Assembly (NCBI RefSeq): GCF_902726655.1
Contig: NZ_CACVAN010000001.1
Coordinates: forward strand, 3,472,001-3,536,000
Length of the DNA stretch: 64,000 bases
Source: Virgibacillus ihumii
GTDB taxonomy: Bacteria > Bacillota > Bacilli > Bacillales > Amphibacillaceae
Reading direction: 5' to 3'
Part shown: piece after piece, positions 1 through 64,000 of the stretch
How positions within the stretch are numbered: position 1 is the stretch's first letter
Layout of the letters: each line of letters starts with the position of its first letter
The notes under the pieces: model-generated
Databases searched by the model: none
What the model was told of the DNA's origin: nothing
The model's input: only the letters and a program-made list of their open reading frames with translations
Made by a program: the position numbers and the translations under genes

Positions 1-501
1 ACCATCAAAGAATTTATGCTTGGCGTCTTGTTCGTACCTGCCGTAATTTGTTTCATTTTCTTTGCGGTATTTGGAGTATCCGCACTCAATATTGAACAGC
101 AGGGAATTACGGCTATTTCGGAGTACCCAATGGAAACAGCGACTTTTGCCATGCTGGAGCAATATCCGCTTGGGGCACTTATGTCGTTCATAACCATTGT
201 GGTGATTGCCCTATTTTTTATTACCTCCGCGGACTCAGCAGTATTTGTCCTGGGTATGTTATCATCACAAGGCTCCATCAATCCTTCGGGTGTGGTGAAG
301 ATTGTTTGGGGAATAAGTCTGTCAGCAATGGCTGCGATCATTGTCTATTTCGGGGGGGCGCAAGGACTCCAAAATGTTCTGATCATTGCCGCCTTCCCGT
401 TTTCGGTTGTTGTCTTGCTGATGGGTTATTCTTTCTATAAAACTGCCAATAAAGAAGTTATGTCAAAACGCGAAAGACAAAAGTGGGATAGGTCGGCGTA
501 A
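1..501 (+). CDS. BCCT-family osmolyte transporter, C-terminal part (5' end outside window)
   Basis: The frame is open from base 1, so the gene starts upstream; about 166 C-terminal residues are present. They hold several hydrophobic helices and the segment ITSADSAVFVLGMLSS, which resembles the conserved late region of betaine/carnitine/choline transporters (OpuD/BetL type). These are secondary, usually Na+-coupled, importers of compatible solutes in the cytoplasmic membrane. The protein ends in a short charged cytoplasmic tail (SKRERQKWDR), shorter than the long regulatory tails of some family members. A glycine betaine role is the likeliest guess, but substrate cannot be read from this fragment. 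Confidence 0.85.
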   Translation, partial: TIKEFMLGVLFVPAVICFIFFAVFGVSALNIEQQGITAISEYPMETATFAMLEQYPLGALMSFITIVVIALFFITSADSAVFVLGMLSSQGSINPSGVVKIVWGISLSAMAAIIVYFGGAQGLQNVLIIAAFPFSVVVLLMGYSFYKTANKEVMSKRERQKWDRSA

Positions 502-597
502 TCTTTCTTTCAAAAATCGTGGTCCGGCTGGAGTGGATATTGAACCTTGAACACACCAGCGCCTGTAATTAAATCCTGATTTACTATAAAAATATAT

Positions 598-635
598 ATC
601 CTCGTAAATGTTGTATTATCAATGTTTGCGAGGAT
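598..635 (+). terminator. Hairpin downstream of the BCCT gene
   Basis: The arms ATCCTCGTAAATGTTG (598-613) and CAATGTTTGCGAGGAT (620-635) pair along 16 positions, using G-U wobbles where they are not Watson-Crick, with a 6-base loop TATTAT. Only TTTTA follows, so the U-tract is short. It lies about 100 bases after the transporter stop. It is a plausible intrinsic terminator, but could be another structured element. Confidence 0.45.
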
Positions 636-753
636 TTTATGGTTTCGGGAAGGGGGAGATATTACATCTGAGGTGTTTGGGGGGGCAAAAACAACGTTAT
701 TGCAAAAAATAAATCTGCCGCCAATTGCGACAGACAACAAAAAGGCCATCATA

Positions 754-912
754 TTAGCTTTTATTCAAGGCAAGGTGTTTGTTAGTATTTGTTTGAGCGG
801 TCGTTACATACTTATTAATACCCTCTCTTACAGCATACTCAGCAATACGATTATAGAGCTTTTCTTTCTGATCATTAGTCAGGGGGGGGATACTTGGAGA
901 ATATCTAGGCAC
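754..912 (-). CDS. Small hypothetical protein, 52 aa, GTG start, with C8 tract near its start
   Basis: This ORF lies directly downstream of the membrane/GAF-like gene on the minus strand and overlaps its stop by 8 bases. An AGGAGG site sits about 7 bases before the GTG start. The predicted protein begins MPRYSPSIPPLTNDQKEK and continues with a likely amphipathic helix (KLYNRIAEYAVREGINKY) and a polar Thr/Asn-rich tail; there is no membrane segment. Codons 8-11 contain eight consecutive C residues, so gain or loss of one C would shift the frame. I do not recognise the family. Overlap and ribosome site suggest translational coupling to the upstream gene. Confidence 0.55.
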   Translation of the reverse strand: MPRYSPSIPPLTNDQKEKLYNRIAEYAVREGINKYVTTAQTNTNKHLALNKS

Positions 913-1690
913 TGACTTCCCTCCTTTTACCCAGATTGTCTGGCATATTATTCTGCAGAAAATCGCAAAGGACTCTTAATTCATTGACGACTGAATCAAT
1001 ATGTTGTTTGGGTATGGCATATGGACTATCAAAAGATACAATCTTTTTAATTTTTCCCTTTTTATCATAAAGCGGAATACACAATAAAAACTTCGTGTTT
1101 CTTGTTTGCTGTTTTTGAAATTCATTCATTTTTTTATCCAATGCCATTTCGGGATCATCATGTTGATCATGGGAAGCGACGACTTCCCCTTTCCCTTGGT
1201 TATAACATATGCCAACGCCACCTTCTTCGTTTGGGTATACCTCAAAATAAAGATTATCAGCGACATTATCAGCCAGTTGTTCATTTCTTTGGCATACAAA
1301 GACTTTTCGATTAAACTTTTTTAACCTTATTTTTTTTAATGGGTTTTTCAATTCAACCCAGAAACGAATATTAAGTTCTTCAAGGGAAATATCGTATTCC
1401 TTATAAATTGATCTCATCCATAATGTTTTTAACTCTTTTAAAAGCACATCACGCTGCTGTAGGTATTCAGTTGAGATATTCGTTGCCATTTTAGATTTAA
1501 ACACAATCCAAAACCCAGGTATGCCTATCCCCAGTATTCGAAAGAATAATTGCCAATGGGCTATCTGGACCCCTAATATCTCTTTCCCAAATTGATTTAA
1601 TAAGGTTGTTAATGCTAACACATTTAACGCCGTTATGACCAATAAAAAAATAGCACCAGAAATAATGGGGCCTTTATTTCTTTTTAGCAT
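905..1690 (-). CDS. Membrane-anchored protein with GAF-like C-terminal domain
   Basis: This is a 261-residue protein with two membrane helices at about residues 10-32 and 43-63, then a charged linker and a soluble domain (about 110-250). The soluble part has GAF-like features: GVGICYNQGKGEVVASHD, then FLLCIPLYDKKGKIKKIVSFDS, resembling the last strands of a GAF fold. The ATG start is preceded by AGAGGG at 5 bases. No kinase, cyclase or DNA-binding output domain is attached, so it would be a membrane sensor acting through a partner. The 52-residue ORF overlapping its 3' end is the obvious candidate. GAF assignment is by eye; ligand unknown. Confidence 0.6.
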   Translation of the reverse strand: MLKRNKGPIISGAIFLLVITALNVLALTTLLNQFGKEILGVQIAHWQLFFRILGIGIPGFWIVFKSKMATNISTEYLQQRDVLLKELKTLWMRSIYKEYDISLEELNIRFWVELKNPLKKIRLKKFNRKVFVCQRNEQLADNVADNLYFEVYPNEEGGVGICYNQGKGEVVASHDQHDDPEMALDKKMNEFQKQQTRNTKFLLCIPLYDKKGKIKKIVSFDSPYAIPKQHIDSVVNELRVLCDFLQNNMPDNLGKRREVSA

Positions 1691-1976
1691 AATGACCCTC
1701 TTTCAACCCTTTTAGAACATATATATGCACTTAAAAGGGAAATTATTTTTTTAAAAAAGAGGGTGTCTTAATAAAATTGTAATTGACATCATAAACGTGG
1801 ATCAATTAACTGCAAAAGAAAGGGAAATTTTTAATCATTCAGTTGTACAGAGATAATAAAGTTGTTAAATTTGCAATTATCTTGCGGTAATGAAATTTAA
1901 TATAAAAATAAAGGAAATATCTTCTTGAAGGTCGAATATTAGCATAGAACCATAATTAACTATGAGGAGGATTCTT

Positions 1977-2486
1977 GTGCGTCCACGACCGTTATTTATC
2001 GAAAACCCAGAGCATGATAGGTATGTTAGTCTTGTGCCAGATGGAGATATTGAAGAAATACTTAGTAAGCAACGAACTAAGACCATTACCCTCTTAAGCA
2101 GCGTATCAGAGGAGTCAGCAAGGAAGGCGTACGCACCAGGGAAATGGACTTTAAAAGAAGTGATTGGGCATATGACCGACTCGGAACGTGTGATGTCGTA
2201 TCGAATGCTTGCCATTGCACGAAATGAAAGTGCACCACTTCCAGCAATGGATCAGGATCAATACGTTTCTGCGGCAAACTTCAACAAATTATCCTGGGAG
2301 CAGTTACTAGCTGGTTTAGACGCGGTACGCTCCAACACGTTAAGCCTTATTTCAACCATTGATGATGCAGCGTGGTTTCGTAATGGAACTATAATGAACA
2401 GCCCAGTATCGATAGGTACCATTGCATATGGCATTGCCGGGCACGAGTTACACCATATGAAAGTGATTAGTGATAAATACTTATAA
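1977..2486 (+). CDS. DinB-family (DinB_2-like) protein
   Basis: I chose the GTG at 1977 because GAGGAGG (1964-1970) lies 6 bases before it; an in-frame ATG at 1962 would overlap that ribosome site. The 169-residue product has the DinB four-helix pattern: KWTLKEVIGHMTDSERVMSYRMLAIARNE in the first half and IAGHELHHMKVI near the C-terminus. The histidines of GHM and of HELHH fit the metal triad of the family. DinB-like proteins are metal-binding helical bundles; several are thiol S-transferases (bacillithiol in Bacillaceae), but the substrate here is unknown. It stands alone between unrelated genes. Confidence 0.8.
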   Translation: MRPRPLFIENPEHDRYVSLVPDGDIEEILSKQRTKTITLLSSVSEESARKAYAPGKWTLKEVIGHMTDSERVMSYRMLAIARNESAPLPAMDQDQYVSAANFNKLSWEQLLAGLDAVRSNTLSLISTIDDAAWFRNGTIMNSPVSIGTIAYGIAGHELHHMKVISDKYL

Positions 2487-2677
2487 GTCTTTTTCTATTA
2501 ATGAAAAAACCTAATTAAAGGTGACTTTACAAGCCATAAATAATCTCTTTTTTGTAAATAGTCAAAAAATATTACACACTTGTTTACAGAAAAAACTTTT
2601 TACTAGTTTCCACAAAAGGAGAGGTATGATGGTAATAAAATGGATTAATAAAATGCCGTAGCAAAGGGGGGATTCGT

Positions 2678-3205
2678 TTGAAGGTTCGACTGTCAGAGTA
2701 TGATGAAAATTGGGTTCAAATGTACGATGATGAGGTTCAAATTTTAAAAGGAATATTCGGGGATAATGTAATTAAATTTGAACATTTTGGAAGCACCTCT
2801 GTTCCAGGCATGAAGGCAAAGCCTGTTATTGACATGATGTGCCTTGTAAAAGGTATCAAGAAAATCGATTCTTTCAATGATCACATGCGTTCGCTTGGAT
2901 TCGATATTGCTGGCGAATGGGGGATACAAGGAAGACGCTTATTTCGTAAAGGTGGAGAGACCAGAACCCATCATATTCATGTTTATCAATATGGCAACCC
3001 TCAAATTGAACGACATCTGGTTTTACGAGATTATTTAAGAACACATCCAGACGAAGTTGAAAGATATAGAAGTTTGAAAGAAGAACTTGCCCAACGATAT
3101 GATGATACAGCTTTCTACAGTAAAGCAAAAAAACCCTTTGTGAAGGACTTGGAACTGAGGGCATTAAATTGGTTTGAAAACCAAGAACCAAAGAAAGTAT
3201 ATTAG
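2678..3205 (+). CDS. GrpB/UPF0157 nucleotidyltransferase-fold protein
   Basis: The start is TTG after GGGGGG at suitable spacing. The 175-residue product matches the GrpB (UPF0157) family: the opening VRLSEYDENWVQMYDDE, then FEHFGSTSVPGMKAKPVIDMM. In that segment GSTSVPG and the D of PVIDM resemble the G-S / D-x-D signature of nucleotidyltransferase folds. HHIHVY and HLVLRDYLRTHPD are further family landmarks. Function is not established for the family. The gene is a single unit with no clear partner. Confidence 0.85.
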   Translation: MKVRLSEYDENWVQMYDDEVQILKGIFGDNVIKFEHFGSTSVPGMKAKPVIDMMCLVKGIKKIDSFNDHMRSLGFDIAGEWGIQGRRLFRKGGETRTHHIHVYQYGNPQIERHLVLRDYLRTHPDEVERYRSLKEELAQRYDDTAFYSKAKKPFVKDLELRALNWFENQEPKKVY

Positions 3206-3295
3206 TCATTATTCAATCAATCTCTAATAAGATTATGTTCAGAATCATTGATCCTTGTTACTTAAATAAAAGGGTAAAGAAAGTGAGAGCTATTT

Positions 3296-3560
3296 ATGAT
3301 CAATAATAAAGATTACATAAGTTACATTCGGGAAAAAGTGGGTCATGATTTAATATTCCTTAATTTTGCTGGAGGTGTTGTTTAAACGAGCAAAAACCCA
3401 GATAATCCCGATGAACTGGCATGGTTTTGCATGAAGCATACTTTCCATTGTCAGAAGTAATTTGCGGTCTTTGAAACAGAAGAAGAAACTGGGCAGACTT
3501 TTTATGAGGCGTTCGTACACCGGAGGATAGGGATTATTATGGTTAAACCATTTGTTCCGC
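3296..3560 (+). pseudogene. Decayed Nudix hydrolase gene
   Basis: An ATG at 3296 opens MINNKDYISYIREKVGHDLIFLNFAGG, typical of the N-terminus of small Bacillaceae Nudix hydrolases, but a stop follows after 29 codons (3383-3385). Beyond it, pieces of the family reappear in other frames: NWHGFA, resembling the (N)EWGFPGG segment, and ETEEETGQTFYEAF, the second half of the Nudix box. At least two frame disruptions and stop codons separate them. It is therefore an inactivated copy. The substrate of the ancestor cannot be told. Confidence 0.6.
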
Positions 3561-3594
3561 AGTTAATTTATGTCGTTTCCAAGCTATTATACAT

Positions 3595-3969
3595 TTACAG
3601 GTTGATTCCTTTTTCCTCAAGATTTTTAATGCATTCCTGCAAATATTCCTGATTGTGTTCCGGGTAAACCGGTTCCCCTTCGTTATTGCATGTTCTTATC
3701 AATTGCTCATTTTTATAGGGTGGGCAGGTTTTTCCGCGATATAATGGATTCTCCCATAAAGGATCATTTTTATAACCCCTTCGTTTCATTTCGTTCATGA
3801 CCTTCATGTGGTACAGGTACAATCTATAGGGAGAATAACTGAATACATAGTTAACCGTCTTATGCTTTTTTCTCCAACCGTCTCCTCGTAGTGCGCAACA
3901 TTCTCTGTGCTGTCCAAGCAACTGCGGACGGGGTAATTTGGGTAGTAGATGATCATGCCACAATCGCAT
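3595..3969 (-). CDS. Pyrimidine-dimer DNA glycosylase / endonuclease V family protein
   Basis: The ATG at 3969 is chosen because GGAGG lies 7 bases upstream and the protein then starts MRLWHDHLLPKLPRPQLLGQ, the invariant N-terminus of this family; longer upstream starts lack a site. The 124-residue product continues HRECCALRGDGW and VNYVFSYSPYRLYLYHMKVMNEM, typical of the Pyr_excise family. Relatives such as T4 endonuclease V cleave the glycosylic bond at UV-induced cyclobutane dimers and nick the abasic site. The N-terminal amine is the nucleophile in T4 EndoV; after Met removal this protein would expose Arg rather than Thr, so glycosylase activity is not certain. Confidence 0.85.
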   Translation of the reverse strand: MRLWHDHLLPKLPRPQLLGQHRECCALRGDGWRKKHKTVNYVFSYSPYRLYLYHMKVMNEMKRRGYKNDPLWENPLYRGKTCPPYKNEQLIRTCNNEGEPVYPEHNQEYLQECIKNLEEKGINL

Positions 3970-4189
3970 AGTATTTCCTCCGTTTTTATTGTTGCTTATA
4001 GATTTGTATCTATGTTTCATGCCCCAATAAAGAAGATTTGTGTGAAATTATAGCACAGATATTGATCATCTGTCCGGCAGATATAGTTATCGTTTATCAC
4101 AGGATACTAAATAATTCGCCAAAAAGCTTGCTGGACGCCAGGAACCAGTTTATGAGTATCTTTTATTTTTTTGTGCTATAATTAAATAG

Positions 4190-4312
4190 TAAAAGGGGAG
4201 TAGCTTTTACAGTAATGTCGTCATCACAGAATGAATCAGGTCGTTCTCGGCATTATTGGCAACATATGATTTTGTTAGCAAGACCTTTACCAACTATGGT
4301 AAAGGTCTGATT
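4190..4312 (+). promoter_or_regulatory. yybP-ykoY-type (Mn2+) riboswitch with terminator hairpin
   Basis: The segment begins AAAAGGGGAGTAGC, the conserved P1/P2 signature of yybP-ykoY riboswitches, followed by TCGTCATCACAG. It ends in a perfect hairpin of AGACCTTTACC (4281-4291) with GGTAAAGGTCT (4298-4308), then a moderately T-rich stretch. An extended -10 box TGCTATAAT (4174-4182) lies just upstream as the likely promoter. The element precedes a TerC/YkoY-family gene, the classical target of this riboswitch. The expected action is Mn2+-dependent relief of termination. I identified it by motif and context, without a covariance search. Confidence 0.85.
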
Positions 4313-4375
4313 TCATTTTGTGGCTTTACCACATTAATTTGTAAGAGGCTTTTTTATTTGAAGGGGGAAATAGTT

Positions 4376-5161
4376 GTGGATTCTTCACTAATGCTGGAAT
4401 ATGCGTGGACGTTATTGATACTGATAGGCTTAGAGGGCCTGTTGTCCGCTGACAACGCACTTGTGTTGGCCGTTATTGCGAAACATCTGCCGGATAAACA
4501 GAAAAAACGTGCAATCGATCTTGGGATTTATTTGGCTTTCATTTTCCGGTTTGCTGCCATATTTCTTATAACGTTCATTGCAGATATCTGGCAGGTACAA
4601 GCCATCGGTGCAGCTTATCTTATTTATTTGGGCGGAAAACATGTTTATAAAAACGTATTCAGTTCAAAAGGGGATGACAGCAGTGAAGAGGCGAACAAGC
4701 CTGGCTCAGGTTTCTGGCCTACTGTGGCAAAAATCGGAATAGCTGATATTGCGTTTGCAATAGATTCAATCCTTGCTGCCGTTGCACTTGCTGTCACTTT
4801 ACCTAATACACCATTACCAAAATTCGGCGGGATGGACGGTGGGAAATTCGGTATTATTGTTCTTGCAAGTGTGGCAGGACTGATACTAATTAAGTTTGCT
4901 GCCAACTGGTTTGTAAAACTTCTTGACGTACGTCCCGGATTGGAGACGACTGCATACTTAATTGTCGCGTGGGTTGGTGTTAAACTTGCTGTCATTACAC
5001 TTGCACATAAAGATGTTGGTGTTCTACCTGCACACTTTCCACATTCTGCTATCTGGACGATCATTTTCTGGGCAGTCCTGCTTGGTATTGCTGTAATCGG
5101 ATGGTTTGTATCCGGTAAAACAGGTGCTGGTAATAAGATTAATGATGGGTCATCTTCCTGA
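4376..5161 (+). CDS. TerC/YkoY-family membrane protein, probable Mn2+ exporter
   Basis: GTG at 4376 has AAGGGGG 8 bases upstream and gives MDSSLMLEYAWTLLILIGLEG, the normal family N-terminus; an open frame runs further upstream through the riboswitch but has no ribosome site. The 261-residue protein has about seven membrane helices and the paired acidic motifs LLSADNALVLA and AFAIDSILAAVA that mark TerC proteins and probably bind metal. Riboswitch-controlled members (YkoY/MeeF, Alx) export Mn2+, in Bacillus also helping metallate exoenzymes. With the riboswitch directly ahead, Mn2+ export is the best assignment. Confidence 0.85.
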   Translation: MDSSLMLEYAWTLLILIGLEGLLSADNALVLAVIAKHLPDKQKKRAIDLGIYLAFIFRFAAIFLITFIADIWQVQAIGAAYLIYLGGKHVYKNVFSSKGDDSSEEANKPGSGFWPTVAKIGIADIAFAIDSILAAVALAVTLPNTPLPKFGGMDGGKFGIIVLASVAGLILIKFAANWFVKLLDVRPGLETTAYLIVAWVGVKLAVITLAHKDVGVLPAHFPHSAIWTIIFWAVLLGIAVIGWFVSGKTGAGNKINDGSSS

Positions 5162-5284
5162 GAACACAGGTAGGTTGCTTCTGTTATAAGTGGTTTATTT
5201 AGTAATTCAATTTCGCACCAATAAAATAATCCTAAATTGCCAACAACGGGGCAGATTATCAGTCAAAAAAATACCAAGAAGGAA

Positions 5285-5307
5285 GATGTTCGGCTTAGCC
5301 GAACATC
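5285..5307 (-). terminator. Perfect 10-bp palindrome, probable minus-strand terminator
   Basis: GATGTTCGGC and GCCGAACATC form a perfect stem with a 3-base loop. On the minus strand it is followed by TTCCTTCTTGGTATTTTTTT, T-rich enough to suggest termination of the dehydrogenase operon that ends just upstream. On the plus strand no U-tract follows. Confidence 0.5.
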
Positions 5308-5313
5308 AACCCA

Positions 5314-5450
5314 CTATTTGATCCCAATCGACACAGCTTTTGTGATCGGCGCCAGTGTTGCCGGATTATATACTGTATCTGCCTGTTGCAAATCAACGCC
5401 CCGCCATTTGCCGTCTAGGAAATACTCTGCGTTTCGTTTTTAAATTTCAT
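5314..5450 (-). pseudogene. Aldehyde dehydrogenase N-terminal remnant
   Basis: On the minus strand an AAGGAGA site precedes ATG (5448-5450), but that frame stops after 11 codons. A second frame then reads AEYFLDGKWRGVDLQQADTV followed by YNPATLAPITKAVS, closely resembling the first 40 residues of NAD(P)-dependent aldehyde dehydrogenases (FINGEW...NPAT). It ends at TAG (5314-5316) and nothing of the rest of the enzyme follows. It is a frameshifted, truncated remnant immediately downstream of the glutaryl-CoA dehydrogenase-like gene. Gene order suggests it once supplied a semialdehyde dehydrogenase to the same pathway (inference). Confidence 0.5.
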
Positions 5451-5470
5451 GCCAACATCTCCTTGTAAAT

Positions 5471-6661
5471 TTATTTTCCTTCCCATGCCGGCAGCATTTT
5501 GTTCAGCTCTTTATCTTGACGATAACCCAGGACATAATCTGCCTGCATCAACGTGTGAACTTCACGCGTTCCCTCGTAAATAACAGGAGCTTTTGAGTTG
5601 CGCAAGTATCGTTCAACTGGATACTCATCGGAATATCCATACGCACCGTGCACCTGGACAGCATCATCTGCTGCTTTGTTGGCAAAATCACATGCCTGCC
5701 ATTTTGCGAGGGATGTTTCCCGGGTATTCCGCTTTCCTTCATTTTTCAATTCACCGGCACGGTAGACCAGCATACTGCTCATTTGCAGACCAGCTTCCAT
5801 GTTGGCAAGCATTTGCTTGACAAGCTGATGCTGACCAATTGGTTTTCCAAACGTTTCCCGCTCATGACAGTATTTCACGCTTGCTTCAAGGCATGCTCTG
5901 ATTTGACCGACTGCTCCGGCAGCAACGGTGAATCTTCCATTGTCCAGGGAAGCCATCGCGATTTTGAACCCTTCACCTTCCTTACCAAGCAGGTTTTCTT
6001 TTGGCACTTTTACATTATCAAAAAACAACTCCCCGGTGTTTCCCGAACGAATTCCGAGTTTTCCTTTCGTCGCTTTTGAGGAGAAACCTTCAAATGTCCG
6101 CTCGACAATAAATGCTGATATTCCATGATGTTTTTTGTCCTTGTCGGTATAGGCGAAAACAAGGAAATGGTCGGCACTGTCACAGAGTGAAATCCAGGAC
6201 TTCTGTCCGTTTAAAATATAATGGTCGCCATCTTTTTTAGCGGTGGTTCGTAATGCGACAACATCGGACCCGGCACCTGGCTCAGTCAGACCAAAGGCAC
6301 CAACTTTTTCACCTTTCGCCTGCGGGGTAAGGTATTTTTGCTTTTGTTCCTCGGTACCCCACTGCAGAATGGACATGCTGTTTAAGCCGGTATGAACCGA
6401 GACAGAAGTACGGAAGGCTGTATCGCCGCGTTCCAGTTCCTCGCACACAATGGCAAGTGCATTATAGTCCATGCCGCTTCCGCCATATTCTTCCGGGATA
6501 CAAACCCCCATTAAGCCGAGGTCGGCAAGCCGTTTCATAATGGAGGGGTCAAATTTGCCTTCCCGGTCCCATTCCGCTATATGGGGCATAATCTCGTTAT
6601 CAACAAAACTTCTGACTGTATTTCTGAGCATTGTCAGCTCTTCTGAAAAATTAAAATCCAT
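5471..6661 (-). CDS. Acyl-CoA dehydrogenase, probably glutaryl-CoA dehydrogenase
   Basis: This 396-residue flavoprotein has the three acyl-CoA dehydrogenase domains, including GAFGLTEPGAGSDV and YCHERETFGKPIGQHQ. The segment PVIYEGTREVHTLMQADYVLG carries the catalytic glutamate in YEGT and ends in the His-Thr-Leu pattern of glutaryl-CoA dehydrogenases. FRTSVSVH aligns with YRSAMSVQ of the human enzyme, whose Arg94 binds the distal carboxylate of glutaryl-CoA. These points favour oxidation and decarboxylation of glutaryl-CoA to crotonyl-CoA over a plain short-chain enzyme. The start has AGGAG at 8 bases. A class III CoA-transferase gene lies 11 bases upstream, in one operon. Confidence 0.8.
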   Translation of the reverse strand: MDFNFSEELTMLRNTVRSFVDNEIMPHIAEWDREGKFDPSIMKRLADLGLMGVCIPEEYGGSGMDYNALAIVCEELERGDTAFRTSVSVHTGLNSMSILQWGTEEQKQKYLTPQAKGEKVGAFGLTEPGAGSDVVALRTTAKKDGDHYILNGQKSWISLCDSADHFLVFAYTDKDKKHHGISAFIVERTFEGFSSKATKGKLGIRSGNTGELFFDNVKVPKENLLGKEGEGFKIAMASLDNGRFTVAAGAVGQIRACLEASVKYCHERETFGKPIGQHQLVKQMLANMEAGLQMSSMLVYRAGELKNEGKRNTRETSLAKWQACDFANKAADDAVQVHGAYGYSDEYPVERYLRNSKAPVIYEGTREVHTLMQADYVLGYRQDKELNKMLPAWEGK

Positions 6662-6672
6662 TGTATCAACTC

Positions 6673-7833
6673 CTAATTATTTGTATTGGTCAAGCCTAAT
6701 TGCTTTAATATTTCCTCGGTGTGTTCGCCTGGATCCGGGGGATGGTGATGCAACTCGAATGGTGTCCGTGACAGTTTCAGCGGACTTCCTATCATCCTGA
6801 TCGGCCCTGCACTAGGGTGTTCGCTGTTGATAAACATATCTCTTGCGTGCAGCTGCGGATCTGCAACAACCTCATCAATCGTCTGAATCGGTCCGCATGG
6901 AATTTTGTTTTCCTGACATTTTTCCTGCCAATAGTCAGTCGGTTTTTGTATAAATTCGTCCTGCAGTAGCGGGACTAGTACATCACGGTTGGCAACACGG
7001 TCCGGATTTGTTCGAAAACGATCATCTGCTGCATACTCCGGTTTTCCCAGCAGTTTGCAAAGCAATTTGAATTGGTTATCGTTGCCGACTGCAATCACCA
7101 TTTCACCGTTTATTGTCTGGAAGGTCTGATAAGGGACAATATTGGCATGATGATTACCAAGCCGCTCCGGAATTTTCCCGGACATTAAATAATTGCTGCC
7201 GATATTTACTAGCGAACTAACAGCAGCATCGTAGAGGGAAATGTCCAGTTTCTGTCCTTTGCCGGATTGTGTTCGTTCCAAAAGTGCACCCTGAATTCCA
7301 ATGCACGCGTACAACCCAGTTAAAATATCCGTAATGGCTACGCCAAGTTTTTGTGGTCCGGATTCTTTATCCCCGGTAATGCTCATTAATCCGCTCATTG
7401 CCTGGATAATAAAATCATAGCCGGGAAAATCCTTATATGGACCTGTTTCCCCAAACCCGGTGATCGAACAGTACACAATGCCCGGGTTTATTTCGGCAAG
7501 CGTGTCGTAGTCAAGACCGAACCGTTGCATTGTACCTGATTTGAAGTTATTAATGATGACATCGCTTTCATTTACGAGTGATTTAATAACTTCCACACCT
7601 TCATCACTCTTTAAATCCACTGTGATACTTTTTTTATTACGGTTTGCGCAAAGATAATAAGCACTGACGCCATTCTGAAAAGGGGGACCCCATTTCCTTG
7701 TTTCATCACTTCCGCTGGGAGCTTCCACTTTAATGACTTCTGCACCAAGGTCGCCCAGAATCATCGTACAATACGGGCCTGCGAGCACGCGCGACAAATC
7801 AAGCACTTTGATATTTTCGAGCGCTCCAGACAC
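6673..7833 (-). CDS. Family III CoA-transferase (CaiB/BaiF), candidate glutarate CoA-transferase
   Basis: GTG at 7833 is chosen: AGGAG lies 7 bases before it and the protein then begins MSGALENIKVLDLSRVLAGP, the canonical family start; an upstream start would add 11 unrelated residues. The 386-residue product contains GDLGAEVIKVEAPSGSDETR, NRNKKSITVDLKS and VAITDILTGLYA, whose aspartate matches the catalytic Asp that forms the acyl anhydride. Paired with a glutaryl-CoA dehydrogenase, the likely reaction is CoA transfer from succinyl-CoA to glutarate, as in human SUGCT. Formyl- or carnitine-type substrates cannot be excluded. Confidence 0.8.
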   Translation of the reverse strand: MSGALENIKVLDLSRVLAGPYCTMILGDLGAEVIKVEAPSGSDETRKWGPPFQNGVSAYYLCANRNKKSITVDLKSDEGVEVIKSLVNESDVIINNFKSGTMQRFGLDYDTLAEINPGIVYCSITGFGETGPYKDFPGYDFIIQAMSGLMSITGDKESGPQKLGVAITDILTGLYACIGIQGALLERTQSGKGQKLDISLYDAAVSSLVNIGSNYLMSGKIPERLGNHHANIVPYQTFQTINGEMVIAVGNDNQFKLLCKLLGKPEYAADDRFRTNPDRVANRDVLVPLLQDEFIQKPTDYWQEKCQENKIPCGPIQTIDEVVADPQLHARDMFINSEHPSAGPIRMIGSPLKLSRTPFELHHHPPDPGEHTEEILKQLGLTNTNN

Positions 7834-8071
7834 AACATCACTCCTCTCCAAATTAAAATAAACCACTTCAAAATGACCACAGAATTCTCCGGAGTCAAAT
7901 CGAACTGGCTTTTATCCGCTGGAACAGAACTGGATTCGAACTGTAAACAGATTTGGCAGCACAGTATTTATTTTGTGGGTCAAGCACGATCATGTTAGGT
8001 GGACGCGGCAACGTCTTCACATGATTCTATATATATTGTATAGTATTCTGAAAAATTTGTAAACAAAAATT

Positions 8072-8425
8072 TTATAAATCAGTTGAAAATGTTGAAGTGA
8101 TAACCTTTGATAAATCAATCGTGTTTTTCATTTCGTCAAAAAGCCGGTTGATTTCCGGATCACTGTCAACCTGTTCCATGACTTCATTATAATGGGATTT
8201 GTTGCGGAAAACGGACTGACCGAAAACTACAGACTCGTCATCAGCAACGTCAACCACACCAAGCAGTCCTTTGCAGTTATTGCTTCCATCAAGATTATCC
8301 GCGAGGTAGGTCATGTCCTCCAATGCACCGCTTGATAAATATATTTCACTTGCCTTTTCATTAATTTCAATAAAATGCTGCAATTTCTCCTGTTTTACCC
8401 GATACAGATAAATAACGGTATACAT
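8072..8425 (-). CDS. DUF1428-like small protein
   Basis: This 117-residue soluble protein begins MYTVIYLYRVKQEKLQHFIE and has ESVVFGQSVFRNKSHYNEVM followed by a DPEINRLFDEM segment. These match the dimeric alpha/beta-barrel DUF1428 proteins, where VVF...KSRAHRD and a 'DPR/DPE' turn are conserved. No enzymatic activity is established for the family. It is monocistronic, between the CoA-transferase operon and a divergent exporter. Antibiotic-biosynthesis monooxygenase-like folds are the nearest alternative. Confidence 0.6.
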   Translation of the reverse strand: MYTVIYLYRVKQEKLQHFIEINEKASEIYLSSGALEDMTYLADNLDGSNNCKGLLGVVDVADDESVVFGQSVFRNKSHYNEVMEQVDSDPEINRLFDEMKNTIDLSKVITSTFSTDL

Positions 8426-8562
8426 GTAATCACCTCATCATTCCTACTATATACAGTAATTCAATATTGCTCGTAAAAATCCTTCATTTTTGACAGAAAA
8501 ATTCTTATTGTCGACAGAAAACTTGTATATACGAGGCGGAGGGAAAAAGCTAAATTAAATGG

Positions 8563-8591
8563 TTGTAAGATGTCCTCACACCGAGTATAAT
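8563..8591 (+). promoter_or_regulatory. SigA-type promoter of the DHA2 exporter
   Basis: TTGTAA (8563-8568), a 17-base spacer and a perfect TATAAT (8586-8591) stand about 45 bases before the exporter start. No clear operator dyad overlaps them. Confidence 0.65.
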
Positions 8592-8633
8592 TTGAAAGTT
8601 AAATGATTTATTGGTGAAAGTAGGGGGATAAAA

Positions 8634-10073
8634 ATGACGTCGCAACCTTATAACAAAACATTAATGGCTGCCCTTCTGCTTGCGGGTTCATTTATTGCAA
8701 TTTTAAATCAGACACTAATGATAACAGCCATTCCTCCAATCATGAAGGAAATGAATATTTCTGCCAATACGGCTCAATGGCTGACGACGGTCTTTATGCT
8801 TGTTAATGGGGTTATGATCCCAATCACTGCCTTTTTGATTGAACGGTTTACAACCCGTCAGCTTTTTATGACTGCGATGAGTGTATTCGCAGTTGGAACT
8901 GTTGTAGGCGGGCTTGCTCCAAATTTCGCTGTTCTGCTGACCGGAAGAATTATTCAATCAGCAGGAGCAGGGATTATGCTGCCGCTCATGCAGACGGTTT
9001 TCCTGTTAATTTTCCCTGTTAATAAACGTGGAGCAGCAATGGGCTACATCGGACTTGTCATTTCTTTTGCACCGGCTATTGGACCGACTTTGTCCGGGTG
9101 GGTTACGTATCATTATTCCTGGAGATTCTTATTTTTACTTATTTTACCTTTAGCCATTTTAATTATTTTTATTGCGTATTTCATTTTAAGGAATGTAACC
9201 GAGCTAACGTATCCGAAACTCGATATTCCATCGATTATCTTATCCTCTGTCGGCTTTGGCGGACTCTTGTTTGGCTTTTCAAGTGCCGGAAACTATGGAT
9301 GGGATAGTGGACGGACCATTGCCATTCTTGCAGTTGGTTCCTTTACCCTAGCCGTTTTTGTAATGCGGCAATTGCGCATGCAGCAGCCAATGCTGGAATT
9401 CAGGGTATTTAAATATAACATGTTTACCATTACAACAATAATTGGCATGATTTCGTTCCTTGGGTTGATTGGATCGGAAACTCTAATACCGCTTTATATG
9501 CAGAACATGAGAGGTTTCACTGCCATGGAATCCGGACTCGTCCTTCTTCCCGGCGCTCTTATCTCCGGATTCATGTCGCCGATTACAGGACGAATTTTCG
9601 ACCGGTTCGGTGCCCGTATGTTGTCGCTTGTTGGTTTGATTATTATGACTGCCGCAACTTTGGCTTTTGGGTTCCTCGGCACAACAACGACACTCACGTT
9701 CCTGATTGTTATGTATGCTGTTCGCATGTTTGGATTCTCAATGGTGATGATGCCTGTGACAACAGCAGGATTGAATCAATTGCCGCAAAAATTGATACCA
9801 CATGGTGCAGCTATGAACAATACGATGCGGCAAATTGCAGCATCTGTCGGAACAGCAATTCTCGTTACGATTATGACGATGGCTGCGCAAAACGCTCAGC
9901 AAGGCCCGTCGATATCGAACCCGGGTATTCACGGAGTAAATGTCGCTTTTTTAGTGATTGTTGTTTTATCGTTCATTGGGATTATCTTATCTATTTTTGT
10001 TAAAAGAACCTATCCGCCTGCTGAGGAAGCAGGGGAAACAGAAATTGATAAGTACAAAGAGGAAAGTAAATAA
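8634..10073 (+). CDS. DHA2-family MFS multidrug exporter
   Basis: This 479-residue polytopic protein has features of the 14-helix drug:H+ antiporter family (EmrB/QacA/LmrB). Helix 1 contains FIAILNQTLMITAIPPIM, loop 2-3 is ITAFLIERFTTRQLF, and motif C appears as VISFAPAIGPTLSGW. A PGALISGFMSPITGRIFDRFG segment starts the second half, and the cytoplasmic tail is short and acidic. It sits alone with its own promoter and terminator and has no adjacent TetR/MarR regulator. Substrates cannot be predicted. Confidence 0.85.
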   Translation: MTSQPYNKTLMAALLLAGSFIAILNQTLMITAIPPIMKEMNISANTAQWLTTVFMLVNGVMIPITAFLIERFTTRQLFMTAMSVFAVGTVVGGLAPNFAVLLTGRIIQSAGAGIMLPLMQTVFLLIFPVNKRGAAMGYIGLVISFAPAIGPTLSGWVTYHYSWRFLFLLILPLAILIIFIAYFILRNVTELTYPKLDIPSIILSSVGFGGLLFGFSSAGNYGWDSGRTIAILAVGSFTLAVFVMRQLRMQQPMLEFRVFKYNMFTITTIIGMISFLGLIGSETLIPLYMQNMRGFTAMESGLVLLPGALISGFMSPITGRIFDRFGARMLSLVGLIIMTAATLAFGFLGTTTTLTFLIVMYAVRMFGFSMVMMPVTTAGLNQLPQKLIPHGAAMNNTMRQIAASVGTAILVTIMTMAAQNAQQGPSISNPGIHGVNVAFLVIVVLSFIGIILSIFVKRTYPPAEEAGETEIDKYKEESK

Positions 10074-10115
10074 ATGTATGATTATCGAACTAACATGAGA
10101 CACCAGAAAAAAAGC

Positions 10116-10157
10116 GAGCCCGTTTTTGAAAAAGATTAATCAAAAACAGGCTCTTTT
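10116..10157 (+). terminator. Terminator after the DHA2 exporter
   Basis: GAGCC(C)GTTTTTGA pairs with TCAAAAACAGGCTC and is followed by TTTT. It lies about 40 bases after the exporter stop. Confidence 0.75.
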
Positions 10158-10224
10158 CTGGAAAAGAGAAGCTTATTTCAATAATTAGTAAATGCACTTG
10201 AGAGTTTGTTGGATTTTTTTGGTA

Positions 10225-11232
10225 TTATTTAGCTGCTTTTTGTAATTTGCCAATCATTTTAAGCGCCTTACCGGTTCCGATGGCAACTGACTCAAGCGGG
10301 TTCGGTGCAATGTGAACCGGAACGATAATTTCGTTTGACAGCCAGTCCTGCATTCCGTTTAATAATGACCCGCCGCCGGTCAGAACAATTCCGCGGTCAA
10401 CAATGTCCCCGCTTAATTCAGGCGGGCAGTTCTCCAGTGTTGCTCGGATTGCTTCAAGGATTTTATCCAACGATTCGTTTAAGGCAGCATATACTTCTTT
10501 AGAGGAAACGGACACAGTTTTTGGAAGACCGGTTACCATGTCGCGGCCGCGTACTTCCATTGTTTCTTCCTTATGATCTTCATAGGCATGGCCAATTTCC
10601 ATTTTAATATTTTCTGCTGTCCGCTCACCGATCAAAATATTATACTTTTTACGGATATAATGGGTGATTTCCTCATCCATCTTATCCCCGCCGGTACGAA
10701 TGGAGTTGCAGGAAACTACTCCGCCAAATGATATGATGCCCACTTCGCTTGTACCGCCGCCAATATCGACGATTACATTAGCAATTGGCTCGTCTACAGG
10801 CAAATCCGCACCGATTGCTGCTGCAACGGGTTCTTCTATTAAATGGACATGTTTAGCCCCGTAACTGGTTACAGCATTGTGAATGGCGCGGCGTTCAACG
10901 GTTGTGCTTCCGGATGGTGTACATACAACCACTGTCGGCTTACGCATGGAAAGTCCCATTTTTTTGCTGACTTTTTTCAAAAATTCCTTCAGCATTTGCG
11001 CGGTGACATCGTAGTCAGCAATCACACCATCCCGTAATGGGCGGATCGGTACAATGTTCTGAGGCGTTTTCCCGACCATTTCCTTTGCTTCCGACCCAAC
11101 GGCGACAACATTTTTGGTGTTCATATCAATTGCAACTACAGACGGCTCATTCAAAACAATTCCTTTTGTCTTTGAATATATAAGTATATTTGCAGTACCT
11201 AAATCAATTCCAATTTCAGCAGTTGATAGCAT
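10225..11232 (-). CDS. mreBH: Rod-shape actin homologue MreBH
   Basis: The ATG at 11232 has GGAGG 8 bases upstream; the longer TTG-initiated frame starts inside that ribosome site. The 335-residue protein has actin-fold motifs: [16 protein letters not shown] (phosphate 1), [16 protein letters not shown] (phosphate 2) and [14 protein letters not shown] (adenosine). It resembles B. subtilis MreBH more than MreB or Mbl, notably at the shared [14 protein letters not shown] and [13 protein letters not shown] segments. MreBH forms membrane filaments that guide the hydrolase LytE and cell elongation. In B. subtilis it is SigI-controlled; ACCCCC on the minus strand about 100 bases upstream (11333-11338) could be a SigI -35, but no good CGAA -10 follows. 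Confidence 0.88.
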
Positions 11233-11654
11233 AGCAAGTTCCTCCAATGATGTAACTATTTTCTATTAAGCTCATAAACGACACAAGATATAGAAATTCA
11301 TTATATTTATTCTATACTTTACCATACTTTCTGGGGGTAAATAAACATCTTACATATATTGGTTTGACGGTACTTCAATAGAACAGTTGATTACAAAAAT
11401 TCAAGTAACATTTTTATTACAATTCTACTGTTTTTGTAATATAACAGCCTTCATTCAACAATTGTCAAGGAATACTTTTTTCCAATTTTACCCTTTAAAA
11501 AGTATATTTTCCTATTAATCTATGTCTCAGGTCTTATTTCATGGCAGTTTCTGAACTTAATCCTATTGATGGTAATAGCTTCCAAAATTATTACACGAAC
11601 CACATGGTATGATGATTTTGCAAATTAAAAAACACAGGAGAGGTGACAAGATAG
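11233..11654. other. Intergenic region between mreBH and the CAP-domain gene
   Basis: This is a divergent, AT-rich spacer without a convincing ORF. It contains the ACCCCC motif (minus strand, 11333-11338) noted under mreBH, and a 10-bp inverted repeat ATTACAAAAA...TTTTTGTAAT around 11391-11442. The arms of that repeat are too far apart for a compact hairpin. A TATGAT box at about 11608 may serve the rightward gene, but I see no good -35. Confidence 0.4.
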
Positions 11655-12497
11655 ATGCTAAACAAATTAGTAGTAACAACCGTTTCTGCGGCAGTTTTAT
11701 TTGGTGGAGCTTTTCAAACTACCACTGATGCTTCAGCAAATACAGATAAATCTCAAAATCAATCACAACAAAACAGTGATTGCTTCCAGTTTTCAAAAAA
11801 GGAATTAGATAATTTCCTGAATAAATATTTCGGTAATGTCGACTGGGAGAAAGTTAATGTCAATAAACAGGTCACTGCACAGCAGGAAAAACCTGAACCA
11901 AAAAAGGAAACAAAACAACCTGTACCAGAACAGAATACTCAGCAGCAAGATCAACAGGCACAGCCTGAGCAGAATAAGCAGTCTGAACAACAACAAGAAC
12001 CAGCTGAACAAGTACAGGCACCTCAACAGGAGCAAACAGAGGCACCTGCAAAGCAGCAAACACAACAACAGAATCAAACAACTCAGCAGCAACAGCAAAA
12101 CAACAGCCAAGCTTATCAGTTGAGCCAGTATGAAAAGAAAGTTGTTGAATTGACGAATCAGGAACGTACTGAACGCGGGCTGGAACCGCTTGAAATCAGT
12201 ACTGAATTGAGTAAAGTAGCCCGTGAGAAGTCCCGTGATATGGCTGAAAACAATTATTTCTCCCACAATAGCCCAACGTACGGTTCACCGTTTGACATGA
12301 TGAAACAATTCGGTATCACGTACAAAACTGCAGGCGAAAACATTGCTAGGGGTCAACAAACTCCACAAGAGGTTGTGAACGGTTGGATGAACAGTGAAGG
12401 CCACCGTGCAAACATTCTAAATGAAAGCTTCACTCATATTGGTGTAGGATATGTGGAGAATGGAAATTATTGGACACAGCAATTCATTGGCAAATAA
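11655..12497 (+). CDS. Secreted CAP/SCP-domain protein (YkwD-like) with Gln-rich linker
   Basis: This 280-residue protein begins with a signal peptide (MLNKLVVTTVSAAVLFGGAF..., cleavage near DASA). A short folded-looking stretch (about 40-65) is followed by a roughly 90-residue linker dominated by Gln, Pro, Glu and Ala (70-155), and then a CAP domain (about 160-280). The CAP domain shows LTNQERTERGLEPL, NNYFSHNSPTYGSPFDMM, AGENIARGQQTPQEVV and GWMNSEGHRANIL, the standard signatures. Bacterial CAP proteins are extracytoplasmic; Bacillus members are often sporulation- or wall-associated, but activity is unknown. Monocistronic with its own terminator. Confidence 0.88.
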   Translation: MLNKLVVTTVSAAVLFGGAFQTTTDASANTDKSQNQSQQNSDCFQFSKKELDNFLNKYFGNVDWEKVNVNKQVTAQQEKPEPKKETKQPVPEQNTQQQDQQAQPEQNKQSEQQQEPAEQVQAPQQEQTEAPAKQQTQQQNQTTQQQQQNNSQAYQLSQYEKKVVELTNQERTERGLEPLEISTELSKVAREKSRDMAENNYFSHNSPTYGSPFDMMKQFGITYKTAGENIARGQQTPQEVVNGWMNSEGHRANILNESFTHIGVGYVENGNYWTQQFIGK

Positions 12498-12520
12498 GAA
12501 ATGAATTAATAGAAAGATTG

Positions 12521-12557
12521 AAAAGTGCTGATCTTATGTGGATCAGCACTTTTTTTG
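12521..12557 (+). terminator. Terminator of the CAP-domain gene
   Basis: AAAAGTGCTGATC and GATCAGCACTTTT form a 13-bp stem with loop TTATGTG, running into TTTTTTT. Confidence 0.92.
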
Positions 12558-12590
12558 GCAATTAAGTTTCTTACTGCATAAGTGCAACTA
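12556..12590 (+). repeat. Short dispersed repeat, copy 1 (partial)
   Basis: TTGGCAATTAAG followed by TTTCTTACTGCATAAGTGCAACTA matches the first half of a short repeat also found at 21314, 62139 and 62673, with flanks of the same sequence around the element at 52390. This copy lacks the GAAAGTATAAAA block and the later CTTGGT/ACCAAG palindrome. It begins within the T-run of a terminator, as copy 2 does. Confidence 0.65.
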
Positions 12591-13101
12591 GGCATTCGCC
12601 ATAAAAATTCTTTAGAGGTACGATCATCCTAAAACACCCTATTAAGTGGTTTGATGACGGTAGATCAGTGGAATTTATTCATAGGTCTGCATTAGTGAAA
12701 ATTATCAAAACCAGTGGAAGGCTTTTTCACGGGAAAAACACATAATCGTTATGGAGTCCGGGCAAATTTTCCTTCAATATTATTGCTCCGGCTTGATTTA
12801 TGTGAAAAGAGTATGTTTTTATAACGTCAGAAACTAAGCGTATATGAAAAAATTCGGCACTTGCTATAAACCGAGGCATGCCAGGTTTTTATTAAGAAAT
12901 GGCGGTTGAGATATATTATCGTTATTGACCGATATATTGTTCATAACAAAATCGCGCGTCAGAATGGAATATCGCGCAATGGAGCAAGGGTGAAACATTA
13001 ATTCTTAACGCCATTGAGCATTTTACAGCATAACAATGGGAAACATAATTAATACGTGGAACATTTCAATAAAGTTGTATACTAAAAGTGAGGTGGATGG
13101 T
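12591..13101. other. Non-coding gap before glutaminase
   Basis: About 510 bases without a supportable gene. I found no protein remnant in six frames. Between 12910 and 12990 there is weak periodicity: GATATATT recurs after 21 bases and TCGCGC after 20 bases, possibly a decayed relative of the intergenic tandem arrays seen elsewhere in the window. TATACT at 13078-13083 may be a -10 box for the glutaminase gene. Confidence 0.4.
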
Positions 13102-14097
13102 ATGGTACAGGGGACAGCAAACTGGAATACGGAGCAGACAGAAGAATGGCTCCAGGAATATGTTGATGACTGGGTGGCTTTTTACCATAATAAAACAGGC
13201 GACGGAAAGGTGGCATCCTATATTCCTGAACTGCAAAAAGCCGATCCGAATGATCTTGGTATTACGATTATCGGAAAGAGCGGAATGACAATCAGTTCTG
13301 GTGCCATAGAATCACCGTTCACGGTCCAGAGTATCTCCAAAGTGCTCAGTTTTATTGTGGCATGTATGGAACGCGGGGTTGCCTATATGCTTGATAAAGT
13401 GGATGTGGAACCGACCGGCGAAGCATTTAATTCCATCATGCACCTGGAAATGCGGCAGGTAAAAAAACCGTTTAATCCGCTCGTTAATGCAGGTGCCATT
13501 ACCGTTTCATCCATTCTGGAAGGACGTACATCCGATGAAAAGATGGAACCAATCTTTGAACTGCTCACGAAAATGCTCGGTTACCGTCCGGCAATCAATG
13601 TTGATGTGTATGAATCCGAGCGTGATACCTCTGTACGGAATAGGGCAATCGGCTACTATCTTTTGGAGACCGACTTTCTTGAATCGGATTTAAATATTAC
13701 CCTGGAGACTTATTTTAAGCAGTGCTCAATTGAAGTAACCGTTAATGATTTGGCACAAATCGGCTTAATTCTCGCCAATGATGGAATTGATCCGGAATCG
13801 CGGGAAGAAATTATTCCAAGGCAGGTTGCAAGAATTGCCAAAGCGCTTATGCTAACATGTGGTATGTATGATGCTTCAGGAAAATTTGCCACTTATGTGG
13901 GAATTCCTGCGAAAAGTGGGGTGTCTGGTGGTATCATAGCTGCAGTACCTCCAAGAGTACGTGACGAGGAGCTGCCGTTTCTGGAAGGCTGCGGGATCGG
14001 TGTCTATGGGCCGGCACTGGATGATAGAGGCAACAGTATTGCTGGAATACGGCTGTTGAGGCACATTGCGAGCCAGTGGGACTTAAGCATATTCTAA
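13102..14097 (+). CDS. glsA: Glutaminase A
   Basis: ATG at 13102 is preferred, with GTGAGGTGG about 6 bases upstream and the usual protein length (331 residues); a start at 13036 would add 22 residues without a ribosome site. The enzyme belongs to the serine-dependent beta-lactamase-like glutaminases that hydrolyse glutamine to glutamate and ammonia. FTVQSISKVLSF carries the catalytic Ser-x-x-Lys, and KKPFNPLVNAGAI, SGVSGGIIAAVPP and GNSIAGIRLL are family landmarks. It is cytoplasmic. No linked glutamine transporter or two-component system is present, unlike the ybgJ-ybgH locus of B. subtilis. Confidence 0.93.
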   Translation: MVQGTANWNTEQTEEWLQEYVDDWVAFYHNKTGDGKVASYIPELQKADPNDLGITIIGKSGMTISSGAIESPFTVQSISKVLSFIVACMERGVAYMLDKVDVEPTGEAFNSIMHLEMRQVKKPFNPLVNAGAITVSSILEGRTSDEKMEPIFELLTKMLGYRPAINVDVYESERDTSVRNRAIGYYLLETDFLESDLNITLETYFKQCSIEVTVNDLAQIGLILANDGIDPESREEIIPRQVARIAKALMLTCGMYDASGKFATYVGIPAKSGVSGGIIAAVPPRVRDEELPFLEGCGIGVYGPALDDRGNSIAGIRLLRHIASQWDLSIF

Positions 14098-14117
14098 TAT
14101 GATAAGGGGGAATAAGC

Positions 14118-14786
14118 GTGTGCGGACGTTACACATTATTGGCAGATGAGGTGGAAATCTTACGCGAGTTTGACCTGGAACAGCCGATTGAATCGTATCA
14201 ACCAAGTTTTAACATTGCACCCGGACAGAATGTGCTGGCAATCATCCATGATGGAAAGAAAAAGCGGGCCGGATATTTACGCTGGGGGCTAGTTCCATCA
14301 TGGGCAAAAGATGAAAAAATCGGCTACAAAATGATTAATGCCCGAAGCGAGACAGCACATGAAAAGCCAAGTTTTAAAAAGCTGATCGCCCGCAAACGCT
14401 GCTTAATTGTTGCAGACAGCTTTTATGAGTGGAAACGGGATGGGAAAGAAAAACAGCCGAAGCGCATTCAGCTGGCTGACCGGAAGCTGTTTGCTTTTGC
14501 GGGTCTATGGGATCAATGGCAACACGAGGATAAAAAACTGTTCACTTGTACGATTCTTACAAAAGACGCGAATGAGTACATGCAGCAGATTCATCACCGC
14601 ATGCCAATTATACTGCCAAAGGAAAAAGAAGACGAGTGGATTGCATCGCCTGAACGTGATGTGAATGTATGGCATCATTTTTTGGAAACACTGGAAGCCG
14701 ACACGTTTACGTCTTATAATGTGGATACATATGTAAATGCGGCCAAAAATAATGATGCCGCATGTATTGAACCACTGGCAGAATAG
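14118..14786 (+). CDS. SOS response-associated peptidase family (YedK/HMCES) abasic-site protein
   Basis: The GTG start (14118) gives MCGRYTLLADEVEIL; Cys2, exposed after Met removal, is the catalytic residue of this family. The 222-residue protein includes YQPSFNIAPGQNVLAII, LRWGLVPSWAKD, MINARSETAHEKPSF, CLIVADSFYEWKR and HHRMPIIL, matching the SRAP fold including the active-site Asn, Glu and His. YedK/HMCES proteins form a thiazolidine crosslink with abasic sites in single-stranded DNA, shielding them from breakage. GGGGG lies upstream of the start. It is probably co-transcribed with the following phosphatase gene. Confidence 0.92.
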   Translation: MCGRYTLLADEVEILREFDLEQPIESYQPSFNIAPGQNVLAIIHDGKKKRAGYLRWGLVPSWAKDEKIGYKMINARSETAHEKPSFKKLIARKRCLIVADSFYEWKRDGKEKQPKRIQLADRKLFAFAGLWDQWQHEDKKLFTCTILTKDANEYMQQIHHRMPIILPKEKEDEWIASPERDVNVWHHFLETLEADTFTSYNVDTYVNAAKNNDAACIEPLAE

Positions 14787-14840
14787 GAGGGCGTTTATAC
14801 CTTGAATGAATGGGTAAAGAAAAGATAAGGAGATTTTGGT

Positions 14841-15311
14841 ATGATAAGGGTTTTATTTATTTGTCTGGGAAATATCTGCAGATCACCGATGGCGGAAGCT
14901 GTATTCCGCAACCTTGTGCAACAGGATAATCTTTCAGATAAAATAACGGTTGATTCTGCAGGAATTGGGCATTGGCACAGCGGGGAACCGCCGCACAAGG
15001 GCACCAGAGACATGCTGGACAAACTGCATATTTCCTACAAAGATATGAAAGCAAGACAGGTACATTCAACTGACTGGCGGGATTTTGACTACATTATCGC
15101 AATGGATGATCAAAACATTCGTGATCTTCGCAATATAAACGACGAAATGAGCGAAGTCACGATTGCGAAACTGATGGATTTTGTAAAAGATCCTGACAAT
15201 GAAAATGTACCTGACCCATACTTTACAGGCAATTTTGATTACACGTATGAATTAGTATCAAAAGGCTGCAATGGTTTATTGGATAATATAAAAAAGGAAA
15301 AAAACATATAG
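14841..15311 (+). CDS. yfkJ: Low-molecular-weight protein-tyrosine phosphatase
   Basis: This 156-residue protein opens with MIRVLFICLGNICRSPMAEA, containing the CX5R phosphate-binding loop (CLGNICR) with the adjacent Ser of this class. The general-acid loop DPYFTGNFDY is near residue 125. Such enzymes remove phosphate from protein tyrosine, including regulators of stress resistance in B. subtilis (YfkJ, YwlE). Gene order PTPase, small YfkI-like protein and YihY/BrkB protein equals B. subtilis yfkJ-yfkI-yfkH, supporting the symbol. Confidence 0.9.
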   Translation: MIRVLFICLGNICRSPMAEAVFRNLVQQDNLSDKITVDSAGIGHWHSGEPPHKGTRDMLDKLHISYKDMKARQVHSTDWRDFDYIIAMDDQNIRDLRNINDEMSEVTIAKLMDFVKDPDNENVPDPYFTGNFDYTYELVSKGCNGLLDNIKKEKNI

Positions 15312-15330
15312 TTAAAGGAGCGAAACAGAG

Positions 15331-15645
15331 ATGGGCAAACAGAAACTATTTATCGGAGTCATCGCGGGGGCGATTGCAGGTGGACTTGTATCGTTATTCA
15401 ATCGTGATACAAGAGACTATACAAAACACAAGATGGGTGTTGTCAAAGACCGGTCAGGATATTATGCGAAACATCCGTCAGACGCAGTTAAAACAGCCCG
15501 AATCAGATTTGATTCCTTTAATAAAAAATTGACGAGTGGAACAGAAAATGCTTTAAAAGCACTTGATCAGGTGGAAAGCTCGCTTGACAAGTATGTGAAT
15601 AAAAAGCAAGAGAACCAGAAGCAACTTGATGATTCGTCAAAATAA
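15331..15645 (+). CDS. yfkI: YfkI/YtxH-like small membrane-anchored protein
   Basis: This 104-residue protein starts with a glycine/alanine-rich membrane segment (IGVIAGAIAGGLVSLF), followed by a charged helical region with NRDTRDYTKHKMG. It resembles YtxH-type stress proteins, which have one N-terminal helix and a long cytosolic helix. Its position between the phosphatase and the YihY protein matches yfkI. Function unknown. The ribosome site AAAGGAG lies 19 bases after the previous gene. Confidence 0.7.
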   Translation: MGKQKLFIGVIAGAIAGGLVSLFNRDTRDYTKHKMGVVKDRSGYYAKHPSDAVKTARIRFDSFNKKLTSGTENALKALDQVESSLDKYVNKKQENQKQLDDSSK

Positions 15646-15665
15646 ATTCATGGGGATGATGGAAT

Positions 15666-16487
15666 ATGGAAAAAGTGAAAACGTTTGGAAAGCAGCTGTT
15701 TGAACAAATTACGGAACATGATGTGTTTGGAACTGCGGCTCAGCTTGCTTATTTTTTCCTGTTATCCCTTTTTCCCTTTTTATTATTTTTAATGACACTT
15801 GTCGGATACGTTCCGATTGATGATCAGGCCATTATAGAGTTAATAGCGACGTATGCTCCAGGTGAAATTGCTGATTTGATTAATGAAAATATCAGTGAAC
15901 TTGTCAATAATCGCAACGGCTCGTTGTTATCTATTGGTATAATCGGTACATTGTGGTCTGCATCAAATGCGATCAATGCGATTATGAAGGGACTCAATAA
16001 CGCATATGAAGTTGAAGAGGACCGTTCTTTTATTGTATCCCGGTTAATCGCGGTCATATTAACGCTGGCCATGTTCTTTGTGATTTGTATGGCATTTCTG
16101 CTGCCGGTTTTCGGAAAGGTTATCGGGGAATTTCTTTTTACATTTGTCGGCCTGTCGGAAGGTTTTCTGAATGTATGGGAAACATTGAGATGGGTAATTT
16201 CATCCATAACGTTCTTTATTGTTCTGATCGCGCTGTATAAACTTGCTCCCAACAGAAAGGTTTATTTCAAATATGCAGTCTGGGGTGCATTGTTTGCAAC
16301 AGTCAGCTGGCAGCTCGTATCACTAGCATTCTCTTATTATGTTAATTCGATGGGCAATTATGCAGCAACATACGGAAGTCTGGGAACTGTCATTGTGTTG
16401 ATGATCTGGTTTTATCTGACAGGAATTATTATTTTAATTGGCGGTCTCATTAATGCGGTGTTGCGGAAAAATAATTTAGCAGATTAA
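15666..16487 (+). CDS. yfkH: YihY/BrkB-family membrane protein
   Basis: This 273-residue protein has about six membrane helices and the family signatures TAAQLAYFFLLSLFPFLLFL, LWSASNAINAIMKGLNNAY and AATYGSLGTVIVLMIWFY. The family was once called ribonuclease BN in error; its biochemical function is unknown. It is the last gene of the yfkJIH run and is followed by a bidirectional terminator. Confidence 0.87.
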   Translation: MEKVKTFGKQLFEQITEHDVFGTAAQLAYFFLLSLFPFLLFLMTLVGYVPIDDQAIIELIATYAPGEIADLINENISELVNNRNGSLLSIGIIGTLWSASNAINAIMKGLNNAYEVEEDRSFIVSRLIAVILTLAMFFVICMAFLLPVFGKVIGEFLFTFVGLSEGFLNVWETLRWVISSITFFIVLIALYKLAPNRKVYFKYAVWGALFATVSWQLVSLAFSYYVNSMGNYAATYGSLGTVIVLMIWFYLTGIIILIGGLINAVLRKNNLAD

Positions 16488-16488
16488 A

Positions 16489-16518
16489 AAATAGCTGTCA
16501 TCGATATGACAGCTATTT
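16489..16518. terminator. Bidirectional terminator between yfkH and zosA
   Basis: AAATAGCTGTCAT and ATGACAGCTATTT form a perfect 13-bp stem around CGAT. A-rich sequence on the left gives a U-tract for the minus-strand gene. The zosA stop codon lies inside the right arm. Confidence 0.85.
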
Positions 16519-18444
16519 CAGTAATCTCAATCCGTTTAAAATGACCAGGATGGTACTGCCTTCATGGCCAAAAACACCTAATGGTAAGTCCAGAATCTGC
16601 AGAAAGTTCGAACCAATCAATAAAAGGATGACACTCATGGAGAAAATGACATTTTGTTTAACAATGCGGTTCATCCGTTCCGACAGATGAATCGCATTTG
16701 TTATTTTCGGCAAATCATTTTTCATAAGGACAACATCTGCCGTTTCAAGTGCAGCATCTGTTCCTTTTCCCATGGCAATTCCAATGTTGGCAGTTGCCAG
16801 TGCGGGTGCATCATTGATGCCATCACCAACCATTCCGACATTGCCATATTTACCCCGCAATGCTTTTACATGGTCCACTTTTTCTTCCGGGAGGCATTTT
16901 GCAATATAATCATCAATCCCGGCTTCAGCTGCAATCGCTTTTGCAGTTATTTCGTTGTCACCAGTCAGCATAATGGTATGAATACCGTGTTTCCTCAACG
17001 TTTTGATTGCTTCTTTGGCCTCCGTCCGGATGGTATCCTTTAGCGCATACAGTGCAATGATATGATTATTTCGTTTTACAAATACAATTGTTTTTCCTTC
17101 TGCAGCGAGTTTTTCAGCAATACCATTCTGAAATGCATTTGCCTCGGTTTCGCCAACAAATCCGGCTTTTCCGATTTTCCACGCTTCATCGTTGACAACT
17201 GCAGTAATGCCATTTCCGCTTAATGTTTTAACGTGTTGTACATTCACTTTTGATAAATCCAGTTTGCCGCTTCTCGCTGTAATGGCTTCTGCCAGCGGAT
17301 GGGTAGACTCTTTTTCAATGGCACCAGTGTGAAGCAGGACATCTTCTTCATCGGTGTTGGGGCTGATATACAGGTCCGTTACTTCAGGTGTTCCATTTGT
17401 TAGAGTACCGGTTTTGTCAAATGCGATTGCTTTCATGTGGCTTAAGTTTTCGGCATGAACTCCACCTTTAAATAACACGCCGTGCTTGGCACTGTTGGAA
17501 ATGGCCGATAATGTGGCAGGCATAATCGATGCAACAAGGGCACACGGTGATGCAACAACGAGCAGAATCATGGCCCGGTAAATGCTTTCCGACAATGTCC
17601 AATTAAACAAAACGGTTGGGAGAAACATCATAACTGCAACTGCAGCCAGCACAACTTTTACATACGTACCTTCAAAACGCTCGATAAAGAGTTGTGATGG
17701 TGATTTTTCTTCCTGTGCTGATTGGACCATCTGGATGATTTTTTGAAAGAGTGTTTCATTGGCCGGTTTGGTAATATTTACGGAAATCGATCCATCAAGT
17801 GCAACGGTGCCGGCATATACGTCTTCACTGTTTATTTTACTCACCGGAATCGATTCTCCGGTTATCGCACTTTCGTCTACTGCAGTAGTTCCTTTCATGA
17901 TAGTGCCGTCAGCGGGGATCCGCTCTCCCGCCCTTACTGAAATGATATCTCCAACTTCCAACTCGGATACAGGTACAATTTTTTCCTTTCCATTCGAAAT
18001 TAATAGTGCCTGCTCCGGCTGCAGATTCATCAATGCGGAAATTTCCTTATTGCTTTTATTCATCGTATAGGTTTCCAGTGCTCCGGATAATGCAAAAATA
18101 AATATCAGAATTGCGCCTTCCGTCCAATATCCGATAGCTGCTGAACCAATTGCTGCAAATATCATCAGCATTTCGACATTTAGTTCCTTGTTTGCGATGG
18201 TCTCCTGGATTCCCTCTTTTGCCTTGGCATAGCCCCCGACCACAAATGCGATTAAGTGGAGGACAACCCACAATGTATCTGACAGACGATCACCAAGAAG
18301 CCATGTCACCAGAATCAGAAAACCGCTGAATAAAGCTGCGATTAATTCCAGGTGCGGTGAAACACGAGAAAAAAATGATGTATTCAAAAACGGTTGAAGC
18401 GGATTATTTTTAGAGGACTGCAATGTTTCCGAGCCAGTTGACAT
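16513..18444 (-). CDS. zosA: P1B-type heavy-metal ATPase, ZosA-like
   Basis: This 643-residue P-type ATPase has no N-terminal metal-binding HMA domain. Motifs in order are TGES (about 205), SPCAL in the membrane metal site (about 305), DKTGTLT with the phosphorylated Asp (about 345), HPLAEA, and GDGINDAPALA (about 550). The SPC motif rather than CPC, and the missing HMA domain, match ZosA of B. subtilis, a Zn2+ transporter induced by peroxide through PerR. A perfect PerR box lies 20 bases upstream of the start, strongly supporting this identity. Cadmium or cobalt transport cannot be excluded from sequence alone. Confidence 0.87.
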   Translation of the reverse strand: MSTGSETLQSSKNNPLQPFLNTSFFSRVSPHLELIAALFSGFLILVTWLLGDRLSDTLWVVLHLIAFVVGGYAKAKEGIQETIANKELNVEMLMIFAAIGSAAIGYWTEGAILIFIFALSGALETYTMNKSNKEISALMNLQPEQALLISNGKEKIVPVSELEVGDIISVRAGERIPADGTIMKGTTAVDESAITGESIPVSKINSEDVYAGTVALDGSISVNITKPANETLFQKIIQMVQSAQEEKSPSQLFIERFEGTYVKVVLAAVAVMMFLPTVLFNWTLSESIYRAMILLVVASPCALVASIMPATLSAISNSAKHGVLFKGGVHAENLSHMKAIAFDKTGTLTNGTPEVTDLYISPNTDEEDVLLHTGAIEKESTHPLAEAITARSGKLDLSKVNVQHVKTLSGNGITAVVNDEAWKIGKAGFVGETEANAFQNGIAEKLAAEGKTIVFVKRNNHIIALYALKDTIRTEAKEAIKTLRKHGIHTIMLTGDNEITAKAIAAEAGIDDYIAKCLPEEKVDHVKALRGKYGNVGMVGDGINDAPALATANIGIAMGKGTDAALETADVVLMKNDLPKITNAIHLSERMNRIVKQNVIFSMSVILLLIGSNFLQILDLPLGVFGHEGSTILVILNGLRLLK

Positions 18445-18463
18445 GTATTGTTACCTCCCTAGA

Positions 18464-18478
18464 TTATAATTATTATAA
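18464..18478 (-). promoter_or_regulatory. PerR box upstream of zosA
   Basis: TTATAATTATTATAA matches the PerR consensus TTATAATNATTATAA at every fixed position. It is centred about 27 bases before the zosA start codon. Further AT-rich half-site-like sequence (CATTATAATTAATAA) follows upstream near 18504. A matching PerR gene lies at 61650 in the same window. Confidence 0.88.
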
Positions 18479-18559
18479 ATAAATATTAATTATTATATTA
18501 CCATTATAATTAATAAAGTCAATACGTAATTACGCCTAATTGTTGATAATTGTAAATTT

Positions 18560-18664
18560 CGGGAGAGAATGGTACAAAGTCGGGAGAGAGCATCACAAAC
18601 TCGGGAGAGACTGCCGTGAAGTCGGGAGGGAGCAGCACAAACTCGGGAGACGCCGCCGCCAATT
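18560..18664. repeat. Tandem array, five degenerate 21-bp units, core CGGGAGAGA
   Basis: Five consecutive units of exactly 21 bp start at 18560, 18581, 18602, 18623 and 18644. Each opens with CGGGAG(A/G)(G/C)(A/G), has a variable middle, and most end in ACAAA(G/C)T. Because 21 is a multiple of 3, all frames stay periodic and an open minus-strand frame reads heptapeptides such as SPEFVLL/SPDFVPF. No start site or plausible gene accompanies it. The array lies between zosA (5' side) and the terminator of the MFS gene. The array at 46890 shares the same core. Confidence 0.85.
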
Positions 18665-18697
18665 TCACACTGACAGGGGTTTGAACAACCATACAAT

Positions 18698-18723
18698 AAA
18701 AAAGACACCCGTTATCGAGTGTC
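18698..18723 (-). terminator. Terminator of the YfkF-like MFS gene
   Basis: On the minus strand GACACTCG pairs with CGGGTGTC around ATAA, followed by TTTTTT. The gene's stop codon lies inside the stem. Confidence 0.85.
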
Positions 18724-19888
18724 AACTATGCTGTAATTCAGGAATTTTTTTAAAGTAGGTAGCAATCAGGATCAGTACCAGCACACCTGCAATCATGTAA
18801 AAGAAGGAAACCTCAGGGACAAATTCAATAAACAGTCCTCCTAAATACGGACCGGTAATACTTCCAAGACTGAACGAAATTCCGGTCATCAGGTTCCCGG
18901 CCGGTAACAAATAGGACGGCAGGATGTCTGAAAGGTATGTAATACTTAATGAATACAGTGAGCCGACAAACATGCCCGCCAATGCAAACGAAACAAATAA
19001 GCCGATTACGGATGTCTCCATAAATGCTGCCAGAAGAAAACTGCCGATGCCAAGTGTGAGAACACCAATCAAAATCGTCCTCCTGCCATAACGGTCACTT
19101 AAAACGCCCAATGGGATTTGCGTAATCAGGCTGCCGCCGGCAAAACATGGAATGATCAGGGCCAGAATGTCCACATTATGTCCTATCCGCAAACCATATA
19201 TCGGAAATATCCCATGAAGGGTTGCTTCCAGAAAACCATACCCAAATGCCGGAAGAAGCGCTACCCAAGCGATTTTACCTGTCTGAATGAATCGGCCCAT
19301 GGAAGTGGATGTCCCCGTATTGATTGACTCATCCGCTTCCGGCCATGTATTCCGTACGAAGAACATGGTTGACCAGACAATTAGGCTCAATAATGCTGAC
19401 AGTAAAAAAGGAAGTGCTTCGTTAATCGAAAGCAACTTTGTCATTAAGGGTCCGACCGTAAATCCAAGTCCGAAAAACAAGCCATAAAAGGCAATATTCC
19501 TGCCGCGTATATTTTTGGGACTAGTTGTCGTTATCCATGTTTGCGTACCGAGATGGAGCATATTATCTCCAATTCCTATGGTCACCCGCAGCACGAACCA
19601 GAACCAGAGAGACTGCCAAAAAGGAAATAACGTCAGGGAGATAATTACCAGTGCACCGCCAACAAGAATCACGGGTTTGAATCCGTATTTGCGCATCGGT
19701 TTTTCAATAAAAGGGGAGGCCAACAGTACCCCGATATATAATCCTGTGGCATGGAGTCCGTTGACTGACGATGATACACCGCTTTGCTCCAGAATGATTG
19801 CCAGCAGCGGCAGGAGCATTCCTTGTGAGAATCCCGAAATGGATACGAGCGAAATCAGGATCCAGAATCTGGTTTTTACCGACACCAT
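18722..19888 (-). CDS. MFS transporter, YfkF-like
   Basis: This 388-residue MFS protein has twelve predicted helices. The loop 8-9 motif GVLSDRYGRRTILIG and a GFSQGMLLPLLAIILEQ first helix place it with DHA1-type efflux proteins. The ATG is preceded by AGGGGG at 9 bases. Its place beside yfkH and yfkD homologues suggests the YfkF orthologue, a putative efflux protein of unknown substrate; this is based on recalled gene order. The transcript converges on the zosA side and ends at an overlapping terminator. Confidence 0.75.
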   Translation of the reverse strand: MVSVKTRFWILISLVSISGFSQGMLLPLLAIILEQSGVSSSVNGLHATGLYIGVLLASPFIEKPMRKYGFKPVILVGGALVIISLTLFPFWQSLWFWFVLRVTIGIGDNMLHLGTQTWITTTSPKNIRGRNIAFYGLFFGLGFTVGPLMTKLLSINEALPFLLSALLSLIVWSTMFFVRNTWPEADESINTGTSTSMGRFIQTGKIAWVALLPAFGYGFLEATLHGIFPIYGLRIGHNVDILALIIPCFAGGSLITQIPLGVLSDRYGRRTILIGVLTLGIGSFLLAAFMETSVIGLFVSFALAGMFVGSLYSLSITYLSDILPSYLLPAGNLMTGISFSLGSITGPYLGGLFIEFVPEVSFFYMIAGVLVLILIATYFKKIPELQHS

Positions 19889-20027
19889 ATATTATCCCCC
19901 TAACAATGCAAAAGTGCTCATTCTTTCAATCTAATTGTTTTTTTGTTAAACTTCAATACAATTGTTTACCATGATAGTCATAATGGATATATATGTTCTA
20001 AAAGATCAATGAAAAGGAGCGGGTATA

Positions 20028-20420
20028 ATGGAGTTTTATTTGAAGGACCAGGGCATGCACACAAAGCTGGATTATGGAGAATTGGCGGTATCCGGAAATG
20101 AGGAATATGGATTCAGACCATTCCAGTTGATGGTTGCCTCGATTGCCGGTTGCAGTGGGTCTGTTTTCCGCAAGATTCTTGCTAAACAGCGGACTGATTT
20201 TGAAGATCTTATTATTTCCGCTGAGGTTGAAAGGAATCCGCAAGAAGCGAACAGAATTGAAAAGATTGTCTTGCATTATACCGTAAAAGGCCGTCATTTG
20301 AATTATGACAAACTGGAAAAGAACCTGAAACTTTCACGGCAAAACTGTTCAATGGTTCGTTCTGTGGAAAGTTCCATTGATATCGAGGAGACGATTGAAG
20401 CAATTGAATTAAGCGAGTAA
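20028..20420 (+). CDS. OsmC-family protein
   Basis: This 130-residue protein has the OsmC/Ohr fold signatures: FRPFQLMVASIAGCSGSVFR with the first cysteine and LSRQNCSMVRSV with the second. In the family these two cysteines reduce organic hydroperoxides. It belongs to the general OsmC/YhfA branch rather than the Ohr branch, whose surrounding sequence differs. AAAGGAG precedes the ATG. It could contribute to the oxidative-stress theme of the region, but no PerR or OhrR operator is visible upstream. Confidence 0.83.
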   Translation: MEFYLKDQGMHTKLDYGELAVSGNEEYGFRPFQLMVASIAGCSGSVFRKILAKQRTDFEDLIISAEVERNPQEANRIEKIVLHYTVKGRHLNYDKLEKNLKLSRQNCSMVRSVESSIDIEETIEAIELSE

Positions 20421-20483
20421 ATTTACGGCGTATAAATTTCATGTGTCCGAAAAAACTAAGCCAAAAGGAAAGGAATGGGATAC

Positions 20484-21278
20484 ATGAAAAAAAGTACGTT
20501 TATCACTTTGATTTTATCCGCATTGATATTATCACTTCCTTTTTCTGTCTTCGGTAAAGAAAAGCAGAAGGAAGAAGATGACACGAAGGTTCCAAGCCAT
20601 GTTTTGAACATATCGAAAGAAAATACGTACCCGAACTCAACCGAGGATCAGGAAATAGTGGAGCCAAGCGAGTTTACCAAAGAAATGATAGCAGAAGTCG
20701 ATATACCGATTGAAAATCCCGAATTGATAAAAATGCTTAATGAAACATCGATAAACCCGTCCCCGATTGCATTTGGATACCGCGGGATGGTTTATATCGG
20801 TCGATGGCCGCTGAATTACGATTCACAGGAAACGAACATTAATTGGGAGTATCAAAAAATTAATACAAACGAAATGAACAACAGGGGAGGGGAATCTGAG
20901 CAAAAGCTGCATTATACACAGCATAAGAAAAAGGAAATCACCGGTGCTCTGACAAATAAAATTGCCAACCCTGATGATATTAAGAAAATGATGCTTTTGG
21001 AAGCAAAAGAGAAGATTGAGCTTCCACTAGCATACAGTACTGTAATTGGCAAGGAAACAAAGAAGGATAACTCCTACGTTATCCCGCCTAAAAAGTTTGG
21101 CGTTTTGCAGGCTTATGCTCCAGCTGTTAATGAAAAGGGGCGTGTAACCTTTGGTGAAGTTTACTTTCAGCTGAAAGGTCCAGATAAAGCAATTGTTGTT
21201 AAAAATGTAACCAAGCAGGGAATTGGCGCCTGGATTCCAATTCAGGATTATGTTTCATTTTCTTTTCAGATGAAATAA
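20484..21278 (+). CDS. yfkD: YfkD-like exported protein
   Basis: The N-terminus MKKSTFITLILSALILSLPFSVFG is a signal peptide or anchor; I use the ATG at 20484, although an in-frame ATG at 20475 (three residues longer) is equally possible. The mature part (264 residues in all) contains NISKENTYPNSTEDQ and GYRGMVYIGRWPLNYDS, recalling the YfkD family of Bacillaceae. Function is unknown. Its neighbourhood of yfk-type genes agrees with the assignment. A strong terminator follows. Confidence 0.7.
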   Translation: MKKSTFITLILSALILSLPFSVFGKEKQKEEDDTKVPSHVLNISKENTYPNSTEDQEIVEPSEFTKEMIAEVDIPIENPELIKMLNETSINPSPIAFGYRGMVYIGRWPLNYDSQETNINWEYQKINTNEMNNRGGESEQKLHYTQHKKKEITGALTNKIANPDDIKKMMLLEAKEKIELPLAYSTVIGKETKKDNSYVIPPKKFGVLQAYAPAVNEKGRVTFGEVYFQLKGPDKAIVVKNVTKQGIGAWIPIQDYVSFSFQMK

Positions 21279-21285
21279 TGTTACG

Positions 21286-21316
21286 AAAAACCCGCCCGTT
21301 GCAGGCGGGTTTTTTG
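21286..21316 (+). terminator. Terminator of yfkD
   Basis: AAAAACCCGCC pairs with GGCGGGTTTTTT around a CGTTGCA loop, directly after the yfkD stop. Confidence 0.93.
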
Positions 21317-21374
21317 GACAGTTGAGAAAGAATAAAACCTTTTCTTACTGCATAAATGCTAGGTGACAACCAAA
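21314..21374 (+). repeat. Short dispersed repeat, copy 2
   Basis: Sequence starting TTGGACAGTTGAGAAAG, then TTTTCTTACTGCATAAATG and GGTGACAACCAAA, is a variant of the short repeat at 62139 and 62673. It starts in the T-run of the yfkD terminator. Confidence 0.7.
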
Positions 21375-21484
21375 CCACCATATGAATTGGTTAAAATGAA
21401 ATATGTAAGAAAAGGGTTGATTTCCTCACTTTAATGCTTTATCATAATGAAGTGTTAAAGATAGTTTCGCTAGAGAGGGGAAAA

Positions 21485-22798
21485 ATGATGGAATGGGTTG
21501 TGGTTATTTCTGTTCTGGTAATGACAATACTCAGCTTATTGCGGGTTAATGTGGTGTTGGCAATCATCATCGCGGCAATAACGGCTGGTGTATTATCAGG
21601 GCAGTCGATTATAGAATCAATTGATATGATGATCAGCGGAATGGGAGGACAAGCGGAAACGGCTCTGAGTTATATCCTGCTTGGTGCTTTTGCAGTGGCA
21701 ATCAGTTATACGGGGATTACCGCTATCCTTGTCAATTTTTTAATAAGGGTATTGACAGGAAAGAAAACGATGATGGTTCTCGTTATTGCCGGTGTTGCTT
21801 CACTTTCGCAAAACCTGGTACCAGTTCATATTGCATTTATACCAATATTAATACCGCCATTATTAAAAGTATTTGATGATATGAAATTGGACCGGCGTGC
21901 TGTAGCGTCAGCATTGACCTTCGGGTTAAAAGCGCCATATATTATGATCCCTGCAGGGTTCGGACTGATTTTTCACGGAATTATTGTAAAAGGGATGGAA
22001 CAGAATGGTGTGGAAATTACCATGACGGAAACAGCCCTTTCCATGCTTATCCCGGGATCAGGGATGATTATCGGCTTATTGATTGCGGTATTCATTACCT
22101 ACCGGAAAGATCGTGTAGCAAAACCCGGCGCAGGGGGTGGAGAGGTTAATTTTACAGCCCCCCAACTGGAAAAGGTAACATTTAACCGTAAGCACTTCAT
22201 GACTTTAGTGGCAATTGCCGGAGCCTTAGTCGTTCAGCTTGTTTCACAAAATCTTGTAGCGGGCGCACTAACCGGACTGATATTAATGTTTGCACTTGTC
22301 GCTGTTCCGTTTGGAAATGGCGATCAGATTATGACGGATGGGATTGCCATGATGGGGACAATTGCCTTTGTTATGCTTGTCGCATCCGGTTATGGTCACA
22401 TCCTTACTGAAACCGGGGCAGTGGATGCATTGGTCGAAGCGTCTTCTGGTACTCTGAATAACAATAAAGGATTAATTGCATTGATTCTGCTGCTTGTTGG
22501 TCTAATTGTCACAATAGGGATTGGTTCATCGTTTGGAACAATTCCGATTATCGCATCATTGTTTGTGCCGATTTGTCTTGCCGCAGGTTTTTCGCCAATG
22601 GCAATTGCAACACTGATCGGAACATCAGGTGCGCTGGGTGACGCAGGGTCACCGGCATCAGACAGTACACTCGGACCGACATCAGGCTTAAATGCCGATG
22701 GTAAGCATCACCATATTTGGGATACTTGCGTACCGACTTTTTTACACTATAACATTCCGCTGTTCATCTTAGGATGGATCGGCGCTATGGTATTATAG
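21485..22798 (+). CDS. YuiF-like Na+/H+ antiporter family membrane protein
   Basis: ATG at 21485 follows GAGAGGGG at 5 bases; the frame upstream is open but lacks a site. The 437-residue protein has about eleven helices and resembles the 'Na+/H+ antiporter family' branch (YuiF) of the ion-transporter superfamily. It has SQNLVPVHIAFIPILIPPLL in the middle and TSGALGDAGSPASDSTLGPT near the C-terminus, a conserved polar helix-breaking segment. Family annotation alternates between Na+/H+ antiport and amino-acid transport; the sequence alone does not decide. Next gene downstream is pdaA. Confidence 0.75.
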   Translation: MMEWVVVISVLVMTILSLLRVNVVLAIIIAAITAGVLSGQSIIESIDMMISGMGGQAETALSYILLGAFAVAISYTGITAILVNFLIRVLTGKKTMMVLVIAGVASLSQNLVPVHIAFIPILIPPLLKVFDDMKLDRRAVASALTFGLKAPYIMIPAGFGLIFHGIIVKGMEQNGVEITMTETALSMLIPGSGMIIGLLIAVFITYRKDRVAKPGAGGGEVNFTAPQLEKVTFNRKHFMTLVAIAGALVVQLVSQNLVAGALTGLILMFALVAVPFGNGDQIMTDGIAMMGTIAFVMLVASGYGHILTETGAVDALVEASSGTLNNNKGLIALILLLVGLIVTIGIGSSFGTIPIIASLFVPICLAAGFSPMAIATLIGTSGALGDAGSPASDSTLGPTSGLNADGKHHHIWDTCVPTFLHYNIPLFILGWIGAMVL

Positions 22799-22852
22799 TT
22801 GAATAGCATGTGCAGATTTAGGTAAAAGTAAGGAAAAATGAGGTGAGTTGTC

Positions 22853-23650
22853 TTGCGGAAATCGTTCATTTCTGTTTCCATCATCATGTTTTTCTTTGCT
22901 TTTCTGTTTTTCGCTGGCCAGGTATCTGCTGAAAGCGGCTTTGGCTGGGGTTACAAGAAAAACAATGAAAATAAAATACCGGAAATCGGTAAGTACAAGG
23001 ATCTTCTTGATAAATATGGGGCTTATTTTGCCGATAATTCCGGCGAGAAAGTGATTTATCTGACATTTGATAATGGTTACGAAGAAGGTTATACCGATAA
23101 TATTCTGGATGTGTTGAAAAAAGAAAACGTACCAGCAACATTTTTTGTTACCGGACACTATGTGGAAAGCAAACCGAAGCTGGTGAAACGGATAGTAGAC
23201 GAGGGGCATATCGTCGGGAATCACTCTTATCATCATCCTGATTTTACAACGGTCACCAAGAAGTCAATGAGAAAAGAATTGGAATCGTTGGAGGACGCGG
23301 TTGCCGAAGTTTCGGATCAGGAGGAAATGAAATATTTGCGGCCGCCAAGAGGGATGTTTAATGAAGACACGTTGGAATGGGCAAATGAATTAGGTTATAT
23401 CCACATCTTCTGGTCGCTTGCTTTTAAGGACTGGGAAACGGATCATCAACAAGGATGGAAATATGCGTATAAAAATATTATGGAACAAATCCATCCCGGT
23501 GCGATCGTACTTCTGCATACGGTGTCATCGGATAATGCCAAGGCACTCGACAAAGTTATTACCTCACTGAAGGAGAAGGGCTATAAATTTAAAAGCCTTG
23601 ATTATCTGGTAATGAAAGATATGCTGCCACGACCTGTGTTTGGATATTAA
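22853..23650 (+). CDS. pdaA: Spore-cortex N-acetylmuramic acid deacetylase PdaA
   Basis: A TTG start (22853) after AGGTGAG gives a 265-residue protein with a signal peptide (about 1-25) and a polysaccharide deacetylase domain. The motif LTFDNGYEEGYTDNILDVL has Asn where most deacetylases have Asp (TFDDG), exactly as in B. subtilis PdaA. HSYHHPDF supplies the metal histidines and RPPRGMF the next motif. PdaA deacetylates N-acetylmuramic acid after CwlD cleavage, giving muramic delta-lactam in the spore cortex needed for germination. This places the organism among spore formers. Confidence 0.92.
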   Translation: MRKSFISVSIIMFFFAFLFFAGQVSAESGFGWGYKKNNENKIPEIGKYKDLLDKYGAYFADNSGEKVIYLTFDNGYEEGYTDNILDVLKKENVPATFFVTGHYVESKPKLVKRIVDEGHIVGNHSYHHPDFTTVTKKSMRKELESLEDAVAEVSDQEEMKYLRPPRGMFNEDTLEWANELGYIHIFWSLAFKDWETDHQQGWKYAYKNIMEQIHPGAIVLLHTVSSDNAKALDKVITSLKEKGYKFKSLDYLVMKDMLPRPVFGY

Positions 23651-23656
23651 TGTAAG

Positions 23657-23691
23657 GACTGCTCAACTCAATTGATTTGGGCAGTTTTTTT
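23657..23691 (+). terminator. Terminator of pdaA
   Basis: ACTGCTCAA pairs with TTGGGCAGT (one G-U pair) and runs into TTTTTTT. Confidence 0.85.
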
Positions 23692-23787
23692 GTGATTGGA
23701 TTTCTTATCAAGGCCAGGTCAGTCATCTGACGGGCACCGTTACTGGAAGTATAGAAAAATTACAATAGAGACAATTCCCCTCCACAT

Positions 23788-23813
23788 GTTTTGGAAAATT
23801 TTTTGTTGGGAAA
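23788..23813 (+). promoter_or_regulatory. Candidate SigB promoter of the catalase gene
   Basis: GTTTTG (23788-23793), a 14-base spacer and GGGAAA (23808-23813) approximate the SigB consensus GTTTAA/GGGTAT. It stands about 50 bases before the catalase start. B. subtilis KatE is SigB-dependent, which makes this likely. A PerR box was not found here. Confidence 0.55.
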
Positions 23814-23860
23814 ACGTTTTAATAGAAAACATCCATACAGTGATAACAAGGAGGGGAAGT

Positions 23861-25906
23861 ATGAGTGAAGAAAATAAAAGGAATGTAAATAGCAAGAACG
23901 AACAGCTCGAACAGTTTCGCAGCGATGATCGTGATAAGCATCTGACGACCAATCAAGGGCTGAAGGTTTCTGAAGATGAATTTTCACTCAAAGCAGGGGA
24001 ACGTGGTCCAACTTTAATGGAGGATTTTCATTTTCGCGAAAAGATGACGCACTTTGACCATGAGCGTATTCCTGAACGGATTGTGCATGCAAGAGGATAT
24101 GGAGCTCATGGCGAGTTTGAACTTTACGAATCAATGAAAGAATACACGAAAGCGAAATTTTTGCAGGAACCAGGTTCGAAAGTTCCTGTATTTGTACGAA
24201 TGTCTACGGTTGCCGGATCGAAGGGCTCTGCGGATATTCCGAGGGATGTCCGGGGGTTTGCAACGAAGTTTTACACAGAGGAAGGTAATTTCGACTTAGT
24301 TGGCAATAATATGCCGGTATTTTTTATCCAGGATGCTATTAAGTTTCCTGATTTTGTCCATGCCGTCAAACCAGAACCGGATACGGGGTATCCACAGGCA
24401 GCTTCGGCACATGATACTTTTTGGGATTTTATCGCCAATAATCAGGAATCTGCACATATGGTCATGTGGCTTATGTCGGACCGGGCAATCCCGAGGAATT
24501 TACGGATGATGGAAGGTTTCGGTGTGCATACTTTCCGTTTGGTCAATGAAGAAGGGAAATCCCATTTTGTTAAATTCCATTGGAAACCAGAGCTAGGTGT
24601 TCACTCCACAGTGTGGGATGAAGCCCAAAAAATAAATGGAAAGAATCCGGACTTTAACCGGCAGGACCTCCACGAGACGATTGAAAATGGTGATTATCCT
24701 TCATGGAAACTAGGAGTACAAGTCATTCCGGAAGAAGATGAGTTCAAATTTGATTTTGATATATTAGATCCAACGAAATTATGGCCGGAAGAAGAAGTGC
24801 CTGTTAAAGTGGTTGGCAGAATGACACTCAACCGCAATGTTGACAACGTTTTTGCTGAGACAGAGCAAGTGGCATTTCACCCGGGAAGTGTGGTGCCCGG
24901 CATCGATTTTTCCAATGACCCATTACTGCAGGGGCGCTTGTTTTCCTATACGGATACGCAGTTGATCAGGCTTGGCGGACCGAATTTCCACGAATTGCCG
25001 ATTAATCGGCCAGTCTCCCCTTTCCATAACAATCAACGGGATGGCTATGGAAGACAGACAATCAATGTAGGCAAGACAAGCTATCACAACAATTCCATTG
25101 CCAGCAATACACCATCTGTTGCAACAGAAGCGGAAGGGGGCTATGCCCATTATCAGGAAAAAGTCGACGGACGTAAGATCCAGGCCAGAAGTGAAAGCTT
25201 TAAAGATCATTTCTCACAGGCCACACTATTTTACAACAGCATGACAGATGTGGAAAAAACGCATATTAAAGAAGCGTTTAGCTTTGAGCTCGGTATGGTG
25301 AATGACAAATCTATCCGCCAGCAGGTAGTGAATATGATTACGAATATTAATTTGGAACTCTCTCAAGAGGTTGCTGCAAATATTGGTGTACAAGTCCCGA
25401 CGGAAGGAGGATCGAATGTGACCAAATCTTCACCGGCACTCAGTCAGGCAAATACGGTCAATAAGCCGGATACGATGAAAATTGGGGTTTTACTTGATGA
25501 TGGATTTACTGGTGAAGCAGTGCAAAAAGTGCTGGATGGATTGAAAGAAAATAAGACGTATCCAACGGTGATTAGCTCCAAACTGGGCAAAATCCACGGT
25601 GATGATGGCACAGAAATTGAGGCCGTTGGCACGTTTGATACGGGACATCCCGTACTGTTTGATGCAGTGTATGTAGCTGGCGGTGCAGAAACGGATGCCA
25701 ACTTCCAAAAACAAGCAGGCTATTTTGTAACCGAAATGTTCAATCATTATAAACCAATCGGTGCAACAGGTGAGGGTATCGCTATCCTTCATGAAGCGGG
25801 TATTACGGATGTTGCCGGTGTCGTAACGGGTGAAGATGTGGAACAATTTCTTTCTGCATATGTGGATGCAGTGTCTCAACATCGCCATTGGAATAGGAAT
25901 GTGTGA
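23861..25906 (+). CDS. katE: Large-subunit monofunctional catalase (HPII/KatE type)
   Basis: ATG at 23861 has AAGGAGGGG 5 bases before it; the longer open frame upstream is not translated in any likely way. The 681-residue haem enzyme has ERIVHARGYGAHGEFELYE with the distal His, NMPVFFIQDAIKFPDFVHA, and RLFSYTDTQ with the proximal Tyr ligand. The last 150 residues (from about TMKIGVLLDDGFTG) form the flavodoxin/DJ-1-like domain that separates large from small catalases. It disproportionates H2O2. A SigB-like promoter upstream suggests general-stress induction. The name katE is by type; KatX is the main alternative. Confidence 0.9.
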   Translation: MSEENKRNVNSKNEQLEQFRSDDRDKHLTTNQGLKVSEDEFSLKAGERGPTLMEDFHFREKMTHFDHERIPERIVHARGYGAHGEFELYESMKEYTKAKFLQEPGSKVPVFVRMSTVAGSKGSADIPRDVRGFATKFYTEEGNFDLVGNNMPVFFIQDAIKFPDFVHAVKPEPDTGYPQAASAHDTFWDFIANNQESAHMVMWLMSDRAIPRNLRMMEGFGVHTFRLVNEEGKSHFVKFHWKPELGVHSTVWDEAQKINGKNPDFNRQDLHETIENGDYPSWKLGVQVIPEEDEFKFDFDILDPTKLWPEEEVPVKVVGRMTLNRNVDNVFAETEQVAFHPGSVVPGIDFSNDPLLQGRLFSYTDTQLIRLGGPNFHELPINRPVSPFHNNQRDGYGRQTINVGKTSYHNNSIASNTPSVATEAEGGYAHYQEKVDGRKIQARSESFKDHFSQATLFYNSMTDVEKTHIKEAFSFELGMVNDKSIRQQVVNMITNINLELSQEVAANIGVQVPTEGGSNVTKSSPALSQANTVNKPDTMKIGVLLDDGFTGEAVQKVLDGLKENKTYPTVISSKLGKIHGDDGTEIEAVGTFDTGHPVLFDAVYVAGGAETDANFQKQAGYFVTEMFNHYKPIGATGEGIAILHEAGITDVAGVVTGEDVEQFLSAYVDAVSQHRHWNRNV

Positions 25907-25921
25907 AGATGAGGCATGGAC

Positions 25922-25957
25922 AAGCGAGGGTCCAGGTATGTGGCCCCCGCTTTTTTC
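25922..25957 (+). terminator. Terminator of the catalase gene
   Basis: AAGCG...GGG pairs with CCC...CGCTT, followed by TTTTTT. The stem has an internal mismatch. Confidence 0.65.
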
Positions 25958-26068
25958 CTATTTTCTACTGTACATATCACCGTGGGTAGTTAGATCCTAT
26001 GTCTTTCGTTTCAAATATTCCGAACGTTTGCTATAATGGAACTATCCACAAGAATTGGAGTTGATAGC

Positions 26069-27643
26069 ATGAACAGGGAAGATTTGATTGCTCCGAAAGA
26101 CTACAACATTGTGATGGAAATGGAGCGTTTTGCAAAAGATCCTGCCCGAAAAGCATTGATTTGGCAAAATGAAGCAGGTGACGCAAAAGAAATTACGTAT
26201 GATCAATTAATAAAAAATGTAAACAAGATTGGGAATGTTTTTCTGGAACAGGGCTTGAAACATGGGGACAAAATTCTGGTTATGATCCCCCGGTTGATTG
26301 GAGCATATGAAACATATCTGGCAGCGCTGAAGACCGGAATAATTATTATTCCAAGCTCAGAAATGCTGAAAACAAAAGACCTGCAATACCGTGTTAGCCA
26401 CGGGGAAGTCAGCGGTGTTGTCAGCTACTATCCTTTCGTTGATCAGTATAAAGATATAAAAGAATATGATGATCTAACGTTATTTTCAGTCGGAAAACAG
26501 GTCGATGGTTGGCACAGTCTTGATGATTTGAAAGAAAATGCATCGGACGAGCTGGAAATGGCTGATACAAAAAGCGATGACATCGCATTTTTACCGTATA
26601 CGTCCGGAACAACGGGAAATCCAAAAGGCGTAGTACATACACATGGCTGGGGCTATGCACATCTGAAAACCGCCTCGGCAAACTGGCTTTCGATTAATGA
26701 AGGAGATAAAGTCTGGGCGACTGCAGGGCCAGGCTGGCAAAAGTGGATCTGGAGTCCGTTCCTGTCCGTATTAGGTGCGGGTGCAACCGGTTTTGTTTAT
26801 AATGGTAAATTTGATCCGAAGACATATTTGGGATTGCTGCAGGACGAGGACATCAATGTATTATGTTGTACGCCAACGGAATACCGGCTGATGGCTAAAG
26901 TGGACAATCTCGATGATTATCAGCTCCCGGCGCTGCACAGCGCAGTTTCGGCAGGTGAACCGCTGAACAGGGAAGTGATTGATACATTCCAGAAATACTT
27001 TGATGTAACCGTTCGTGACGGCTATGGTCAAACCGAGAATACGTTATTGCTCGGTTTTATGAAAGATACGAAGGTAATACCAGGCGCAATGGGGAAACCG
27101 ACTCCGGGCAACGATGTTGAGGTCGTTGACGAAAACGGTGATCCCTTGCCTGCCGGTGAAGTTGGTGACATTGCAGTGAAGCTGGATTGTCCGGCATTGT
27201 TCCGTGAGTACTACAAAGATTCAGAGCGTACAAGCATGTCAAGACGCGGTGATTATTATATTACCGGTGACCAGGCATCCAAAGATGAAGAAGGATATTT
27301 CTGGTTTGAAGGCCGCAGTGATGATATCATTATCAGTTCCGGCTATACGATTGGCCCATTTGAGGTAGAGGATGCCCTCGTCAAACATCCGTCTGTTCAG
27401 GAATGTGCGGTTGTCGCAAGTCCGCATGAAATTCGCGGGAATATTGTGAAGGCATTCGTTGTATTGCGTCCGGGTGTTGACGGCAATGACGAACTGGTCA
27501 AAACACTTCAGGATCATGTGAAGCAATCAACAGCGCCGTATAAATATCCGAGAGAAATAGCGTTTATTGACGAACTGCCAAAAACGACTTCCGGAAAGAT
27601 CAGGCGTGTAGAGTTACGACAAAAGGAGAAAGCGAAACAGTAG
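26069..27643 (+). CDS. Medium/short-chain acyl-CoA synthetase (AMP-forming)
   Basis: ATG at 26069 follows GGAG at 8 bases. The 524-residue ligase has the AMP-binding P-loop LPYTSGTTGNPKGVVHTH, the A5 motif GYGQTEN, the A7/A8 region YYITGDQASKDEEGYFWFEGRSDDII, and the A10 lysine in PKTTSGKIRRVELR. It belongs to the MbcS/YtcI-like branch that activates short or branched acids (acetate, isobutyrate, medium-chain acids) to acyl-CoA in the cytosol. An extended -10 (TGCTATAAT, to 26037) precedes it. Substrate is not certain. Confidence 0.85.
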   Translation: MNREDLIAPKDYNIVMEMERFAKDPARKALIWQNEAGDAKEITYDQLIKNVNKIGNVFLEQGLKHGDKILVMIPRLIGAYETYLAALKTGIIIIPSSEMLKTKDLQYRVSHGEVSGVVSYYPFVDQYKDIKEYDDLTLFSVGKQVDGWHSLDDLKENASDELEMADTKSDDIAFLPYTSGTTGNPKGVVHTHGWGYAHLKTASANWLSINEGDKVWATAGPGWQKWIWSPFLSVLGAGATGFVYNGKFDPKTYLGLLQDEDINVLCCTPTEYRLMAKVDNLDDYQLPALHSAVSAGEPLNREVIDTFQKYFDVTVRDGYGQTENTLLLGFMKDTKVIPGAMGKPTPGNDVEVVDENGDPLPAGEVGDIAVKLDCPALFREYYKDSERTSMSRRGDYYITGDQASKDEEGYFWFEGRSDDIIISSGYTIGPFEVEDALVKHPSVQECAVVASPHEIRGNIVKAFVVLRPGVDGNDELVKTLQDHVKQSTAPYKYPREIAFIDELPKTTSGKIRRVELRQKEKAKQ

Positions 27644-27660
27644 AGATGATATAGGTGAAA

Positions 27661-27697
27661 AACCCAAGTACAGCTGGCAGCTGTGCTTGGGTTTTTT
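27661..27697. terminator. Terminator between acyl-CoA synthetase and LCP genes
   Basis: AACCCAAG(T)ACAGCT pairs with AGCTGT(G)CTTGGGTT and is followed by TTTT on the plus strand. The two genes converge here, so it may also serve the minus strand. Confidence 0.85.
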
Positions 27698-27698
27698 G

Positions 27699-28709
27699 TT
27701 ATTTTGATATACCAAGCGATTCCCTCAATTTACCCGTTGCCTGATTTAATCCCTCTTCAGATGGAATAAAATATACCGATCCACCTACACGCTGGTCGGA
27801 CCCTTCGACTTCAATGGTTTGAATTTGTGACGAATCTAGTGACGCATAAGTTCGCATCAGTTTAAAAATCTCCATTGGTCTGAGACTGGTCTCGACATTT
27901 TTGCCAAGGATATTTGAAATCTCTCCAAGATTGAATAAGGTTCTGACAGATATTGCTTTGTCCACCGCAGCCTGAATAAACTGCCGCTGCCGTTCATCCC
28001 GTGAATAAACAGTGTTGACATCTCGCTTACGCATCCGTACAAATGCAAGCGCTTCTTCGCCATTCAACGTTGTTTTTCCTTCTTCAAAATAGATTCGTTT
28101 GTTATTGTTAAAAATATTTTTCTCCCAAAAACCTTTCTTAATATTAAGGGTGACCCCGCCAAGGGCGTTTACGATGTTGCGGAATCCTTTAAAGTTAACT
28201 GCAATGTATTCGTCAATCGGTATTTGAAGCGTATCTTCAACTGCTTCGACCGTCAGTTTATTACCACCATACCCGGTGATGGAACCATACGTATAGGCAG
28301 CGTTGATTTTATGAAATCCGGCATACTGGCCAACTGCTTCGGCTGATAGATTTACCCGTGTATCACGGGGAACCGATGTCATTGTCATCTTGTTAGTCTC
28401 AGGATTCAGTGTAACAACGACCAATGTATCGGCACGGCCGTTTTGACCATCTGTTGCGTATGTCTCCACGCCGATTAATAATAGGGAGATGGGATCTTCG
28501 CCGATGGTGACAGGCTCATTTCGCAATGCTGATTTTTCACCGGGGCGATCCAAACCATTATATGCTTCTTCCGCAGCCTGAAAACCTTGATAAGCGGCAT
28601 AAATGACAATCACAGCAACCAGTAATAATAGTAAAAGAATAATTAGCAGGACAGGTCTCTTCCATGATTTACGTTTATGCCTTCTGCGATTTAATCTGGA
28701 TTCATCCAT
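27699..28709 (-). CDS. LytR-CpsA-Psr (LCP) wall-polymer transferase
   Basis: This 336-residue protein has a basic N-terminus, one membrane helix (about 20-42) and an extracellular LCP domain. The domain shows LLLIGVETYA, GRADTLVVVTLNPETNKMTMTSVPRDTRV (with the Asp and Arg residues that bind the lipid pyrophosphate), and ALAFVRMRKRD...DERQRQF. LCP enzymes attach wall teichoic acids or other anionic polymers to peptidoglycan. It is one of the TagT/TagU/TagV-like set; which one I cannot decide. GGGGGAG lies 6 bases before the ATG. Confidence 0.88.
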   Translation of the reverse strand: MDESRLNRRRHKRKSWKRPVLLIILLLLLLVAVIVIYAAYQGFQAAEEAYNGLDRPGEKSALRNEPVTIGEDPISLLLIGVETYATDGQNGRADTLVVVTLNPETNKMTMTSVPRDTRVNLSAEAVGQYAGFHKINAAYTYGSITGYGGNKLTVEAVEDTLQIPIDEYIAVNFKGFRNIVNALGGVTLNIKKGFWEKNIFNNNKRIYFEEGKTTLNGEEALAFVRMRKRDVNTVYSRDERQRQFIQAAVDKAISVRTLFNLGEISNILGKNVETSLRPMEIFKLMRTYASLDSSQIQTIEVEGSDQRVGGSVYFIPSEEGLNQATGKLRESLGISK

Positions 28710-28923
28710 CCAATCTCCCCCTAATATGTTTGATCAATAGTTATGTTTATAAAATGCTGATTTCGGAAAAATTTATTATAAACGGGCAAAATGTCCTATA
28801 TAATTGTGTAAACTATTATAGATGAAAAAAGCCGTGATAACAATAACTATAACGCGTTATGACGGTGGGGCGCCGTTGTTTATTTTGGTCAAAAAATTAA
28901 TCAAAAAAATTTGACCAAATCAC

Positions 28924-28979
28924 TTGAAAGTCAAATAAGGTCAGAGTATAATAATAATCAAAGGTCAAAGATAGTCAAA
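28924..28979 (+). promoter_or_regulatory. clpE promoter with two CtsR boxes
   Basis: TTGAAA (28924-28929), a 17-base spacer and TATAAT (28947-28952) form a strong SigA promoter. AGTCAAATAAGGTCAGA (28929-28945) fills the spacer and GGTCAAAGATAGTCAAA (28963-28979) covers the start region; both match the CtsR heptad repeat RGTCAAANANRGTCAAA. Upstream, TTTGGTCAAA and TTTGACCAAA form a further inverted pair around 28884-28919. Repression by CtsR and induction by heat or protein damage are expected. Confidence 0.9.
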
Positions 28980-29018
28980 GTCAAACCTTGATAATTTATT
29001 TACTAGGAGGAATGACAC

Positions 29019-31148
29019 ATGAAATGTCAAAATTGTGGTATTCAACCAGCAACAATAAATGTAGCTATGCAAATAAACAATGAAACGATGCAAATGCATG
29101 TATGTAATAAATGTTTTCGTGAAATTCAAGGTCAGATGATGAATGGCGGAATGAATTCCGGACATGGTCAGCAAGGCGGATTTGCCGATAAATTTTTCCA
29201 AGGTAATGGTCAAAGTTTCACAGGTACGAAAACACAGCAGAATACCGGAAACGGCAATGGGCTGCTTGATGAAATGGGCAAAAATGTAACCCATGCAGCG
29301 CGAGCAGGACTGATTGATCCGGTCATTGGGCGTGACAATGAAGTAAAACGTGTTGTTGAAACATTGAATCGCCGTAATAAGAATAATCCGGTGCTGATTG
29401 GTGAACCTGGTGTTGGTAAAACCGCAATTGCGGAAGGGCTGGCACTAAAGATTACGGAAGGTGATGTTCCGGCTAAATTGATGAATAAGGAAATTTATCT
29501 GCTGGATGTTGCATCACTTGTTGCCAATACAGGTGTCCGCGGTCAATTTGAAGAGCGAATGAAGCAACTTGTACAGGAACTGCAGGAACGCCAGGATGTC
29601 ATCCTGTTTGTCGATGAAATTCATCTCTTAGTTGGAGCAGGTACTGCAGAAGGTTCGCAAATGGATGCCGGGAACATTTTAAAACCTGCACTGGCACGCG
29701 GTGAAATGCAATTGATTGGTGCAACAACACTGAAGGAATATCGTAAAATTGAAAAAGATGCAGCCTTGGAACGCCGTTTTCAGCCAATTATCGTCAAGGA
29801 ACCTTCCGTTGAAGATGCAGTGAAAATTTTGAACGGCATTAAAGATCGCTATGAAAAATTTCATGAGGTTCGTTATTCCGATGAGGCAATCCATGCGTTT
29901 GTTACCTTGTCACAGCGCTATATTCAGGATCGTTTTTTGCCGGATAAAGCAATTGATCTGATGGATGAAGTCGGTTCAAGATTGAATCTTGCTAACGCTG
30001 AGAAGGATTCCAACTCCATTCAGCAAAAAATGGATGAGATCGTGAAGGAAAAAGAACAAGCAGCTGAACAGGAAGATTATGAACGTGCAGCAAATCTGAG
30101 ATATCAGGAAATCCAGCTGCAAAAGCAACTGGACAAAGCAAAAGATGATGAACAAGTCATTGATGTCGATATTTCCGACATTCAGCTGATCGTCGAGGAG
30201 AAAACAGGTATTCCTGTAACAAAACTGGCACGAGATGAACAGGAAAAAATGAGAGATCTTGCTGAAAACCTTGGCACAAAAGTGATTGGACAGGCCGAAG
30301 CGGTTAACAAAGTGGCCAAAGCAGTCCGCCGCAGCCGTGCTGGATTGAAATCGAAATATCGTCCAATTGGTTCATTCTTGTTTATAGGACCAACTGGTGT
30401 CGGAAAAACGGAACTGACGAAAGCCCTCTCTGAGGAATTATTCGGTTCACGTGATAGCCTGCTCCGACTTGATATGAGTGAGTATATGGAAAAACACGCG
30501 GTGTCTAAAATTATCGGTTCACCTCCAGGCTATGTAGGACATGAGGAAGCAGGACAATTAACTGAGCGGGTACGCCGCAATCCTTATTCAATCCTGCTGC
30601 TTGATGAGATTGAAAAGGCACATCCTGACGTGCAAAATATGTTTTTGCAAATCATGGAAGATGGTCAATTGACTGATTCCCATGGTCGTACCGTTAGCTT
30701 TAAAGATACGGTCATTATCATGACAAGTAACGCAGGAACCGGTGTGAAAGAAGTCAATGTCGGGTTCAACAGTGCGGAACATGAATCCGTCTCAACACTT
30801 GAAAACTTGAGTGCATATTTCAAGCCGGAATTCTTGAACCGTTTTGACAGTATCATCACCTTCAACGAACTGTCAGAAGATAACCTGATGGAAATTGTCG
30901 ATTTGATGCTGAATGAACTCGAGGAAACAATTGAAGAAAACAATATCAATATTACCATTTCAGATGAGGCAAAACATGAACTGGTCCGTCTTGGCTACGA
31001 CCGCCGTTTTGGTGCACGACCACTGCGCCGCGTCATCCAGGATAAAATTGAGGATCAGCTCACAGACCTGATTCTGGAAGAGGAAACCGTTGATTCGGTT
31101 CAGGTGAATGTTGACAACGGCGAAATTGTTGTTGCTAAAAGTGAATAA
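29019..31148 (+). CDS. clpE: ATP-dependent unfoldase ClpE
   Basis: This 709-residue AAA+ protein starts with the ClpE-specific zinc finger, CQNCGIQPA...CNKCFRE. NBD1 follows, with GEPGVGKT near residue 130 and Walker [10 protein letters not shown]. Next come a UVR-like coiled segment ([16 protein letters not shown], about 350) and NBD2 with GPTGVGKT (about 450) and the sensor region GARPLRR. There is no ClpC-type N-domain. ClpE works with ClpP to unfold and degrade damaged proteins and helps remove CtsR during heat shock. CtsR boxes ahead of it agree. ctsR itself is not in the window. Confidence 0.95.
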
Positions 31149-31160
31149 CCGTGAGTGGAT

Positions 31161-31194
31161 AAAAGCCGCTGGTGCACTGCACTAGCGGCTTTTT
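31161..31194 (+). terminator. Terminator of clpE
   Basis: AAAAGCCGCT pairs with AGCGGCTTTTT; an inner GTGCA/TGCAC pair extends the stem. Confidence 0.9.
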
Positions 31195-31200
31195 GTTCAA

Positions 31201-31460
31201 CCGCACAAGGGAAACATCAACCGCACAAGGGAAACATCAACCGCACAAGGGAAACATCAACCGCACAAGGGAAACATCAACCGCACAAGGGAAACATCAA
31301 CCGCACAAGGGAAACATCAACCGCACAAGGGAAACATCAACCGCACAAGGGAAACATCAACCGCACAAGGGAAACATCAACCGCACAAGGGAAACATCAA
31401 CCGCACAAGGGAAACATCAACCGCACAAGGGAAACATCAACCGCACAAAGCGTATATCAA
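31201..31460. repeat. Perfect 20-bp tandem repeat, 12 copies plus one degenerate
   Basis: The unit ccgcacaagggaaacatcaa repeats twelve times without a single mismatch (31201-31440), then once with changes (31441-31460). There are no spacers, so it is not a CRISPR array. Units begin a few bases after the clpE terminator. Because 20 is not a multiple of 3, the same peptide-like pattern appears in two open frames; both are repeat artefacts. Perfect identity implies recent expansion or active homogenisation, unlike the diverged 21-bp arrays elsewhere in the window. Confidence 0.95.
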
Positions 31461-31532
31461 TCACAAAATTGGATAGTAATCCCTACATCCGGAAAAACTA
31501 TATTGTCACATTATCAGAAAGGATGGGTAGGT

Positions 31533-32408
31533 ATGAACCGGTTCATGTTGAGATTTTTGTCAGGGACAATCGTGATACTTTTAATAATGACTGGCCAAGC
31601 CGGGTACATACATGCTGAAGAGCAGCCGAAGATGGATGTGCATTTTATTGATGTTGGGCAAGGTGACAGTATATTAGTTCAAACCCCATCCGGCAAAAAC
31701 ATTCTGATTGACGGTGGGCCACCTGATGCTGGAAAAAAGGTTGCCGCCTATCTTGAAAAACATAATGTGAACCAGATCGACCTGCTGGTGGCAACACATC
31801 CGGATATTGATCATATCGGTGGGCTGCCCTTTATCCTGAAATCGGTAGAGGTGAAGCAATTACTGGATTCCGGAAAAATGTATACAACGAAAACGTATGC
31901 CAGATATATCAGTCAAATATTGTTTTATAAAATACCGGTAGCAATTGCGAAAGAAGATGAACTTATCAAAATTGACCCTCATGTAAAAATAAGGATATTA
32001 AACGCGCATAGTGGCAGCGAAAACAACAATGAATCGTCGACTGTATTGCGGATCAGTTTTAAGGAAATTGATTTTTTGCTGATGGCCGATGTAAAAAAGG
32101 AGCAGGAAGAAGAAATGGCCAAAAAATATCAGCTTGATTCGGAAATTATTAAAATTGCGCACCATGGCTCCAGTACGAGTACATCACTCGATTTTTTAAA
32201 AGAAGTAAGTCCGCGGCTTGCGGTGATAAGTTATGGCCGAACAAATGATTTCGGACACCCGGTTGACAGGGTTATAAATAATTTGGATAAGGTCAATGCT
32301 GATATATATTCAACGGCGGTGTTTGGTGATATGACTATCCGTACTGATGGTAATAGTTATATGCTCATGACGGAAAAAACTCCTGTCAGTATTTTGGATG
32401 CTGGGTAA
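31533..32408 (+). CDS. Secreted metallo-beta-lactamase-fold protein (ComEC C-domain-like)
   Basis: ATG at 31533 follows a GGATGGGTAGGT ribosome region; the open frame running back through the repeats is not coding. The 291-residue protein has a signal peptide (about 1-28, ending YIHA) and a single MBL domain: HFIDVGQGDSILVQTPSGKN, THPDIDHIGGLPFIL, STVLRISF...LLMADVKKE and IAHHGSSTSTS. These match the ComEC/Rec2-type extracellular nuclease-like domain but without the channel part. Stand-alone members are exported; DNA hydrolysis or phosphoester cleavage is plausible but not shown. Confidence 0.85.
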   Translation: MNRFMLRFLSGTIVILLIMTGQAGYIHAEEQPKMDVHFIDVGQGDSILVQTPSGKNILIDGGPPDAGKKVAAYLEKHNVNQIDLLVATHPDIDHIGGLPFILKSVEVKQLLDSGKMYTTKTYARYISQILFYKIPVAIAKEDELIKIDPHVKIRILNAHSGSENNNESSTVLRISFKEIDFLLMADVKKEQEEEMAKKYQLDSEIIKIAHHGSSTSTSLDFLKEVSPRLAVISYGRTNDFGHPVDRVINNLDKVNADIYSTAVFGDMTIRTDGNSYMLMTEKTPVSILDAG

Positions 32409-32487
32409 TATTTTTACAAAAATAAACAATTATGATATCATATAAATATCAATATGAAACTAAACATGGGGAAGGTGTGTTGGCTAA

Positions 32488-33333
32488 ATGCGTGAAAAAG
32501 ATGCTTGGGTGATGAATGGATTTGCCGGCATTCTGGCAATCATTGTATTGCTGGCAGTAACCGTATTCAGCTTTTTTCAGGAATATTTTGTACTTGGAGC
32601 TATCTCTCTGATACTGGCTGTTGCATTAGGAAGCGGCGTTACCTTGGTTCAGCCAAATCAGTCCGTGGTTGTTATTTTCCTGGGGAAATACATGGGAAGT
32701 ATCCGGAAAGAGGGGATTGCCATTACGGTTCCATTTTCTAACCGAAGAACGATCTCACTCCGGGTTCGCAACTTTAACAGTAAGCGTCTGAAAGTCAATG
32801 ATGTGAACGGAAACCCGATTGAAATCGCTGCTGTAATTGTCTTTAAAGTGGTTGATTCCGCTAAAGCGGTGTTTGACGTTGACCGGTATGAAAACTTCGT
32901 GGAAATCCAGAGTGAAACCGCCATACGTGCGGTGGCAACAAAATACCCGTATGATACATTTACTGAAAATGAAATGACATTGCGCGGAAATGCAGAAGAA
33001 GTTTCAGATCATCTGGCAAAGGATCTGCAGGAGCGATTAACGGTTTCTGGAGTGGAAATTATCGAAACAAGGCTGACACATCTTGCATACTCCACGGAAA
33101 TCGCCCAGGCAATGCTCCAGCGCCAGCAGGCAAGCGCGATTATTGCAGCTCGTAAACAAATCGTCGAAGGTGCAGTTGGAATGGTTCAAGATGCAATTGA
33201 GCAACTCGAGCGGGATGGTATTGTGGATCTGGATGAGGAGCGCCGTGTAGCTATGACCAACAATCTGCTTGTATCGATTGTATCTGATCATGGCACACAG
33301 CCAGTCGTAAATACCGGAACACTGTACCAATAG
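32488..33333 (+). CDS. SPFH/Band-7 membrane protein
   Basis: This 281-residue protein has two N-terminal membrane helices (about 10-28 and 32-50), then an SPFH domain beginning [23 protein letters not shown]. It continues with [14 protein letters not shown] and a helical stretch [23 protein letters not shown], then an acidic [15 protein letters not shown] segment. SPFH proteins oligomerise on membranes as scaffolds; a subgroup supports membrane proteases or fluidity. It is followed after 9 bases by a ribbon-helix-helix gene, so the two are co-expressed. In-frame TAA immediately precedes the ATG, fixing the start. Confidence 0.85.
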
Positions 33334-33342
33334 AGGGGTTAT

Positions 33343-33525
33343 ATGGCTAAAAAGAAAAACTTCCCGCTGCGAATCGACCCAAAGCTATATGATATTTTAC
33401 AGTCCTGGGCTAAGGATGAATTCCGCAGCGTCAACAGCCATGTGGAATTCCTCCTGCGCGAATCGGCTAAAAAAGCCGGGCGTTTGCCCAAGTCACAGGA
33501 TAAAAAAATAGGCGAAGATGATTGA
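33343..33525 (+). CDS. Small Arc-type ribbon-helix-helix protein
   Basis: This 60-residue protein, MAKKKNFPLRIDPKLYDILQ then SWAKDEFRSVNSHVEFLLRES, has the beta-strand (FPLRID) and two helices of Arc/MetJ-type DNA-binding proteins. It has a basic start and acidic end. It lies 9 bases after the SPFH gene and shares its terminator. A DNA-binding regulator is likely; pairing with a membrane scaffold rather than a toxin is notable. A similar pairing exists in other Bacillaceae as I recall it, not searched. Confidence 0.75.
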   Translation: MAKKKNFPLRIDPKLYDILQSWAKDEFRSVNSHVEFLLRESAKKAGRLPKSQDKKIGEDD

Positions 33526-33526
33526 T

Positions 33527-33560
33527 GCTCTGCACTGTTGAAGGTGCAGGGCTCTTTTTT
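33527..33560 (+). terminator. Terminator after the SPFH/RHH pair
   Basis: GCTCTGCAC pairs with GTGCAGGGC (one G-U), followed by TCTTTTTTT. Confidence 0.85.
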
Positions 33561-33612
33561 TATGGTGAGTTTTTTCACCGCAAATATTTTTTAAAAATTT
33601 TTCAAAAAATTA

Positions 33613-33669
33613 TTGACAAAATCACTGGTTAGTTATATGGTTAGTTACATAAGTAATTAACCGAATAAC
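33613..33669 (+). promoter_or_regulatory. Promoter and dyad operator of the GntR-ABC operon
   Basis: TTGACA (33613-33618) and TATGGT (33636-33641) are spaced by 17 bases. A 38-base near-palindrome (33632-33669) overlaps the -10: GTTAT-2-GGTTA ... TAACC-2-ATAAC, with an inner TTA/TAA pair around CATAAG. This is the natural site for autoregulation by the GntR/YtrA-type repressor encoded 15 bases downstream. Confidence 0.75.
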
Positions 33670-33683
33670 TAAGGAGCCTTTTT

Positions 33684-34052
33684 ATGAAGAGTAAATTGGA
33701 TGAAAATAAGCCGATATTTCAACAGATCAAGGAACAACTTGAAGACTCCATCATCAATGGATCGGTAAAGCCGGGGGAACGTGTGCCATCCACCAATGAG
33801 TTTGCCAAGTATTATCAGATCAATCCGGCGACAGCTGCAAAGGGAATTAATGAGCTTGTAGCAGAAGAAATATTAGTCAAACGGAGGGGTGTGGGAATGT
33901 TTGTTACAGAAAATGCCAAAGCGTTGGTAACCGGAAAACGAAAAGAAACGTTTTATGAGAATTTCATGCTTCCTTTAAAAAGCGAAGCAAACAAACTGAA
34001 CATCAGTAATGAAGAATTGCTTGAAATGGTAAAGAGGGGGACAATTAGATGA
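33684..34052 (+). CDS. GntR-family regulator, YtrA type
   Basis: This 122-residue protein has a GntR winged helix (about 10-75): PIFQQIKEQLEDSIINGSVK, PGERVPSTNEFAKYYQINPATA and ILVKRRGVGMFVTENA. A short helical tail replaces the large effector domain, as in the YtrA subfamily that controls ABC transporters responding to wall-active antibiotics. Its stop overlaps the start of the next ABC gene by 4 bases. The dyad upstream is the likely operator. The inducing signal is unknown. Confidence 0.88.
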   Translation: MKSKLDENKPIFQQIKEQLEDSIINGSVKPGERVPSTNEFAKYYQINPATAAKGINELVAEEILVKRRGVGMFVTENAKALVTGKRKETFYENFMLPLKSEANKLNISNEELLEMVKRGTIR

Positions 34053-34903
34053 AGATTGAAGTGAAGAATCTGTCAAAGCAGTATAAAGATTCTAGCGCGC
34101 TTGATCATGTCTCATTCACGCTGGCGGAACCGAAAATATACGGTTTGCTCGGTCGTAATGGTGCAGGGAAAACGACATTTATGGATATTTTATCCGGTCA
34201 TATTTTAGCATCCGGCGGAGAGATTCTGATTGACGGGGAACGTCCGTTTGATAATCAGCGTCTGACGCAGTCAATTTGTTTAATTAAAGAAGGCAACAAC
34301 TTTAAAAGGGATTTGAAAATCAAAAATGTACTGCGCATCTTTGCTTATTTTTATCCAACGTGGGATCAGCAGCTTGCCGACGAATTAATTCAGGAGTATA
34401 ACCTGAATCTGAATGCGAAAGTAAAGACATTATCCAAAGGCATGGAATCAGCACTCGGAATCATCGTCGGTCTGGCAAGTAAAGCGCCGATTACGATTTT
34501 TGACGAACCATACATTGGACTTGATGCTGCGGCGAGGAAGAAATTTTACGAGATATTGCTGGAAGAATACGAAGCCGAAAAGCGAATGATTATTTTCTCC
34601 ACACATCTGATTGATGAAGTCAGTTTGATGTTTGAGGAAATTTTGATTCTGCAAAATGGTTTGCTGGTTATGAAAGAGGAAGCAGAAGTATTACGGAACA
34701 GCACGTGTGCCGTTTCCGGGACCGCTGAGGAAGTGGAGGCATTTATATCCGATAAAGATGTTATAGATAAGAAGAAAATTGCTGGTATGATGACTGCTTA
34801 TGTACACGCCGATATGAAGCAGGCTCAGTCGGCCGGGTTAACAGCGGAAGGGATACCGATTCAGGAATTGATGATTCATTTGACTGAAAAGAAGGGGGCA
34901 TAA
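34049..34903 (+). CDS. ABC transporter ATP-binding protein (YtrB-like)
   Basis: This 284-residue ATPase has Walker A GRNGAGKT, Walker B TIFDEPYIGLD and the switch His in IIFSTHLIDEVSLMF. The signature region reads TLSKGMESALGI, so the usual LSGGQ is replaced by LSKGM, as is common in YtrB/BcrA-like relatives. A C-terminal 80-residue extension follows. It pairs with the next gene, a six-helix permease 3 bases downstream. The role is probably export or sensing of membrane-active compounds. Confidence 0.88.
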   Translation: MKIEVKNLSKQYKDSSALDHVSFTLAEPKIYGLLGRNGAGKTTFMDILSGHILASGGEILIDGERPFDNQRLTQSICLIKEGNNFKRDLKIKNVLRIFAYFYPTWDQQLADELIQEYNLNLNAKVKTLSKGMESALGIIVGLASKAPITIFDEPYIGLDAAARKKFYEILLEEYEAEKRMIIFSTHLIDEVSLMFEEILILQNGLLVMKEEAEVLRNSTCAVSGTAEEVEAFISDKDVIDKKKIAGMMTAYVHADMKQAQSAGLTAEGIPIQELMIHLTEKKGA

Positions 34904-34906
34904 CCA

Positions 34907-35608
34907 ATGGGAAGACAAATTAAAGGATTGCTTTATTTCTTTGTTACGGATATTCGCCATTCGCTTATTGTATTCTGGACGATTTTGTTAAGTATTCTGG
35001 TTGTATCATTCGCATTTGCGATTTTTCTAACCAGTGTAGAGGATGGATTTATGTATTTTATGTTAACCGCTCCAATCTATGTTTACTGCGCGATCCTGGG
35101 ATTTTTAACAGTCAAGGAATCGGTGCCTTTCTCAATCAAAATGGGAGCAACGCGCAAAAATTTATTTATCAGTCTGGGAATTTTCTTTTTTGCACTTTCA
35201 CTCGCCATGTCTGTTGCGGCAAGTGTACTGCAGGAAATAGTAAATGGTATTACTGGGGCGACAGGAATTGATACATTTACCTTTATGCATCTTGCCTACT
35301 TTTTGGAAAATACATGGTATACCAGGATTGTCATCGATACTTCAGTTTCGTTTTTCTTCCTGTCATTTATGTTTATAGTCGGTTTAATCTTTTATAAATA
35401 TGGTTTTGCCGGTGGCGGTGGCTTTCTGGGAGTGCTGGTTGTACTATTGCTTATCGGTATTGCCAAGGGATGGATTATTGATTTCTTTATGAATTTGTTT
35501 GCAGATATTGAATTAACGTTTTTCTATCAAATGATTGGAATAGGGGTTGTTTTTTACTTTATCTCGTTTGTGTTTTTAAGAAAGATTACCATTGTGAAAG
35601 TAAAATGA
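34907..35608 (+). CDS. ABC transporter permease of the GntR-controlled operon
   Basis: This 233-residue integral membrane protein has six predicted helices and begins MGRQIKGLLYFFVTDIRHSL. The short loop ESVPFSIKMGATRKNLFIS between helices 2 and 3 is typical of ABC-2-like permeases in YtrA operons. The helix near residue 170 has a glycine cluster (AGGGGFLG). No extracellular domain. A terminator follows directly. Confidence 0.8.
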   Translation: MGRQIKGLLYFFVTDIRHSLIVFWTILLSILVVSFAFAIFLTSVEDGFMYFMLTAPIYVYCAILGFLTVKESVPFSIKMGATRKNLFISLGIFFFALSLAMSVAASVLQEIVNGITGATGIDTFTFMHLAYFLENTWYTRIVIDTSVSFFFLSFMFIVGLIFYKYGFAGGGGFLGVLVVLLLIGIAKGWIIDFFMNLFADIELTFFYQMIGIGVVFYFISFVFLRKITIVKVK

Positions 35609-35609
35609 A

Positions 35610-35636
35610 AAAAGGACTGGTGCAGCCAGTCCTTTT
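35610..35636. terminator. Bidirectional terminator between two ABC operons
   Basis: AAAAGGACTGG and CCAGTCCTTTT form a perfect 11-bp stem around TGCAG, with A-rich and T-rich sides that serve both converging transcripts. Confidence 0.92.
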
Positions 35637-36411
35637 AAATAGCCATCTCTTTTCTTTTAAAAGTAAAAATCGATGCTGCCAGCAGTAATATGATAAGGGT
35701 GATTGTTTCAACAAATGTACCGGTTAATTCGGCTGGTATATTACCGGATACGATCATTTCATGAATGTAACTTGAAATATTATTCGGACTCCATTCGAGC
35801 ACATGGGCGAATATTGCCGTAACTGCTTTCATCAGCAAAATCGATGCTAAAGTCAAGAACGCCACCAATCCAGGTGTTTTAAACAGTGTGTTATAAAAAA
35901 TAGACAACGATACAACAAGGGTCATCCACAAACCGTAAAAGAAAATGATTTTCACAAGCATCCCGAATGACAATTCCCCGAACAACACATTGACATAATA
36001 CCAGCTTGCCAAGATCCCCAGTGATGTTGCTGTCAACGTCAGCAGGAGTATTGATGCCCATTTGGCTGTAATGTAGTTTATATAGGAAACTGGTTTTACC
36101 AAAATAAGTTCGGAAACCCCGCTTCTGCGCTCACCGGAAATCGTTCCCATCGAAATTAAAGCAATCACAAGGACACCGATGCTGCTGAGCTGCGACAGGC
36201 TCATCATGACGATATCACTCGGTTTAAATTCAGGAAGCTGGATTTCGGTACCCTCCGGCATTCCACCCACAGCTTCAATGATTTGCGGCAAATAGTAGCT
36301 TGAAACAGGATCCAAACTCGCAATTAAAATCATGACGAGCGGCACCCAGATCCATTTTATATTACGTACATTTTCGATTAATTCCTTCTGTAAAATTGTT
36401 ACCCACTGCAT
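35635..36411 (-). CDS. ABC-2 permease, YxlG-like
   Basis: This 258-residue permease has six helices and the ABC-2 signature (LISMGTISGERRSGVSELILVKPVS) that contacts the ATPase. A region of about 40 extracytoplasmic residues between helices 1 and 2 (SSYYLPQIIEAVGGMPEG...) is present. Its start codon overlaps the stop of the ATPase gene. The set of PLDc_N-like small protein, ATPase and permease matches B. subtilis yxlE-yxlF-yxlG of the sigY operon. Confidence 0.82.
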   Translation of the reverse strand: MQWVTILQKELIENVRNIKWIWVPLVMILIASLDPVSSYYLPQIIEAVGGMPEGTEIQLPEFKPSDIVMMSLSQLSSIGVLVIALISMGTISGERRSGVSELILVKPVSYINYITAKWASILLLTLTATSLGILASWYYVNVLFGELSFGMLVKIIFFYGLWMTLVVSLSIFYNTLFKTPGLVAFLTLASILLMKAVTAIFAHVLEWSPNNISSYIHEMIVSGNIPAELTGTFVETITLIILLLAASIFTFKRKEMAI

Positions 36412-37319
36412 CAGTTATTCACCGCCTTCATGAATAAATCTTCCAGCGAAGTGCGTTTGATGGAGTAAGAGGTTAACGGCCAGTCTTTCTGCGCGGCACT
36501 GGACAGGATTTCTTTTCGGGCCTGTTGCATATCCCCGGCTGTAACATATAACATATTTTTGTTCATGTAGCAGGTTTCAATGGAAGGCAGATTCTCCAGA
36601 GCTGATTGATAGGCTGTTGGATCATCCTGAAAAGCCAGCTCAATTTCGGAAGTCTGGTATTTTTCTCGCAGTTCTTTTATCGAACCGGATTCAACAATTC
36701 TACCCTCATGAAGCAGTAAAAGTTCATCACTTATCTCATCAGCATCACTTAAAATATGCGTTGAAAATAAAATGGTCATTTTCTGCTTTAATGTTTCCAG
36801 CAGACCTAACACATCCCGACGGCCAATTGGATCGAGGGATGCAACTGGTTCATCCAGCATTAACAGTCTCGGATTATGAATGATGGCCTGGGCAATCCCA
36901 AGACGCTGTTTCATGCCGCCGGAATATTTCCCGATCCGTTTGCTGACGGAATCTTCCAATCCAACCAGCTGTAATAATTCATCAGCCCGTTTTGACGCTT
37001 CCTTTTTTGACATATAGGCTAGACGCCCGACATAAACAAGAAATTCCCTGCCTGTCATCCATGTATGAAAAATCGGATATTGCGGCAGGTAGCCGATAAA
37101 TTTGCGTAAATCATCATGCTGCCCCATCCCTTCAAACAAAACATTTCCGTTTGTTGGTTTGATTAATCCCGACAGCATGCGCAATGTAGTTGTTTTGCCG
37201 GCACCATTTGGTCCGATCAGTGCGACACATTTTCCCGGATCAAATTGAAAATTAATATGATTTACTGCCAATTTATTATCATATTCTTTGGTCAGTTCGT
37301 TTACCGTCAGCAGTGCCAT
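36411..37319 (-). CDS. ABC ATP-binding protein, YxlF-like
   Basis: This 302-residue ATPase has Walker A IGPNGAGKTTTLRML, signature YSGGMKQRLGIAQA, Walker B LLMLDEPVASLD and the His switch LFSTHILSDADE. A C-terminal regulatory extension of about 80 residues follows. Length and operon partners match YxlF. The cargo is unknown; relatives act in drug or peptide export. Its TAA stop overlaps the next gene's ATG by one base. Confidence 0.87.
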   Translation of the reverse strand: MALLTVNELTKEYDNKLAVNHINFQFDPGKCVALIGPNGAGKTTTLRMLSGLIKPTNGNVLFEGMGQHDDLRKFIGYLPQYPIFHTWMTGREFLVYVGRLAYMSKKEASKRADELLQLVGLEDSVSKRIGKYSGGMKQRLGIAQAIIHNPRLLMLDEPVASLDPIGRRDVLGLLETLKQKMTILFSTHILSDADEISDELLLLHEGRIVESGSIKELREKYQTSEIELAFQDDPTAYQSALENLPSIETCYMNKNMLYVTAGDMQQARKEILSSAAQKDWPLTSYSIKRTSLEDLFMKAVNN

Positions 37320-37529
37320 TTATTGCTGTCTCCTTCCAAAGATGAAATAAACAATTGGTCCGATAATATTGATAAATAAAATAATAAGAATCCACATCCA
37401 TTTTGGTCCGTTTGTTCTTTCAATGCGAATAACATCAATAAGTGCAATAACAAGTAAGATAAACTGAATTACCATTATCGGGGCAATGACTGCCCAATTT
37501 ATTTCTGATAAAAGATTTACTGCTTCCAT
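37320..37529 (-). CDS. PLDc_N-domain small membrane protein, YxlE-like
   Basis: ATG at 37529 has GGAG 8 bases before it. The 69-residue product has two helices separated by the cytosolic loop DVIRIERTNGPKWMWILIIL and ends in IVYFIFGRRQQ, the PLDc_N (cardiolipin synthase N-terminal) pattern found in many short membrane proteins. In B. subtilis YxlE lies in the sigY operon and is thought to act with YxlC/YxlD on SigY. No sigma factor or YxlC/YxlD homologue accompanies it here. Confidence 0.78.
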   Translation of the reverse strand: MEAVNLLSEINWAVIAPIMVIQFILLVIALIDVIRIERTNGPKWMWILIILFINIIGPIVYFIFGRRQQ

Positions 37530-37616
37530 GCAAATCACTCCTTTTATTGTATTGGTCTATATACGAACCTAACAACAAAAAGGTTCTATTGAAATGTAAA
37601 TAATTCATCAACACAC

Positions 37617-37776
37617 TTGTCCACAGAGAAAAATGCGGTCCATAAGTTATCACCTTATTTGTCCACACAATTCACAGGACAACTCGATTTTATGCACAGG
37701 TAAGCTGTTCATAAGTGGTGTTGCTGTGGAAATATGTTTAGCGGTTATGCACAATCGGTGAATAATTTGTGGATAA
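37617..37776. promoter_or_regulatory. DnaA-box cluster
   Basis: Five DnaA-box sequences lie within 160 bases. Three match TTATNCACA exactly: TTATGCACA at 37690-37698 and 37745-37753, and TTATCCACA on the minus strand at 37768-37776. Two have one change, TTGTCCACA at 37617-37625 and 37659-37667. The region is intergenic, and no dnaA or dnaN gene is in the window. B. subtilis carries several such clusters away from oriC that bind DnaA and restrain initiation; this looks comparable. Confidence 0.75.
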
Positions 37777-37800
37777 ATACTGTTAAAAAATAGTTAAATG

Positions 37801-37906
37801 CAAAAACGCGTATATCATACTCAAAAACGCGAATATATGATGCAGATTCACGAATATCCGGCATCAAATCGCGAATATAAGACGTGAAAACGCGAATATA
37901 TTACAG
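37801..37906. repeat. Tandem array, five degenerate 21-22 bp units, core ACGCGAATAT
   Basis: Units start at 37801, 37822, 37843, 37865 and 37886, each with a (C/G)AAAA-like start and an (A/T)CGCGAATAT-like core (ACGCGTATAT in the first unit), then a variable tail. Period is 21, 21, 22 and 21 bases. It lies immediately after the DnaA-box cluster and before the yfhE terminator. No coding role is evident. Confidence 0.8.
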
Positions 37907-37933
37907 AGCTGATGCATTCTGATGAAATAAACA

Positions 37934-37968
37934 ATAAAAAAAGAAACCGGCCTTAGTGGCGGTTTCTT
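37934..37968 (-). terminator. Terminator overlapping the 3' end of yfhE
   Basis: On the minus strand AAGAAACCG pairs with CGGTTTCTT, followed by TTTTTTATTG. The left arm is inside the last codons of yfhE and the stop codon sits in the loop. Confidence 0.85.
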
Positions 37969-38081
37969 CTTTGGGAAAGTTGGTTATACACACGGTCTGC
38001 TCGTTTGAATTCCCGTTGATAGCGCACTTCCTGGGTTTTCGATAAAATTTTTTGACGGTGATTATCACTCTTTTTATTCAT
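37953..38081 (-). CDS. yfhE: YfhE-family small protein, 42 aa
   Basis: This short ORF has GAGGG about 9 bases before its ATG and encodes a very basic peptide: MNKKSDNHRQKILSKTQEVR, then YQREFKRADRVYNQLSQ. The segment KTQEVRYQREFKRAD is the conserved core of YfhE proteins as I recall them. It lies 41 bases after the stop of the yfhF homologue, as yfhE neighbours yfhF in B. subtilis. Function is unknown. The coding 3' end doubles as a terminator arm. Confidence 0.7.
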   Translation of the reverse strand: MNKKSDNHRQKILSKTQEVRYQREFKRADRVYNQLSQRRNRH

Positions 38082-38122
38082 GTGCAATCCCTCACTTTAC
38101 CATTAGGATTGTCAACTGGAAT

Positions 38123-39019
38123 TCAATTTATACGCCTTTCCAGCTGCATGAGTGCTGCTTTTAAATCCGGAAATGCGAATTGGAAATTGTACTCAAGTGC
38201 CTTCCCCGGAAGAACATACTGACCTTTGGTTATCAATTGTCCCATTTCGCCCAGTGCAGTGTGGATAAGTGGGGCAGGTGTTGGCACCCAGTATGGACGT
38301 TTCAGAACATCAGCCAATTCTTTTGTGAATTCCTTATTGCGTCTTGGTTCTGGTGCTGTAAAATTTACTGGTCCAGAAATATGATCACTAAACAAGCAAA
38401 ATAGCATAAGCCGGACAACATCTTCTATGTGAATCCAGGATAACCATTGTTCACCATCGCCAATTTTGCCGCCAGCGTACATGTTAACCGGCATGCGCAT
38501 TAATGGGTAAGCGCCTTCTTCACCAAGTATTACGCCGAAACGTGCATAAACGGTGCGAATTCCCATTGTTTCAGCCTGACTTGCGGTTTTCTCCCAATCT
38601 GTTACAACCCCCGCTAGAAAGTCATCGCCAGGCTTAGTTGTTTGCTCGGTAAACATTAAGTCCTCCGACATTCCATAAAAGCCTACAGCTGAACCACTGA
38701 TAAAGATATCCGGTTTTTTCTCCAGCTGGTTCATAAGGCCAATCAGAAATTGTGTTGTTTCCATACGACTTTTATGAATCGCGTCCTTTTTCTTTTTGGA
38801 CCAGTATCCGAATAAGGAATCACCTGCCAGGTTAATGATACCGTGTATTATTGGAAGGTTGCTGATCGGGTGGTCATATGCGATGTACGTCGTACGTTCC
38901 GTATCAAAATGGTAGTCGGGAAAACGTGTCAAAATGTATACATGATGACTTTTTTCGGTTAGAGCACGGGAAAGATTCTGTCCAACAAATCCGGTACCGC
39001 CGGTAATCAGTACATTCAA
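38123..39019 (-). CDS. yfhF: TIGR01777-family NAD(P)-dependent epimerase-like protein
   Basis: TTG start (39019) with GGAG 9 bases upstream. The 298-residue protein has a Rossmann start MNVLITGGTGFVGQNLSRAL, then GIINLAGDSLFGYWSKKKKD and FISGSAVGFYGMSED, where the SAxGxYG motif replaces the usual SDR Tyr-x-x-x-Lys pattern. The C-terminal DUF1731-like end is WVPTPAPLIHTALGEM...GQYVLPGKALEYNF. It belongs to the SDR39U1/YfhF family, whose substrate is unknown (E. coli YfcH relatives). It is divergent from recX, as in B. subtilis. Confidence 0.88.
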   Translation of the reverse strand: MNVLITGGTGFVGQNLSRALTEKSHHVYILTRFPDYHFDTERTTYIAYDHPISNLPIIHGIINLAGDSLFGYWSKKKKDAIHKSRMETTQFLIGLMNQLEKKPDIFISGSAVGFYGMSEDLMFTEQTTKPGDDFLAGVVTDWEKTASQAETMGIRTVYARFGVILGEEGAYPLMRMPVNMYAGGKIGDGEQWLSWIHIEDVVRLMLFCLFSDHISGPVNFTAPEPRRNKEFTKELADVLKRPYWVPTPAPLIHTALGEMGQLITKGQYVLPGKALEYNFQFAFPDLKAALMQLERRIN

Positions 39020-39136
39020 TATTTATCACTCCTTGAAAACAGCATTTACTATCCTTTATTATACATTAACATTTATACGTATTATGGTGTCAGAGAACTT
39101 TTTCATGCTAAAATAAAGGAGAGAGGTGAGTAAGCA

Positions 39137-39976
39137 ATGGTAAAAATTACCCGAATCACCACGCAACAAAAACGTAAAGATCGTTATAATATTTTTTTGG
39201 ACGATGGAAATGGTGAAAAATATGGATTCAGTGTGGATGAGTCGGTTTTAATCGAGAACCGTCTGCGGAAAAATCTTGTATTGGATGATTCAATGGTTAC
39301 CACTCTCGTCCATCAAGATACATTACATAAATCATATACCCTTGCTATTAATTTTTTAAGCTATCGGATGCGGACTAAAAAAGAAATCTATGATTATTTG
39401 GTAAAAAAAGAAGTTGATGCTGAGCATATTAAGCAAATAATGGACAAGCTGATTAACGAAAAGCTGGTTGATGACAGGCAGTTTGCTGAGGCGTTCGTCC
39501 GGACCCGGATTGAGACGACAAGCAAAGGTCCGCAGCTGGTTAAAAAAGAACTACTGGAAAAAGGCGTCGAACCGAAATTTGCCGGCGAAGCAATTAATCT
39601 GTACACGTACGCCATCCAATATGAACGAGCGGAAAAATGGGTTGCGAAAAAACTTAATGGCAGCAGCAAAAATAAGTCGTTCAAACAGAAAGTGCAGCAA
39701 TTACAGGGAACTTTAATGCAAAAAGGATTTACACAGGATGTTATTCAGGACGTCCTAACTGATGTGAATGAAATGAAGGATGATGATGCTGAGTGGGGTG
39801 CACTGGTGAGCCAGGGTGAGAAACTTTTGCGCAAGCACCGGAAAAAAACATCCGGTTATGAACTCCGCAATAAAATAAAAGAAGGGCTTTATCGGAAAGG
39901 ATTTACCATCGATCAAATCAATCAATTTCTAGATGAGTATGAGTATTATATTGACAATGAAGATATAGAATTGTAG
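39137..39976 (+). CDS. recX: RecA regulator RecX
   Basis: This 279-residue protein is made of repeated three-helix RecX modules: AINFLSYRMRTKKEIYDYLV, KLVDDRQFAEAFVRTRIETT with KGPQLVKKELLEKGV, and a third YELRNKIKEGLYRKGFTIDQI. It has an N-terminal beta domain typical of Firmicutes RecX. RecX binds inside the RecA filament groove and modulates filament assembly. GAGAGGTGAG precedes the ATG. Position next to yfhF matches B. subtilis yfhG/recX. Confidence 0.93.
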   Translation: MVKITRITTQQKRKDRYNIFLDDGNGEKYGFSVDESVLIENRLRKNLVLDDSMVTTLVHQDTLHKSYTLAINFLSYRMRTKKEIYDYLVKKEVDAEHIKQIMDKLINEKLVDDRQFAEAFVRTRIETTSKGPQLVKKELLEKGVEPKFAGEAINLYTYAIQYERAEKWVAKKLNGSSKNKSFKQKVQQLQGTLMQKGFTQDVIQDVLTDVNEMKDDDAEWGALVSQGEKLLRKHRKKTSGYELRNKIKEGLYRKGFTIDQINQFLDEYEYYIDNEDIEL

Positions 39977-40114
39977 TCGAGCTGCAACCTCCTTCTGATT
40001 TTTTACTGGGTCCAACAAATATCGTGTTCCAGCACGATAATGATTCAGGATTACTGTTCATAATACCTGTTTTGTTGGCAATAATAAACAGTAAGTTAAT
40101 CAGGGAGAGTGTTT

Positions 40115-40666
40115 TTGTTGGATGTACAATCAGTTTTCGAGAAAAATTCGATGCTTTTCAGATTTGCTTATGAGGAAAAATTTCAGATATGGCTTGATCA
40201 TATTTTGTTTACTTGGAGATGGTGGCTGGGTATTGCAATTATTCTTGCGTGTTTATGGATATGTTACTACCTGAGCAGGAATGAGAGTGGAAATCGTTTG
40301 CTGTTCGTTGGCTTTTTTACGGCACTCGTTGCAGCAGGTCTCGATTTAATAGGGGTATTTTTTGGTCTATGGGAATACAGATATGAAGTATTTCCTTCCA
40401 TTGACACCTATCTTCCCTGGGATTTACTGGTTGTACCGACTCTTGTAATGGTATTAATACGGTTTAAACCACAAGTTAATCCTCTCGTAAAAGCATTGGT
40501 GTTGGGTGCGGTTACATCTTTTATCGGACTTCCGTTTTTGAATTGGCTGGGACTTTATGAGCTGCTGAATTGGAATTATATTTATTCTTTTCCTATTCAG
40601 GTCGTTATTTATTTGCTTGCAGATGCTGTAAGCAGAGTGGAAAAATTCGCTCCGCTAAGAGGATAA
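40115..40666 (+). CDS. CBO0543-like integral membrane protein
   Basis: A TTG start at 40115 or 40118 fits the AGGGAG ribosome site; the GTG at 40109 overlaps it. The roughly 183-residue product has five or six helices, with the conserved-looking loop DLIGVFFGLWEYRYEVFPSI then DTYLPWDLLVVPTLVMVLIR. This resembles the CBO0543 family of Firmicutes membrane proteins, of unknown function. It is monocistronic with its own terminator. Uncertain family call. Confidence 0.6.
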   Translation: MLDVQSVFEKNSMLFRFAYEEKFQIWLDHILFTWRWWLGIAIILACLWICYYLSRNESGNRLLFVGFFTALVAAGLDLIGVFFGLWEYRYEVFPSIDTYLPWDLLVVPTLVMVLIRFKPQVNPLVKALVLGAVTSFIGLPFLNWLGLYELLNWNYIYSFPIQVVIYLLADAVSRVEKFAPLRG

Positions 40667-40726
40667 CCTTAACTGGATTCCATGCTGCTTTTCACTGCGT
40701 CGTACAAGAAACAGGTATCATTCATA

Positions 40727-40767
40727 AAAATGGCAGCCGACCATTCATCATGGTCAGCTGCCATTTT
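40727..40767 (+). terminator. Terminator after the CBO0543-like gene
   Basis: AAAATGGCAGC and GCTGCCATTTT enclose a second GACCAT/ATGGTC stem, giving a long hairpin with a T-rich end. Confidence 0.88.
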
Positions 40768-40817
40768 GTTAGTGAGATTCAGTGATGTTGACTGGATGTA
40801 TACACACCGATAATTAC

Positions 40818-43028
40818 TCAGTCCTCATCATCGTCATCTTCATCATCATCATCGTCGTCGCGATCGTCATCGTCTCGTCTGTCGTCATCGCGGTCATCAT
40901 CGTCCCATCTGTCATCGTCGCGATCATCGTCATCCCATCTGTCATCATCGCGGTCGTCATCATCCCATCCATCATCGTCGCGGTCATCGTCATCATCGCG
41001 ATCATCATCTTCTTCACGAAGCTCGTAACTGTAATCAACACTGTTCAATCCGTCATCTGGTGCGCCGTATGTTACCGTCATGATGACTCTTTCATCATCA
41101 TCACTTTCGATTTCTTCTTTAAGTCTAATCATATCTTTATCTGTGAAGTTGAGCGGATCGATTTCTTCCACATCGTATTCCGTTTCACCATCATCTTCCT
41201 CAATTTCAATAATGGAGATGAGGTAGTCAACATAGTTTTTCTGCACTTCATCAAGACTTTGGAAATCATCGGTGCTGCTGCCGTCGTTGCTGTAGTTGAC
41301 TGCATCAATGCTGATGTTGTCGACGTACCAGCCATCCTGTTGTGAAGCCCAGTCAGTTACATATCGGAAGGCAACCAATACTTTTTGCCCTTCATATTTG
41401 CTGAGGTCAAACGTTTGTGATGTCCATCCGTCAGATGTGCCAGTAAAACCGGGAACATTCGATTTGATTTTTGGATGGGCGCTCGGATTGACTTCTTCCG
41501 TCGTATTTCCGTTTGCAAGTGATGTCCATGTTTCACCGCCATCAGTGGAAACTTGTACAAATCCGTAGTCCCAGGTTGATTCGATGTTGTACATCGTGTC
41601 AAAAGTAAGTTTCGGATTTTGTGTGCCCGACAAGTCGAATTCTTTGATCATGAAGTTATCAGTAAGCGAACCGGTTCCGCCCCATAGTATGTTATTTGCG
41701 GAATCATTCGGATCAGATACGGACTTCCATTGCAATGGCAAAAAGTCTATTCCATCAAATAACAGTTCCGCATCATCTTTCTTCGGCATTTCAATGAAAT
41801 CCGTTCCCCAGGCAGGTGCCCCAGCAGATGCGTAAGCTTGTTCTGTACCCGTGTTAACGGTAAAGTCAATGCTTTCAAAGCCGTATTTACCATCGAATTT
41901 ACGTTCTTCGTCCAGGACGAGTGCGGTTTGATAATCACGGTAAATATCATCAAATGTTTTATCATAGCCGAATGTTTGCAGCGAATCATTTACCCCTTTA
42001 ATGCCAGGCTTTTTATTTTTGGCCAGATCCTGTATAAATGATTTGCCGCCAAAGTGATCGTTTAAGTATAACTGAAATAAGTATGCATTACCGTAGTCGG
42101 CCAGGATTTCGCGTGGTCCCTGATCTTCCCAGGCAACAAGCGAGTTTTCCGGCTTTTCAGCAAACGACTGAATATGGCCTTCCGGATGTCCGTAACCAAC
42201 AAGGTATTCGGCAAAGTCTGACATACCTTCGTTGATCCATGTTTCTTCATCCGCATCATTGTCTGCATGAATCAAATGCTGGTATTCATGTGCCACGGTA
42301 CCTTCATACAAATTAGGATTGGCAGCGTCATCCCCGACACGATTAGCCCAATCATATGAATCAACTGTGATAATGTTGCGATCTGTGTATGTTTCAAGTA
42401 CTGGAGAGAAGAATCCTGCCACATAACTTGGGAAATCAGGATTATAGAAGTTTTCATCTTTGATGTTATCAATTAGAATAATGCTGCGGTCGCTGTTATC
42501 CTGACTGACGTAATAATTTTCACCCAAACTGCTCTCCAGCAATGCGTTTTCACCGCTGTGGGAGTCGGGAGTACCGAAAAATTCCGTATCAGTCGGATAA
42601 ATGTTGTTGTCTACCTCAGAAAGCATGTAATCAATTTGCTCCTGGGTAATTTGAATAGAATCGTTCCGGTTTTCCTGTGGGAATTTGCGATCATTTGCCA
42701 CCCAGATTTCCGCATGTTCCCCAACTGCCTTCAGTGTAAAAGGCTTCAGGTAATATTGGTTCTCTGTCTGATCAAGTGCAACCCATAATTTCTCAGTCCC
42801 AGGTACAGGCTCATAAGGTTCAGATTGCACTTCGCTGAAGGTACTGAATGGAATGGTGGATTTGTCAAAATCTGCTTCCTTCACATTCTGCCCCCTCAGT
42901 TCCTTTCCGATATCAACCGGATCAGGCTTTCCTTCACTTGCTGCTTCGGCTGAATTTGTGCCAATTCCAGCGAAACTGACCGGAATGGCCAGTAAAGCAG
43001 CAGCAAGCAGCATACGCCAATTCTTCAT
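40818..43028 (-). CDS. Secreted M6-family metalloprotease with extreme Asp-rich tail
   Basis: This 736-residue protein has a signal peptide (about 1-29, ending AEAA) and a propeptide-like region. The zinc motif is HEYQHLIH (about 248-255), followed by WINEGMSDFAEYLVGYGHPEGH, as in immune inhibitor A (M6) enzymes. From about 440-605 there is a MAM/jelly-roll-like region (WDYGFVQVSTDGGETWTS, DGWYVDNISID). The last 65-70 residues are almost only Asp with regularly placed Arg and Trp, in a ten-residue DDDRWDDDDR pattern encoded by near-identical 30-bp DNA repeats. Extracellular protein degradation is likely; the tail may bind Ca2+ or keep it soluble in salt. Confidence 0.88.
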   Translation of the reverse strand: MKNWRMLLAAALLAIPVSFAGIGTNSAEAASEGKPDPVDIGKELRGQNVKEADFDKSTIPFSTFSEVQSEPYEPVPGTEKLWVALDQTENQYYLKPFTLKAVGEHAEIWVANDRKFPQENRNDSIQITQEQIDYMLSEVDNNIYPTDTEFFGTPDSHSGENALLESSLGENYYVSQDNSDRSIILIDNIKDENFYNPDFPSYVAGFFSPVLETYTDRNIITVDSYDWANRVGDDAANPNLYEGTVAHEYQHLIHADNDADEETWINEGMSDFAEYLVGYGHPEGHIQSFAEKPENSLVAWEDQGPREILADYGNAYLFQLYLNDHFGGKSFIQDLAKNKKPGIKGVNDSLQTFGYDKTFDDIYRDYQTALVLDEERKFDGKYGFESIDFTVNTGTEQAYASAGAPAWGTDFIEMPKKDDAELLFDGIDFLPLQWKSVSDPNDSANNILWGGTGSLTDNFMIKEFDLSGTQNPKLTFDTMYNIESTWDYGFVQVSTDGGETWTSLANGNTTEEVNPSAHPKIKSNVPGFTGTSDGWTSQTFDLSKYEGQKVLVAFRYVTDWASQQDGWYVDNISIDAVNYSNDGSSTDDFQSLDEVQKNYVDYLISIIEIEEDDGETEYDVEEIDPLNFTDKDMIRLKEEIESDDDERVIMTVTYGAPDDGLNSVDYSYELREEDDDRDDDDDRDDDGWDDDDRDDDRWDDDDRDDDRWDDDDRDDDRRDDDDRDDDDDDEDDDDED

Positions 43029-43176
43029 TATAAAACCCCTTTCGACAAGTTTTGATTTTCTTTACACTACTTACTTCCCGATAGGGGGTCGGAATTCCTG
43101 CGGGTAAAAAGAACTAATTTTCCGATATTTGGATAAACAGGCTGTAAAAAGTAGGTATTTTTAACCATTTATAAAC

Positions 43177-43210
43177 AAAAAATCAGCTGACAGTATGCCA
43201 GCTGATTTTT
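43177..43210 (-). terminator. Terminator of the SDR gene
   Basis: On the minus strand, arms AAAATCAGCTG and CAGCTGATTTT with a GCATACTGT loop are followed by a TTTGTTT run. It lies right after the SDR stop. Confidence 0.85.
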
Positions 43211-43869
43211 CATCTATCAATTATAATCTCTTTTCGACCATCATCTTCATCATAAATTTGATCGGCAACAGGTTCGGGGCCTTTTAACCCGGATGCATCC
43301 TGTACATGTGTGGAATTATCCCAGAATGGTGTATTCATACCACCCATGTAAACCGCTGTAATTGAAATCGAATCATCTGCCCATTCCTTCTGCAGACTTT
43401 CAGTAAACCCTTTTACAGCAAATTTGCTTGCACAATAAATCGATTCGTTTACTTTGCCGCGCAGTCCGGCTGTGGAAATAATCGTAAGTATTCGTCCATT
43501 ACTGGCTCTGATCAATGGCAGGGCAGATTGTACGGTTAAAATGGCTCCTTTTATATTGGTATTTAATGTATGTTGAATATCATTTACTGTGTAATTTTCC
43601 ACGGGTCCAAAAATACCAACCCCAGCATTATTAATAAATATATCGAGTTCGCCTATTTGCTGAAACGCGATACTGACTGAGGCTGGTTCCTGTACATCGC
43701 AAAGAATTACTTCTGCAACGCCTCCGTCATTCATAATTTCCTTTTGAACGATTTGCAACTTCGTATCTGTTCTTCCAAGCAAAAAAATTTTATAGCCATT
43801 TTTGGCATATTTTAGGGCAAGTGCACGCCCGAGGCCGCTGCCCGCGCCAGTAATTGCTACTGTCGGCAT
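43210..43869 (-). CDS. Short-chain dehydrogenase/reductase
   Basis: This 219-residue classical SDR has the cofactor motif TGAGSGLGRALALKYAK, the NNAGVG structural motif (about 80-85), the catalytic Ser in IISTAG and YCASK with Tyr and Lys. An Arg after the second strand (LLGRTDTK) suggests NADP(H) preference. The C-terminal substrate loop is short. Substrate is unknown. The gene stands between the protease and yfhH. Confidence 0.87.
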   Translation of the reverse strand: MPTVAITGAGSGLGRALALKYAKNGYKIFLLGRTDTKLQIVQKEIMNDGGVAEVILCDVQEPASVSIAFQQIGELDIFINNAGVGIFGPVENYTVNDIQHTLNTNIKGAILTVQSALPLIRASNGRILTIISTAGLRGKVNESIYCASKFAVKGFTESLQKEWADDSISITAVYMGGMNTPFWDNSTHVQDASGLKGPEPVADQIYDEDDGRKEIIIDR

Positions 43870-43959
43870 ATTCTTGTCCTCCTAAATAGTGAGTATCATT
43901 ATTTCCATTCTCCTAAACTATTGGTAAAATGTAAACTGATAGAGAAGGGAGTAATTATA

Positions 43960-44295
43960 ATGGATTACCGATACAGCGACTATTCATTGGAGCAATTGCG
44001 GGAAGAAATTGGCAAATTCAAAGAAAAGGCACTGAAGGCTGAACAAGTGGGCAATGTAAGTGAAGTAGCCATTTATGAGCGAAAGATGCAAGTTGCCATG
44101 GCATATATGCTGAACCCGGATGACTTTCAGGCGTCAGATATCCATGAAATGAAAGGCGATCCCGGACACCGGTTCAAAATAAACTATATAAATGGCGTTT
44201 TTGCATGGGGACACAGGATCAACCTTCTGGACGAAACGTATGCAAAAGAAGAAGCCATTCCGATTTCACTGCTCGGTGACAAGGTAGAAAAGTAA
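43960..44295 (+). CDS. yfhH: YfhH-like protein (DUF1811)
   Basis: ATG at 43960 follows AGAAGGGAG at 8 bases; the upstream extension lacks a site. The 111-residue protein opens MDYRYSDYSLEQLREEIGKF, with a helical hairpin (about 8-55), then a beta-rich part GDPGHRFKINYINGVFAWG with HRINLLDE. This matches the YfhH/DUF1811 family, whose structure joins a helical hairpin to an SH3-like barrel. Function unknown. Its place in the yfh cluster supports the symbol. Confidence 0.83.
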   Translation: MDYRYSDYSLEQLREEIGKFKEKALKAEQVGNVSEVAIYERKMQVAMAYMLNPDDFQASDIHEMKGDPGHRFKINYINGVFAWGHRINLLDETYAKEEAIPISLLGDKVEK

Positions 44296-44329
44296 AACAA
44301 CAACCCGAAAACTTTTCGGGCTGTTGTTT
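44295..44329. terminator. Terminator between yfhH and yfhP
   Basis: AAACAACA(A)CCCGAAAA and TTTTCGGG(C)TGTTGTTT form a long stem shared by the converging genes. Confidence 0.88.
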
Positions 44330-45314
44330 AAACCGGATTGTCGCCTACGTCCAGTTTGCGCTGAAGTTTGTGTTCGGAAAAAATCCATCCGGTATATGAA
44401 TTCATTTTTCGCATGTTGTCATCAATCTGAACAACAGCAACAAATGGGTAATACTGATTTGACCTGTACCGTAAATCAATAAAGCGGATTTCAGTGAAAT
44501 CATCAAAGTCATTGATTTCCCATCTGTATACTGGTGAGAACGACAGAAATGCCGAAACGTTTTTATCGTCTTGCGCCATTTCCATTAGTTCATTTTCCGG
44601 TAATGGAATCTTTTCAAATTCATCAACGATTTCAATGTGTCTGTCTTTTACTGTACCGACATAAAATTTATCCATTGTTGTGATGGCAACCCGCCACTCA
44701 TTTTGCTTAACGGTCGGTGATGTTGCAATCTCGACAGTGTCCGGGAAATAATCCATAATTTTACGGACAATTTCCCGTTTATCGATATATCGCTTAATGT
44801 AGTACAAAATAATGACGGTATAAATGATCAAAAATGTGTAGCCCGGATTGGCTCCAAGCAGCCAGGCGAATATACCTGCTACATGTAAAAAGAAAATATA
44901 CGGGTCAAAAGTGTTAATAAATCCCTTTGCTATCCATTTATTTGTAAAGGGCCTGTAAGCCTGGGTTCCATATGCATTTGGGATATCGACAAGAACATGG
45001 AGGATAACCGCAAGAAATGTCCAGGCCCACAAATGCAGGAAGTCCACTTGCGGCACAAACATATGGATAATGCCGGCAATCAATGCCCCCCACATGATAA
45101 CAGCAGGGATGGAATGGGTTTCACCACGGTGATGCCGGATATATACTGCATTATTTTTCAGCTTTAAAATTGTATCAAAATCGGGTGCATGGGATCCGAC
45201 GATGGTTCCTGCAAGCACCGCGTTAAACATGACAGGATCATTCTGGACGGCAGGATCCAGCGTCGCCAATCCGCCCAATGCAATTCCCATAACAATATGG
45301 GTACCAGTGTCCAT
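44328..45314 (-). CDS. yfhP: YfhP-like membrane metal-dependent hydrolase (DUF457)
   Basis: This 328-residue protein begins MDTGTHIVMGIALGGLATLD and continues GSHAPDFDTILKLKNNAVYI, then RHHRGETHSIPA. It carries the His/Asp pattern (TH, HAPDFD, HHRGETHS) of the YdjM/DUF457 family of membrane-bound metal hydrolases. Four or so helices follow, then a soluble C-terminal domain of about 130 residues. In B. subtilis YfhP represses yfhQ/mutY-region genes in some reports; enzymatic activity is unproven. It is divergent from mutY by about 90 bases. Confidence 0.83.
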   Translation of the reverse strand: MDTGTHIVMGIALGGLATLDPAVQNDPVMFNAVLAGTIVGSHAPDFDTILKLKNNAVYIRHHRGETHSIPAVIMWGALIAGIIHMFVPQVDFLHLWAWTFLAVILHVLVDIPNAYGTQAYRPFTNKWIAKGFINTFDPYIFFLHVAGIFAWLLGANPGYTFLIIYTVIILYYIKRYIDKREIVRKIMDYFPDTVEIATSPTVKQNEWRVAITTMDKFYVGTVKDRHIEIVDEFEKIPLPENELMEMAQDDKNVSAFLSFSPVYRWEINDFDDFTEIRFIDLRYRSNQYYPFVAVVQIDDNMRKMNSYTGWIFSEHKLQRKLDVGDNPV

Positions 45315-45407
45315 AGGTCAAGAGCCTCCTCAGAAAAAAATCGACAAAGTTCGCCGTTTGCCGAAAAACTTCCAGTATAATAATTGTATCATAAAGGATG
45401 TTTCAAC

Positions 45408-46481
45408 ATGAACGATAAAGCATTGCAAAATATTGATATTCCGTCATTCCAGCACGATTTAATCAGTTGGTATCAATCGAATAAACGGGATTTGCCATGG
45501 CGTAACGACCAGGATCCCTATAAAATATGGGTTTCTGAGATTATGCTTCAACAAACGAAAGTTGATACCGTTATCCCATATTTTAATCGATTTATTGAGA
45601 AATATCCCACGCCTTCTCATCTGGCAAACGCCGATCAGCAGGATGTACTGAAAACGTGGGAAGGTCTGGGTTACTATTCCCGTGCCAGAAACCTGCAAAA
45701 CGCAGTACGTGAAGTCGTGGAAGAATATAATGGTGAGGTTCCGGCCAATGAAAAGGAACTTGGTGCATTAAAAGGTGTTGGACCTTATACGAAAGGGGCA
45801 ATTCTGTCCATTGCGTTCCAGCAGCCTGTACCGGCGGTTGACGGCAATGTCATGCGTGTGTTGTCTCGTGTTTTGAAAATCGAAGACAATATCGCGCTGC
45901 CCAAAGTTAAAAAACAATTTGAAAAATATGTGCACGAACTGATATCTGCCGAAGATCCATCTTCCTTTAATCAGGGAATTATGGAATTGGGCGCATTGAT
46001 CTGTACACCAAAATCACCGATGTGTATGTTTTGTCCCATCCAGGAGCATTGTCAGGCATACGCGGAAGGAATAGAAGAAGATTTGCCTGTAAAATCAAAA
46101 GCAAAAAAGCAGAAAAAAATCCCATATATTGTGCTTCTGATTCAAAATGAGCAGAATCAATATGTTATTGAAAAGCGTCCGGACAGGGGGTTACTCGCCA
46201 ATCTTTATCAATTCCCGATGGTGCCGGCCACAGAAATAGGCATGGACCATATTGAAAATTGGATGGAGATGGAATACGGGATAACAATCAAGCTGAACGA
46301 AAAAAAGGGAGAACTTAAGCATGTGTTTTCTCATATTATTTGGCAGCTTGAAATTTTCGGGGCAGTCACGGGCAACGTTGTTCCCAGCGATGAACGTATC
46401 CAGTTTGTTGGGAAAAACCACCTGGCTGATTTCCCATTCCCTGTTTCACATCAGAAAATGATGAAATACATACGCGAATAA
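45408..46481 (+). CDS. mutY: A/G-specific adenine DNA glycosylase MutY
   Basis: ATG at 45408 follows AAAGGATG. The 357-residue enzyme has the helix-hairpin-helix segment LKGVGPYTKGAILSIAF, the catalytic Asp in VPAVDGNVMRVLSR, and the 4Fe-4S cysteines in CTPKSPMCMFCPIQEHC (C-x6-C-x2-C-x5-C). A C-terminal NUDT1-like domain (about 225-350) reads 8-oxoG. LPWRNDQDPYKIWVSEIMLQQT is the family start. It removes adenine mispaired with 8-oxoguanine. The place beside yfhP and sspE matches B. subtilis. Confidence 0.95.
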   Translation: MNDKALQNIDIPSFQHDLISWYQSNKRDLPWRNDQDPYKIWVSEIMLQQTKVDTVIPYFNRFIEKYPTPSHLANADQQDVLKTWEGLGYYSRARNLQNAVREVVEEYNGEVPANEKELGALKGVGPYTKGAILSIAFQQPVPAVDGNVMRVLSRVLKIEDNIALPKVKKQFEKYVHELISAEDPSSFNQGIMELGALICTPKSPMCMFCPIQEHCQAYAEGIEEDLPVKSKAKKQKKIPYIVLLIQNEQNQYVIEKRPDRGLLANLYQFPMVPATEIGMDHIENWMEMEYGITIKLNEKKGELKHVFSHIIWQLEIFGAVTGNVVPSDERIQFVGKNHLADFPFPVSHQKMMKYIRE

Positions 46482-46645
46482 GATTATTTTTTGTATTTGC
46501 TTACTGGATTATACGCAAGGTTTTACTGGAGATGTGTATTGCAGTCCTTTACTATTTTTTCCCAAAACAGGTTAAGCTTTACTTCCTTAAAGTGAGGATA
46601 AAAACTCACGCACTGGACAAATTAAGGACTGCGGAGGTGATACTG

Positions 46646-46819
46646 ATGGCTAAACAACCTAAAAAGTCAGCTGCTGGTACAAACGTTCAGCAAGTAAAAA
46701 AACAAAACCAAAAGGCAGCCCAAGGGCAAGGTCAGTACGGTACTGAATTTGCATCTGAACAAACAAATGCACAACAAGTTAAAAAACAGAATCAAAAATC
46801 TCAGCAAAAGAAAAAGTAA
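46646..46819 (+). CDS. sspE: Gamma-type small acid-soluble spore protein
   Basis: ATG at 46646 has GGAGG at 9 bases. The 57-residue protein has two imperfect repeats, VQQVKKQNQKAAQGQGQYG and AQQVKKQNQKSQQ. Between them is the spore protease (GPR) site region TEFASE. It is rich in Gln, Lys and Asn and lacks hydrophobic residues. Gamma SASPs serve as an amino-acid store degraded during germination. It is a single-repeat-pair form, shorter than the 84-residue B. subtilis SspE. A SigG promoter is expected; I could not place one with confidence. Confidence 0.92.
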   Translation: MAKQPKKSAAGTNVQQVKKQNQKAAQGQGQYGTEFASEQTNAQQVKKQNQKSQQKKK

Positions 46820-46848
46820 CTTGCCTATCCCCGATTTTAAACGTTTAG

Positions 46849-46875
46849 AGAGCTCCCGTTCCCAGGGAGCTCTTT
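46849..46875 (+). terminator. Terminator of sspE
   Basis: AGAGCTCCC pairs with GGGAGCTCT around GTTCCCA and is followed by TTTT. Confidence 0.88.
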
Positions 46876-46889
46876 TAATGTGTTTCATG

Positions 46890-46951
46890 AAACGGGAGAG
46901 AGCGCCGTCCAAACGGGAGAGACCACCATGAAATGGGAGACAATGCTGTCC
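46890..46951. repeat. Tandem array, three degenerate 20-21 bp units, core CGGGAGAGA
   Basis: Units start at 46890, 46911 and 46931 with AAA(C/T)GGGAGA and end in CC(G/A)TCC-like sequence. The core is the same as in the five-unit array at 18560, about 28 kb away, so these two are members of one family. It begins 15 bases after the sspE terminator. Confidence 0.75.
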
Positions 46952-47117
46952 AAACGTACGTTCCCAAACCGAAGAGGTGCTCAATTCAGAACAACGTGGT
47001 CACATAGCAACATTTTCCATTTTTTAGATGCATTGAGAAGTATTGCTTTATAAATGGGGCGGTTGCCTATATAATATAAGGACAAACTTTTCGCTAAAAT
47101 ATAGAAAGGACGATAGG

Positions 47118-47645
47118 ATGGTTAGTCCGCAAGCAGGCTCAATCATGCAGATACAAAGTTATAAGCATAATGGGCAATTACATCGGGTGTGGGAAAACAG
47201 CCTTGTATTGAAGGGCACGGAAATGATCGTAATTGGTGCAAACGATAAAACACCGGTTAAGGAAAGCGATGGCAGAACCTGGACAACACGTGAGCCGGCC
47301 ATAAGTTATTTTCACTCCAAGTATTGGTTTAATATAATCGGAATGCTCCGAACCGATGGAATTTATTATTACTGTAATATAAGCTCACCATTTATTTTTG
47401 ATCATGAAGCACTGAAGTACATAGACTACGATTTGGATGTAAAGGTCTATCCTGATATGACTTGGGATTTACTTGATGAAGATGAGTATGAAGAGCATCG
47501 AGCAGTCATGAACTACCCATCAGTATTGGATGGGATTTTATGGAAAAATGTCCGTATATTACTTCACTGGATCAGGCAGGGGAAGGGTCCGTTTGCAGCT
47601 GATTTTATTGATAAATGGTACGAGCGGTATTTAACGTACCGGTAA
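47118..47645 (+). CDS. ygaC: DUF402 nucleoside tri-/diphosphatase, YgaC-like
   Basis: ATG at 47118 follows AAAGGACGATAGG. The 175-residue protein has the DUF402 barrel signatures [40 protein letters not shown] with NISSPF, and [25 protein letters not shown], whose acidic residues bind metal. Characterised staphylococcal and Bacillus relatives hydrolyse nucleoside tri- and diphosphates. It precedes the ABC exporter YgaD as in B. subtilis. Confidence 0.88.
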
Positions 47646-47753
47646 TAAAAGGAAACGTCAGTCTACAGGGTATTTTTAAGATCGACTGATTGTCAAAGAA
47701 AACGGCATTTTTTTCGGAGATTATCACAAGTTATCTACGCATAAATCAATTCG

Positions 47754-47782
47754 TTGATTATGGGTGTTGTTCGATTTATAAT
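47754..47782 (+). promoter_or_regulatory. SigA promoter of the ygaD-like ABC exporter
   Basis: TTGATT (47754-47759), 17 bases, and TATAAT (47777-47782), about 95 bases before the gene start. Confidence 0.7.
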
Positions 47783-47877
47783 GCAATATGTAATTGATAA
47801 AGAGTTCCCTTGTTACAATCGAGTAGCAAGGCTTTTCTTTTTCGTGAAATTCACTACTTTTATAAGGATGCGACGTA

Positions 47878-49644
47878 ATGAGCAGTATTAAGCAATATTT
47901 ATCTTTTGTAAAACCATATAAATGGAAAATTTTCTGGACGGTTCTGATAGGGATTGTTAAATTTTCTATACCTTTGCTAATGCCGCTGATCCTGAAATAT
48001 GTAATTGATGAAATTATCAATGCGGAAAATATGTCGGATGCCGCAAAATTAAATGAATTGTTCTGGCTGATGGGCGGAGCGTTCGTAATATTCCTTGTTT
48101 TGCGGCCGCCGATAGAATATTTTCGACAATACCTGGCGCAGTGGGTAGGGAACACTATCCTTTATGATATAAGGGATAAGCTGTTTGATCACATCCAAAA
48201 ATTGAGTCTGGGATTTTATTCTCAGACAAAAACCGGGGAAATTATTTCCCGGGTAATACATGATGTCGAACAAACAAAGACTTTTGTCTTAACCGGATTA
48301 ATGAACATCTGGCTGGATATGATTACGATTTTAATCGCAATCGTTATTATGCTGACAATGGATCCGTGGCTGACATTGGTGGCCATTATTTTGTTCCCGT
48401 TCTATGGGTTTTCCGTCAAGTTTTTCTATGGAAGGCTGCGGCACCTGACCAGGGAACGTTCCCAGTCATTGGCTGAAGTGCAGGGTCACTTGCATGAACG
48501 GGTGCAGGGCATCCCGGTCACCAGAAGTTTTGCACTGGAAGAATACGAACAGTCGCAATTTGACGTTCGTAACGAAAACTTCCTGCAGAAAGCGCTGAAT
48601 CATACAAATTGGAATGCCAAGACATTCGCGGTCATGAACACTATTACAGACCTTGCCCCATTACTGGTTATCGCTTTTGCAGGTTATCTTGTTATAAGCG
48701 GGGATCTGACAATGGGTACGATGGTTGCGTTTGTCGGCTACATGGAACGCGTGTACAGTCCGTTACGCCGCCTGATCAGCTCGTCTACGGTGCTGACACA
48801 GTCGGTAGCATCGATCGACAGAGTTTTTGAACTTATGAATGAGAAATATGACATTGTCGATAAAGAAGATGCAACGAAACTTGGACGTGTTAACGGGCAA
48901 ATTGATATTGAAAATGTGTCCTTCCAGTACGAAGAAGCGGAACCGTCAGTATTACAAAATGTCAGTCTGAACGTAAAAGAAGGTGAAACGATCGCCTTTG
49001 TTGGTATGAGCGGTGGAGGCAAGTCGACACTGATCAGTCTAATACCAAGGTTTTATGATGTAATGGAAGGTTCCATCAAGGTAGATGGCATGGACATCCG
49101 TGACGTAGAGGCCCGTTCCTTGCGTGATAACATTGGCATGGTTTTGCAGGACAATACATTATTCAGTGAATCCATCTCCATGAACATCCGTATGGGAAAC
49201 CCTGACGCGACTGATGAGGAAGTGGTTGCAGCTGCTAAAGCGGCAAATGCAGATACCTTTATTAACGATCTGCAGCATGGCTATGACACACTGGTTGGTG
49301 AACGTGGTGTCAAACTTTCCGGCGGTCAGAAGCAGCGGATAGCCATCGCCCGTGTATTTTTGAAAAATCCGCCAATCCTGATTTTTGATGAAGCAACATC
49401 AGCACTTGATCTGGAGAGTGAGCACACCATTCAGGAAGCAATGGAAAAACTGGCATCAGACCGGACGACATTTATCGTTGCACACCGGCTGGCAACCATA
49501 ACACATGCCGACCGCATAGTGGTGATAGAAAACGGTGAGATTCAGGAAATCGGCTCACATAAAGAATTGATGGCGCAAAAAGGAAGCTACTATGATTTGT
49601 ACCAGGTTCAGAATTTGGACAACCCGGAACAGATGGAATTATAG
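47878..49644 (+). CDS. ygaD: ABC exporter half-transporter, YgaD-like
   Basis: This 588-residue fused transporter has six membrane helices in a type IV ABC membrane domain (about 1-310). The nucleotide-binding domain holds Walker [10 protein letters not shown] (about 380), signature [16 protein letters not shown], Walker [13 protein letters not shown] and switch IVAHRLAT. As a homodimer or heterodimer it would export lipids, drugs or peptides. Position between ygaC and gsaB homologues supports the YgaD name. Substrate unknown. Confidence 0.9.
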
Positions 49645-49651
49645 ATATGGG

Positions 49652-49685
49652 GAACTCCTCTGCAGCAGTGCAGGGGAGTTCTTTT
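49652..49685 (+). terminator. Terminator of ygaD
   Basis: GAACTCC(T)CTGCA pairs with TGCAG(G)GGAGTTC around GCAG, followed by TTTT. Confidence 0.88.
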
Positions 49686-49706
49686 GAAATACTGATAATA
49701 ATGCAA

Positions 49707-49811
49707 AAGCGGCTGATAAATGTCTGAAACTGACTGATAAACCTCCCAAAGTGACCGATGAATTCAGGGAAGTGACCGATAAAAGTCCTCAACTGACTGA
49801 TAAATCCAGAG
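49707..49811. repeat. Tandem array, five degenerate 21-bp units, core TGACTGATAAA
   Basis: Five units of exactly 21 bp start at 49707, 49728, 49749, 49770 and 49791. Each begins AA(G/C)(T/C)G(A/G)C(T/C)GAT(A/G)AA, followed by a variable 7-base tail. The minus strand reads periodic heptapeptides (FISQLRT, FIGHFPE) in an open frame without a ribosome site. It fills the space between two terminators. Confidence 0.85.
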
Positions 49812-49816
49812 AAGCT

Positions 49817-49847
49817 AAAGAGCACCCTCCATCATAGAAGGGTGCTC
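49817..49847 (-). terminator. Terminator of gsaB
   Basis: GAGCACCCT pairs with AGGGTGCTC around CCATCATAGA; on the minus strand a short TTTAGC follows. It ends 15 bases beyond the gsaB stop. Confidence 0.7.
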
Positions 49848-49862
49848 CTGTTCAATCGTTGA

Positions 49863-51158
49863 TTACTTGCCTGCCATAATGCGGAAAGCTTCACCTGCAG
49901 CTTTAATTGTTTGGTCAATGTCTGTCTCCGTGTGTTCTGTCGTTAAAAACCATGCTTCAAATTTGGACGGCGCGAGGTTAATGCCCTGCTCGAGCATCAG
50001 GCGGAAAAATTCTGCGAAAGCCTCACCGTCACTTTCCTCAGCCTGTTCGTAGTTAGAAATCTTTCCGTCACCAAAATAAACTGTTAATGCTCCACACAGT
50101 CTGTTAACCGAAATTGGTATTCCGATTTCTGATGCCTGATGTATGATTCCCTCTTCCAATCGCTTGCCAAGTGCATCAAGTTTTTCATAAACACCATCAG
50201 CCTGCAAAACCTCAAGACAAGCAATTCCTGCTGCCATCGATGCAGGATTACCTGCCATAGTGCCAGCCTGATATGCCGGTCCGAGCGGAGCCACCTGTTC
50301 CATAATATCTTTACGGCCGCCATAAGCCCCAATTGGCAGCCCGCCACCAATGATTTTTCCCATTGCAGTCATGTCCGGCTCAATTCCATACACTTGTTGA
50401 GCACTTCCATAAGTAAAGCGGAATGCCGTGATGACTTCATCGTAAATAACGAGTCCATCTGCATCATGGGTGATATCGTTTACAGCCTGTAAAAATCCTT
50501 CTTCAGGTTCAACGATACCAAAATTACCTACGATCGGCTCGACTAATACCGCTGCAATCTGGTCACCCCAGCGTTCCATCGCAGCTTTAAAACTTTCAAG
50601 GTCATTAAACGGAACCGTGATGACATCTGCCGCTACCGATTCCGGAATCCCTGCTGAATCCGGCGTGCCGAGTGTTGCCGGACCTGAACCAGCTTCAACC
50701 AATACAGAATCAAAATGGCCATGATAGCTGCCGGAAAATTTGATCAGTTTGTTCCGTCCTGTGAATGCACGTGCAACACGGACAGTCGTCATAACCGCCT
50801 CCGTTCCTGAATTGGTGAAGCGGACTTTTTCCAGTGAAGGAATGGCTTGTTTAAGTATTTTGGCAAATTTGTTTTCGAGCCGGGTGGGTGTCCCATACAA
50901 AACACCATTTTTCGCAGCATATGATATGGCTTCTGTGATGTGCGGATGAGCATGGCCGGTTATAATCGGACCATATGCCCCGAGGTAATCAATATATTTA
51001 TTGCCGTCCACATCCCAGAAGTACGCCCCTTTGGCATGCTCCATATAAACAGGTGTGCCGCCGCCAACACCTTTGTATGCCCGTGAAGGAGAATTCACTC
51101 CGCCGACAATGTGCTCCAATGCTTCGGTATGTAATTCCTTTGATTTTGAAAAGTCCAT
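49863..51158 (-). CDS. gsaB: Glutamate-1-semialdehyde 2,1-aminomutase
   Basis: This 431-residue PLP enzyme starts with [20 protein letters not shown], has [20 protein letters not shown] and [10 protein letters not shown], and the Schiff-base lysine in [17 protein letters not shown]. It converts glutamate-1-semialdehyde to 5-aminolevulinate, the haem precursor. Bacilli often have two copies; the place next to ygaD and bcp marks this one as the GsaB paralogue rather than HemL of the hem operon. It is not in a haem operon here. Confidence 0.93.
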
Positions 51159-51374
51159 CTGATAATGCCTCCCGATTACGTGCTTTTTTGAACCACTATC
51201 TACTATATCAAAAAATTATGGCCTGTACATTTTACGCTGTTCATAAAATTGAGCCAGCAGCACCCAATATTAAGCGTTTGTCCCCCATAATTTAATCGCA
51301 AATCTTATCGGCCAATAAAATCTTGGCAAATCGTCAGTTGGATAAGCATATGTATAGGATAAGCGGGGGATATT

Positions 51375-51812
51375 ATGGGAATTTTATCATGGATTTTCAT
51401 TTTTAGTATTTGCGGAATAATGGTGTGGAGCCTTATTCAATTTATTCGTGGCGGAAAATATCGCCTCAATCTGCAATTGCGTGAAAGCAAGTTTTCTGCT
51501 GAAATTTTTTATACATTAGTAATTGTTTATTTCACGGTTATTATCGGATTCGGTTTAATATATTTCATCCTGTCCATTAACCGGATTTTACTCGTGGAAA
51601 ATGGTGAATTAAGAGAGGTCAGTATTATAGCCTCAATGATTCATTCAATTTATTTCAGTGGGGTAACGCTCTTGACGATTGGATACGGAGATATAACTCC
51701 AATCGGTATCGGGCGGTTGATTGCATTGATTCAGGCTCTGATTGGGTATATTCTGCCAACTGCCTTTGTACTTAGAATCGTGCAGTCGAATCAAGAAAAT
51801 AGAGACGAATAA
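51375..51812 (+). CDS. Two-pore-domain-type small K+ channel (Ion_trans_2)
   Basis: This 145-residue protein has an N-terminal helix (about 4-24), a second helix (about 45-70), the pore helix and selectivity filter TLLTIGYGDITPIGIGR (about 95-111), and a last helix. TIGYGD is the K+ selectivity signature. No RCK/TrkA-N or other gating domain follows, so it would assemble as a tetramer of minimal pores. AGCGGGGG precedes the ATG. A role in K+ balance fits a salt-exposed organism (inference). Confidence 0.87.
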   Translation: MGILSWIFIFSICGIMVWSLIQFIRGGKYRLNLQLRESKFSAEIFYTLVIVYFTVIIGFGLIYFILSINRILLVENGELREVSIIASMIHSIYFSGVTLLTIGYGDITPIGIGRLIALIQALIGYILPTAFVLRIVQSNQENRDE

Positions 51813-51863
51813 ATGGATATGCTATAGTGGAAATAAGTGAGGTTTAAATGGAGGGATAATTGT

Positions 51864-52328
51864 ATGAGTGTTGAAGCAGGGAAGCAGGCACCAGATTTTA
51901 CATTGCCGAATCAGGATGGAAACGAAGTAAGCCTGTCAGACTTTAAAGGAAAATCAGTTGTCTTATATTTCTACCCGAAAGATATGACGCCGGGGTGTAC
52001 TACGGAAGCTTGTGATTTCCGTGATGCACAGGAAAGTTTCAGTGAGTTGGATGCTGTCATCATTGGTGTCAGCCCTGATCCGGTCGAGCGGCATCAAAAG
52101 TTTATTGATAAACATGATCTTCCCTTTCTGCTGCTGGCTGATGAAGATCATAAGGCAGCCGAAGCATATGGTGTCTGGAAACTGAAGAAAAATTTCGGCA
52201 AAGAATATTACGGCATCGAGCGGTCGACATTTATCATTGACCCGGAAGGCACTATTCAAGAAGAATTTCGTAAAGTAAAAGTGAACGGACATGTGGAGGA
52301 AGCATTAGCATCTATAAAAGAGTCTTAA
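51864..52328 (+). CDS. bcp: Thiol peroxidase Bcp (peroxiredoxin)
   Basis: ATG at 51864 follows GGAGGG at 8 bases. The 154-residue protein has APDFTLPNQDGNEVSLSDFKG and the active site DMTPGCTTEACDFRD, with the peroxidatic Cys and a second Cys five residues later, as in atypical two-Cys Bcp/PrxQ enzymes. VSPDPVERHQKF and the late RSTFIIDPEG strand complete the thioredoxin fold. It reduces hydroperoxides using thioredoxin. In B. subtilis the orthologue (ygaF) sits next to perR; here a siderophore operon and two further genes lie between them. Confidence 0.93.
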   Translation: MSVEAGKQAPDFTLPNQDGNEVSLSDFKGKSVVLYFYPKDMTPGCTTEACDFRDAQESFSELDAVIIGVSPDPVERHQKFIDKHDLPFLLLADEDHKAAEAYGVWKLKKNFGKEYYGIERSTFIIDPEGTIQEEFRKVKVNGHVEEALASIKES

Positions 52329-52358
52329 GCTAAAATAAAATAATCAATCTGTTTTTTA

Positions 52359-52388
52359 AGTGAGCATCCTATGCTCGCTTTTTTTTTT
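52359..52388 (+). terminator. Terminator of bcp
   Basis: GTGAGCAT pairs with ATGCTCGC across CCT and is followed by a run of ten T. Confidence 0.9.
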
Positions 52389-52389
52389 G

Positions 52390-52633
52390 GCAGATGAGGC
52401 TGGGACAAATCAAAAAGTGTAATACAAAAAACGAACAATATTAGAGCCTAGCGGAGGAAATATACGTAGACTCCTGCGGGAGGACAGGCCTAGATGAGAC
52501 CCCGCAGTGCGTAAGCACGAGGAGGGCTCAACAGCCGCCCGCGGAAAGCGAAGTATATTTCCGGAGCGGCTGAGTCCACCATTTAATTCGTTGTTTCTTT
52601 TGATAAATCACTTTTTGTCCCAGCCTCATCTGC
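52390..52633. repeat. Long nested inverted-repeat element (about 244 bp)
   Basis: Outer arms GCAGATGAGGCTGGGACA (52390-52407) and TGTCCCAGCCTCATCTGC (52616-52633) are perfect complements. Inner arms GGAAATATAC (52456-52465) and GTATATTTCC (52553-52562) are also perfect. The centre holds ACTCCTGCGGGAGGAC, GAGACCCCGCAG and CCCGCGGAAAGCG, GC-rich and able to fold further. No ORF. I recall this centre as a frequent intergenic repeat of halophilic Bacillaceae (memory, not searched). Flanks TTG before and ATAAGTGCAACTA after match the short repeat family. Confidence 0.85.
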
Positions 52634-52712
52634 ATAAGTGCAACTAAGAAATCTGTCTAAAAGCCTGAATCACTCCAATTTAGGTATATCGATTTATTTT
52701 TCACATAACCCA

Positions 52713-52766
52713 TTGACATTGATAATCATTATCAATTAATGTAAGTGAAAATGAAAATCATTATCA
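52713..52766 (+). promoter_or_regulatory. Fur-regulated promoter of the siderophore operon
   Basis: ATTGATAATCATTATCAAT (52718-52736) is a palindrome containing the exact 7-1-7 Fur box TGATAATNATTATCA. A second box, TGAAAATCATTATCA (52752-52766), has one change. TTGACA (52713-52718) and TAATGT (52737-52742, spacer 18) form the promoter, so the first box fills the spacer and the second lies just downstream of the -10. Iron-dependent repression is expected. Confidence 0.92.
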
Positions 52767-52798
52767 TTTGTATTGTCGCATTAAAGGAGTGAATATTT

Positions 52799-54349
52799 AT
52801 GATTGCAAACACTGCTCATAATCATATAGATGATTCGGCATGGGATTTTGAACAATGGTTTTTGCATCCGGGGGAGCAGAGCACGAAAAAATTCCGGGAA
52901 TTGATTGAAAGCACAGTCAGCATCATTGCAAATCAATCGGTTGAGGGAAACAGGCCATTCTCCGGTATTGTGCACGATGATATTAAAGCAATGGCAAGGT
53001 GCGTAACCCGCGTGCCAATAAACGGGCAGGAATTAGAATATGTGATGAAAGACATTCATGAAGTTGTGAAACACTCATTATGGATTTCACATCCTTCAGC
53101 GATAGCCCATCTTCACTGTCCGCCAATGCTGCCGTCGATTGCTGCAGAAATGATCATTGCTGCACTTAATCAATCATTGGATTCATGGGATCAAAGTCCT
53201 GCAGCAACGCATGTAGAAGAAGAAGTGCTGAAGCATTTTATTACGAAGATTAGTTATTACCTGCATGCAGATGGTGTATTTACAAGTGGCGGAACACAGT
53301 CCAACTATATGGGAATGCTGCTCGCCCGCAATCAGGCATGTGAAACTTATTTTTCTGTCAATATTCAGCAGGACGGCTTTCCGGCTGAAGCGAGCAGGTT
53401 ACGGATTCTGTGCTCAGATCATGCGCATTTTACTGTTCAGCAATCAGCCGCACAGCTTGGCCTGGGCAGTAATTCTGTTATAACAGTTAAAACGAACGAT
53501 CAACAACAGCTTTGCTTAGCCGATGCAAAGGAAAAACTTGAGCAGCTTCATGAACAAGACTTGATTCCTTTTGCAATTGTTGCTACTGCCGGCACAACAG
53601 ATTTTGGCAGCATTGATAATTTAAAAGAAATTGCTGACCTCGCGGATACATATCGGTTATGGATGCATGTTGATGCGGCATATGGCGGGGCATTATTATT
53701 TTCCCATCAGTATCGTTATCTGCTTGATTATTTGTGGGAAGCTGATTCGATTACGATTGATTTCCATAAGCTTTATTTTCAATCGATAAGCTGCGGAGCG
53801 TTTTTTGTTAAAGATAAACAATCGTTTCAACACATTTTGTATCACGCCGATTATTTAAATCCTGAGGAAGATCAGGAAAAAGGTATTGTCAACCTTGTTG
53901 AAAAAAGCACGCAAACGACAAAGCGCTTTGATGCTTTAAAGATTCTTATGTCGTTGAAATTACTCGGTACAGATCAGTTTGGGAATATGATAGATTACAC
54001 CATCGACCTAGCTAAGAAAACACAGCAGCTTTTACGCCAGCATCATTTTGACGTATTTCATGAGCCGGTGCTGAATGCAGTGCTATTTCGATATTTACCG
54101 GAAAATCTTGATGATGCGTGTTTTGCAGATGAAATTAATCGTGAGCTTCAGCGCCATTTCTATCAAAGCGGCGAATTGATTATGGCAAAAACGGTGCAAA
54201 ACGGAAACGTGTACTTAAAACTAACGATGCTTAATCCGTTAAATACAGTTGATAAAATGAAGGGTCATATTGAAAACATCAAACAAATCGGGAAGGAAAT
54301 CGAGACTGAGAAAGGCGGGGAAGTTTATGAATATTCCATTCACTACTGA
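52799..54349 (+). CDS. PLP-dependent decarboxylase (RhbB/DesA-like) of the siderophore operon
   Basis: This 516-residue group II decarboxylase has FTSGGTQSNYMGMLLARNQA, ATAGTTDFGSIDNLKEIADL, HVDAAYGGALLFS and the PLP lysine in DFHKLYFQ (about 323). Homologues make the diamine of hydroxamate siderophores: RhbB forms 1,3-diaminopropane from 2,4-diaminobutyrate, DesA forms cadaverine from lysine. The rhbBCDEF gene order favours diaminobutyrate, but no RhbA-type aminotransferase is present. First gene of the operon, 32 bases after the second Fur box. Confidence 0.87.
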   Translation: MIANTAHNHIDDSAWDFEQWFLHPGEQSTKKFRELIESTVSIIANQSVEGNRPFSGIVHDDIKAMARCVTRVPINGQELEYVMKDIHEVVKHSLWISHPSAIAHLHCPPMLPSIAAEMIIAALNQSLDSWDQSPAATHVEEEVLKHFITKISYYLHADGVFTSGGTQSNYMGMLLARNQACETYFSVNIQQDGFPAEASRLRILCSDHAHFTVQQSAAQLGLGSNSVITVKTNDQQQLCLADAKEKLEQLHEQDLIPFAIVATAGTTDFGSIDNLKEIADLADTYRLWMHVDAAYGGALLFSHQYRYLLDYLWEADSITIDFHKLYFQSISCGAFFVKDKQSFQHILYHADYLNPEEDQEKGIVNLVEKSTQTTKRFDALKILMSLKLLGTDQFGNMIDYTIDLAKKTQQLLRQHHFDVFHEPVLNAVLFRYLPENLDDACFADEINRELQRHFYQSGELIMAKTVQNGNVYLKLTMLNPLNTVDKMKGHIENIKQIGKEIETEKGGEVYEYSIHY

Positions 54350-56129
54350 TCATATAACGATGCAAAATCTGCTGAATTGCTATATCAAAGAGACTGGTAA
54401 AGGGGAATGGAAGGCAGCCACTCAAATAGAATTGCCATTTGAAAAGAAGTATGAATACGTGCTCATTATCCCATTTGCTGATTTTTCCGTCACATTATAT
54501 ATACCTGTTCGATATAAATCTGAAACTGGCCGTCATCTATTTGCACCCAATATGTATTATCAAGATCGGAATGAAGAAGTACAGCAGCTTGATTTTCTAA
54601 CCTTATTGTCATATATGCAAAAGGATTTAGCCAAAATGACTGCCAAACCGGTTCAAACTGAGGAACTGCTGCTTAGAACGATTTTAAGCTATCAAACAAT
54701 GAAAGGAATCCTCTCGCACAGAAGTGATGACCTGACAGAATGTTATCAGGCAGAAAAAACGTTTTTGCAATCAGAGCAGTCGCTGTTAATCGGTCACCAG
54801 GTTCATCCGACACCAAAGAGCAGACAGGGAATTGATGATGAGGAAGAACATATTTTTGCACCTGAAAGAAAAGGATCATTCCAGATTCATTATTTTCGTG
54901 TGAAACATGAGTTGGTTGAAGAAGATTCGGTTTTATCCCAAACAGCAACAATGCTTATAAAAGAAGAATTAAGCCGGGATCCATTTGTTTCAGAGTCATT
55001 TAAGGAGTTGTACTGTCAACAAGATGACTGGTCATTAATTCCGGTTCATCCTTTACAGGCAAGAAAACTGCTGGGTAAGCAATCGGTTCATAACCAGATT
55101 GAAGCCGGAAAGCTAGTCTATTTAGGGCCAAAGGGGAGGGAGTATTATCCAACTGCTTCGATTCGTACGGTATATCATCAGGATGCAGCATACATGTATA
55201 AATTTTCAATACCGGTAAAGATCACCAATTCATTACGAGTCAACAAACGTAAAGAGCTTGACCGCGGCGTTGAAGTGAGCCGATTGCTGCGGCAGGAGAT
55301 AATGGATAGTCTAAACGAACTGTACCCTTCATTCAAAGTTATTGAAGATCCTGCCTATATAACGGTGAATCTGGATATGGAAGAAGAGTCAGGATTTGAA
55401 ACAGTTGTTCGTGACAATCCATTTCAAGCAGAAAATGCGCAGCGAACAACATTGCTTGCAGGACTGAGTCAAGATCATGTTGAAGGCGGAAAGTCACATC
55501 TCGCAAATGTTATACATCAGCTTGCTGAACGGAAACAATTATCAATCGAAGAAGCAAGCGAGCAATGGTTTCGTCGTTACCTAAATATTACCTTACGTCC
55601 GCTTTACTGGATATACACTACTTATGGGATTGCACTTGAGGCGCACCAGCAGAATTCCGTTGTCCAACTGGATGAAAATGGTCTTCCGGCAGCATTTTTC
55701 TATCGGGATAACCAGGGGTACTACTTTATGGATTCCAAGGCGCAATGGTTAAAGCAAGTGGTGCCAAATTTAAATGAAAAAAGCGACACAATCTGCACTG
55801 ATTCAATCGCAGAAGAGCGTTTCCGGTATTATTTCTTTTTCAACCATATATTCGGATTAATTAATGCATTCGGAGTCAGCCATCTTATTGAAGAGCACCG
55901 GCTTTTAAAGCTGTTAAAAGAGGAACTGCATGCGTTATTCAAGCAATTTGGTGATTCTACGAACTTAATCAGCTCATTATTAAATGAAGAAACACTTCCA
56001 TGCAAGGCCAATCTATTAACTAGGGTACATGATATGGATGAACTGGTTGGATCTCTTGAGACACAGTCCGTTTATACATCGGTTGAAAATCCACTGTATA
56101 AGACGGCGGGTGAGCTGTATGAAGTATAA
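54327..56129 (+). CDS. NRPS-independent siderophore synthetase, IucA/RhbC-like
   Basis: ATG at 54327 follows GGGGAAG and overlaps the previous gene by 23 bases. The 600-residue enzyme has the NIS motifs GHQVHPTPKSRQGI (about 165), IPVHPLQARKLLG, ASIRTVYHQ and KFSIPVKITNSLRVNKRKE, then GIALEAHQQNSVVQLDENG in the C-terminal region. Such enzymes condense the primary carboxylate of citrate with an acylated hydroxylamine, using ATP. With the second synthetase of this operon it would build a citrate bis-hydroxamate. The A-type assignment rests on order and overall look. Confidence 0.87.
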   Translation: MNIPFTTDHITMQNLLNCYIKETGKGEWKAATQIELPFEKKYEYVLIIPFADFSVTLYIPVRYKSETGRHLFAPNMYYQDRNEEVQQLDFLTLLSYMQKDLAKMTAKPVQTEELLLRTILSYQTMKGILSHRSDDLTECYQAEKTFLQSEQSLLIGHQVHPTPKSRQGIDDEEEHIFAPERKGSFQIHYFRVKHELVEEDSVLSQTATMLIKEELSRDPFVSESFKELYCQQDDWSLIPVHPLQARKLLGKQSVHNQIEAGKLVYLGPKGREYYPTASIRTVYHQDAAYMYKFSIPVKITNSLRVNKRKELDRGVEVSRLLRQEIMDSLNELYPSFKVIEDPAYITVNLDMEEESGFETVVRDNPFQAENAQRTTLLAGLSQDHVEGGKSHLANVIHQLAERKQLSIEEASEQWFRRYLNITLRPLYWIYTTYGIALEAHQQNSVVQLDENGLPAAFFYRDNQGYYFMDSKAQWLKQVVPNLNEKSDTICTDSIAEERFRYYFFFNHIFGLINAFGVSHLIEEHRLLKLLKEELHALFKQFGDSTNLISSLLNEETLPCKANLLTRVHDMDELVGSLETQSVYTSVENPLYKTAGELYEV

Positions 56130-56721
56130 ACAGGAAATAACATCAGCATATCCTTTTGAGTATTACGACCCAATTCAACAAATGACTCTTACGTTTCGCG
56201 AAGTCACATTGGAGGACACTCGTTTACTTCATTCCTGGATGCATGAAAAGCATGTGATCCCTTACTGGAAGTTGAATCTGCCATTTAAAGATTATCAAAC
56301 ACATGTTGAAAAACATTTGACAGATAATCATCAAAAACTGCTGATTGGCGAGTTGAATGGTAAGCCAATGAGTTATTGGGAGTCCTACTGGGTTCAGGAT
56401 GATTTAATTGGAAACTACTATGCGTTTAATCGATTTGACCAGGGCATTCATTTATTAATTGGACCGTCAGATTTTTTGGGCAAGGGTTATATTTATCCGT
56501 TGCTGCTGACAATCTTGGCACATAAATTCAACATACGGGAGACCGCTAAAGTAGTCGCAGAACCGGATATCCAGAATGAGAAAATGATTCATGTTTTTAA
56601 AAAATGCGGTTTCACTCCGATTAAAGAGGTAGAGCTTCCTGATAAAACAGGATTATTGATGTTTTGTGAACGCAGTTTGTTTGAAAGGAGATGGACGGAT
56701 TGGCAGCAAAACAACTTTTAG
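56119..56721 (+). CDS. Siderophore N-hydroxydiamine acetyltransferase, IucB/RhbD-like
   Basis: ATG at 56119 follows GGCGGGTGAG and overlaps the preceding gene by 11 bases. The 200-residue GNAT protein has MTLTFREVTLEDTRLLHSWM, KPMSYWESYWVQDD with a GNYY continuation, GIHLLIGPSDFLGKGYIYPL (acetyl-CoA loop) and VVAEPDIQNEKMIHVFKKCGF. It fits the AlcB/IucB family that acylates the hydroxylated amine to a hydroxamate. Acetyl is the likely acyl group by analogy with schizokinen and aerobactin. Confidence 0.88.
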   Translation: MKYKQEITSAYPFEYYDPIQQMTLTFREVTLEDTRLLHSWMHEKHVIPYWKLNLPFKDYQTHVEKHLTDNHQKLLIGELNGKPMSYWESYWVQDDLIGNYYAFNRFDQGIHLLIGPSDFLGKGYIYPLLLTILAHKFNIRETAKVVAEPDIQNEKMIHVFKKCGFTPIKEVELPDKTGLLMFCERSLFERRWTDWQQNNF

Positions 56722-57998
56722 ACGTCATTGGAATAGGAATCGGACCGTTTAATTTAGGGTTAGCGGCATTATTGGAAAAAACAGAATGCAAGTCCATTTT
56801 TTTTGATAAACAGCCGCGGTTTGAATGGCATCCCGGAATGCTGCTGGAAGGGACGACCCTGCAAGTGCCCTTTATGGCGGACACGGTTACCATGGTGGAT
56901 CCAACAAGCAGGTTCAGCTTTTTAAATTATTTACATGAACATAATCGCTTGTATCAGTTTTATTTTTTGGAAAGCTTTCATATTCCCCGAAACGAATACA
57001 ACCATTATTGTCAATGGGTAGCACAACAGCTACCGCAGCTTCAATTCAGTTCTGAAGTAGAGAATATTGAACGTACGGAAGAAGGCTGTTTTCAAGTAAC
57101 AGTATATTCTTCTGACAAGGGAAAAAGAGAATTATATACTGCGAAACATGTTGTACTGGGAATCGGAACAGAACCAAACATTCCGGAAAAGTTTCGCCTG
57201 GAGGACAGCGGTCGGATCTTTCATTCATCAGAGTATTTGGAGAAACGAAATCAGGCGATACAGGCTGACTCGATCACCGTGTTCGGCTCAGGACAAAGTG
57301 CAGCTGAAATCTTTTATGATCTATTATCCAGGCAGTCGGATTATAACTACCAATTATCCTGGTATACCAGATCAAAGGGCTTTTATCCAATGGAATATTC
57401 GAAGCTTGGTTTAGAGCATTTTTCACCTGATTATACGAAATATTTCTATCAGCTGCCACAGAAAAAGAAGCAGGGAATTTTGGACAATCAATCCTTACTA
57501 TATAAAGGGATCAGTTTTTCTACGATTTCTGATATTTATGATCTGCTGTATGAGCGAACCGTCGGTAACAGCAAACCGGATGTCCATCTGCAAGCATTGA
57601 CTGAGCTGGTTTCAGCAGAGGATCGACACGATTGTTTACAGCTGTCACTTTATCAGCATGAACAGGAAGTCAGTAAACAGGTAAATACCGATATCGTCAT
57701 CATCGCAACAGGATATCAACCATGTACTCCTGATTTCCTGGAAGGGATTGGATCACTGCTGGAGAGGGATAAAAATGGCCAGTTAGTAATAACGGAAAAC
57801 TATAAAGTCAAAACAAATGATAACGGGAATCATCACGTATTTGTCCAAAATGGTGAGCTGCATACGCATGGAGTCGGTGCTCCGGATTTAGGGCTCGGAG
57901 CGTTTAGAAGTGCAACCATTATTAATCAAATAGCAGGTCAAACGATTTATAAAACATATGATGATAATGTTTTTCAACAATTTGGAATGCAGTTTTAA
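56700..57998 (+). CDS. Siderophore N-monooxygenase, IucD/RhbE-like
   Basis: TTG at 56700 is chosen because AAAGGAG ends 9 bases before it; an ATG at 56691 directly abuts that site. The start overlaps the acetyltransferase gene. The 432-residue flavoprotein begins LLDVIGIGIGPFNLGLAALL (FAD site), has HPGMLLEGTTLQVPFMADTV with LVDPTS-like following sequence, the NADPH motif VFGSGQSAAEIFYDL and the late D-x3-L-ATGY segment (IVIIATGYQ). It N-hydroxylates the diamine with NADPH and O2. Confidence 0.9.
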   Translation: MAAKQLLDVIGIGIGPFNLGLAALLEKTECKSIFFDKQPRFEWHPGMLLEGTTLQVPFMADTVTMVDPTSRFSFLNYLHEHNRLYQFYFLESFHIPRNEYNHYCQWVAQQLPQLQFSSEVENIERTEEGCFQVTVYSSDKGKRELYTAKHVVLGIGTEPNIPEKFRLEDSGRIFHSSEYLEKRNQAIQADSITVFGSGQSAAEIFYDLLSRQSDYNYQLSWYTRSKGFYPMEYSKLGLEHFSPDYTKYFYQLPQKKKQGILDNQSLLYKGISFSTISDIYDLLYERTVGNSKPDVHLQALTELVSAEDRHDCLQLSLYQHEQEVSKQVNTDIVIIATGYQPCTPDFLEGIGSLLERDKNGQLVITENYKVKTNDNGNHHVFVQNGELHTHGVGAPDLGLGAFRSATIINQIAGQTIYKTYDDNVFQQFGMQF

Positions 57999-58016
57999 CA
58001 AAGGAGGCTGGATAAC

Positions 58017-59834
58017 GTGAAGATATGGGATACACCCTTAACCACGTTAACGGAAAGAAATTGGAACGATGCAGATAAGCGGTTATTAGTGAAGATGCTC
58101 GAAGAATTTATGTATGAGAAAATTTTAATCCCGGATTTAATAAATGAGGAAGACGGAATTCGTACGTATAAATGGGAAGATAAAAAGGGAACCGTGTACC
58201 GCTTCCAGGCAAAAATACGTTTGTTTGATAGTGTCTCTGTAATCGCTGATAGTATTGAGATTCAGTCAGATGAGCATGGAGAAGTTCCGTTGGCTGTGTC
58301 CCTCTTACTCAGTATTCAGGAAGAAGGGAAGATGTCAGATTCTACAACGGGACATTTGATTCGGGAATACTTACACACGTTAATGGCGGACACCCATTTG
58401 AATGAAGCGTCAAAAACAGCGGAACAACTGGTGAAATTGGGTTATGCCGAATTGGAAGGGCAAATGACTGGTCATCCATGGATTACCTATAATAAAGGCC
58501 GAATTGGTTTTGGTTATGATGATTATCTGCAATTTGCCCCGGAACGGAAGAACCATGTCAATCTATCATGGATAGCTGTTCACAAAAACATTGGAACGTT
58601 TCATTCGGTTGAGGGGCTGGCTTATGAGCAGGTCATTAATCAAGAGCTGGAAGAGGATACATTTCATTTGTTTATTAGGCGCTTGCAGTCGATGGAGGTT
58701 CAGCCGGAGGATTATTATTTTATGCCGGTACACCTTTGGCAATGGAATCAGTCTATCGTCCAAATGTTTGCTGCAAATATTGCCAGGAAGGAGCTGATTC
58801 CAGTAGGTGAGGGTGGTGATGAATATCTTCCACAGCAGTCCATCCGGACATTTGTCAATACGACAAATACGGCGAAGTATCATGTGAAATTGCCAATGCG
58901 TATTTTAAATACGTTAGTTTACAGGGGACTGCCGGGGGAGAGAACCGTGATTGCTCCGGAGGTTACGAGCTTCATGAAAAATATTCTTGAAAATGATTCA
59001 TTTTTAAAGGATGAATGCAGGCTGGGGTTATTAGGGGAAGTAGCAACGATGAATGTTGATCATCCGGTTTTTCATGCTGTGAAAGGAGCCCCTTATCAGT
59101 ATCTTGAACTGCTCGGTGTTGTTTGGAGAGAGAGTATATATAATGAGCTGAATGATGGAGAACATGCCATCACACTTGCTGCACTATTGCATGTTGATCA
59201 TGAAGGAACACCATTTGTTTCCAAGCTGATTGAGAAATCCGGTTTGACGGTTACAGAATGGGTAAATAGGCTTGTAAAAGCCATATTGCCACCGCTGCTG
59301 CATTATTTGTATCAATATGGTACCGTTTTTTCGCCACATGGACAAAATACGGTGCTTGTTTTAAAGGACAATGTGCCGGAACGGACGATTATGAAGGACT
59401 TTGTTGATGACGTTAATATAAGTGATCAGCCATTCCCTGAATTGGAGTCTGTTTCAGACAGATTGAAGCAAGTACTGAGGAGTGAAGCTCCGGAAGGGTT
59501 AACACAATTTATTTTTACTGGATTGTTCATTTGTCATTTCCGTTACTTGAGCGATATTCTGGAAGAGCATGAAGCCTTTTCTGAATACACGTTTTGGGAA
59601 ATTGTCAGAGCGGAAATTTTAAGTTATCAACAAAGGTTCCCTCATTTAAAGGAACGTTATCAATTATTCGATTTATTGCGACCGACGTTTACTAAATTAA
59701 CACTGAATCGCAATCGCATGTTTGATTACGGGTATGAAGATGGTGATAATCGCCCGCATGCAAGTGAGTTTGGGAAAGTAACCAATGCATTGGATGTGGT
59801 AGCTTCTGAAAGGATGGCAGCCGAAAAAAGCTAA
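58017..59834 (+). CDS. NRPS-independent siderophore synthetase, IucC/RhbF/DesD-like
   Basis: This 605-residue enzyme is the last gene of the operon, 18 bases after the monooxygenase, with AAAGGAGG before its GTG start. It has GHPWITYNKGRIGFGYDDYL (about 158), YFMPVHLWQWNQ, QQSIRTFVNTTNTAKYHVKL and SPHGQNTVLVLKDNVPERTI, matching the C-type NIS synthetases that join the second hydroxamate arm to a mono-substituted citrate. No dedicated siderophore exporter or ferri-siderophore importer is encoded nearby; these must lie elsewhere. Confidence 0.9.
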   Translation: MKIWDTPLTTLTERNWNDADKRLLVKMLEEFMYEKILIPDLINEEDGIRTYKWEDKKGTVYRFQAKIRLFDSVSVIADSIEIQSDEHGEVPLAVSLLLSIQEEGKMSDSTTGHLIREYLHTLMADTHLNEASKTAEQLVKLGYAELEGQMTGHPWITYNKGRIGFGYDDYLQFAPERKNHVNLSWIAVHKNIGTFHSVEGLAYEQVINQELEEDTFHLFIRRLQSMEVQPEDYYFMPVHLWQWNQSIVQMFAANIARKELIPVGEGGDEYLPQQSIRTFVNTTNTAKYHVKLPMRILNTLVYRGLPGERTVIAPEVTSFMKNILENDSFLKDECRLGLLGEVATMNVDHPVFHAVKGAPYQYLELLGVVWRESIYNELNDGEHAITLAALLHVDHEGTPFVSKLIEKSGLTVTEWVNRLVKAILPPLLHYLYQYGTVFSPHGQNTVLVLKDNVPERTIMKDFVDDVNISDQPFPELESVSDRLKQVLRSEAPEGLTQFIFTGLFICHFRYLSDILEEHEAFSEYTFWEIVRAEILSYQQRFPHLKERYQLFDLLRPTFTKLTLNRNRMFDYGYEDGDNRPHASEFGKVTNALDVVASERMAAEKS

Positions 59835-59851
59835 TTTATAGTAAAAAATCA

Positions 59852-59890
59852 GGGTAGAAAAAGTATCGCATAAGCTTTTTCTATCCTTTT
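59852..59890 (+). terminator. Terminator of the siderophore operon
   Basis: GGGTAGAAAAAG pairs with CTTTTTCTATCC (one G-U) and is followed by TTTTATTT. Confidence 0.8.
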
Positions 59891-59955
59891 ATTTATGGAA
59901 ATTTGCCATGAAAACGTATACCATGGAAGTAGACAAACATGAGGGGGAATGATAG

Positions 59956-60906
59956 TTGGTTATCCTGTCATCAGCAAAACTTTCAGACAAGCATAAACGG
60001 GCATTGCACGATAAATACCCTGATTTCACATTTATTTTTTGCGAAAAGATAGAGGAAGCAGAACAGTATTTGAACCAGGCTGAGATTCTGATTACGTATG
60101 GAGAGGATCTCACGGACGAATTAGTTGAGCGTGCATTCCAACTAAAATGGATTATGGTAATTTCTGCCGGATTGGAGAAAATGCCTTTGACAACAATTGA
60201 GGAGCAGGGGATTCTGGTAACAAACGCGAAAGGGATTCACAAGTATCAAATGGCGGAATATGCCATTTCCATGCTGCTTCAAGTTTATCGGCAATCAAAG
60301 GTGATAATGGAAAATGAGCAAAACGGTAAGTGGGATAAATCCGTCCGATTGCAGGAGTTAAATGGGAAATCCATGCTGATTGCCGGTCCTGGAGCAATTG
60401 GCGGGGAAGTGGCACGGCTTGCAAAAGCATTCCGAATAACAACCTATGGCATTTCCAGAAGCGGCAAGCCAGTTGATAACATTGATGAAATGTATACCAA
60501 TGATGAGTTAAAAAGCATTTTGCCTAAAGCAGATATCGTTGTATCAGTATTACCAAGCACATCCGAAACAACAAATTATTTTAGCTATGAACATTTTCAG
60601 CTGCTGCCCGATCACGCGGTATTTCTGAATATGGGACGCGGTGACGCAGTGAGCAGTGACGTGATTCTAAAGGTAATCAGAGAAGGAGAGATTGCCCATG
60701 CGGTACTGGATGTGTTTGAAACGGAACCGCTGCCGTCAGATCATCCGTTTTGGAACGAAGAGAATATTACTGTAACTCCGCACATATCAGGCGGTTCACC
60801 AATGTACCAGACAAGGGCAATGGAAATTTTTGAACAAAATCTCCGCACATATCTGGAAGATCGTGATGATTACGTAAATAAAATTGATATAACCAGGGGG
60901 TATTAA
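59956..60906 (+). CDS. D-isomer-specific 2-hydroxyacid dehydrogenase
   Basis: TTG start (59956) after GAGGGGG at 8 bases. The 316-residue protein has the NAD site MLIAGPGAIGGEVARLAKAF, INMG-like FLNMGRGDAVSSDV, HAVLDVFETEPLPSDHPFW and the catalytic His in TPHISGGSP. The Rossmann motif is GPGAIGG rather than the usual GxGxxG. This is the divergent branch (GhrA/YoaD-like) acting on 2-keto acids. Its substrate is unknown. It is 3 bases ahead of the adenosyltransferase gene and so co-transcribed. Confidence 0.85.
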   Translation: MVILSSAKLSDKHKRALHDKYPDFTFIFCEKIEEAEQYLNQAEILITYGEDLTDELVERAFQLKWIMVISAGLEKMPLTTIEEQGILVTNAKGIHKYQMAEYAISMLLQVYRQSKVIMENEQNGKWDKSVRLQELNGKSMLIAGPGAIGGEVARLAKAFRITTYGISRSGKPVDNIDEMYTNDELKSILPKADIVVSVLPSTSETTNYFSYEHFQLLPDHAVFLNMGRGDAVSSDVILKVIREGEIAHAVLDVFETEPLPSDHPFWNEENITVTPHISGGSPMYQTRAMEIFEQNLRTYLEDRDDYVNKIDITRGY

Positions 60907-60908
60907 GG

Positions 60909-61466
60909 ATGCGAATTTACACACGAAAAGGTGACAAAGGGACAACATCGTTAATCTATGGTCAACGCGTACCGAAAAATGATTTGCGCGTGGAAGCATA
61001 CGGGACATGTGATGAAACCAATTCAATGATCGGACTGGCATTAAGTTTTCTGGAAAATGAGGAATGGGATGAGAAAAAGGCATTTCTCGAAAAAATGCAC
61101 CGCATCCAGACGATTTTATTTCATGTTGGGGCAGAACTTGCAACACCAAAAGACAAAGATGTGAAATGGAAACTGAAACAGGAATATATTCAGGAACTTG
61201 AAGATCAAATTGATGAATGGGATAAGAGTTTGGAACCATTGCGAAACTTTATCCTGCCATCAGGTCACAGTGCTTCAAGTGCATTGCACACTGCAAGAAC
61301 TGTAGCACGACGGGCGGAGCGCACTGCAGTTGGCATGGGCGATGAATTGGAAAATCCGCTTGTTGTGTCATACCTGAACCGCTTGTCCGATTTCCTGTTT
61401 GTGGCAGCCAGGTATGTGAATCAAAGCCTGAATGGAACTGAGATTCCTTTGAAAGCTGATATATAA
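60909..61466 (+). CDS. pduO: PduO-type ATP:cob(I)alamin adenosyltransferase
   Basis: This 185-residue protein opens MRIYTRKGDKGTTSLIYGQR (ATP loop), then VEAYGTCDETNSMIGLAL and FILPSGHSASSALHTARTVA with RRAER, the key residues of the PduO/MMAB trimeric helix-bundle family. It transfers the adenosyl group of ATP to cob(I)alamin. No B12-dependent enzyme gene is in the window. Strong terminator follows. Confidence 0.92.
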   Translation: MRIYTRKGDKGTTSLIYGQRVPKNDLRVEAYGTCDETNSMIGLALSFLENEEWDEKKAFLEKMHRIQTILFHVGAELATPKDKDVKWKLKQEYIQELEDQIDEWDKSLEPLRNFILPSGHSASSALHTARTVARRAERTAVGMGDELENPLVVSYLNRLSDFLFVAARYVNQSLNGTEIPLKADI

Positions 61467-61474
61467 GATATTAT

Positions 61475-61516
61475 AAAAGCAAATGATTTTTTTAAAACAA
61501 TCATTTGCTTTTTTAT
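61475..61516 (+). terminator. Terminator of the dehydrogenase/PduO operon
   Basis: AAAAGCAAATGA(T) and (A)TCATTTGCTTTT pair across a T/A-rich loop, with a T-run. Confidence 0.88.
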
Positions 61517-61549
61517 GTATTATTTTTTCAAGGCTCCAATATACTTATA

Positions 61550-61596
61550 TTGACAGACAGCTCTTCAGGAAGGTACACTATTTATAAGAATTATAA
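61550..61596 (+). promoter_or_regulatory. perR promoter with PerR box
   Basis: TTGACA (61550-61555) and TACACT (61574-61579, spacer 18) form the promoter. TTATAAGAATTATAA (61582-61596) lies at the expected start point and differs from the PerR consensus TTATAATNATTATAA at one base. This supports autorepression of perR. Confidence 0.85.
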
Positions 61597-61649
61597 AATA
61601 AGAATTAATAAGGCTTTAATCATACAAAACGAAAGTGAGGTGCATGACG

Positions 61650-62093
61650 GTGTCTGAACAGAAACTTCGTGAAGCAATCGATACACTAAAAGATTCAGGC
61701 GTCAGGATAACACCACAGCGTCATGCGGTTCTTGAGTATCTTTTAAACTCGATGATTCACCCGACAGCCGATGAGATTTATAAAGCACTTGAAGGCAAAT
61801 TTCCGAATATGAGCGTGGCAACGGTTTACAACAATCTGCGCGTATTACGGGAAATCGGTCTTGTCCGTGAACTGACTTATGGTGATTCTTCCAGCCGTTT
61901 TGACTGCAACACAACAGAGCACTATCATATAATTTGTGATGAATGTGGTAAAATAGTGGACTTCCATTATCCGACGCTGGACGAAGTGGAATCTCTTGCA
62001 GAACAAGTAACCGGGTTTGAGGTTAGTCATCACCGAATGGAAATTTATGGCAAATGCGAAGGTTGCCAGCAGCTTGAAACACAAAAGCATTAA
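61650..62093 (+). CDS. perR: Peroxide-responsive Fur-family repressor PerR
   Basis: GTG at 61650 is chosen: AGGTG lies 7 bases before it, and the resulting N-terminus has the length of B. subtilis PerR; the upstream ATG at 61644 is too close to that site. The 147-residue protein has the recognition helix [20 protein letters not shown] with [12 protein letters not shown], two CxxC zinc pairs (CDECGK and CEGC), and the regulatory metal ligands in [12 protein letters not shown] and [10 protein letters not shown]. The His residues oxidised by peroxide in PerR are present. It controls zosA (perfect box in this window) and itself. Confidence 0.95.
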
Positions 62094-62103
62094 TCATTAT
62101 ATA

Positions 62104-62137
62104 AAAAGCCGGATGTCCTGTGTGGGCATCCGGCTTT
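62104..62137 (+). terminator. Terminator of perR
   Basis: AAAGCCGGATG and CATCCGGCTTT form a perfect 11-bp stem followed by TTTATT-like sequence. Confidence 0.9.
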
Positions 62138-62138
62138 A

Positions 62139-62215
62139 TTGGCAGTTGAGAAAGTATAAAATCCTTGCTTACCGCATAAGTTCATCTAAAGGTTTGGTAA
62201 CAAACCAAGTTTTCT
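62139..62215 (+). repeat. Short dispersed repeat, copy 4 (left of ygzB)
   Basis: TTGGCAGTTGAGAAAGTATAA begins this copy (first 20 bases shown in related form elsewhere), with CTTACCGCATAAGTTCA, GGTTTGGTAACAAACCAAG and TTTTCT following. The GGTTTGGT/ACCAAACC-like palindrome corresponds to CTTGGT/ACCAAG of copy 5. It starts at the end of the perR terminator. Confidence 0.75.
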
Positions 62216-62251
62216 AATTTGTTTATGAAGTTCCCTTTGTTAGCGGGCTTT

Positions 62252-62650
62252 TTATTTTTTGTCCTCTTTTGCCTTCTGTTTTGCTTCTTTACGGTATTTG
62301 CGTGTATTATATTTTTCATCGAATTCTTTTCCCTCAAGGTCTTTGTCAAGAGTCAGCGGCTGCTTGCAGTGCATACATGCATCAACACGTCCAAGCATCT
62401 TGGTCGGTTTCTCGCAGTTTGGACAGACGATGGGAACCGCTTTTGTGGATAGCATGCCGATCCAAAAATAAACAACACAACTGAAAATGACAAACAGCAG
62501 GCCGATTATCATAAACGTTGCCATCAGCCATTCAATTTGCTTGGACAGGATTCCACCGTACATAAAGGCAAAGCCAATGAATACCTGAGCCAGGGCAAAA
62601 GAACGGATTTTATTAATTTTGCTTGAGTAGACTAACTGCTGCTTTGCCAT
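62252..62650 (-). CDS. ygzB: YgzB-family membrane protein with zinc ribbon (DUF2614)
   Basis: This 132-residue protein has two membrane helices (about 17-36 and 43-65) and a zinc-ribbon [20 protein letters not shown], then a highly charged Lys-rich tail. It starts [20 protein letters not shown], matching YgzB. Function unknown. It lies between perR and ygxA on the opposite strand, as in B. subtilis. Copies of the short repeat flank it on both sides. Confidence 0.88.
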
Positions 62651-62672
62651 GCTTGGCCTCCTTAATATTCCA

Positions 62673-62760
62673 TTGGCAGATAAGAAAGTATAAAAACTTT
62701 CTTACTGCATAAGTGCAACTATGGTTGCCACCCAAAAGCTTGGTGACAACCAAGTTTTCT
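62673..62760 (+). repeat. Short dispersed repeat, copy 5 (fullest copy, right of ygzB)
   Basis: This 88-base copy has TTGGCAGATAAGAAAGTATA first, an internal GAAAGTATAAAAACTTTC hairpin, then TTACTGCATAAGTGCAACTA, GGTTGCCACC, and the palindrome CTTGGTGACAACCAAG ending in TTTTCT. It defines the family consensus. It is not coding. Confidence 0.8.
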
Positions 62761-62863
62761 AAACAGTATAGCATATTTTCACAGCTTTTTTGACCTCAAA
62801 AAAAGGATTTCACAAAAATATAACGAATTATATACTATTGAGGTTAATGGGGGAATCGTCAAA

Positions 62864-63736
62864 ATGGAAGATTTACTGAGACCAATTTATCAGGAACGTG
62901 CCAGTGATTGCGGCACGTTAGGTATAGTGATTATTGAAAAAATGAAACCAAACAGTCCGATTACTGATAATTTTGATGTGATTCTGCTGATTATTGTAAA
63001 TGATGACGCAAAGCAGGACTGGTTTGTAAAACATTATGAACTTGAAGATGAAAAGACAGCAGCCATGCACATTGTGACAGAGAAACAATTGATGGAATGG
63101 ATTGATACAAGCGGTTATCGAAAAGCAGTTGAATGGGTAATTAATGGGAAAGTTGTGTTTGATCGTAACGGTTATATTGCTGACTTAAAAAATCAGTTGC
63201 GCAAATTCCCGTTGGAGAAACGAAATTTGCGGAAAGCAATGGAATTTGGAAAACTGGTCAAGAGTTATAATGAAGTGAAAGAGCTTCATGAATCAAATCA
63301 GCTTAAAGACGCATACAGCCGAATGGTGCATTCGCTTCATTATTTGGCGAGACTTGCTGTCATTGAAAAAGGCTACCATCCGGAAGTGACACTTTGGAAC
63401 CAAGTGAAACAGATTGACCCCGAGGTATATAAGTTGTATGAAGAGCTAGTTGAAAGTGAAGAGGATATTGAACAACGTATTAAACTGATGATTCTGGCCG
63501 CGGACTTTGCTATCAGCACCAGAGCGGAAGTCTCCGCAAAACATTTACTGGATATTATCCGGACGAAAGATGCGGCCTGGTCGTATGAAGAATTGAAGCA
63601 GCAGCCGGCGGTATCACCATACGTGCTTGATCTCGCCGCAATGTTAATGTATCTTCATGAAAAAGGTTTGCTTGAAACCGAATTGGCTTTGACAAAGGGT
63701 GCTGGAGTTTATCAGCTGAAGTACAAATCTATATAA
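62864..63736 (+). CDS. ygxA: YgxA-like nucleotidyltransferase-fold protein
   Basis: This 290-residue protein has an N-terminal part with ASDCGTLGIVIIEKM and NFDVILLIIVNDD, reminiscent of a nucleotidyltransferase-like fold, and a helical C-terminal half. It matches the Bacillus YgxA family by length and by position just before an rRNA operon. The usual GS/DxD catalytic pattern is not complete, so activity is doubtful. A rightward terminator follows. Confidence 0.8.
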   Translation: MEDLLRPIYQERASDCGTLGIVIIEKMKPNSPITDNFDVILLIIVNDDAKQDWFVKHYELEDEKTAAMHIVTEKQLMEWIDTSGYRKAVEWVINGKVVFDRNGYIADLKNQLRKFPLEKRNLRKAMEFGKLVKSYNEVKELHESNQLKDAYSRMVHSLHYLARLAVIEKGYHPEVTLWNQVKQIDPEVYKLYEELVESEEDIEQRIKLMILAADFAISTRAEVSAKHLLDIIRTKDAAWSYEELKQQPAVSPYVLDLAAMLMYLHEKGLLETELALTKGAGVYQLKYKSI

Positions 63737-63793
63737 AAATTTATGCACACTGGACGTTTGGTCAGCATAAGAATATATGGTTGATGCAGCAAT

Positions 63794-63823
63794 AAGGGCT
63801 ATGGCAGTTATTCCATAGCCCTT
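63794..63823 (+). terminator. Terminator of ygxA
   Basis: AAGGGCTATGG and CCATAGCCCTT form a perfect 11-bp stem around CAGTTATT; only GATTTATT follows. Confidence 0.82.
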
Positions 63824-63854
63824 GATTTATTATTGGTTTGGTTGGAAAATAATA

Positions 63855-63972
63855 TTGACTTTAAAAATGAGGCATGATAAAGTAATATTCGCTGTTGAAA
63901 TTCATGGCGAATTTGCGAGGCGAAACATGATTAAAATTTGCTCTTGATTTGAGCAGGATATCATGGTATATT
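63855..63972 (+). promoter_or_regulatory. Tandem strong promoters, probable rRNA operon P1/P2
   Basis: P1 is TTGACT (63855-63860), 17 bases, TAAAGT (63878-63883). P2 is TTGATT (63944-63949), 17 bases, TATATT (63967-63972). They are spaced by 89 bases, as in Bacillus rrn operons, and follow ygxA, which precedes rrnD in B. subtilis. No gene begins before the window ends; the 16S gene would be beyond base 64000 (inference). Confidence 0.65.
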
Positions 63973-64000
63973 GAATATCGTTGCGCTTGGTTAGGCAACG

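Follow-up and report, generated by a model that had tools for sequence, protein, structure and literature searches.

Intergenic tandem arrays with a 20-21 bp period and diverging sequence in Virgibacillus ihumii and its relatives

Plasmid replication origins contain iterons, direct repeats without a palindrome that are roughly 20 bp long and stand at whole-turn spacing. Minisatellites of the VNTR/MIRU type lie between genes, and their unit number varies among relatives. REP/BIME repeats occupy 3' gene ends and convergent gaps in many copies and have a palindromic unit, and the AraC/XylS type of site consists of asymmetric direct half-sites about 21 bp apart, head to tail, two of which stand at a promoter. 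The bcr1 and stem-loop families of Bacilli are intergenic repeats of Bacillus genomes, and those tabulated for B. anthracis and B. halodurans consist of stem-loop sequences of 72-167 bp (PMC2267715). The TAACTGA direct repeats of Beggiatoaceae, cyanobacteria and Bacteroidetes are based on an abundant intergenic heptamer; per set, they number two to six copies in the main genome and up to 43 elsewhere, and those of the main genome mostly lie just upstream of start codons (PMC4679880).

Between the genes of salt-loving relatives of Bacillus we found arrays in which a conserved word of 7-10 bases returns at intervals of 20-21 bases and the intervening DNA drifts. As in iteron arrays, the direct repeats fall in the range of about 17-22 bp and are phased by whole turns, but they occur in many chromosomal copies with several core families per genome; in the window (the whole 64-kb stretch of DNA analysed), the best matches of 11 scanned genes included no initiator gene beside the arrays. 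They share with VNTR minisatellites a whole-unit copy-number difference among relatives, here at the species level. They differ from them in that a unit of about 20-21 bp is kept across unrelated loci and genera, with constraint limited to the core, and in that the diverged units of the window are not near-identical (tail identity 0.39-0.48), although the array at 31197-31448 does qualify. The position at 3' gene ends and in convergent gaps and the many copies recall REP/BIME repeats, whereas on average the units of 20-21 bp are not palindromic. A short fixed word in intergenic direct repeats is also seen in the TAACTGA repeats, and asymmetric cores two turns apart, head to tail, resemble AraC/XylS half-sites, except that our arrays stand behind genes and not as site pairs at promoters. 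CRISPRs have identical repeats of at least 23 bp and unique spacers of similar length, in contrast to the conserved core of 7-11 bp found here. Unlike the tabulated stem-loop families of B. anthracis and B. halodurans, the arrays are phased and unstructured. Among the matches listed, no earlier description of these arrays was found in the open-access literature. A nearly fixed tandem-repeat period despite changing sequence, locus and genus is unusual.

Arrays and adjacent hairpins in the window

The window contains four diverged arrays with a 21-bp period and one perfect array with a 20-bp period (Table 1). All five arrays listed in a first-pass annotation were thus recovered, with coordinates offset by at most 12 bp. 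That annotation had placed them in intergenic gaps, mostly next to a terminator, and this was confirmed: as read, all five are non-genic, and each adjoins a terminator or terminator-like hairpin (three listed by the terminator scan, two recognized by eye). Array 3 sits inside a 417-aa frame with a GTG start at 31155; the metallo-beta-lactamase-domain part of this frame can begin at ATG 31533, past the array. Array 5 separates two convergent genes, one for an ABC exporter and one for glutamate-1-semialdehyde aminomutase (hemL/gsaB).

Table 1. Repeat arrays of the window and the hairpins next to them
Feature	Position	Strand	Description
Array 1	18559..18663	+	5 x 21 bp, core TCGGGAGAGA, family II
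Terminator-like hairpin of MFS gene 18722-19888 (-)	18704..18723	-	terminator scan; 40 bp from array 1
Hairpin and T run behind Clp ATPase gene (29019-31148), directly before array 3	31163..31195 (about)	+	by eye; absent from scan list
Array 3	31197..31448	+	12.6 copies of a 20-mer, TRF 100% match
Array 2	37806..37910	+	5 x 21 bp, core ACGCGAATAT
Hairpin with T run, 3' side of oxidoreductase gene 38123-39019 (-), near array 2	37938..37967 (about)	-	by eye; absent from scan list
Terminator-like hairpin preceding array 4	46847..46875	+	terminator scan
Array 4	46893..46953	+	3 units, spacing 21 + 20 bp, core CGGGAGAGA, family II
Array 5	49710..49814	+	5 x 21 bp, core TGACTGATAAA
Terminator-like hairpin, far side of array 5	49825..49841	-	terminator scan

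At least four different cores coexist in the window. For the three diverged arrays with five units, mean pairwise identity was 0.88, 0.86 and 0.84 in the core versus 0.48, 0.39 and 0.42 in the tail, a contrast that arises partly by construction, since the core was chosen as the conserved part. The 20-mer of array 3 includes ATCAACCG, which assigns it to family I (GGTTGAT on the minus strand); we read this array as the recent amplification of one unit. In array 1, the tail of unit 2 is similar to that of unit 4.

Period, distribution and placement

A self-match scan of 762 gaps from 81 loci (threshold at least 40 of 63) yielded period 21 eight times, period 42 five times, period 20 twice, and periods 12, 22, 39, 40 and 44 once each; none was obtained with three shuffles per gap. 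Chains of at least four eight-mers (spacing ±1, periods 12-45) were found in 1291 gaps at periods 19-23 and 39-43 only, and with one shuffle per gap at no period from 12 to 45. Likewise, 100 kb each of Bacillus inaquosorum and Priestia abyssalis, taken as controls, contained no chain at any period from 12 to 45. The proposal that period-20/21 arrays exceed chance, which we tested in part and on relatives, was therefore not refuted (shuffled gaps: 0), and arrays do occur in several relatives.

For a spectrum from 8 to 130 bp we used a set of 105 loci: 80 aminomutase loci (sampled for the gene adjoining array 5), nine stretches of Ornithinibacillus californiensis, five of V. subterraneus, ten control stretches and the window. 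In the 104 loci, which had not been picked by array hits, and the window, non-coding chains had periods of 20 bp (4), 21 bp (7, three of them in the window), 32 bp (1), 52 bp (9) and 42, 43 and 63 bp (one each). No other period was represented after low-complexity chains, i.e. those whose first word has fewer than three different bases, had been dropped, a step that removed one chain of 22 bp (L059) and one of 23 bp (L012). Outside the window, eight non-coding chains at 20-21 bp were located in 7 of the 104 loci; the perfect array of the window is counted as coding in this spectrum because of the long frame around it, and gap classes rest on plain ORF calls throughout. With a period near five helical turns and frequent inverted repeats, the 52-bp arrays seem to form a second class. 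Adjacent RGTYGAT words were 20 bp apart in 145 cases, 21 bp in 123, 126 bp in 17, 19 bp in three and 22 bp in none; these counts are not used as proof, since most loci were fetched with a pattern demanding 19-21 bp.

It had been suggested that the arrays share a period, not a sequence. The near-constant period of 20-21 bp holds in several relatives, but sequences are shared as well: GGTTGAT arrays and CGGGAGAG arrays recur in several genera, both within and between genomes. The core of array 1 was also found in Oceanobacillus damuensis and Virgibacillus halotolerans. Relatives of array 3 were present in 4 of 20 genomes, and no plasmid relatives of this perfect array were found. Of 41 loci scored behind the aminomutase gene, 3 carry a chain of at least three units (one of them just three), and the downstream gene is the same in only one of the three. 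An order-wide pattern search matched 53 of 299 genomes, with single matches at about the level of the reversed control; according to our reading of the table, 13 genomes had at least three matches, compared to two for the reversed control. One contig of O. californiensis has at least ten GGTTGAT arrays, whereas nine stretches of this species, on contigs not chosen for array hits, showed no 20-bp chain (the scan left out three stretches of fewer than 700 bases with masked letters at the start); array density in this genome is thus uneven. In Oceanobacillus salinisoli, six of the eleven fetched arrays belong to a single dispersed repeat that is at least about 250 bp long. V. indicus has four units in one direction facing four in the opposite direction.

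We classified the gaps of 60 arrays, after excluding eight loci with all their arrays, as orthologue or dispersed copies, and any array not flanked by genes on both sides. Convergent gaps are overrepresented (23; null 12.0, sd 3.2, P 0.0015) and divergent ones rare (5; null 10.5, P 0.037). The other 32 arrays are in tandem gaps, 24 of them closer to the 3' end of the upstream gene. GGTTGAT in tandem-gap arrays was codirectional with both neighbour genes in 13 cases and opposed in 11.

Change of core, tail and unit number

Four orthologous arrays (25 units) were compared between the sister species V. litoralis and V. subterraneus. For this single pair, in which the core of one of the two species served to anchor the units, we counted 5 substitutions in 200 core positions, 42 in 302 tail positions and 94 in 1062 flank positions, the flank of one pair taking in some array units outside the chain. 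Core change is thus about 5-fold below tail and about 3.5-fold below flank (Fisher tests: 6.5e-6 and 1.4e-3, respectively), which suggests constraint on the core. Nor do the tails vary with complete freedom, as they alternate in an A/B fashion along the arrays: tail identity at lag 2 exceeded that at lag 1 by 0.122, versus 0.001 (sd 0.016) with permuted unit order (0 of 500 permutations; 34 arrays). Copy-number change, for which the first-pass annotation had suggested a comparison of strains, was seen between the two species as differences by whole units. Based on our reading of the alignments, the four array pairs differ by 2, 0, 4 and 1 units, and at a fifth site about ten units in one species stand against about two decayed ones in its sister.

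Possible function and alternative explanations

We propose that the arrays are DNA-level site arrays for a putative helix-phased protein that binds cooperatively, a reading that we give roughly an even chance of being correct. Each unit would provide one non-palindromic recognition core of 7-10 bp, and cores placed every 20-21 bp, i.e. two helical turns, would bring bound monomers onto one face of the helix, in a position for head-to-tail contacts. The tail would be a spacer whose length counts more than its sequence. Gain and loss would involve whole units, often two or four at a time, and would leave perfect young arrays, such as array 3, as well as old ones retaining mainly the core. A protein filament behind terminators and in convergent gaps would spare promoters, which may be why arrays are retained there; its most likely job would be that of a roadblock or insulator, or of a nucleoid anchoring site. 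It speaks against this reading that several cores coexist in one genome, which would call for more than one protein or for a single tolerant one. The slower core change at many non-promoter sites points to a putative DNA-binding protein in a large bacterial family and, if this is true, to bacterial satellite DNA with a function. The interpretation offered in the first-pass annotation is in part supported: two-turn helical phasing is the natural reading of the period, while the idea that transcript ends generate the arrays is consistent with their 3'-end position and gained no other support.

The arrays could instead be satellites of mutational origin, with slippage or unequal exchange favouring units of 20-21 bp (and 52 bp) that subsequently decay, without any function. 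Gain and loss of whole units, perfect arrays next to decayed ones, higher-order blocks of two or four units and the patchy presence of arrays, which we also count against the binding-site reading, are all in line with this. However, slippage and unequal exchange account for unit number and not for the difference between core and tail; decay should strike both equally, yet the core changed more slowly than tail and flank in the species pair, and a single core is found again at many sites in several genera. We regard this origin as unlikely, if still plausible. Alternatively, a transposase or some other process acting on single-strand DNA may have dispersed units or whole arrays, similar to REP/BIME elements and their transposases. 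The dispersed repeat of O. salinisoli, the strand bias in some genomes and unit types common to several arrays of one genome argue for such selfish elements, which we nevertheless consider improbable: units of 20-21 bp have no palindrome or fold on average, no target duplication was evident short of a systematic search, and at one site the sister species retains about two decayed units instead of a clean empty site.

A fork barrier or DNA translocase reading the arrays in one direction would make them polar signals of replication or segregation. Family I in O. californiensis (16:2 lagging, one unclear; P 0.0013) and family II over all genomes (12:2 leading, one of the 12 being a doubtful member; P 0.013) are compatible with this idea. 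On the other hand, family I over all genomes is distributed 37 lagging, 28 leading and three unclear (P 0.32), splits about evenly in V. litoralis (4:5) and V. subterraneus (5:5), and is reversed in O. salinisoli (9:1 leading, with six of eleven arrays in the dispersed repeat), making a polar signal very improbable. A general replication-strand polarity, strong in the first sample, failed overall in the larger one and was left as a genome-specific bias; a plain orientation-free roadblock would not predict such a bias. Scarcely to be expected, finally, is an RNA-level element (3' UTR sites for a protein or small RNA) or a cryptic coding repeat of seven residues. It is true that 21 bp equal seven codons, that an open frame runs through some arrays and that the coding class includes three chains from L007, with periods of 21 and 42 bp. 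But in many arrays the spacing is 20 bp or a mixture of 20 and 21 bp, both orientations relative to neighbour genes occur, and the window arrays come after terminators. Two-unit consensus folding revealed no average structure (mean z -0.22, sd 1.21; 69 arrays), and Rfam gave no match in the window or at the arrays scanned.

Extending the binding-site reading, we tentatively put forward, as possible though rather doubtful, a dedicated and hitherto unnamed architecture system of Bacillales chromosomes: intergenic satellites at two (20-21 bp) or five (52 bp) turns would be bound by putative class-specific oligomerising proteins with fast-changing specificity, which would coat the DNA behind terminators and insulate transcription units. 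Isolated cores were rejected as ordinary regulator sites, since GGTTGAT outside arrays occurs at composition level (44 in 332,936 intergenic bases of five genomes; 42.7 predicted), though twice as often as the reversed word (22); the rarity of the latter suggests that some single GGTTGAT sites may exist. Judged by eye, the cores may have a common skeleton of 3-4 variable bases followed by GA plus purine/AT.

Arrays of the window and families of cores

The window derives from a Virgibacillus/Lentibacillus relative, as its hemL/gsaB aminomutase gives 85-86% matches in V. litoralis, V. subterraneus and L. halodurans. All five arrays of the first-pass annotation were found again, each in an intergenic position. 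Four consist of three to five units spaced at 21 bp (20 bp once), each with a 9-11 bp core that is conserved and a tail that varies; the fifth comprises 12.6 perfect copies of a 20-mer. Three adjoin a terminator listed by the scan, and the other two a hairpin with a T run that was recognised by eye. Their neighbours are unremarkable genes (P-type ATPase, MFS transporter, Clp ATPase, MBL protein, ABC transporters, oxidoreductase, mutY, ntdP and the aminomutase).

The same annotation held that the arrays share a period but not a sequence. This stood for most array pairs inside the window, but not beyond it, where cores recur in other genomes. The paired GGTTGAT word (family I) is present in 16 of 30 genomes, with at least two pairs in ten, for example Ornithinibacillus californiensis (120), V. 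alimentarius (38), V. subterraneus (27), Oceanobacillus salinisoli (21) and V. litoralis (16); its reversed control gave 0-3 pairs. We grouped the perfect array, which includes ATCAACCG, with the GGTTGAT/TATCAACC arrays. CGGGAGAG, the core of two window arrays (family II), is shared by 2 of 20 genomes, those of O. damuensis and V. halotolerans, and the remaining cores were met once or a few times each. In V. indicus, four units of one direction face four of the other. GGTTGAT arrays crowd on some O. californiensis contigs (C14, C20, C30, C35, C41, C57), and O. salinisoli has GGTTGAT units inside a dispersed repeat that measures at least about 250 bp (near position 10000 of L158, L159, L161, L165, L166 and L167).

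Upstream of an ABC transporter gene, adjoining array 2, are several words that we take to be DnaA-box-like, e.g. TTGTGGATAA and TTATGCACA. Elsewhere in the window, a gene whose 736-aa product carries an InhA-like MAM domain has TCA/TCG-rich repeats of 30 bp and 60 bp at its end.

Coordinates of arrays and neighbouring features (L-numbers, comparison loci; the 51-53 bp arrays are examples, others exist)
Feature	Locus	Position
Array, family II	window	18559-18663
Perfect 20-mer array	window	31197-31448
Array 2	window	37806-37910
Array, family II	window	46893-46953
Array	window	49710-49814
DnaA-box-like words	window	37600-37790
TCA/TCG-rich repeats	window	40825-41006
51-53 bp array	L010	6566
51-53 bp array	L028	14702
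51-53 bp array	L070	16283
51-53 bp array	L075	2307
51-53 bp array	L076	1
51-53 bp array	L079	9168
51-53 bp array	L115	3532
51-53 bp array	L169	1621
51-53 bp array	L210	4715
51-53 bp array	L217	4352
Four-unit chain, 31.7 bp spacing	L217	9458-9560

Periods above background and a second class

Two agreeing detectors bear out a 20/21-bp period above the shuffled intergenic background. Self-matching per period (score of at least 40 of 63; 762 gaps from 81 loci) picked out periods of 20 (2 gaps), 21 (8), 22 (1) and 42 bp (5), with 12, 39, 40 and 44 bp once each, and found no match in shuffled gaps. Chains of at least four eight-mers (one mismatch allowed, spacing ±1), searched in 1291 gaps of a set that includes about 800 kb of sequence chosen partly around known array hits, were confined to periods of 19-23 and 39-43 bp, and one shuffle per gap gave no chain. 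Coding chains (16) had periods scattered from 12 to 42.

We also scanned periods 8-130 in a set of 105 loci (1,963,511 bases), none of which, apart from the window, was picked by array hits. Non-coding chains had periods of 20 (4), 21 (7), 32 (1), 42 (1), 43 (1), 52 (9) and 63 bp (1); the window supplies three of the seven 21-bp chains, leaving eight chains of 20-21 bp spread over 7 of the 104 other loci. In these counts the perfect array and three L007 chains of 21 and 42 bp were treated as coding, and a low-complexity rule discarded two chains with AT-only first words (22 bp in L059, 23 bp in L012). Among 103 loci chosen mostly around array hits, the non-coding chains numbered 46 (20 bp), 28 (21 bp), 1 (40 bp), 2 (42 bp) and 9 (51-53 bp), with periods 9, 12 and 58 once each.

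The longer-period scan yielded 18 chains of 51-53 bp, in Ornithinibacillus, Oceanobacillus, Gracilibacillus, Bacillus and others; the window has none. These arrays are intergenic and differ in sequence between sites. Their units often carry inverted repeats and are self-complementary on average (mean folding z -1.6, range +0.6 to -4.1, versus -0.22 in the 20-21 bp class, which as RNA has no structure on average). No Rfam match was found at the arrays of eight loci scanned (six with the 52-bp, two with the 21-bp class). A period of 52 bp corresponds to about five helical turns, and the joint occurrence of peaks at 20-21 and 52 bp is the strongest argument that period rather than sequence is set. 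The 31.7-bp chain, close to three turns, was the sole one of its kind seen. RGTYGAT words stood 126 bp apart 17 times among the fetched loci.

Placement and orientation

After removal of edge arrays and of all arrays in eight orthologue/dispersed-copy loci, 60 arrays remained. Convergent gaps hold 23 of them (null 12.0, sd 3.2), divergent gaps 5 (null 10.5, sd 3.0) and tandem gaps 32. Of the tandem-gap arrays, 24 lie closer to the upstream 3' end, at a median distance of 74.5 bp versus 184.5 bp (Wilcoxon 0.001). The gap 3' of the aminomutase harbours an array in both the window and O. salinisoli, with the same downstream gene and a different core; a chain of at least three units occurs there in 3 of 41 scored loci, and arrays therefore come and go.

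In tandem gaps, 13 arrays had GGTTGAT in the direction of the genes and 11 in the opposite one (orthologues and dispersed copies included). Coupling to replication, suggested by a first sample, was lost overall for family I with more loci (37 lagging, 28 leading, 3 unclear; P 0.32). The strand bias varies from genome to genome (P 0.0016 for heterogeneity). In O. californiensis the ratio is 16:2 lagging, and 16 of the 18 clear cases are oriented against the GC skew; in O. salinisoli, where 6 of 11 arrays sit in one dispersed repeat, it is 1:9 (lagging:leading). Family II had 12 leading and 2 lagging arrays (P 0.013); the 12 include a perfect array in L006 whose membership is doubtful.

Divergence of units and a possible mechanism

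Sequence identity between V. litoralis and V. subterraneus is mostly 90-95% around the arrays. Four orthologous arrays could be aligned; they share tails and differ, as read from the alignments, by 2, 0, 4 and 1 whole units, and at a fifth site about ten units in V. litoralis face about two decayed units in V. subterraneus. Tails alternate in many arrays: among 34 arrays with at least six units, near-identical ones excluded, lag-2 minus lag-1 tail identity was 0.122, versus 0.001 (sd 0.016) with permuted unit order (0 of 500 permutations), and units can be seen to form higher-order blocks of two or four. The main rival reading, that the arrays are functionless satellites, appears rather improbable to us. 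Across 25 units of the four arrays, anchored on the core in one species of this single pair, substitutions amounted to 5/200 in cores, 42/302 in tails and 94/1062 in flanks; such slower core change would be predicted by constraint on the core, not by plain decay.

We give an even chance to the arrays being sites for a DNA-binding protein that would oligomerise along one face of the helix on cores repeated at whole turns, the bound array acting as a roadblock or architectural element; binding, cooperativity and either role are what we infer. This reading is suggested by the non-palindromic, constrained core, the whole-turn repeat, the absence, on average, of RNA structure, a frequency of the core as single site not above composition, the lack of a fixed gene orientation and the placement behind terminators and genes.

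In the open-access literature, mostly judged by titles, we found no description of such arrays. We do not class them as iterons proper, since the neighbouring genes scanned included no initiator gene, and we file the arrays as chromosomal iteron-like direct-repeat arrays. The nearest published relatives found there are the TAACTGA heptamer repeats (PMC4679880) and stem-loop families (PMC2267715).
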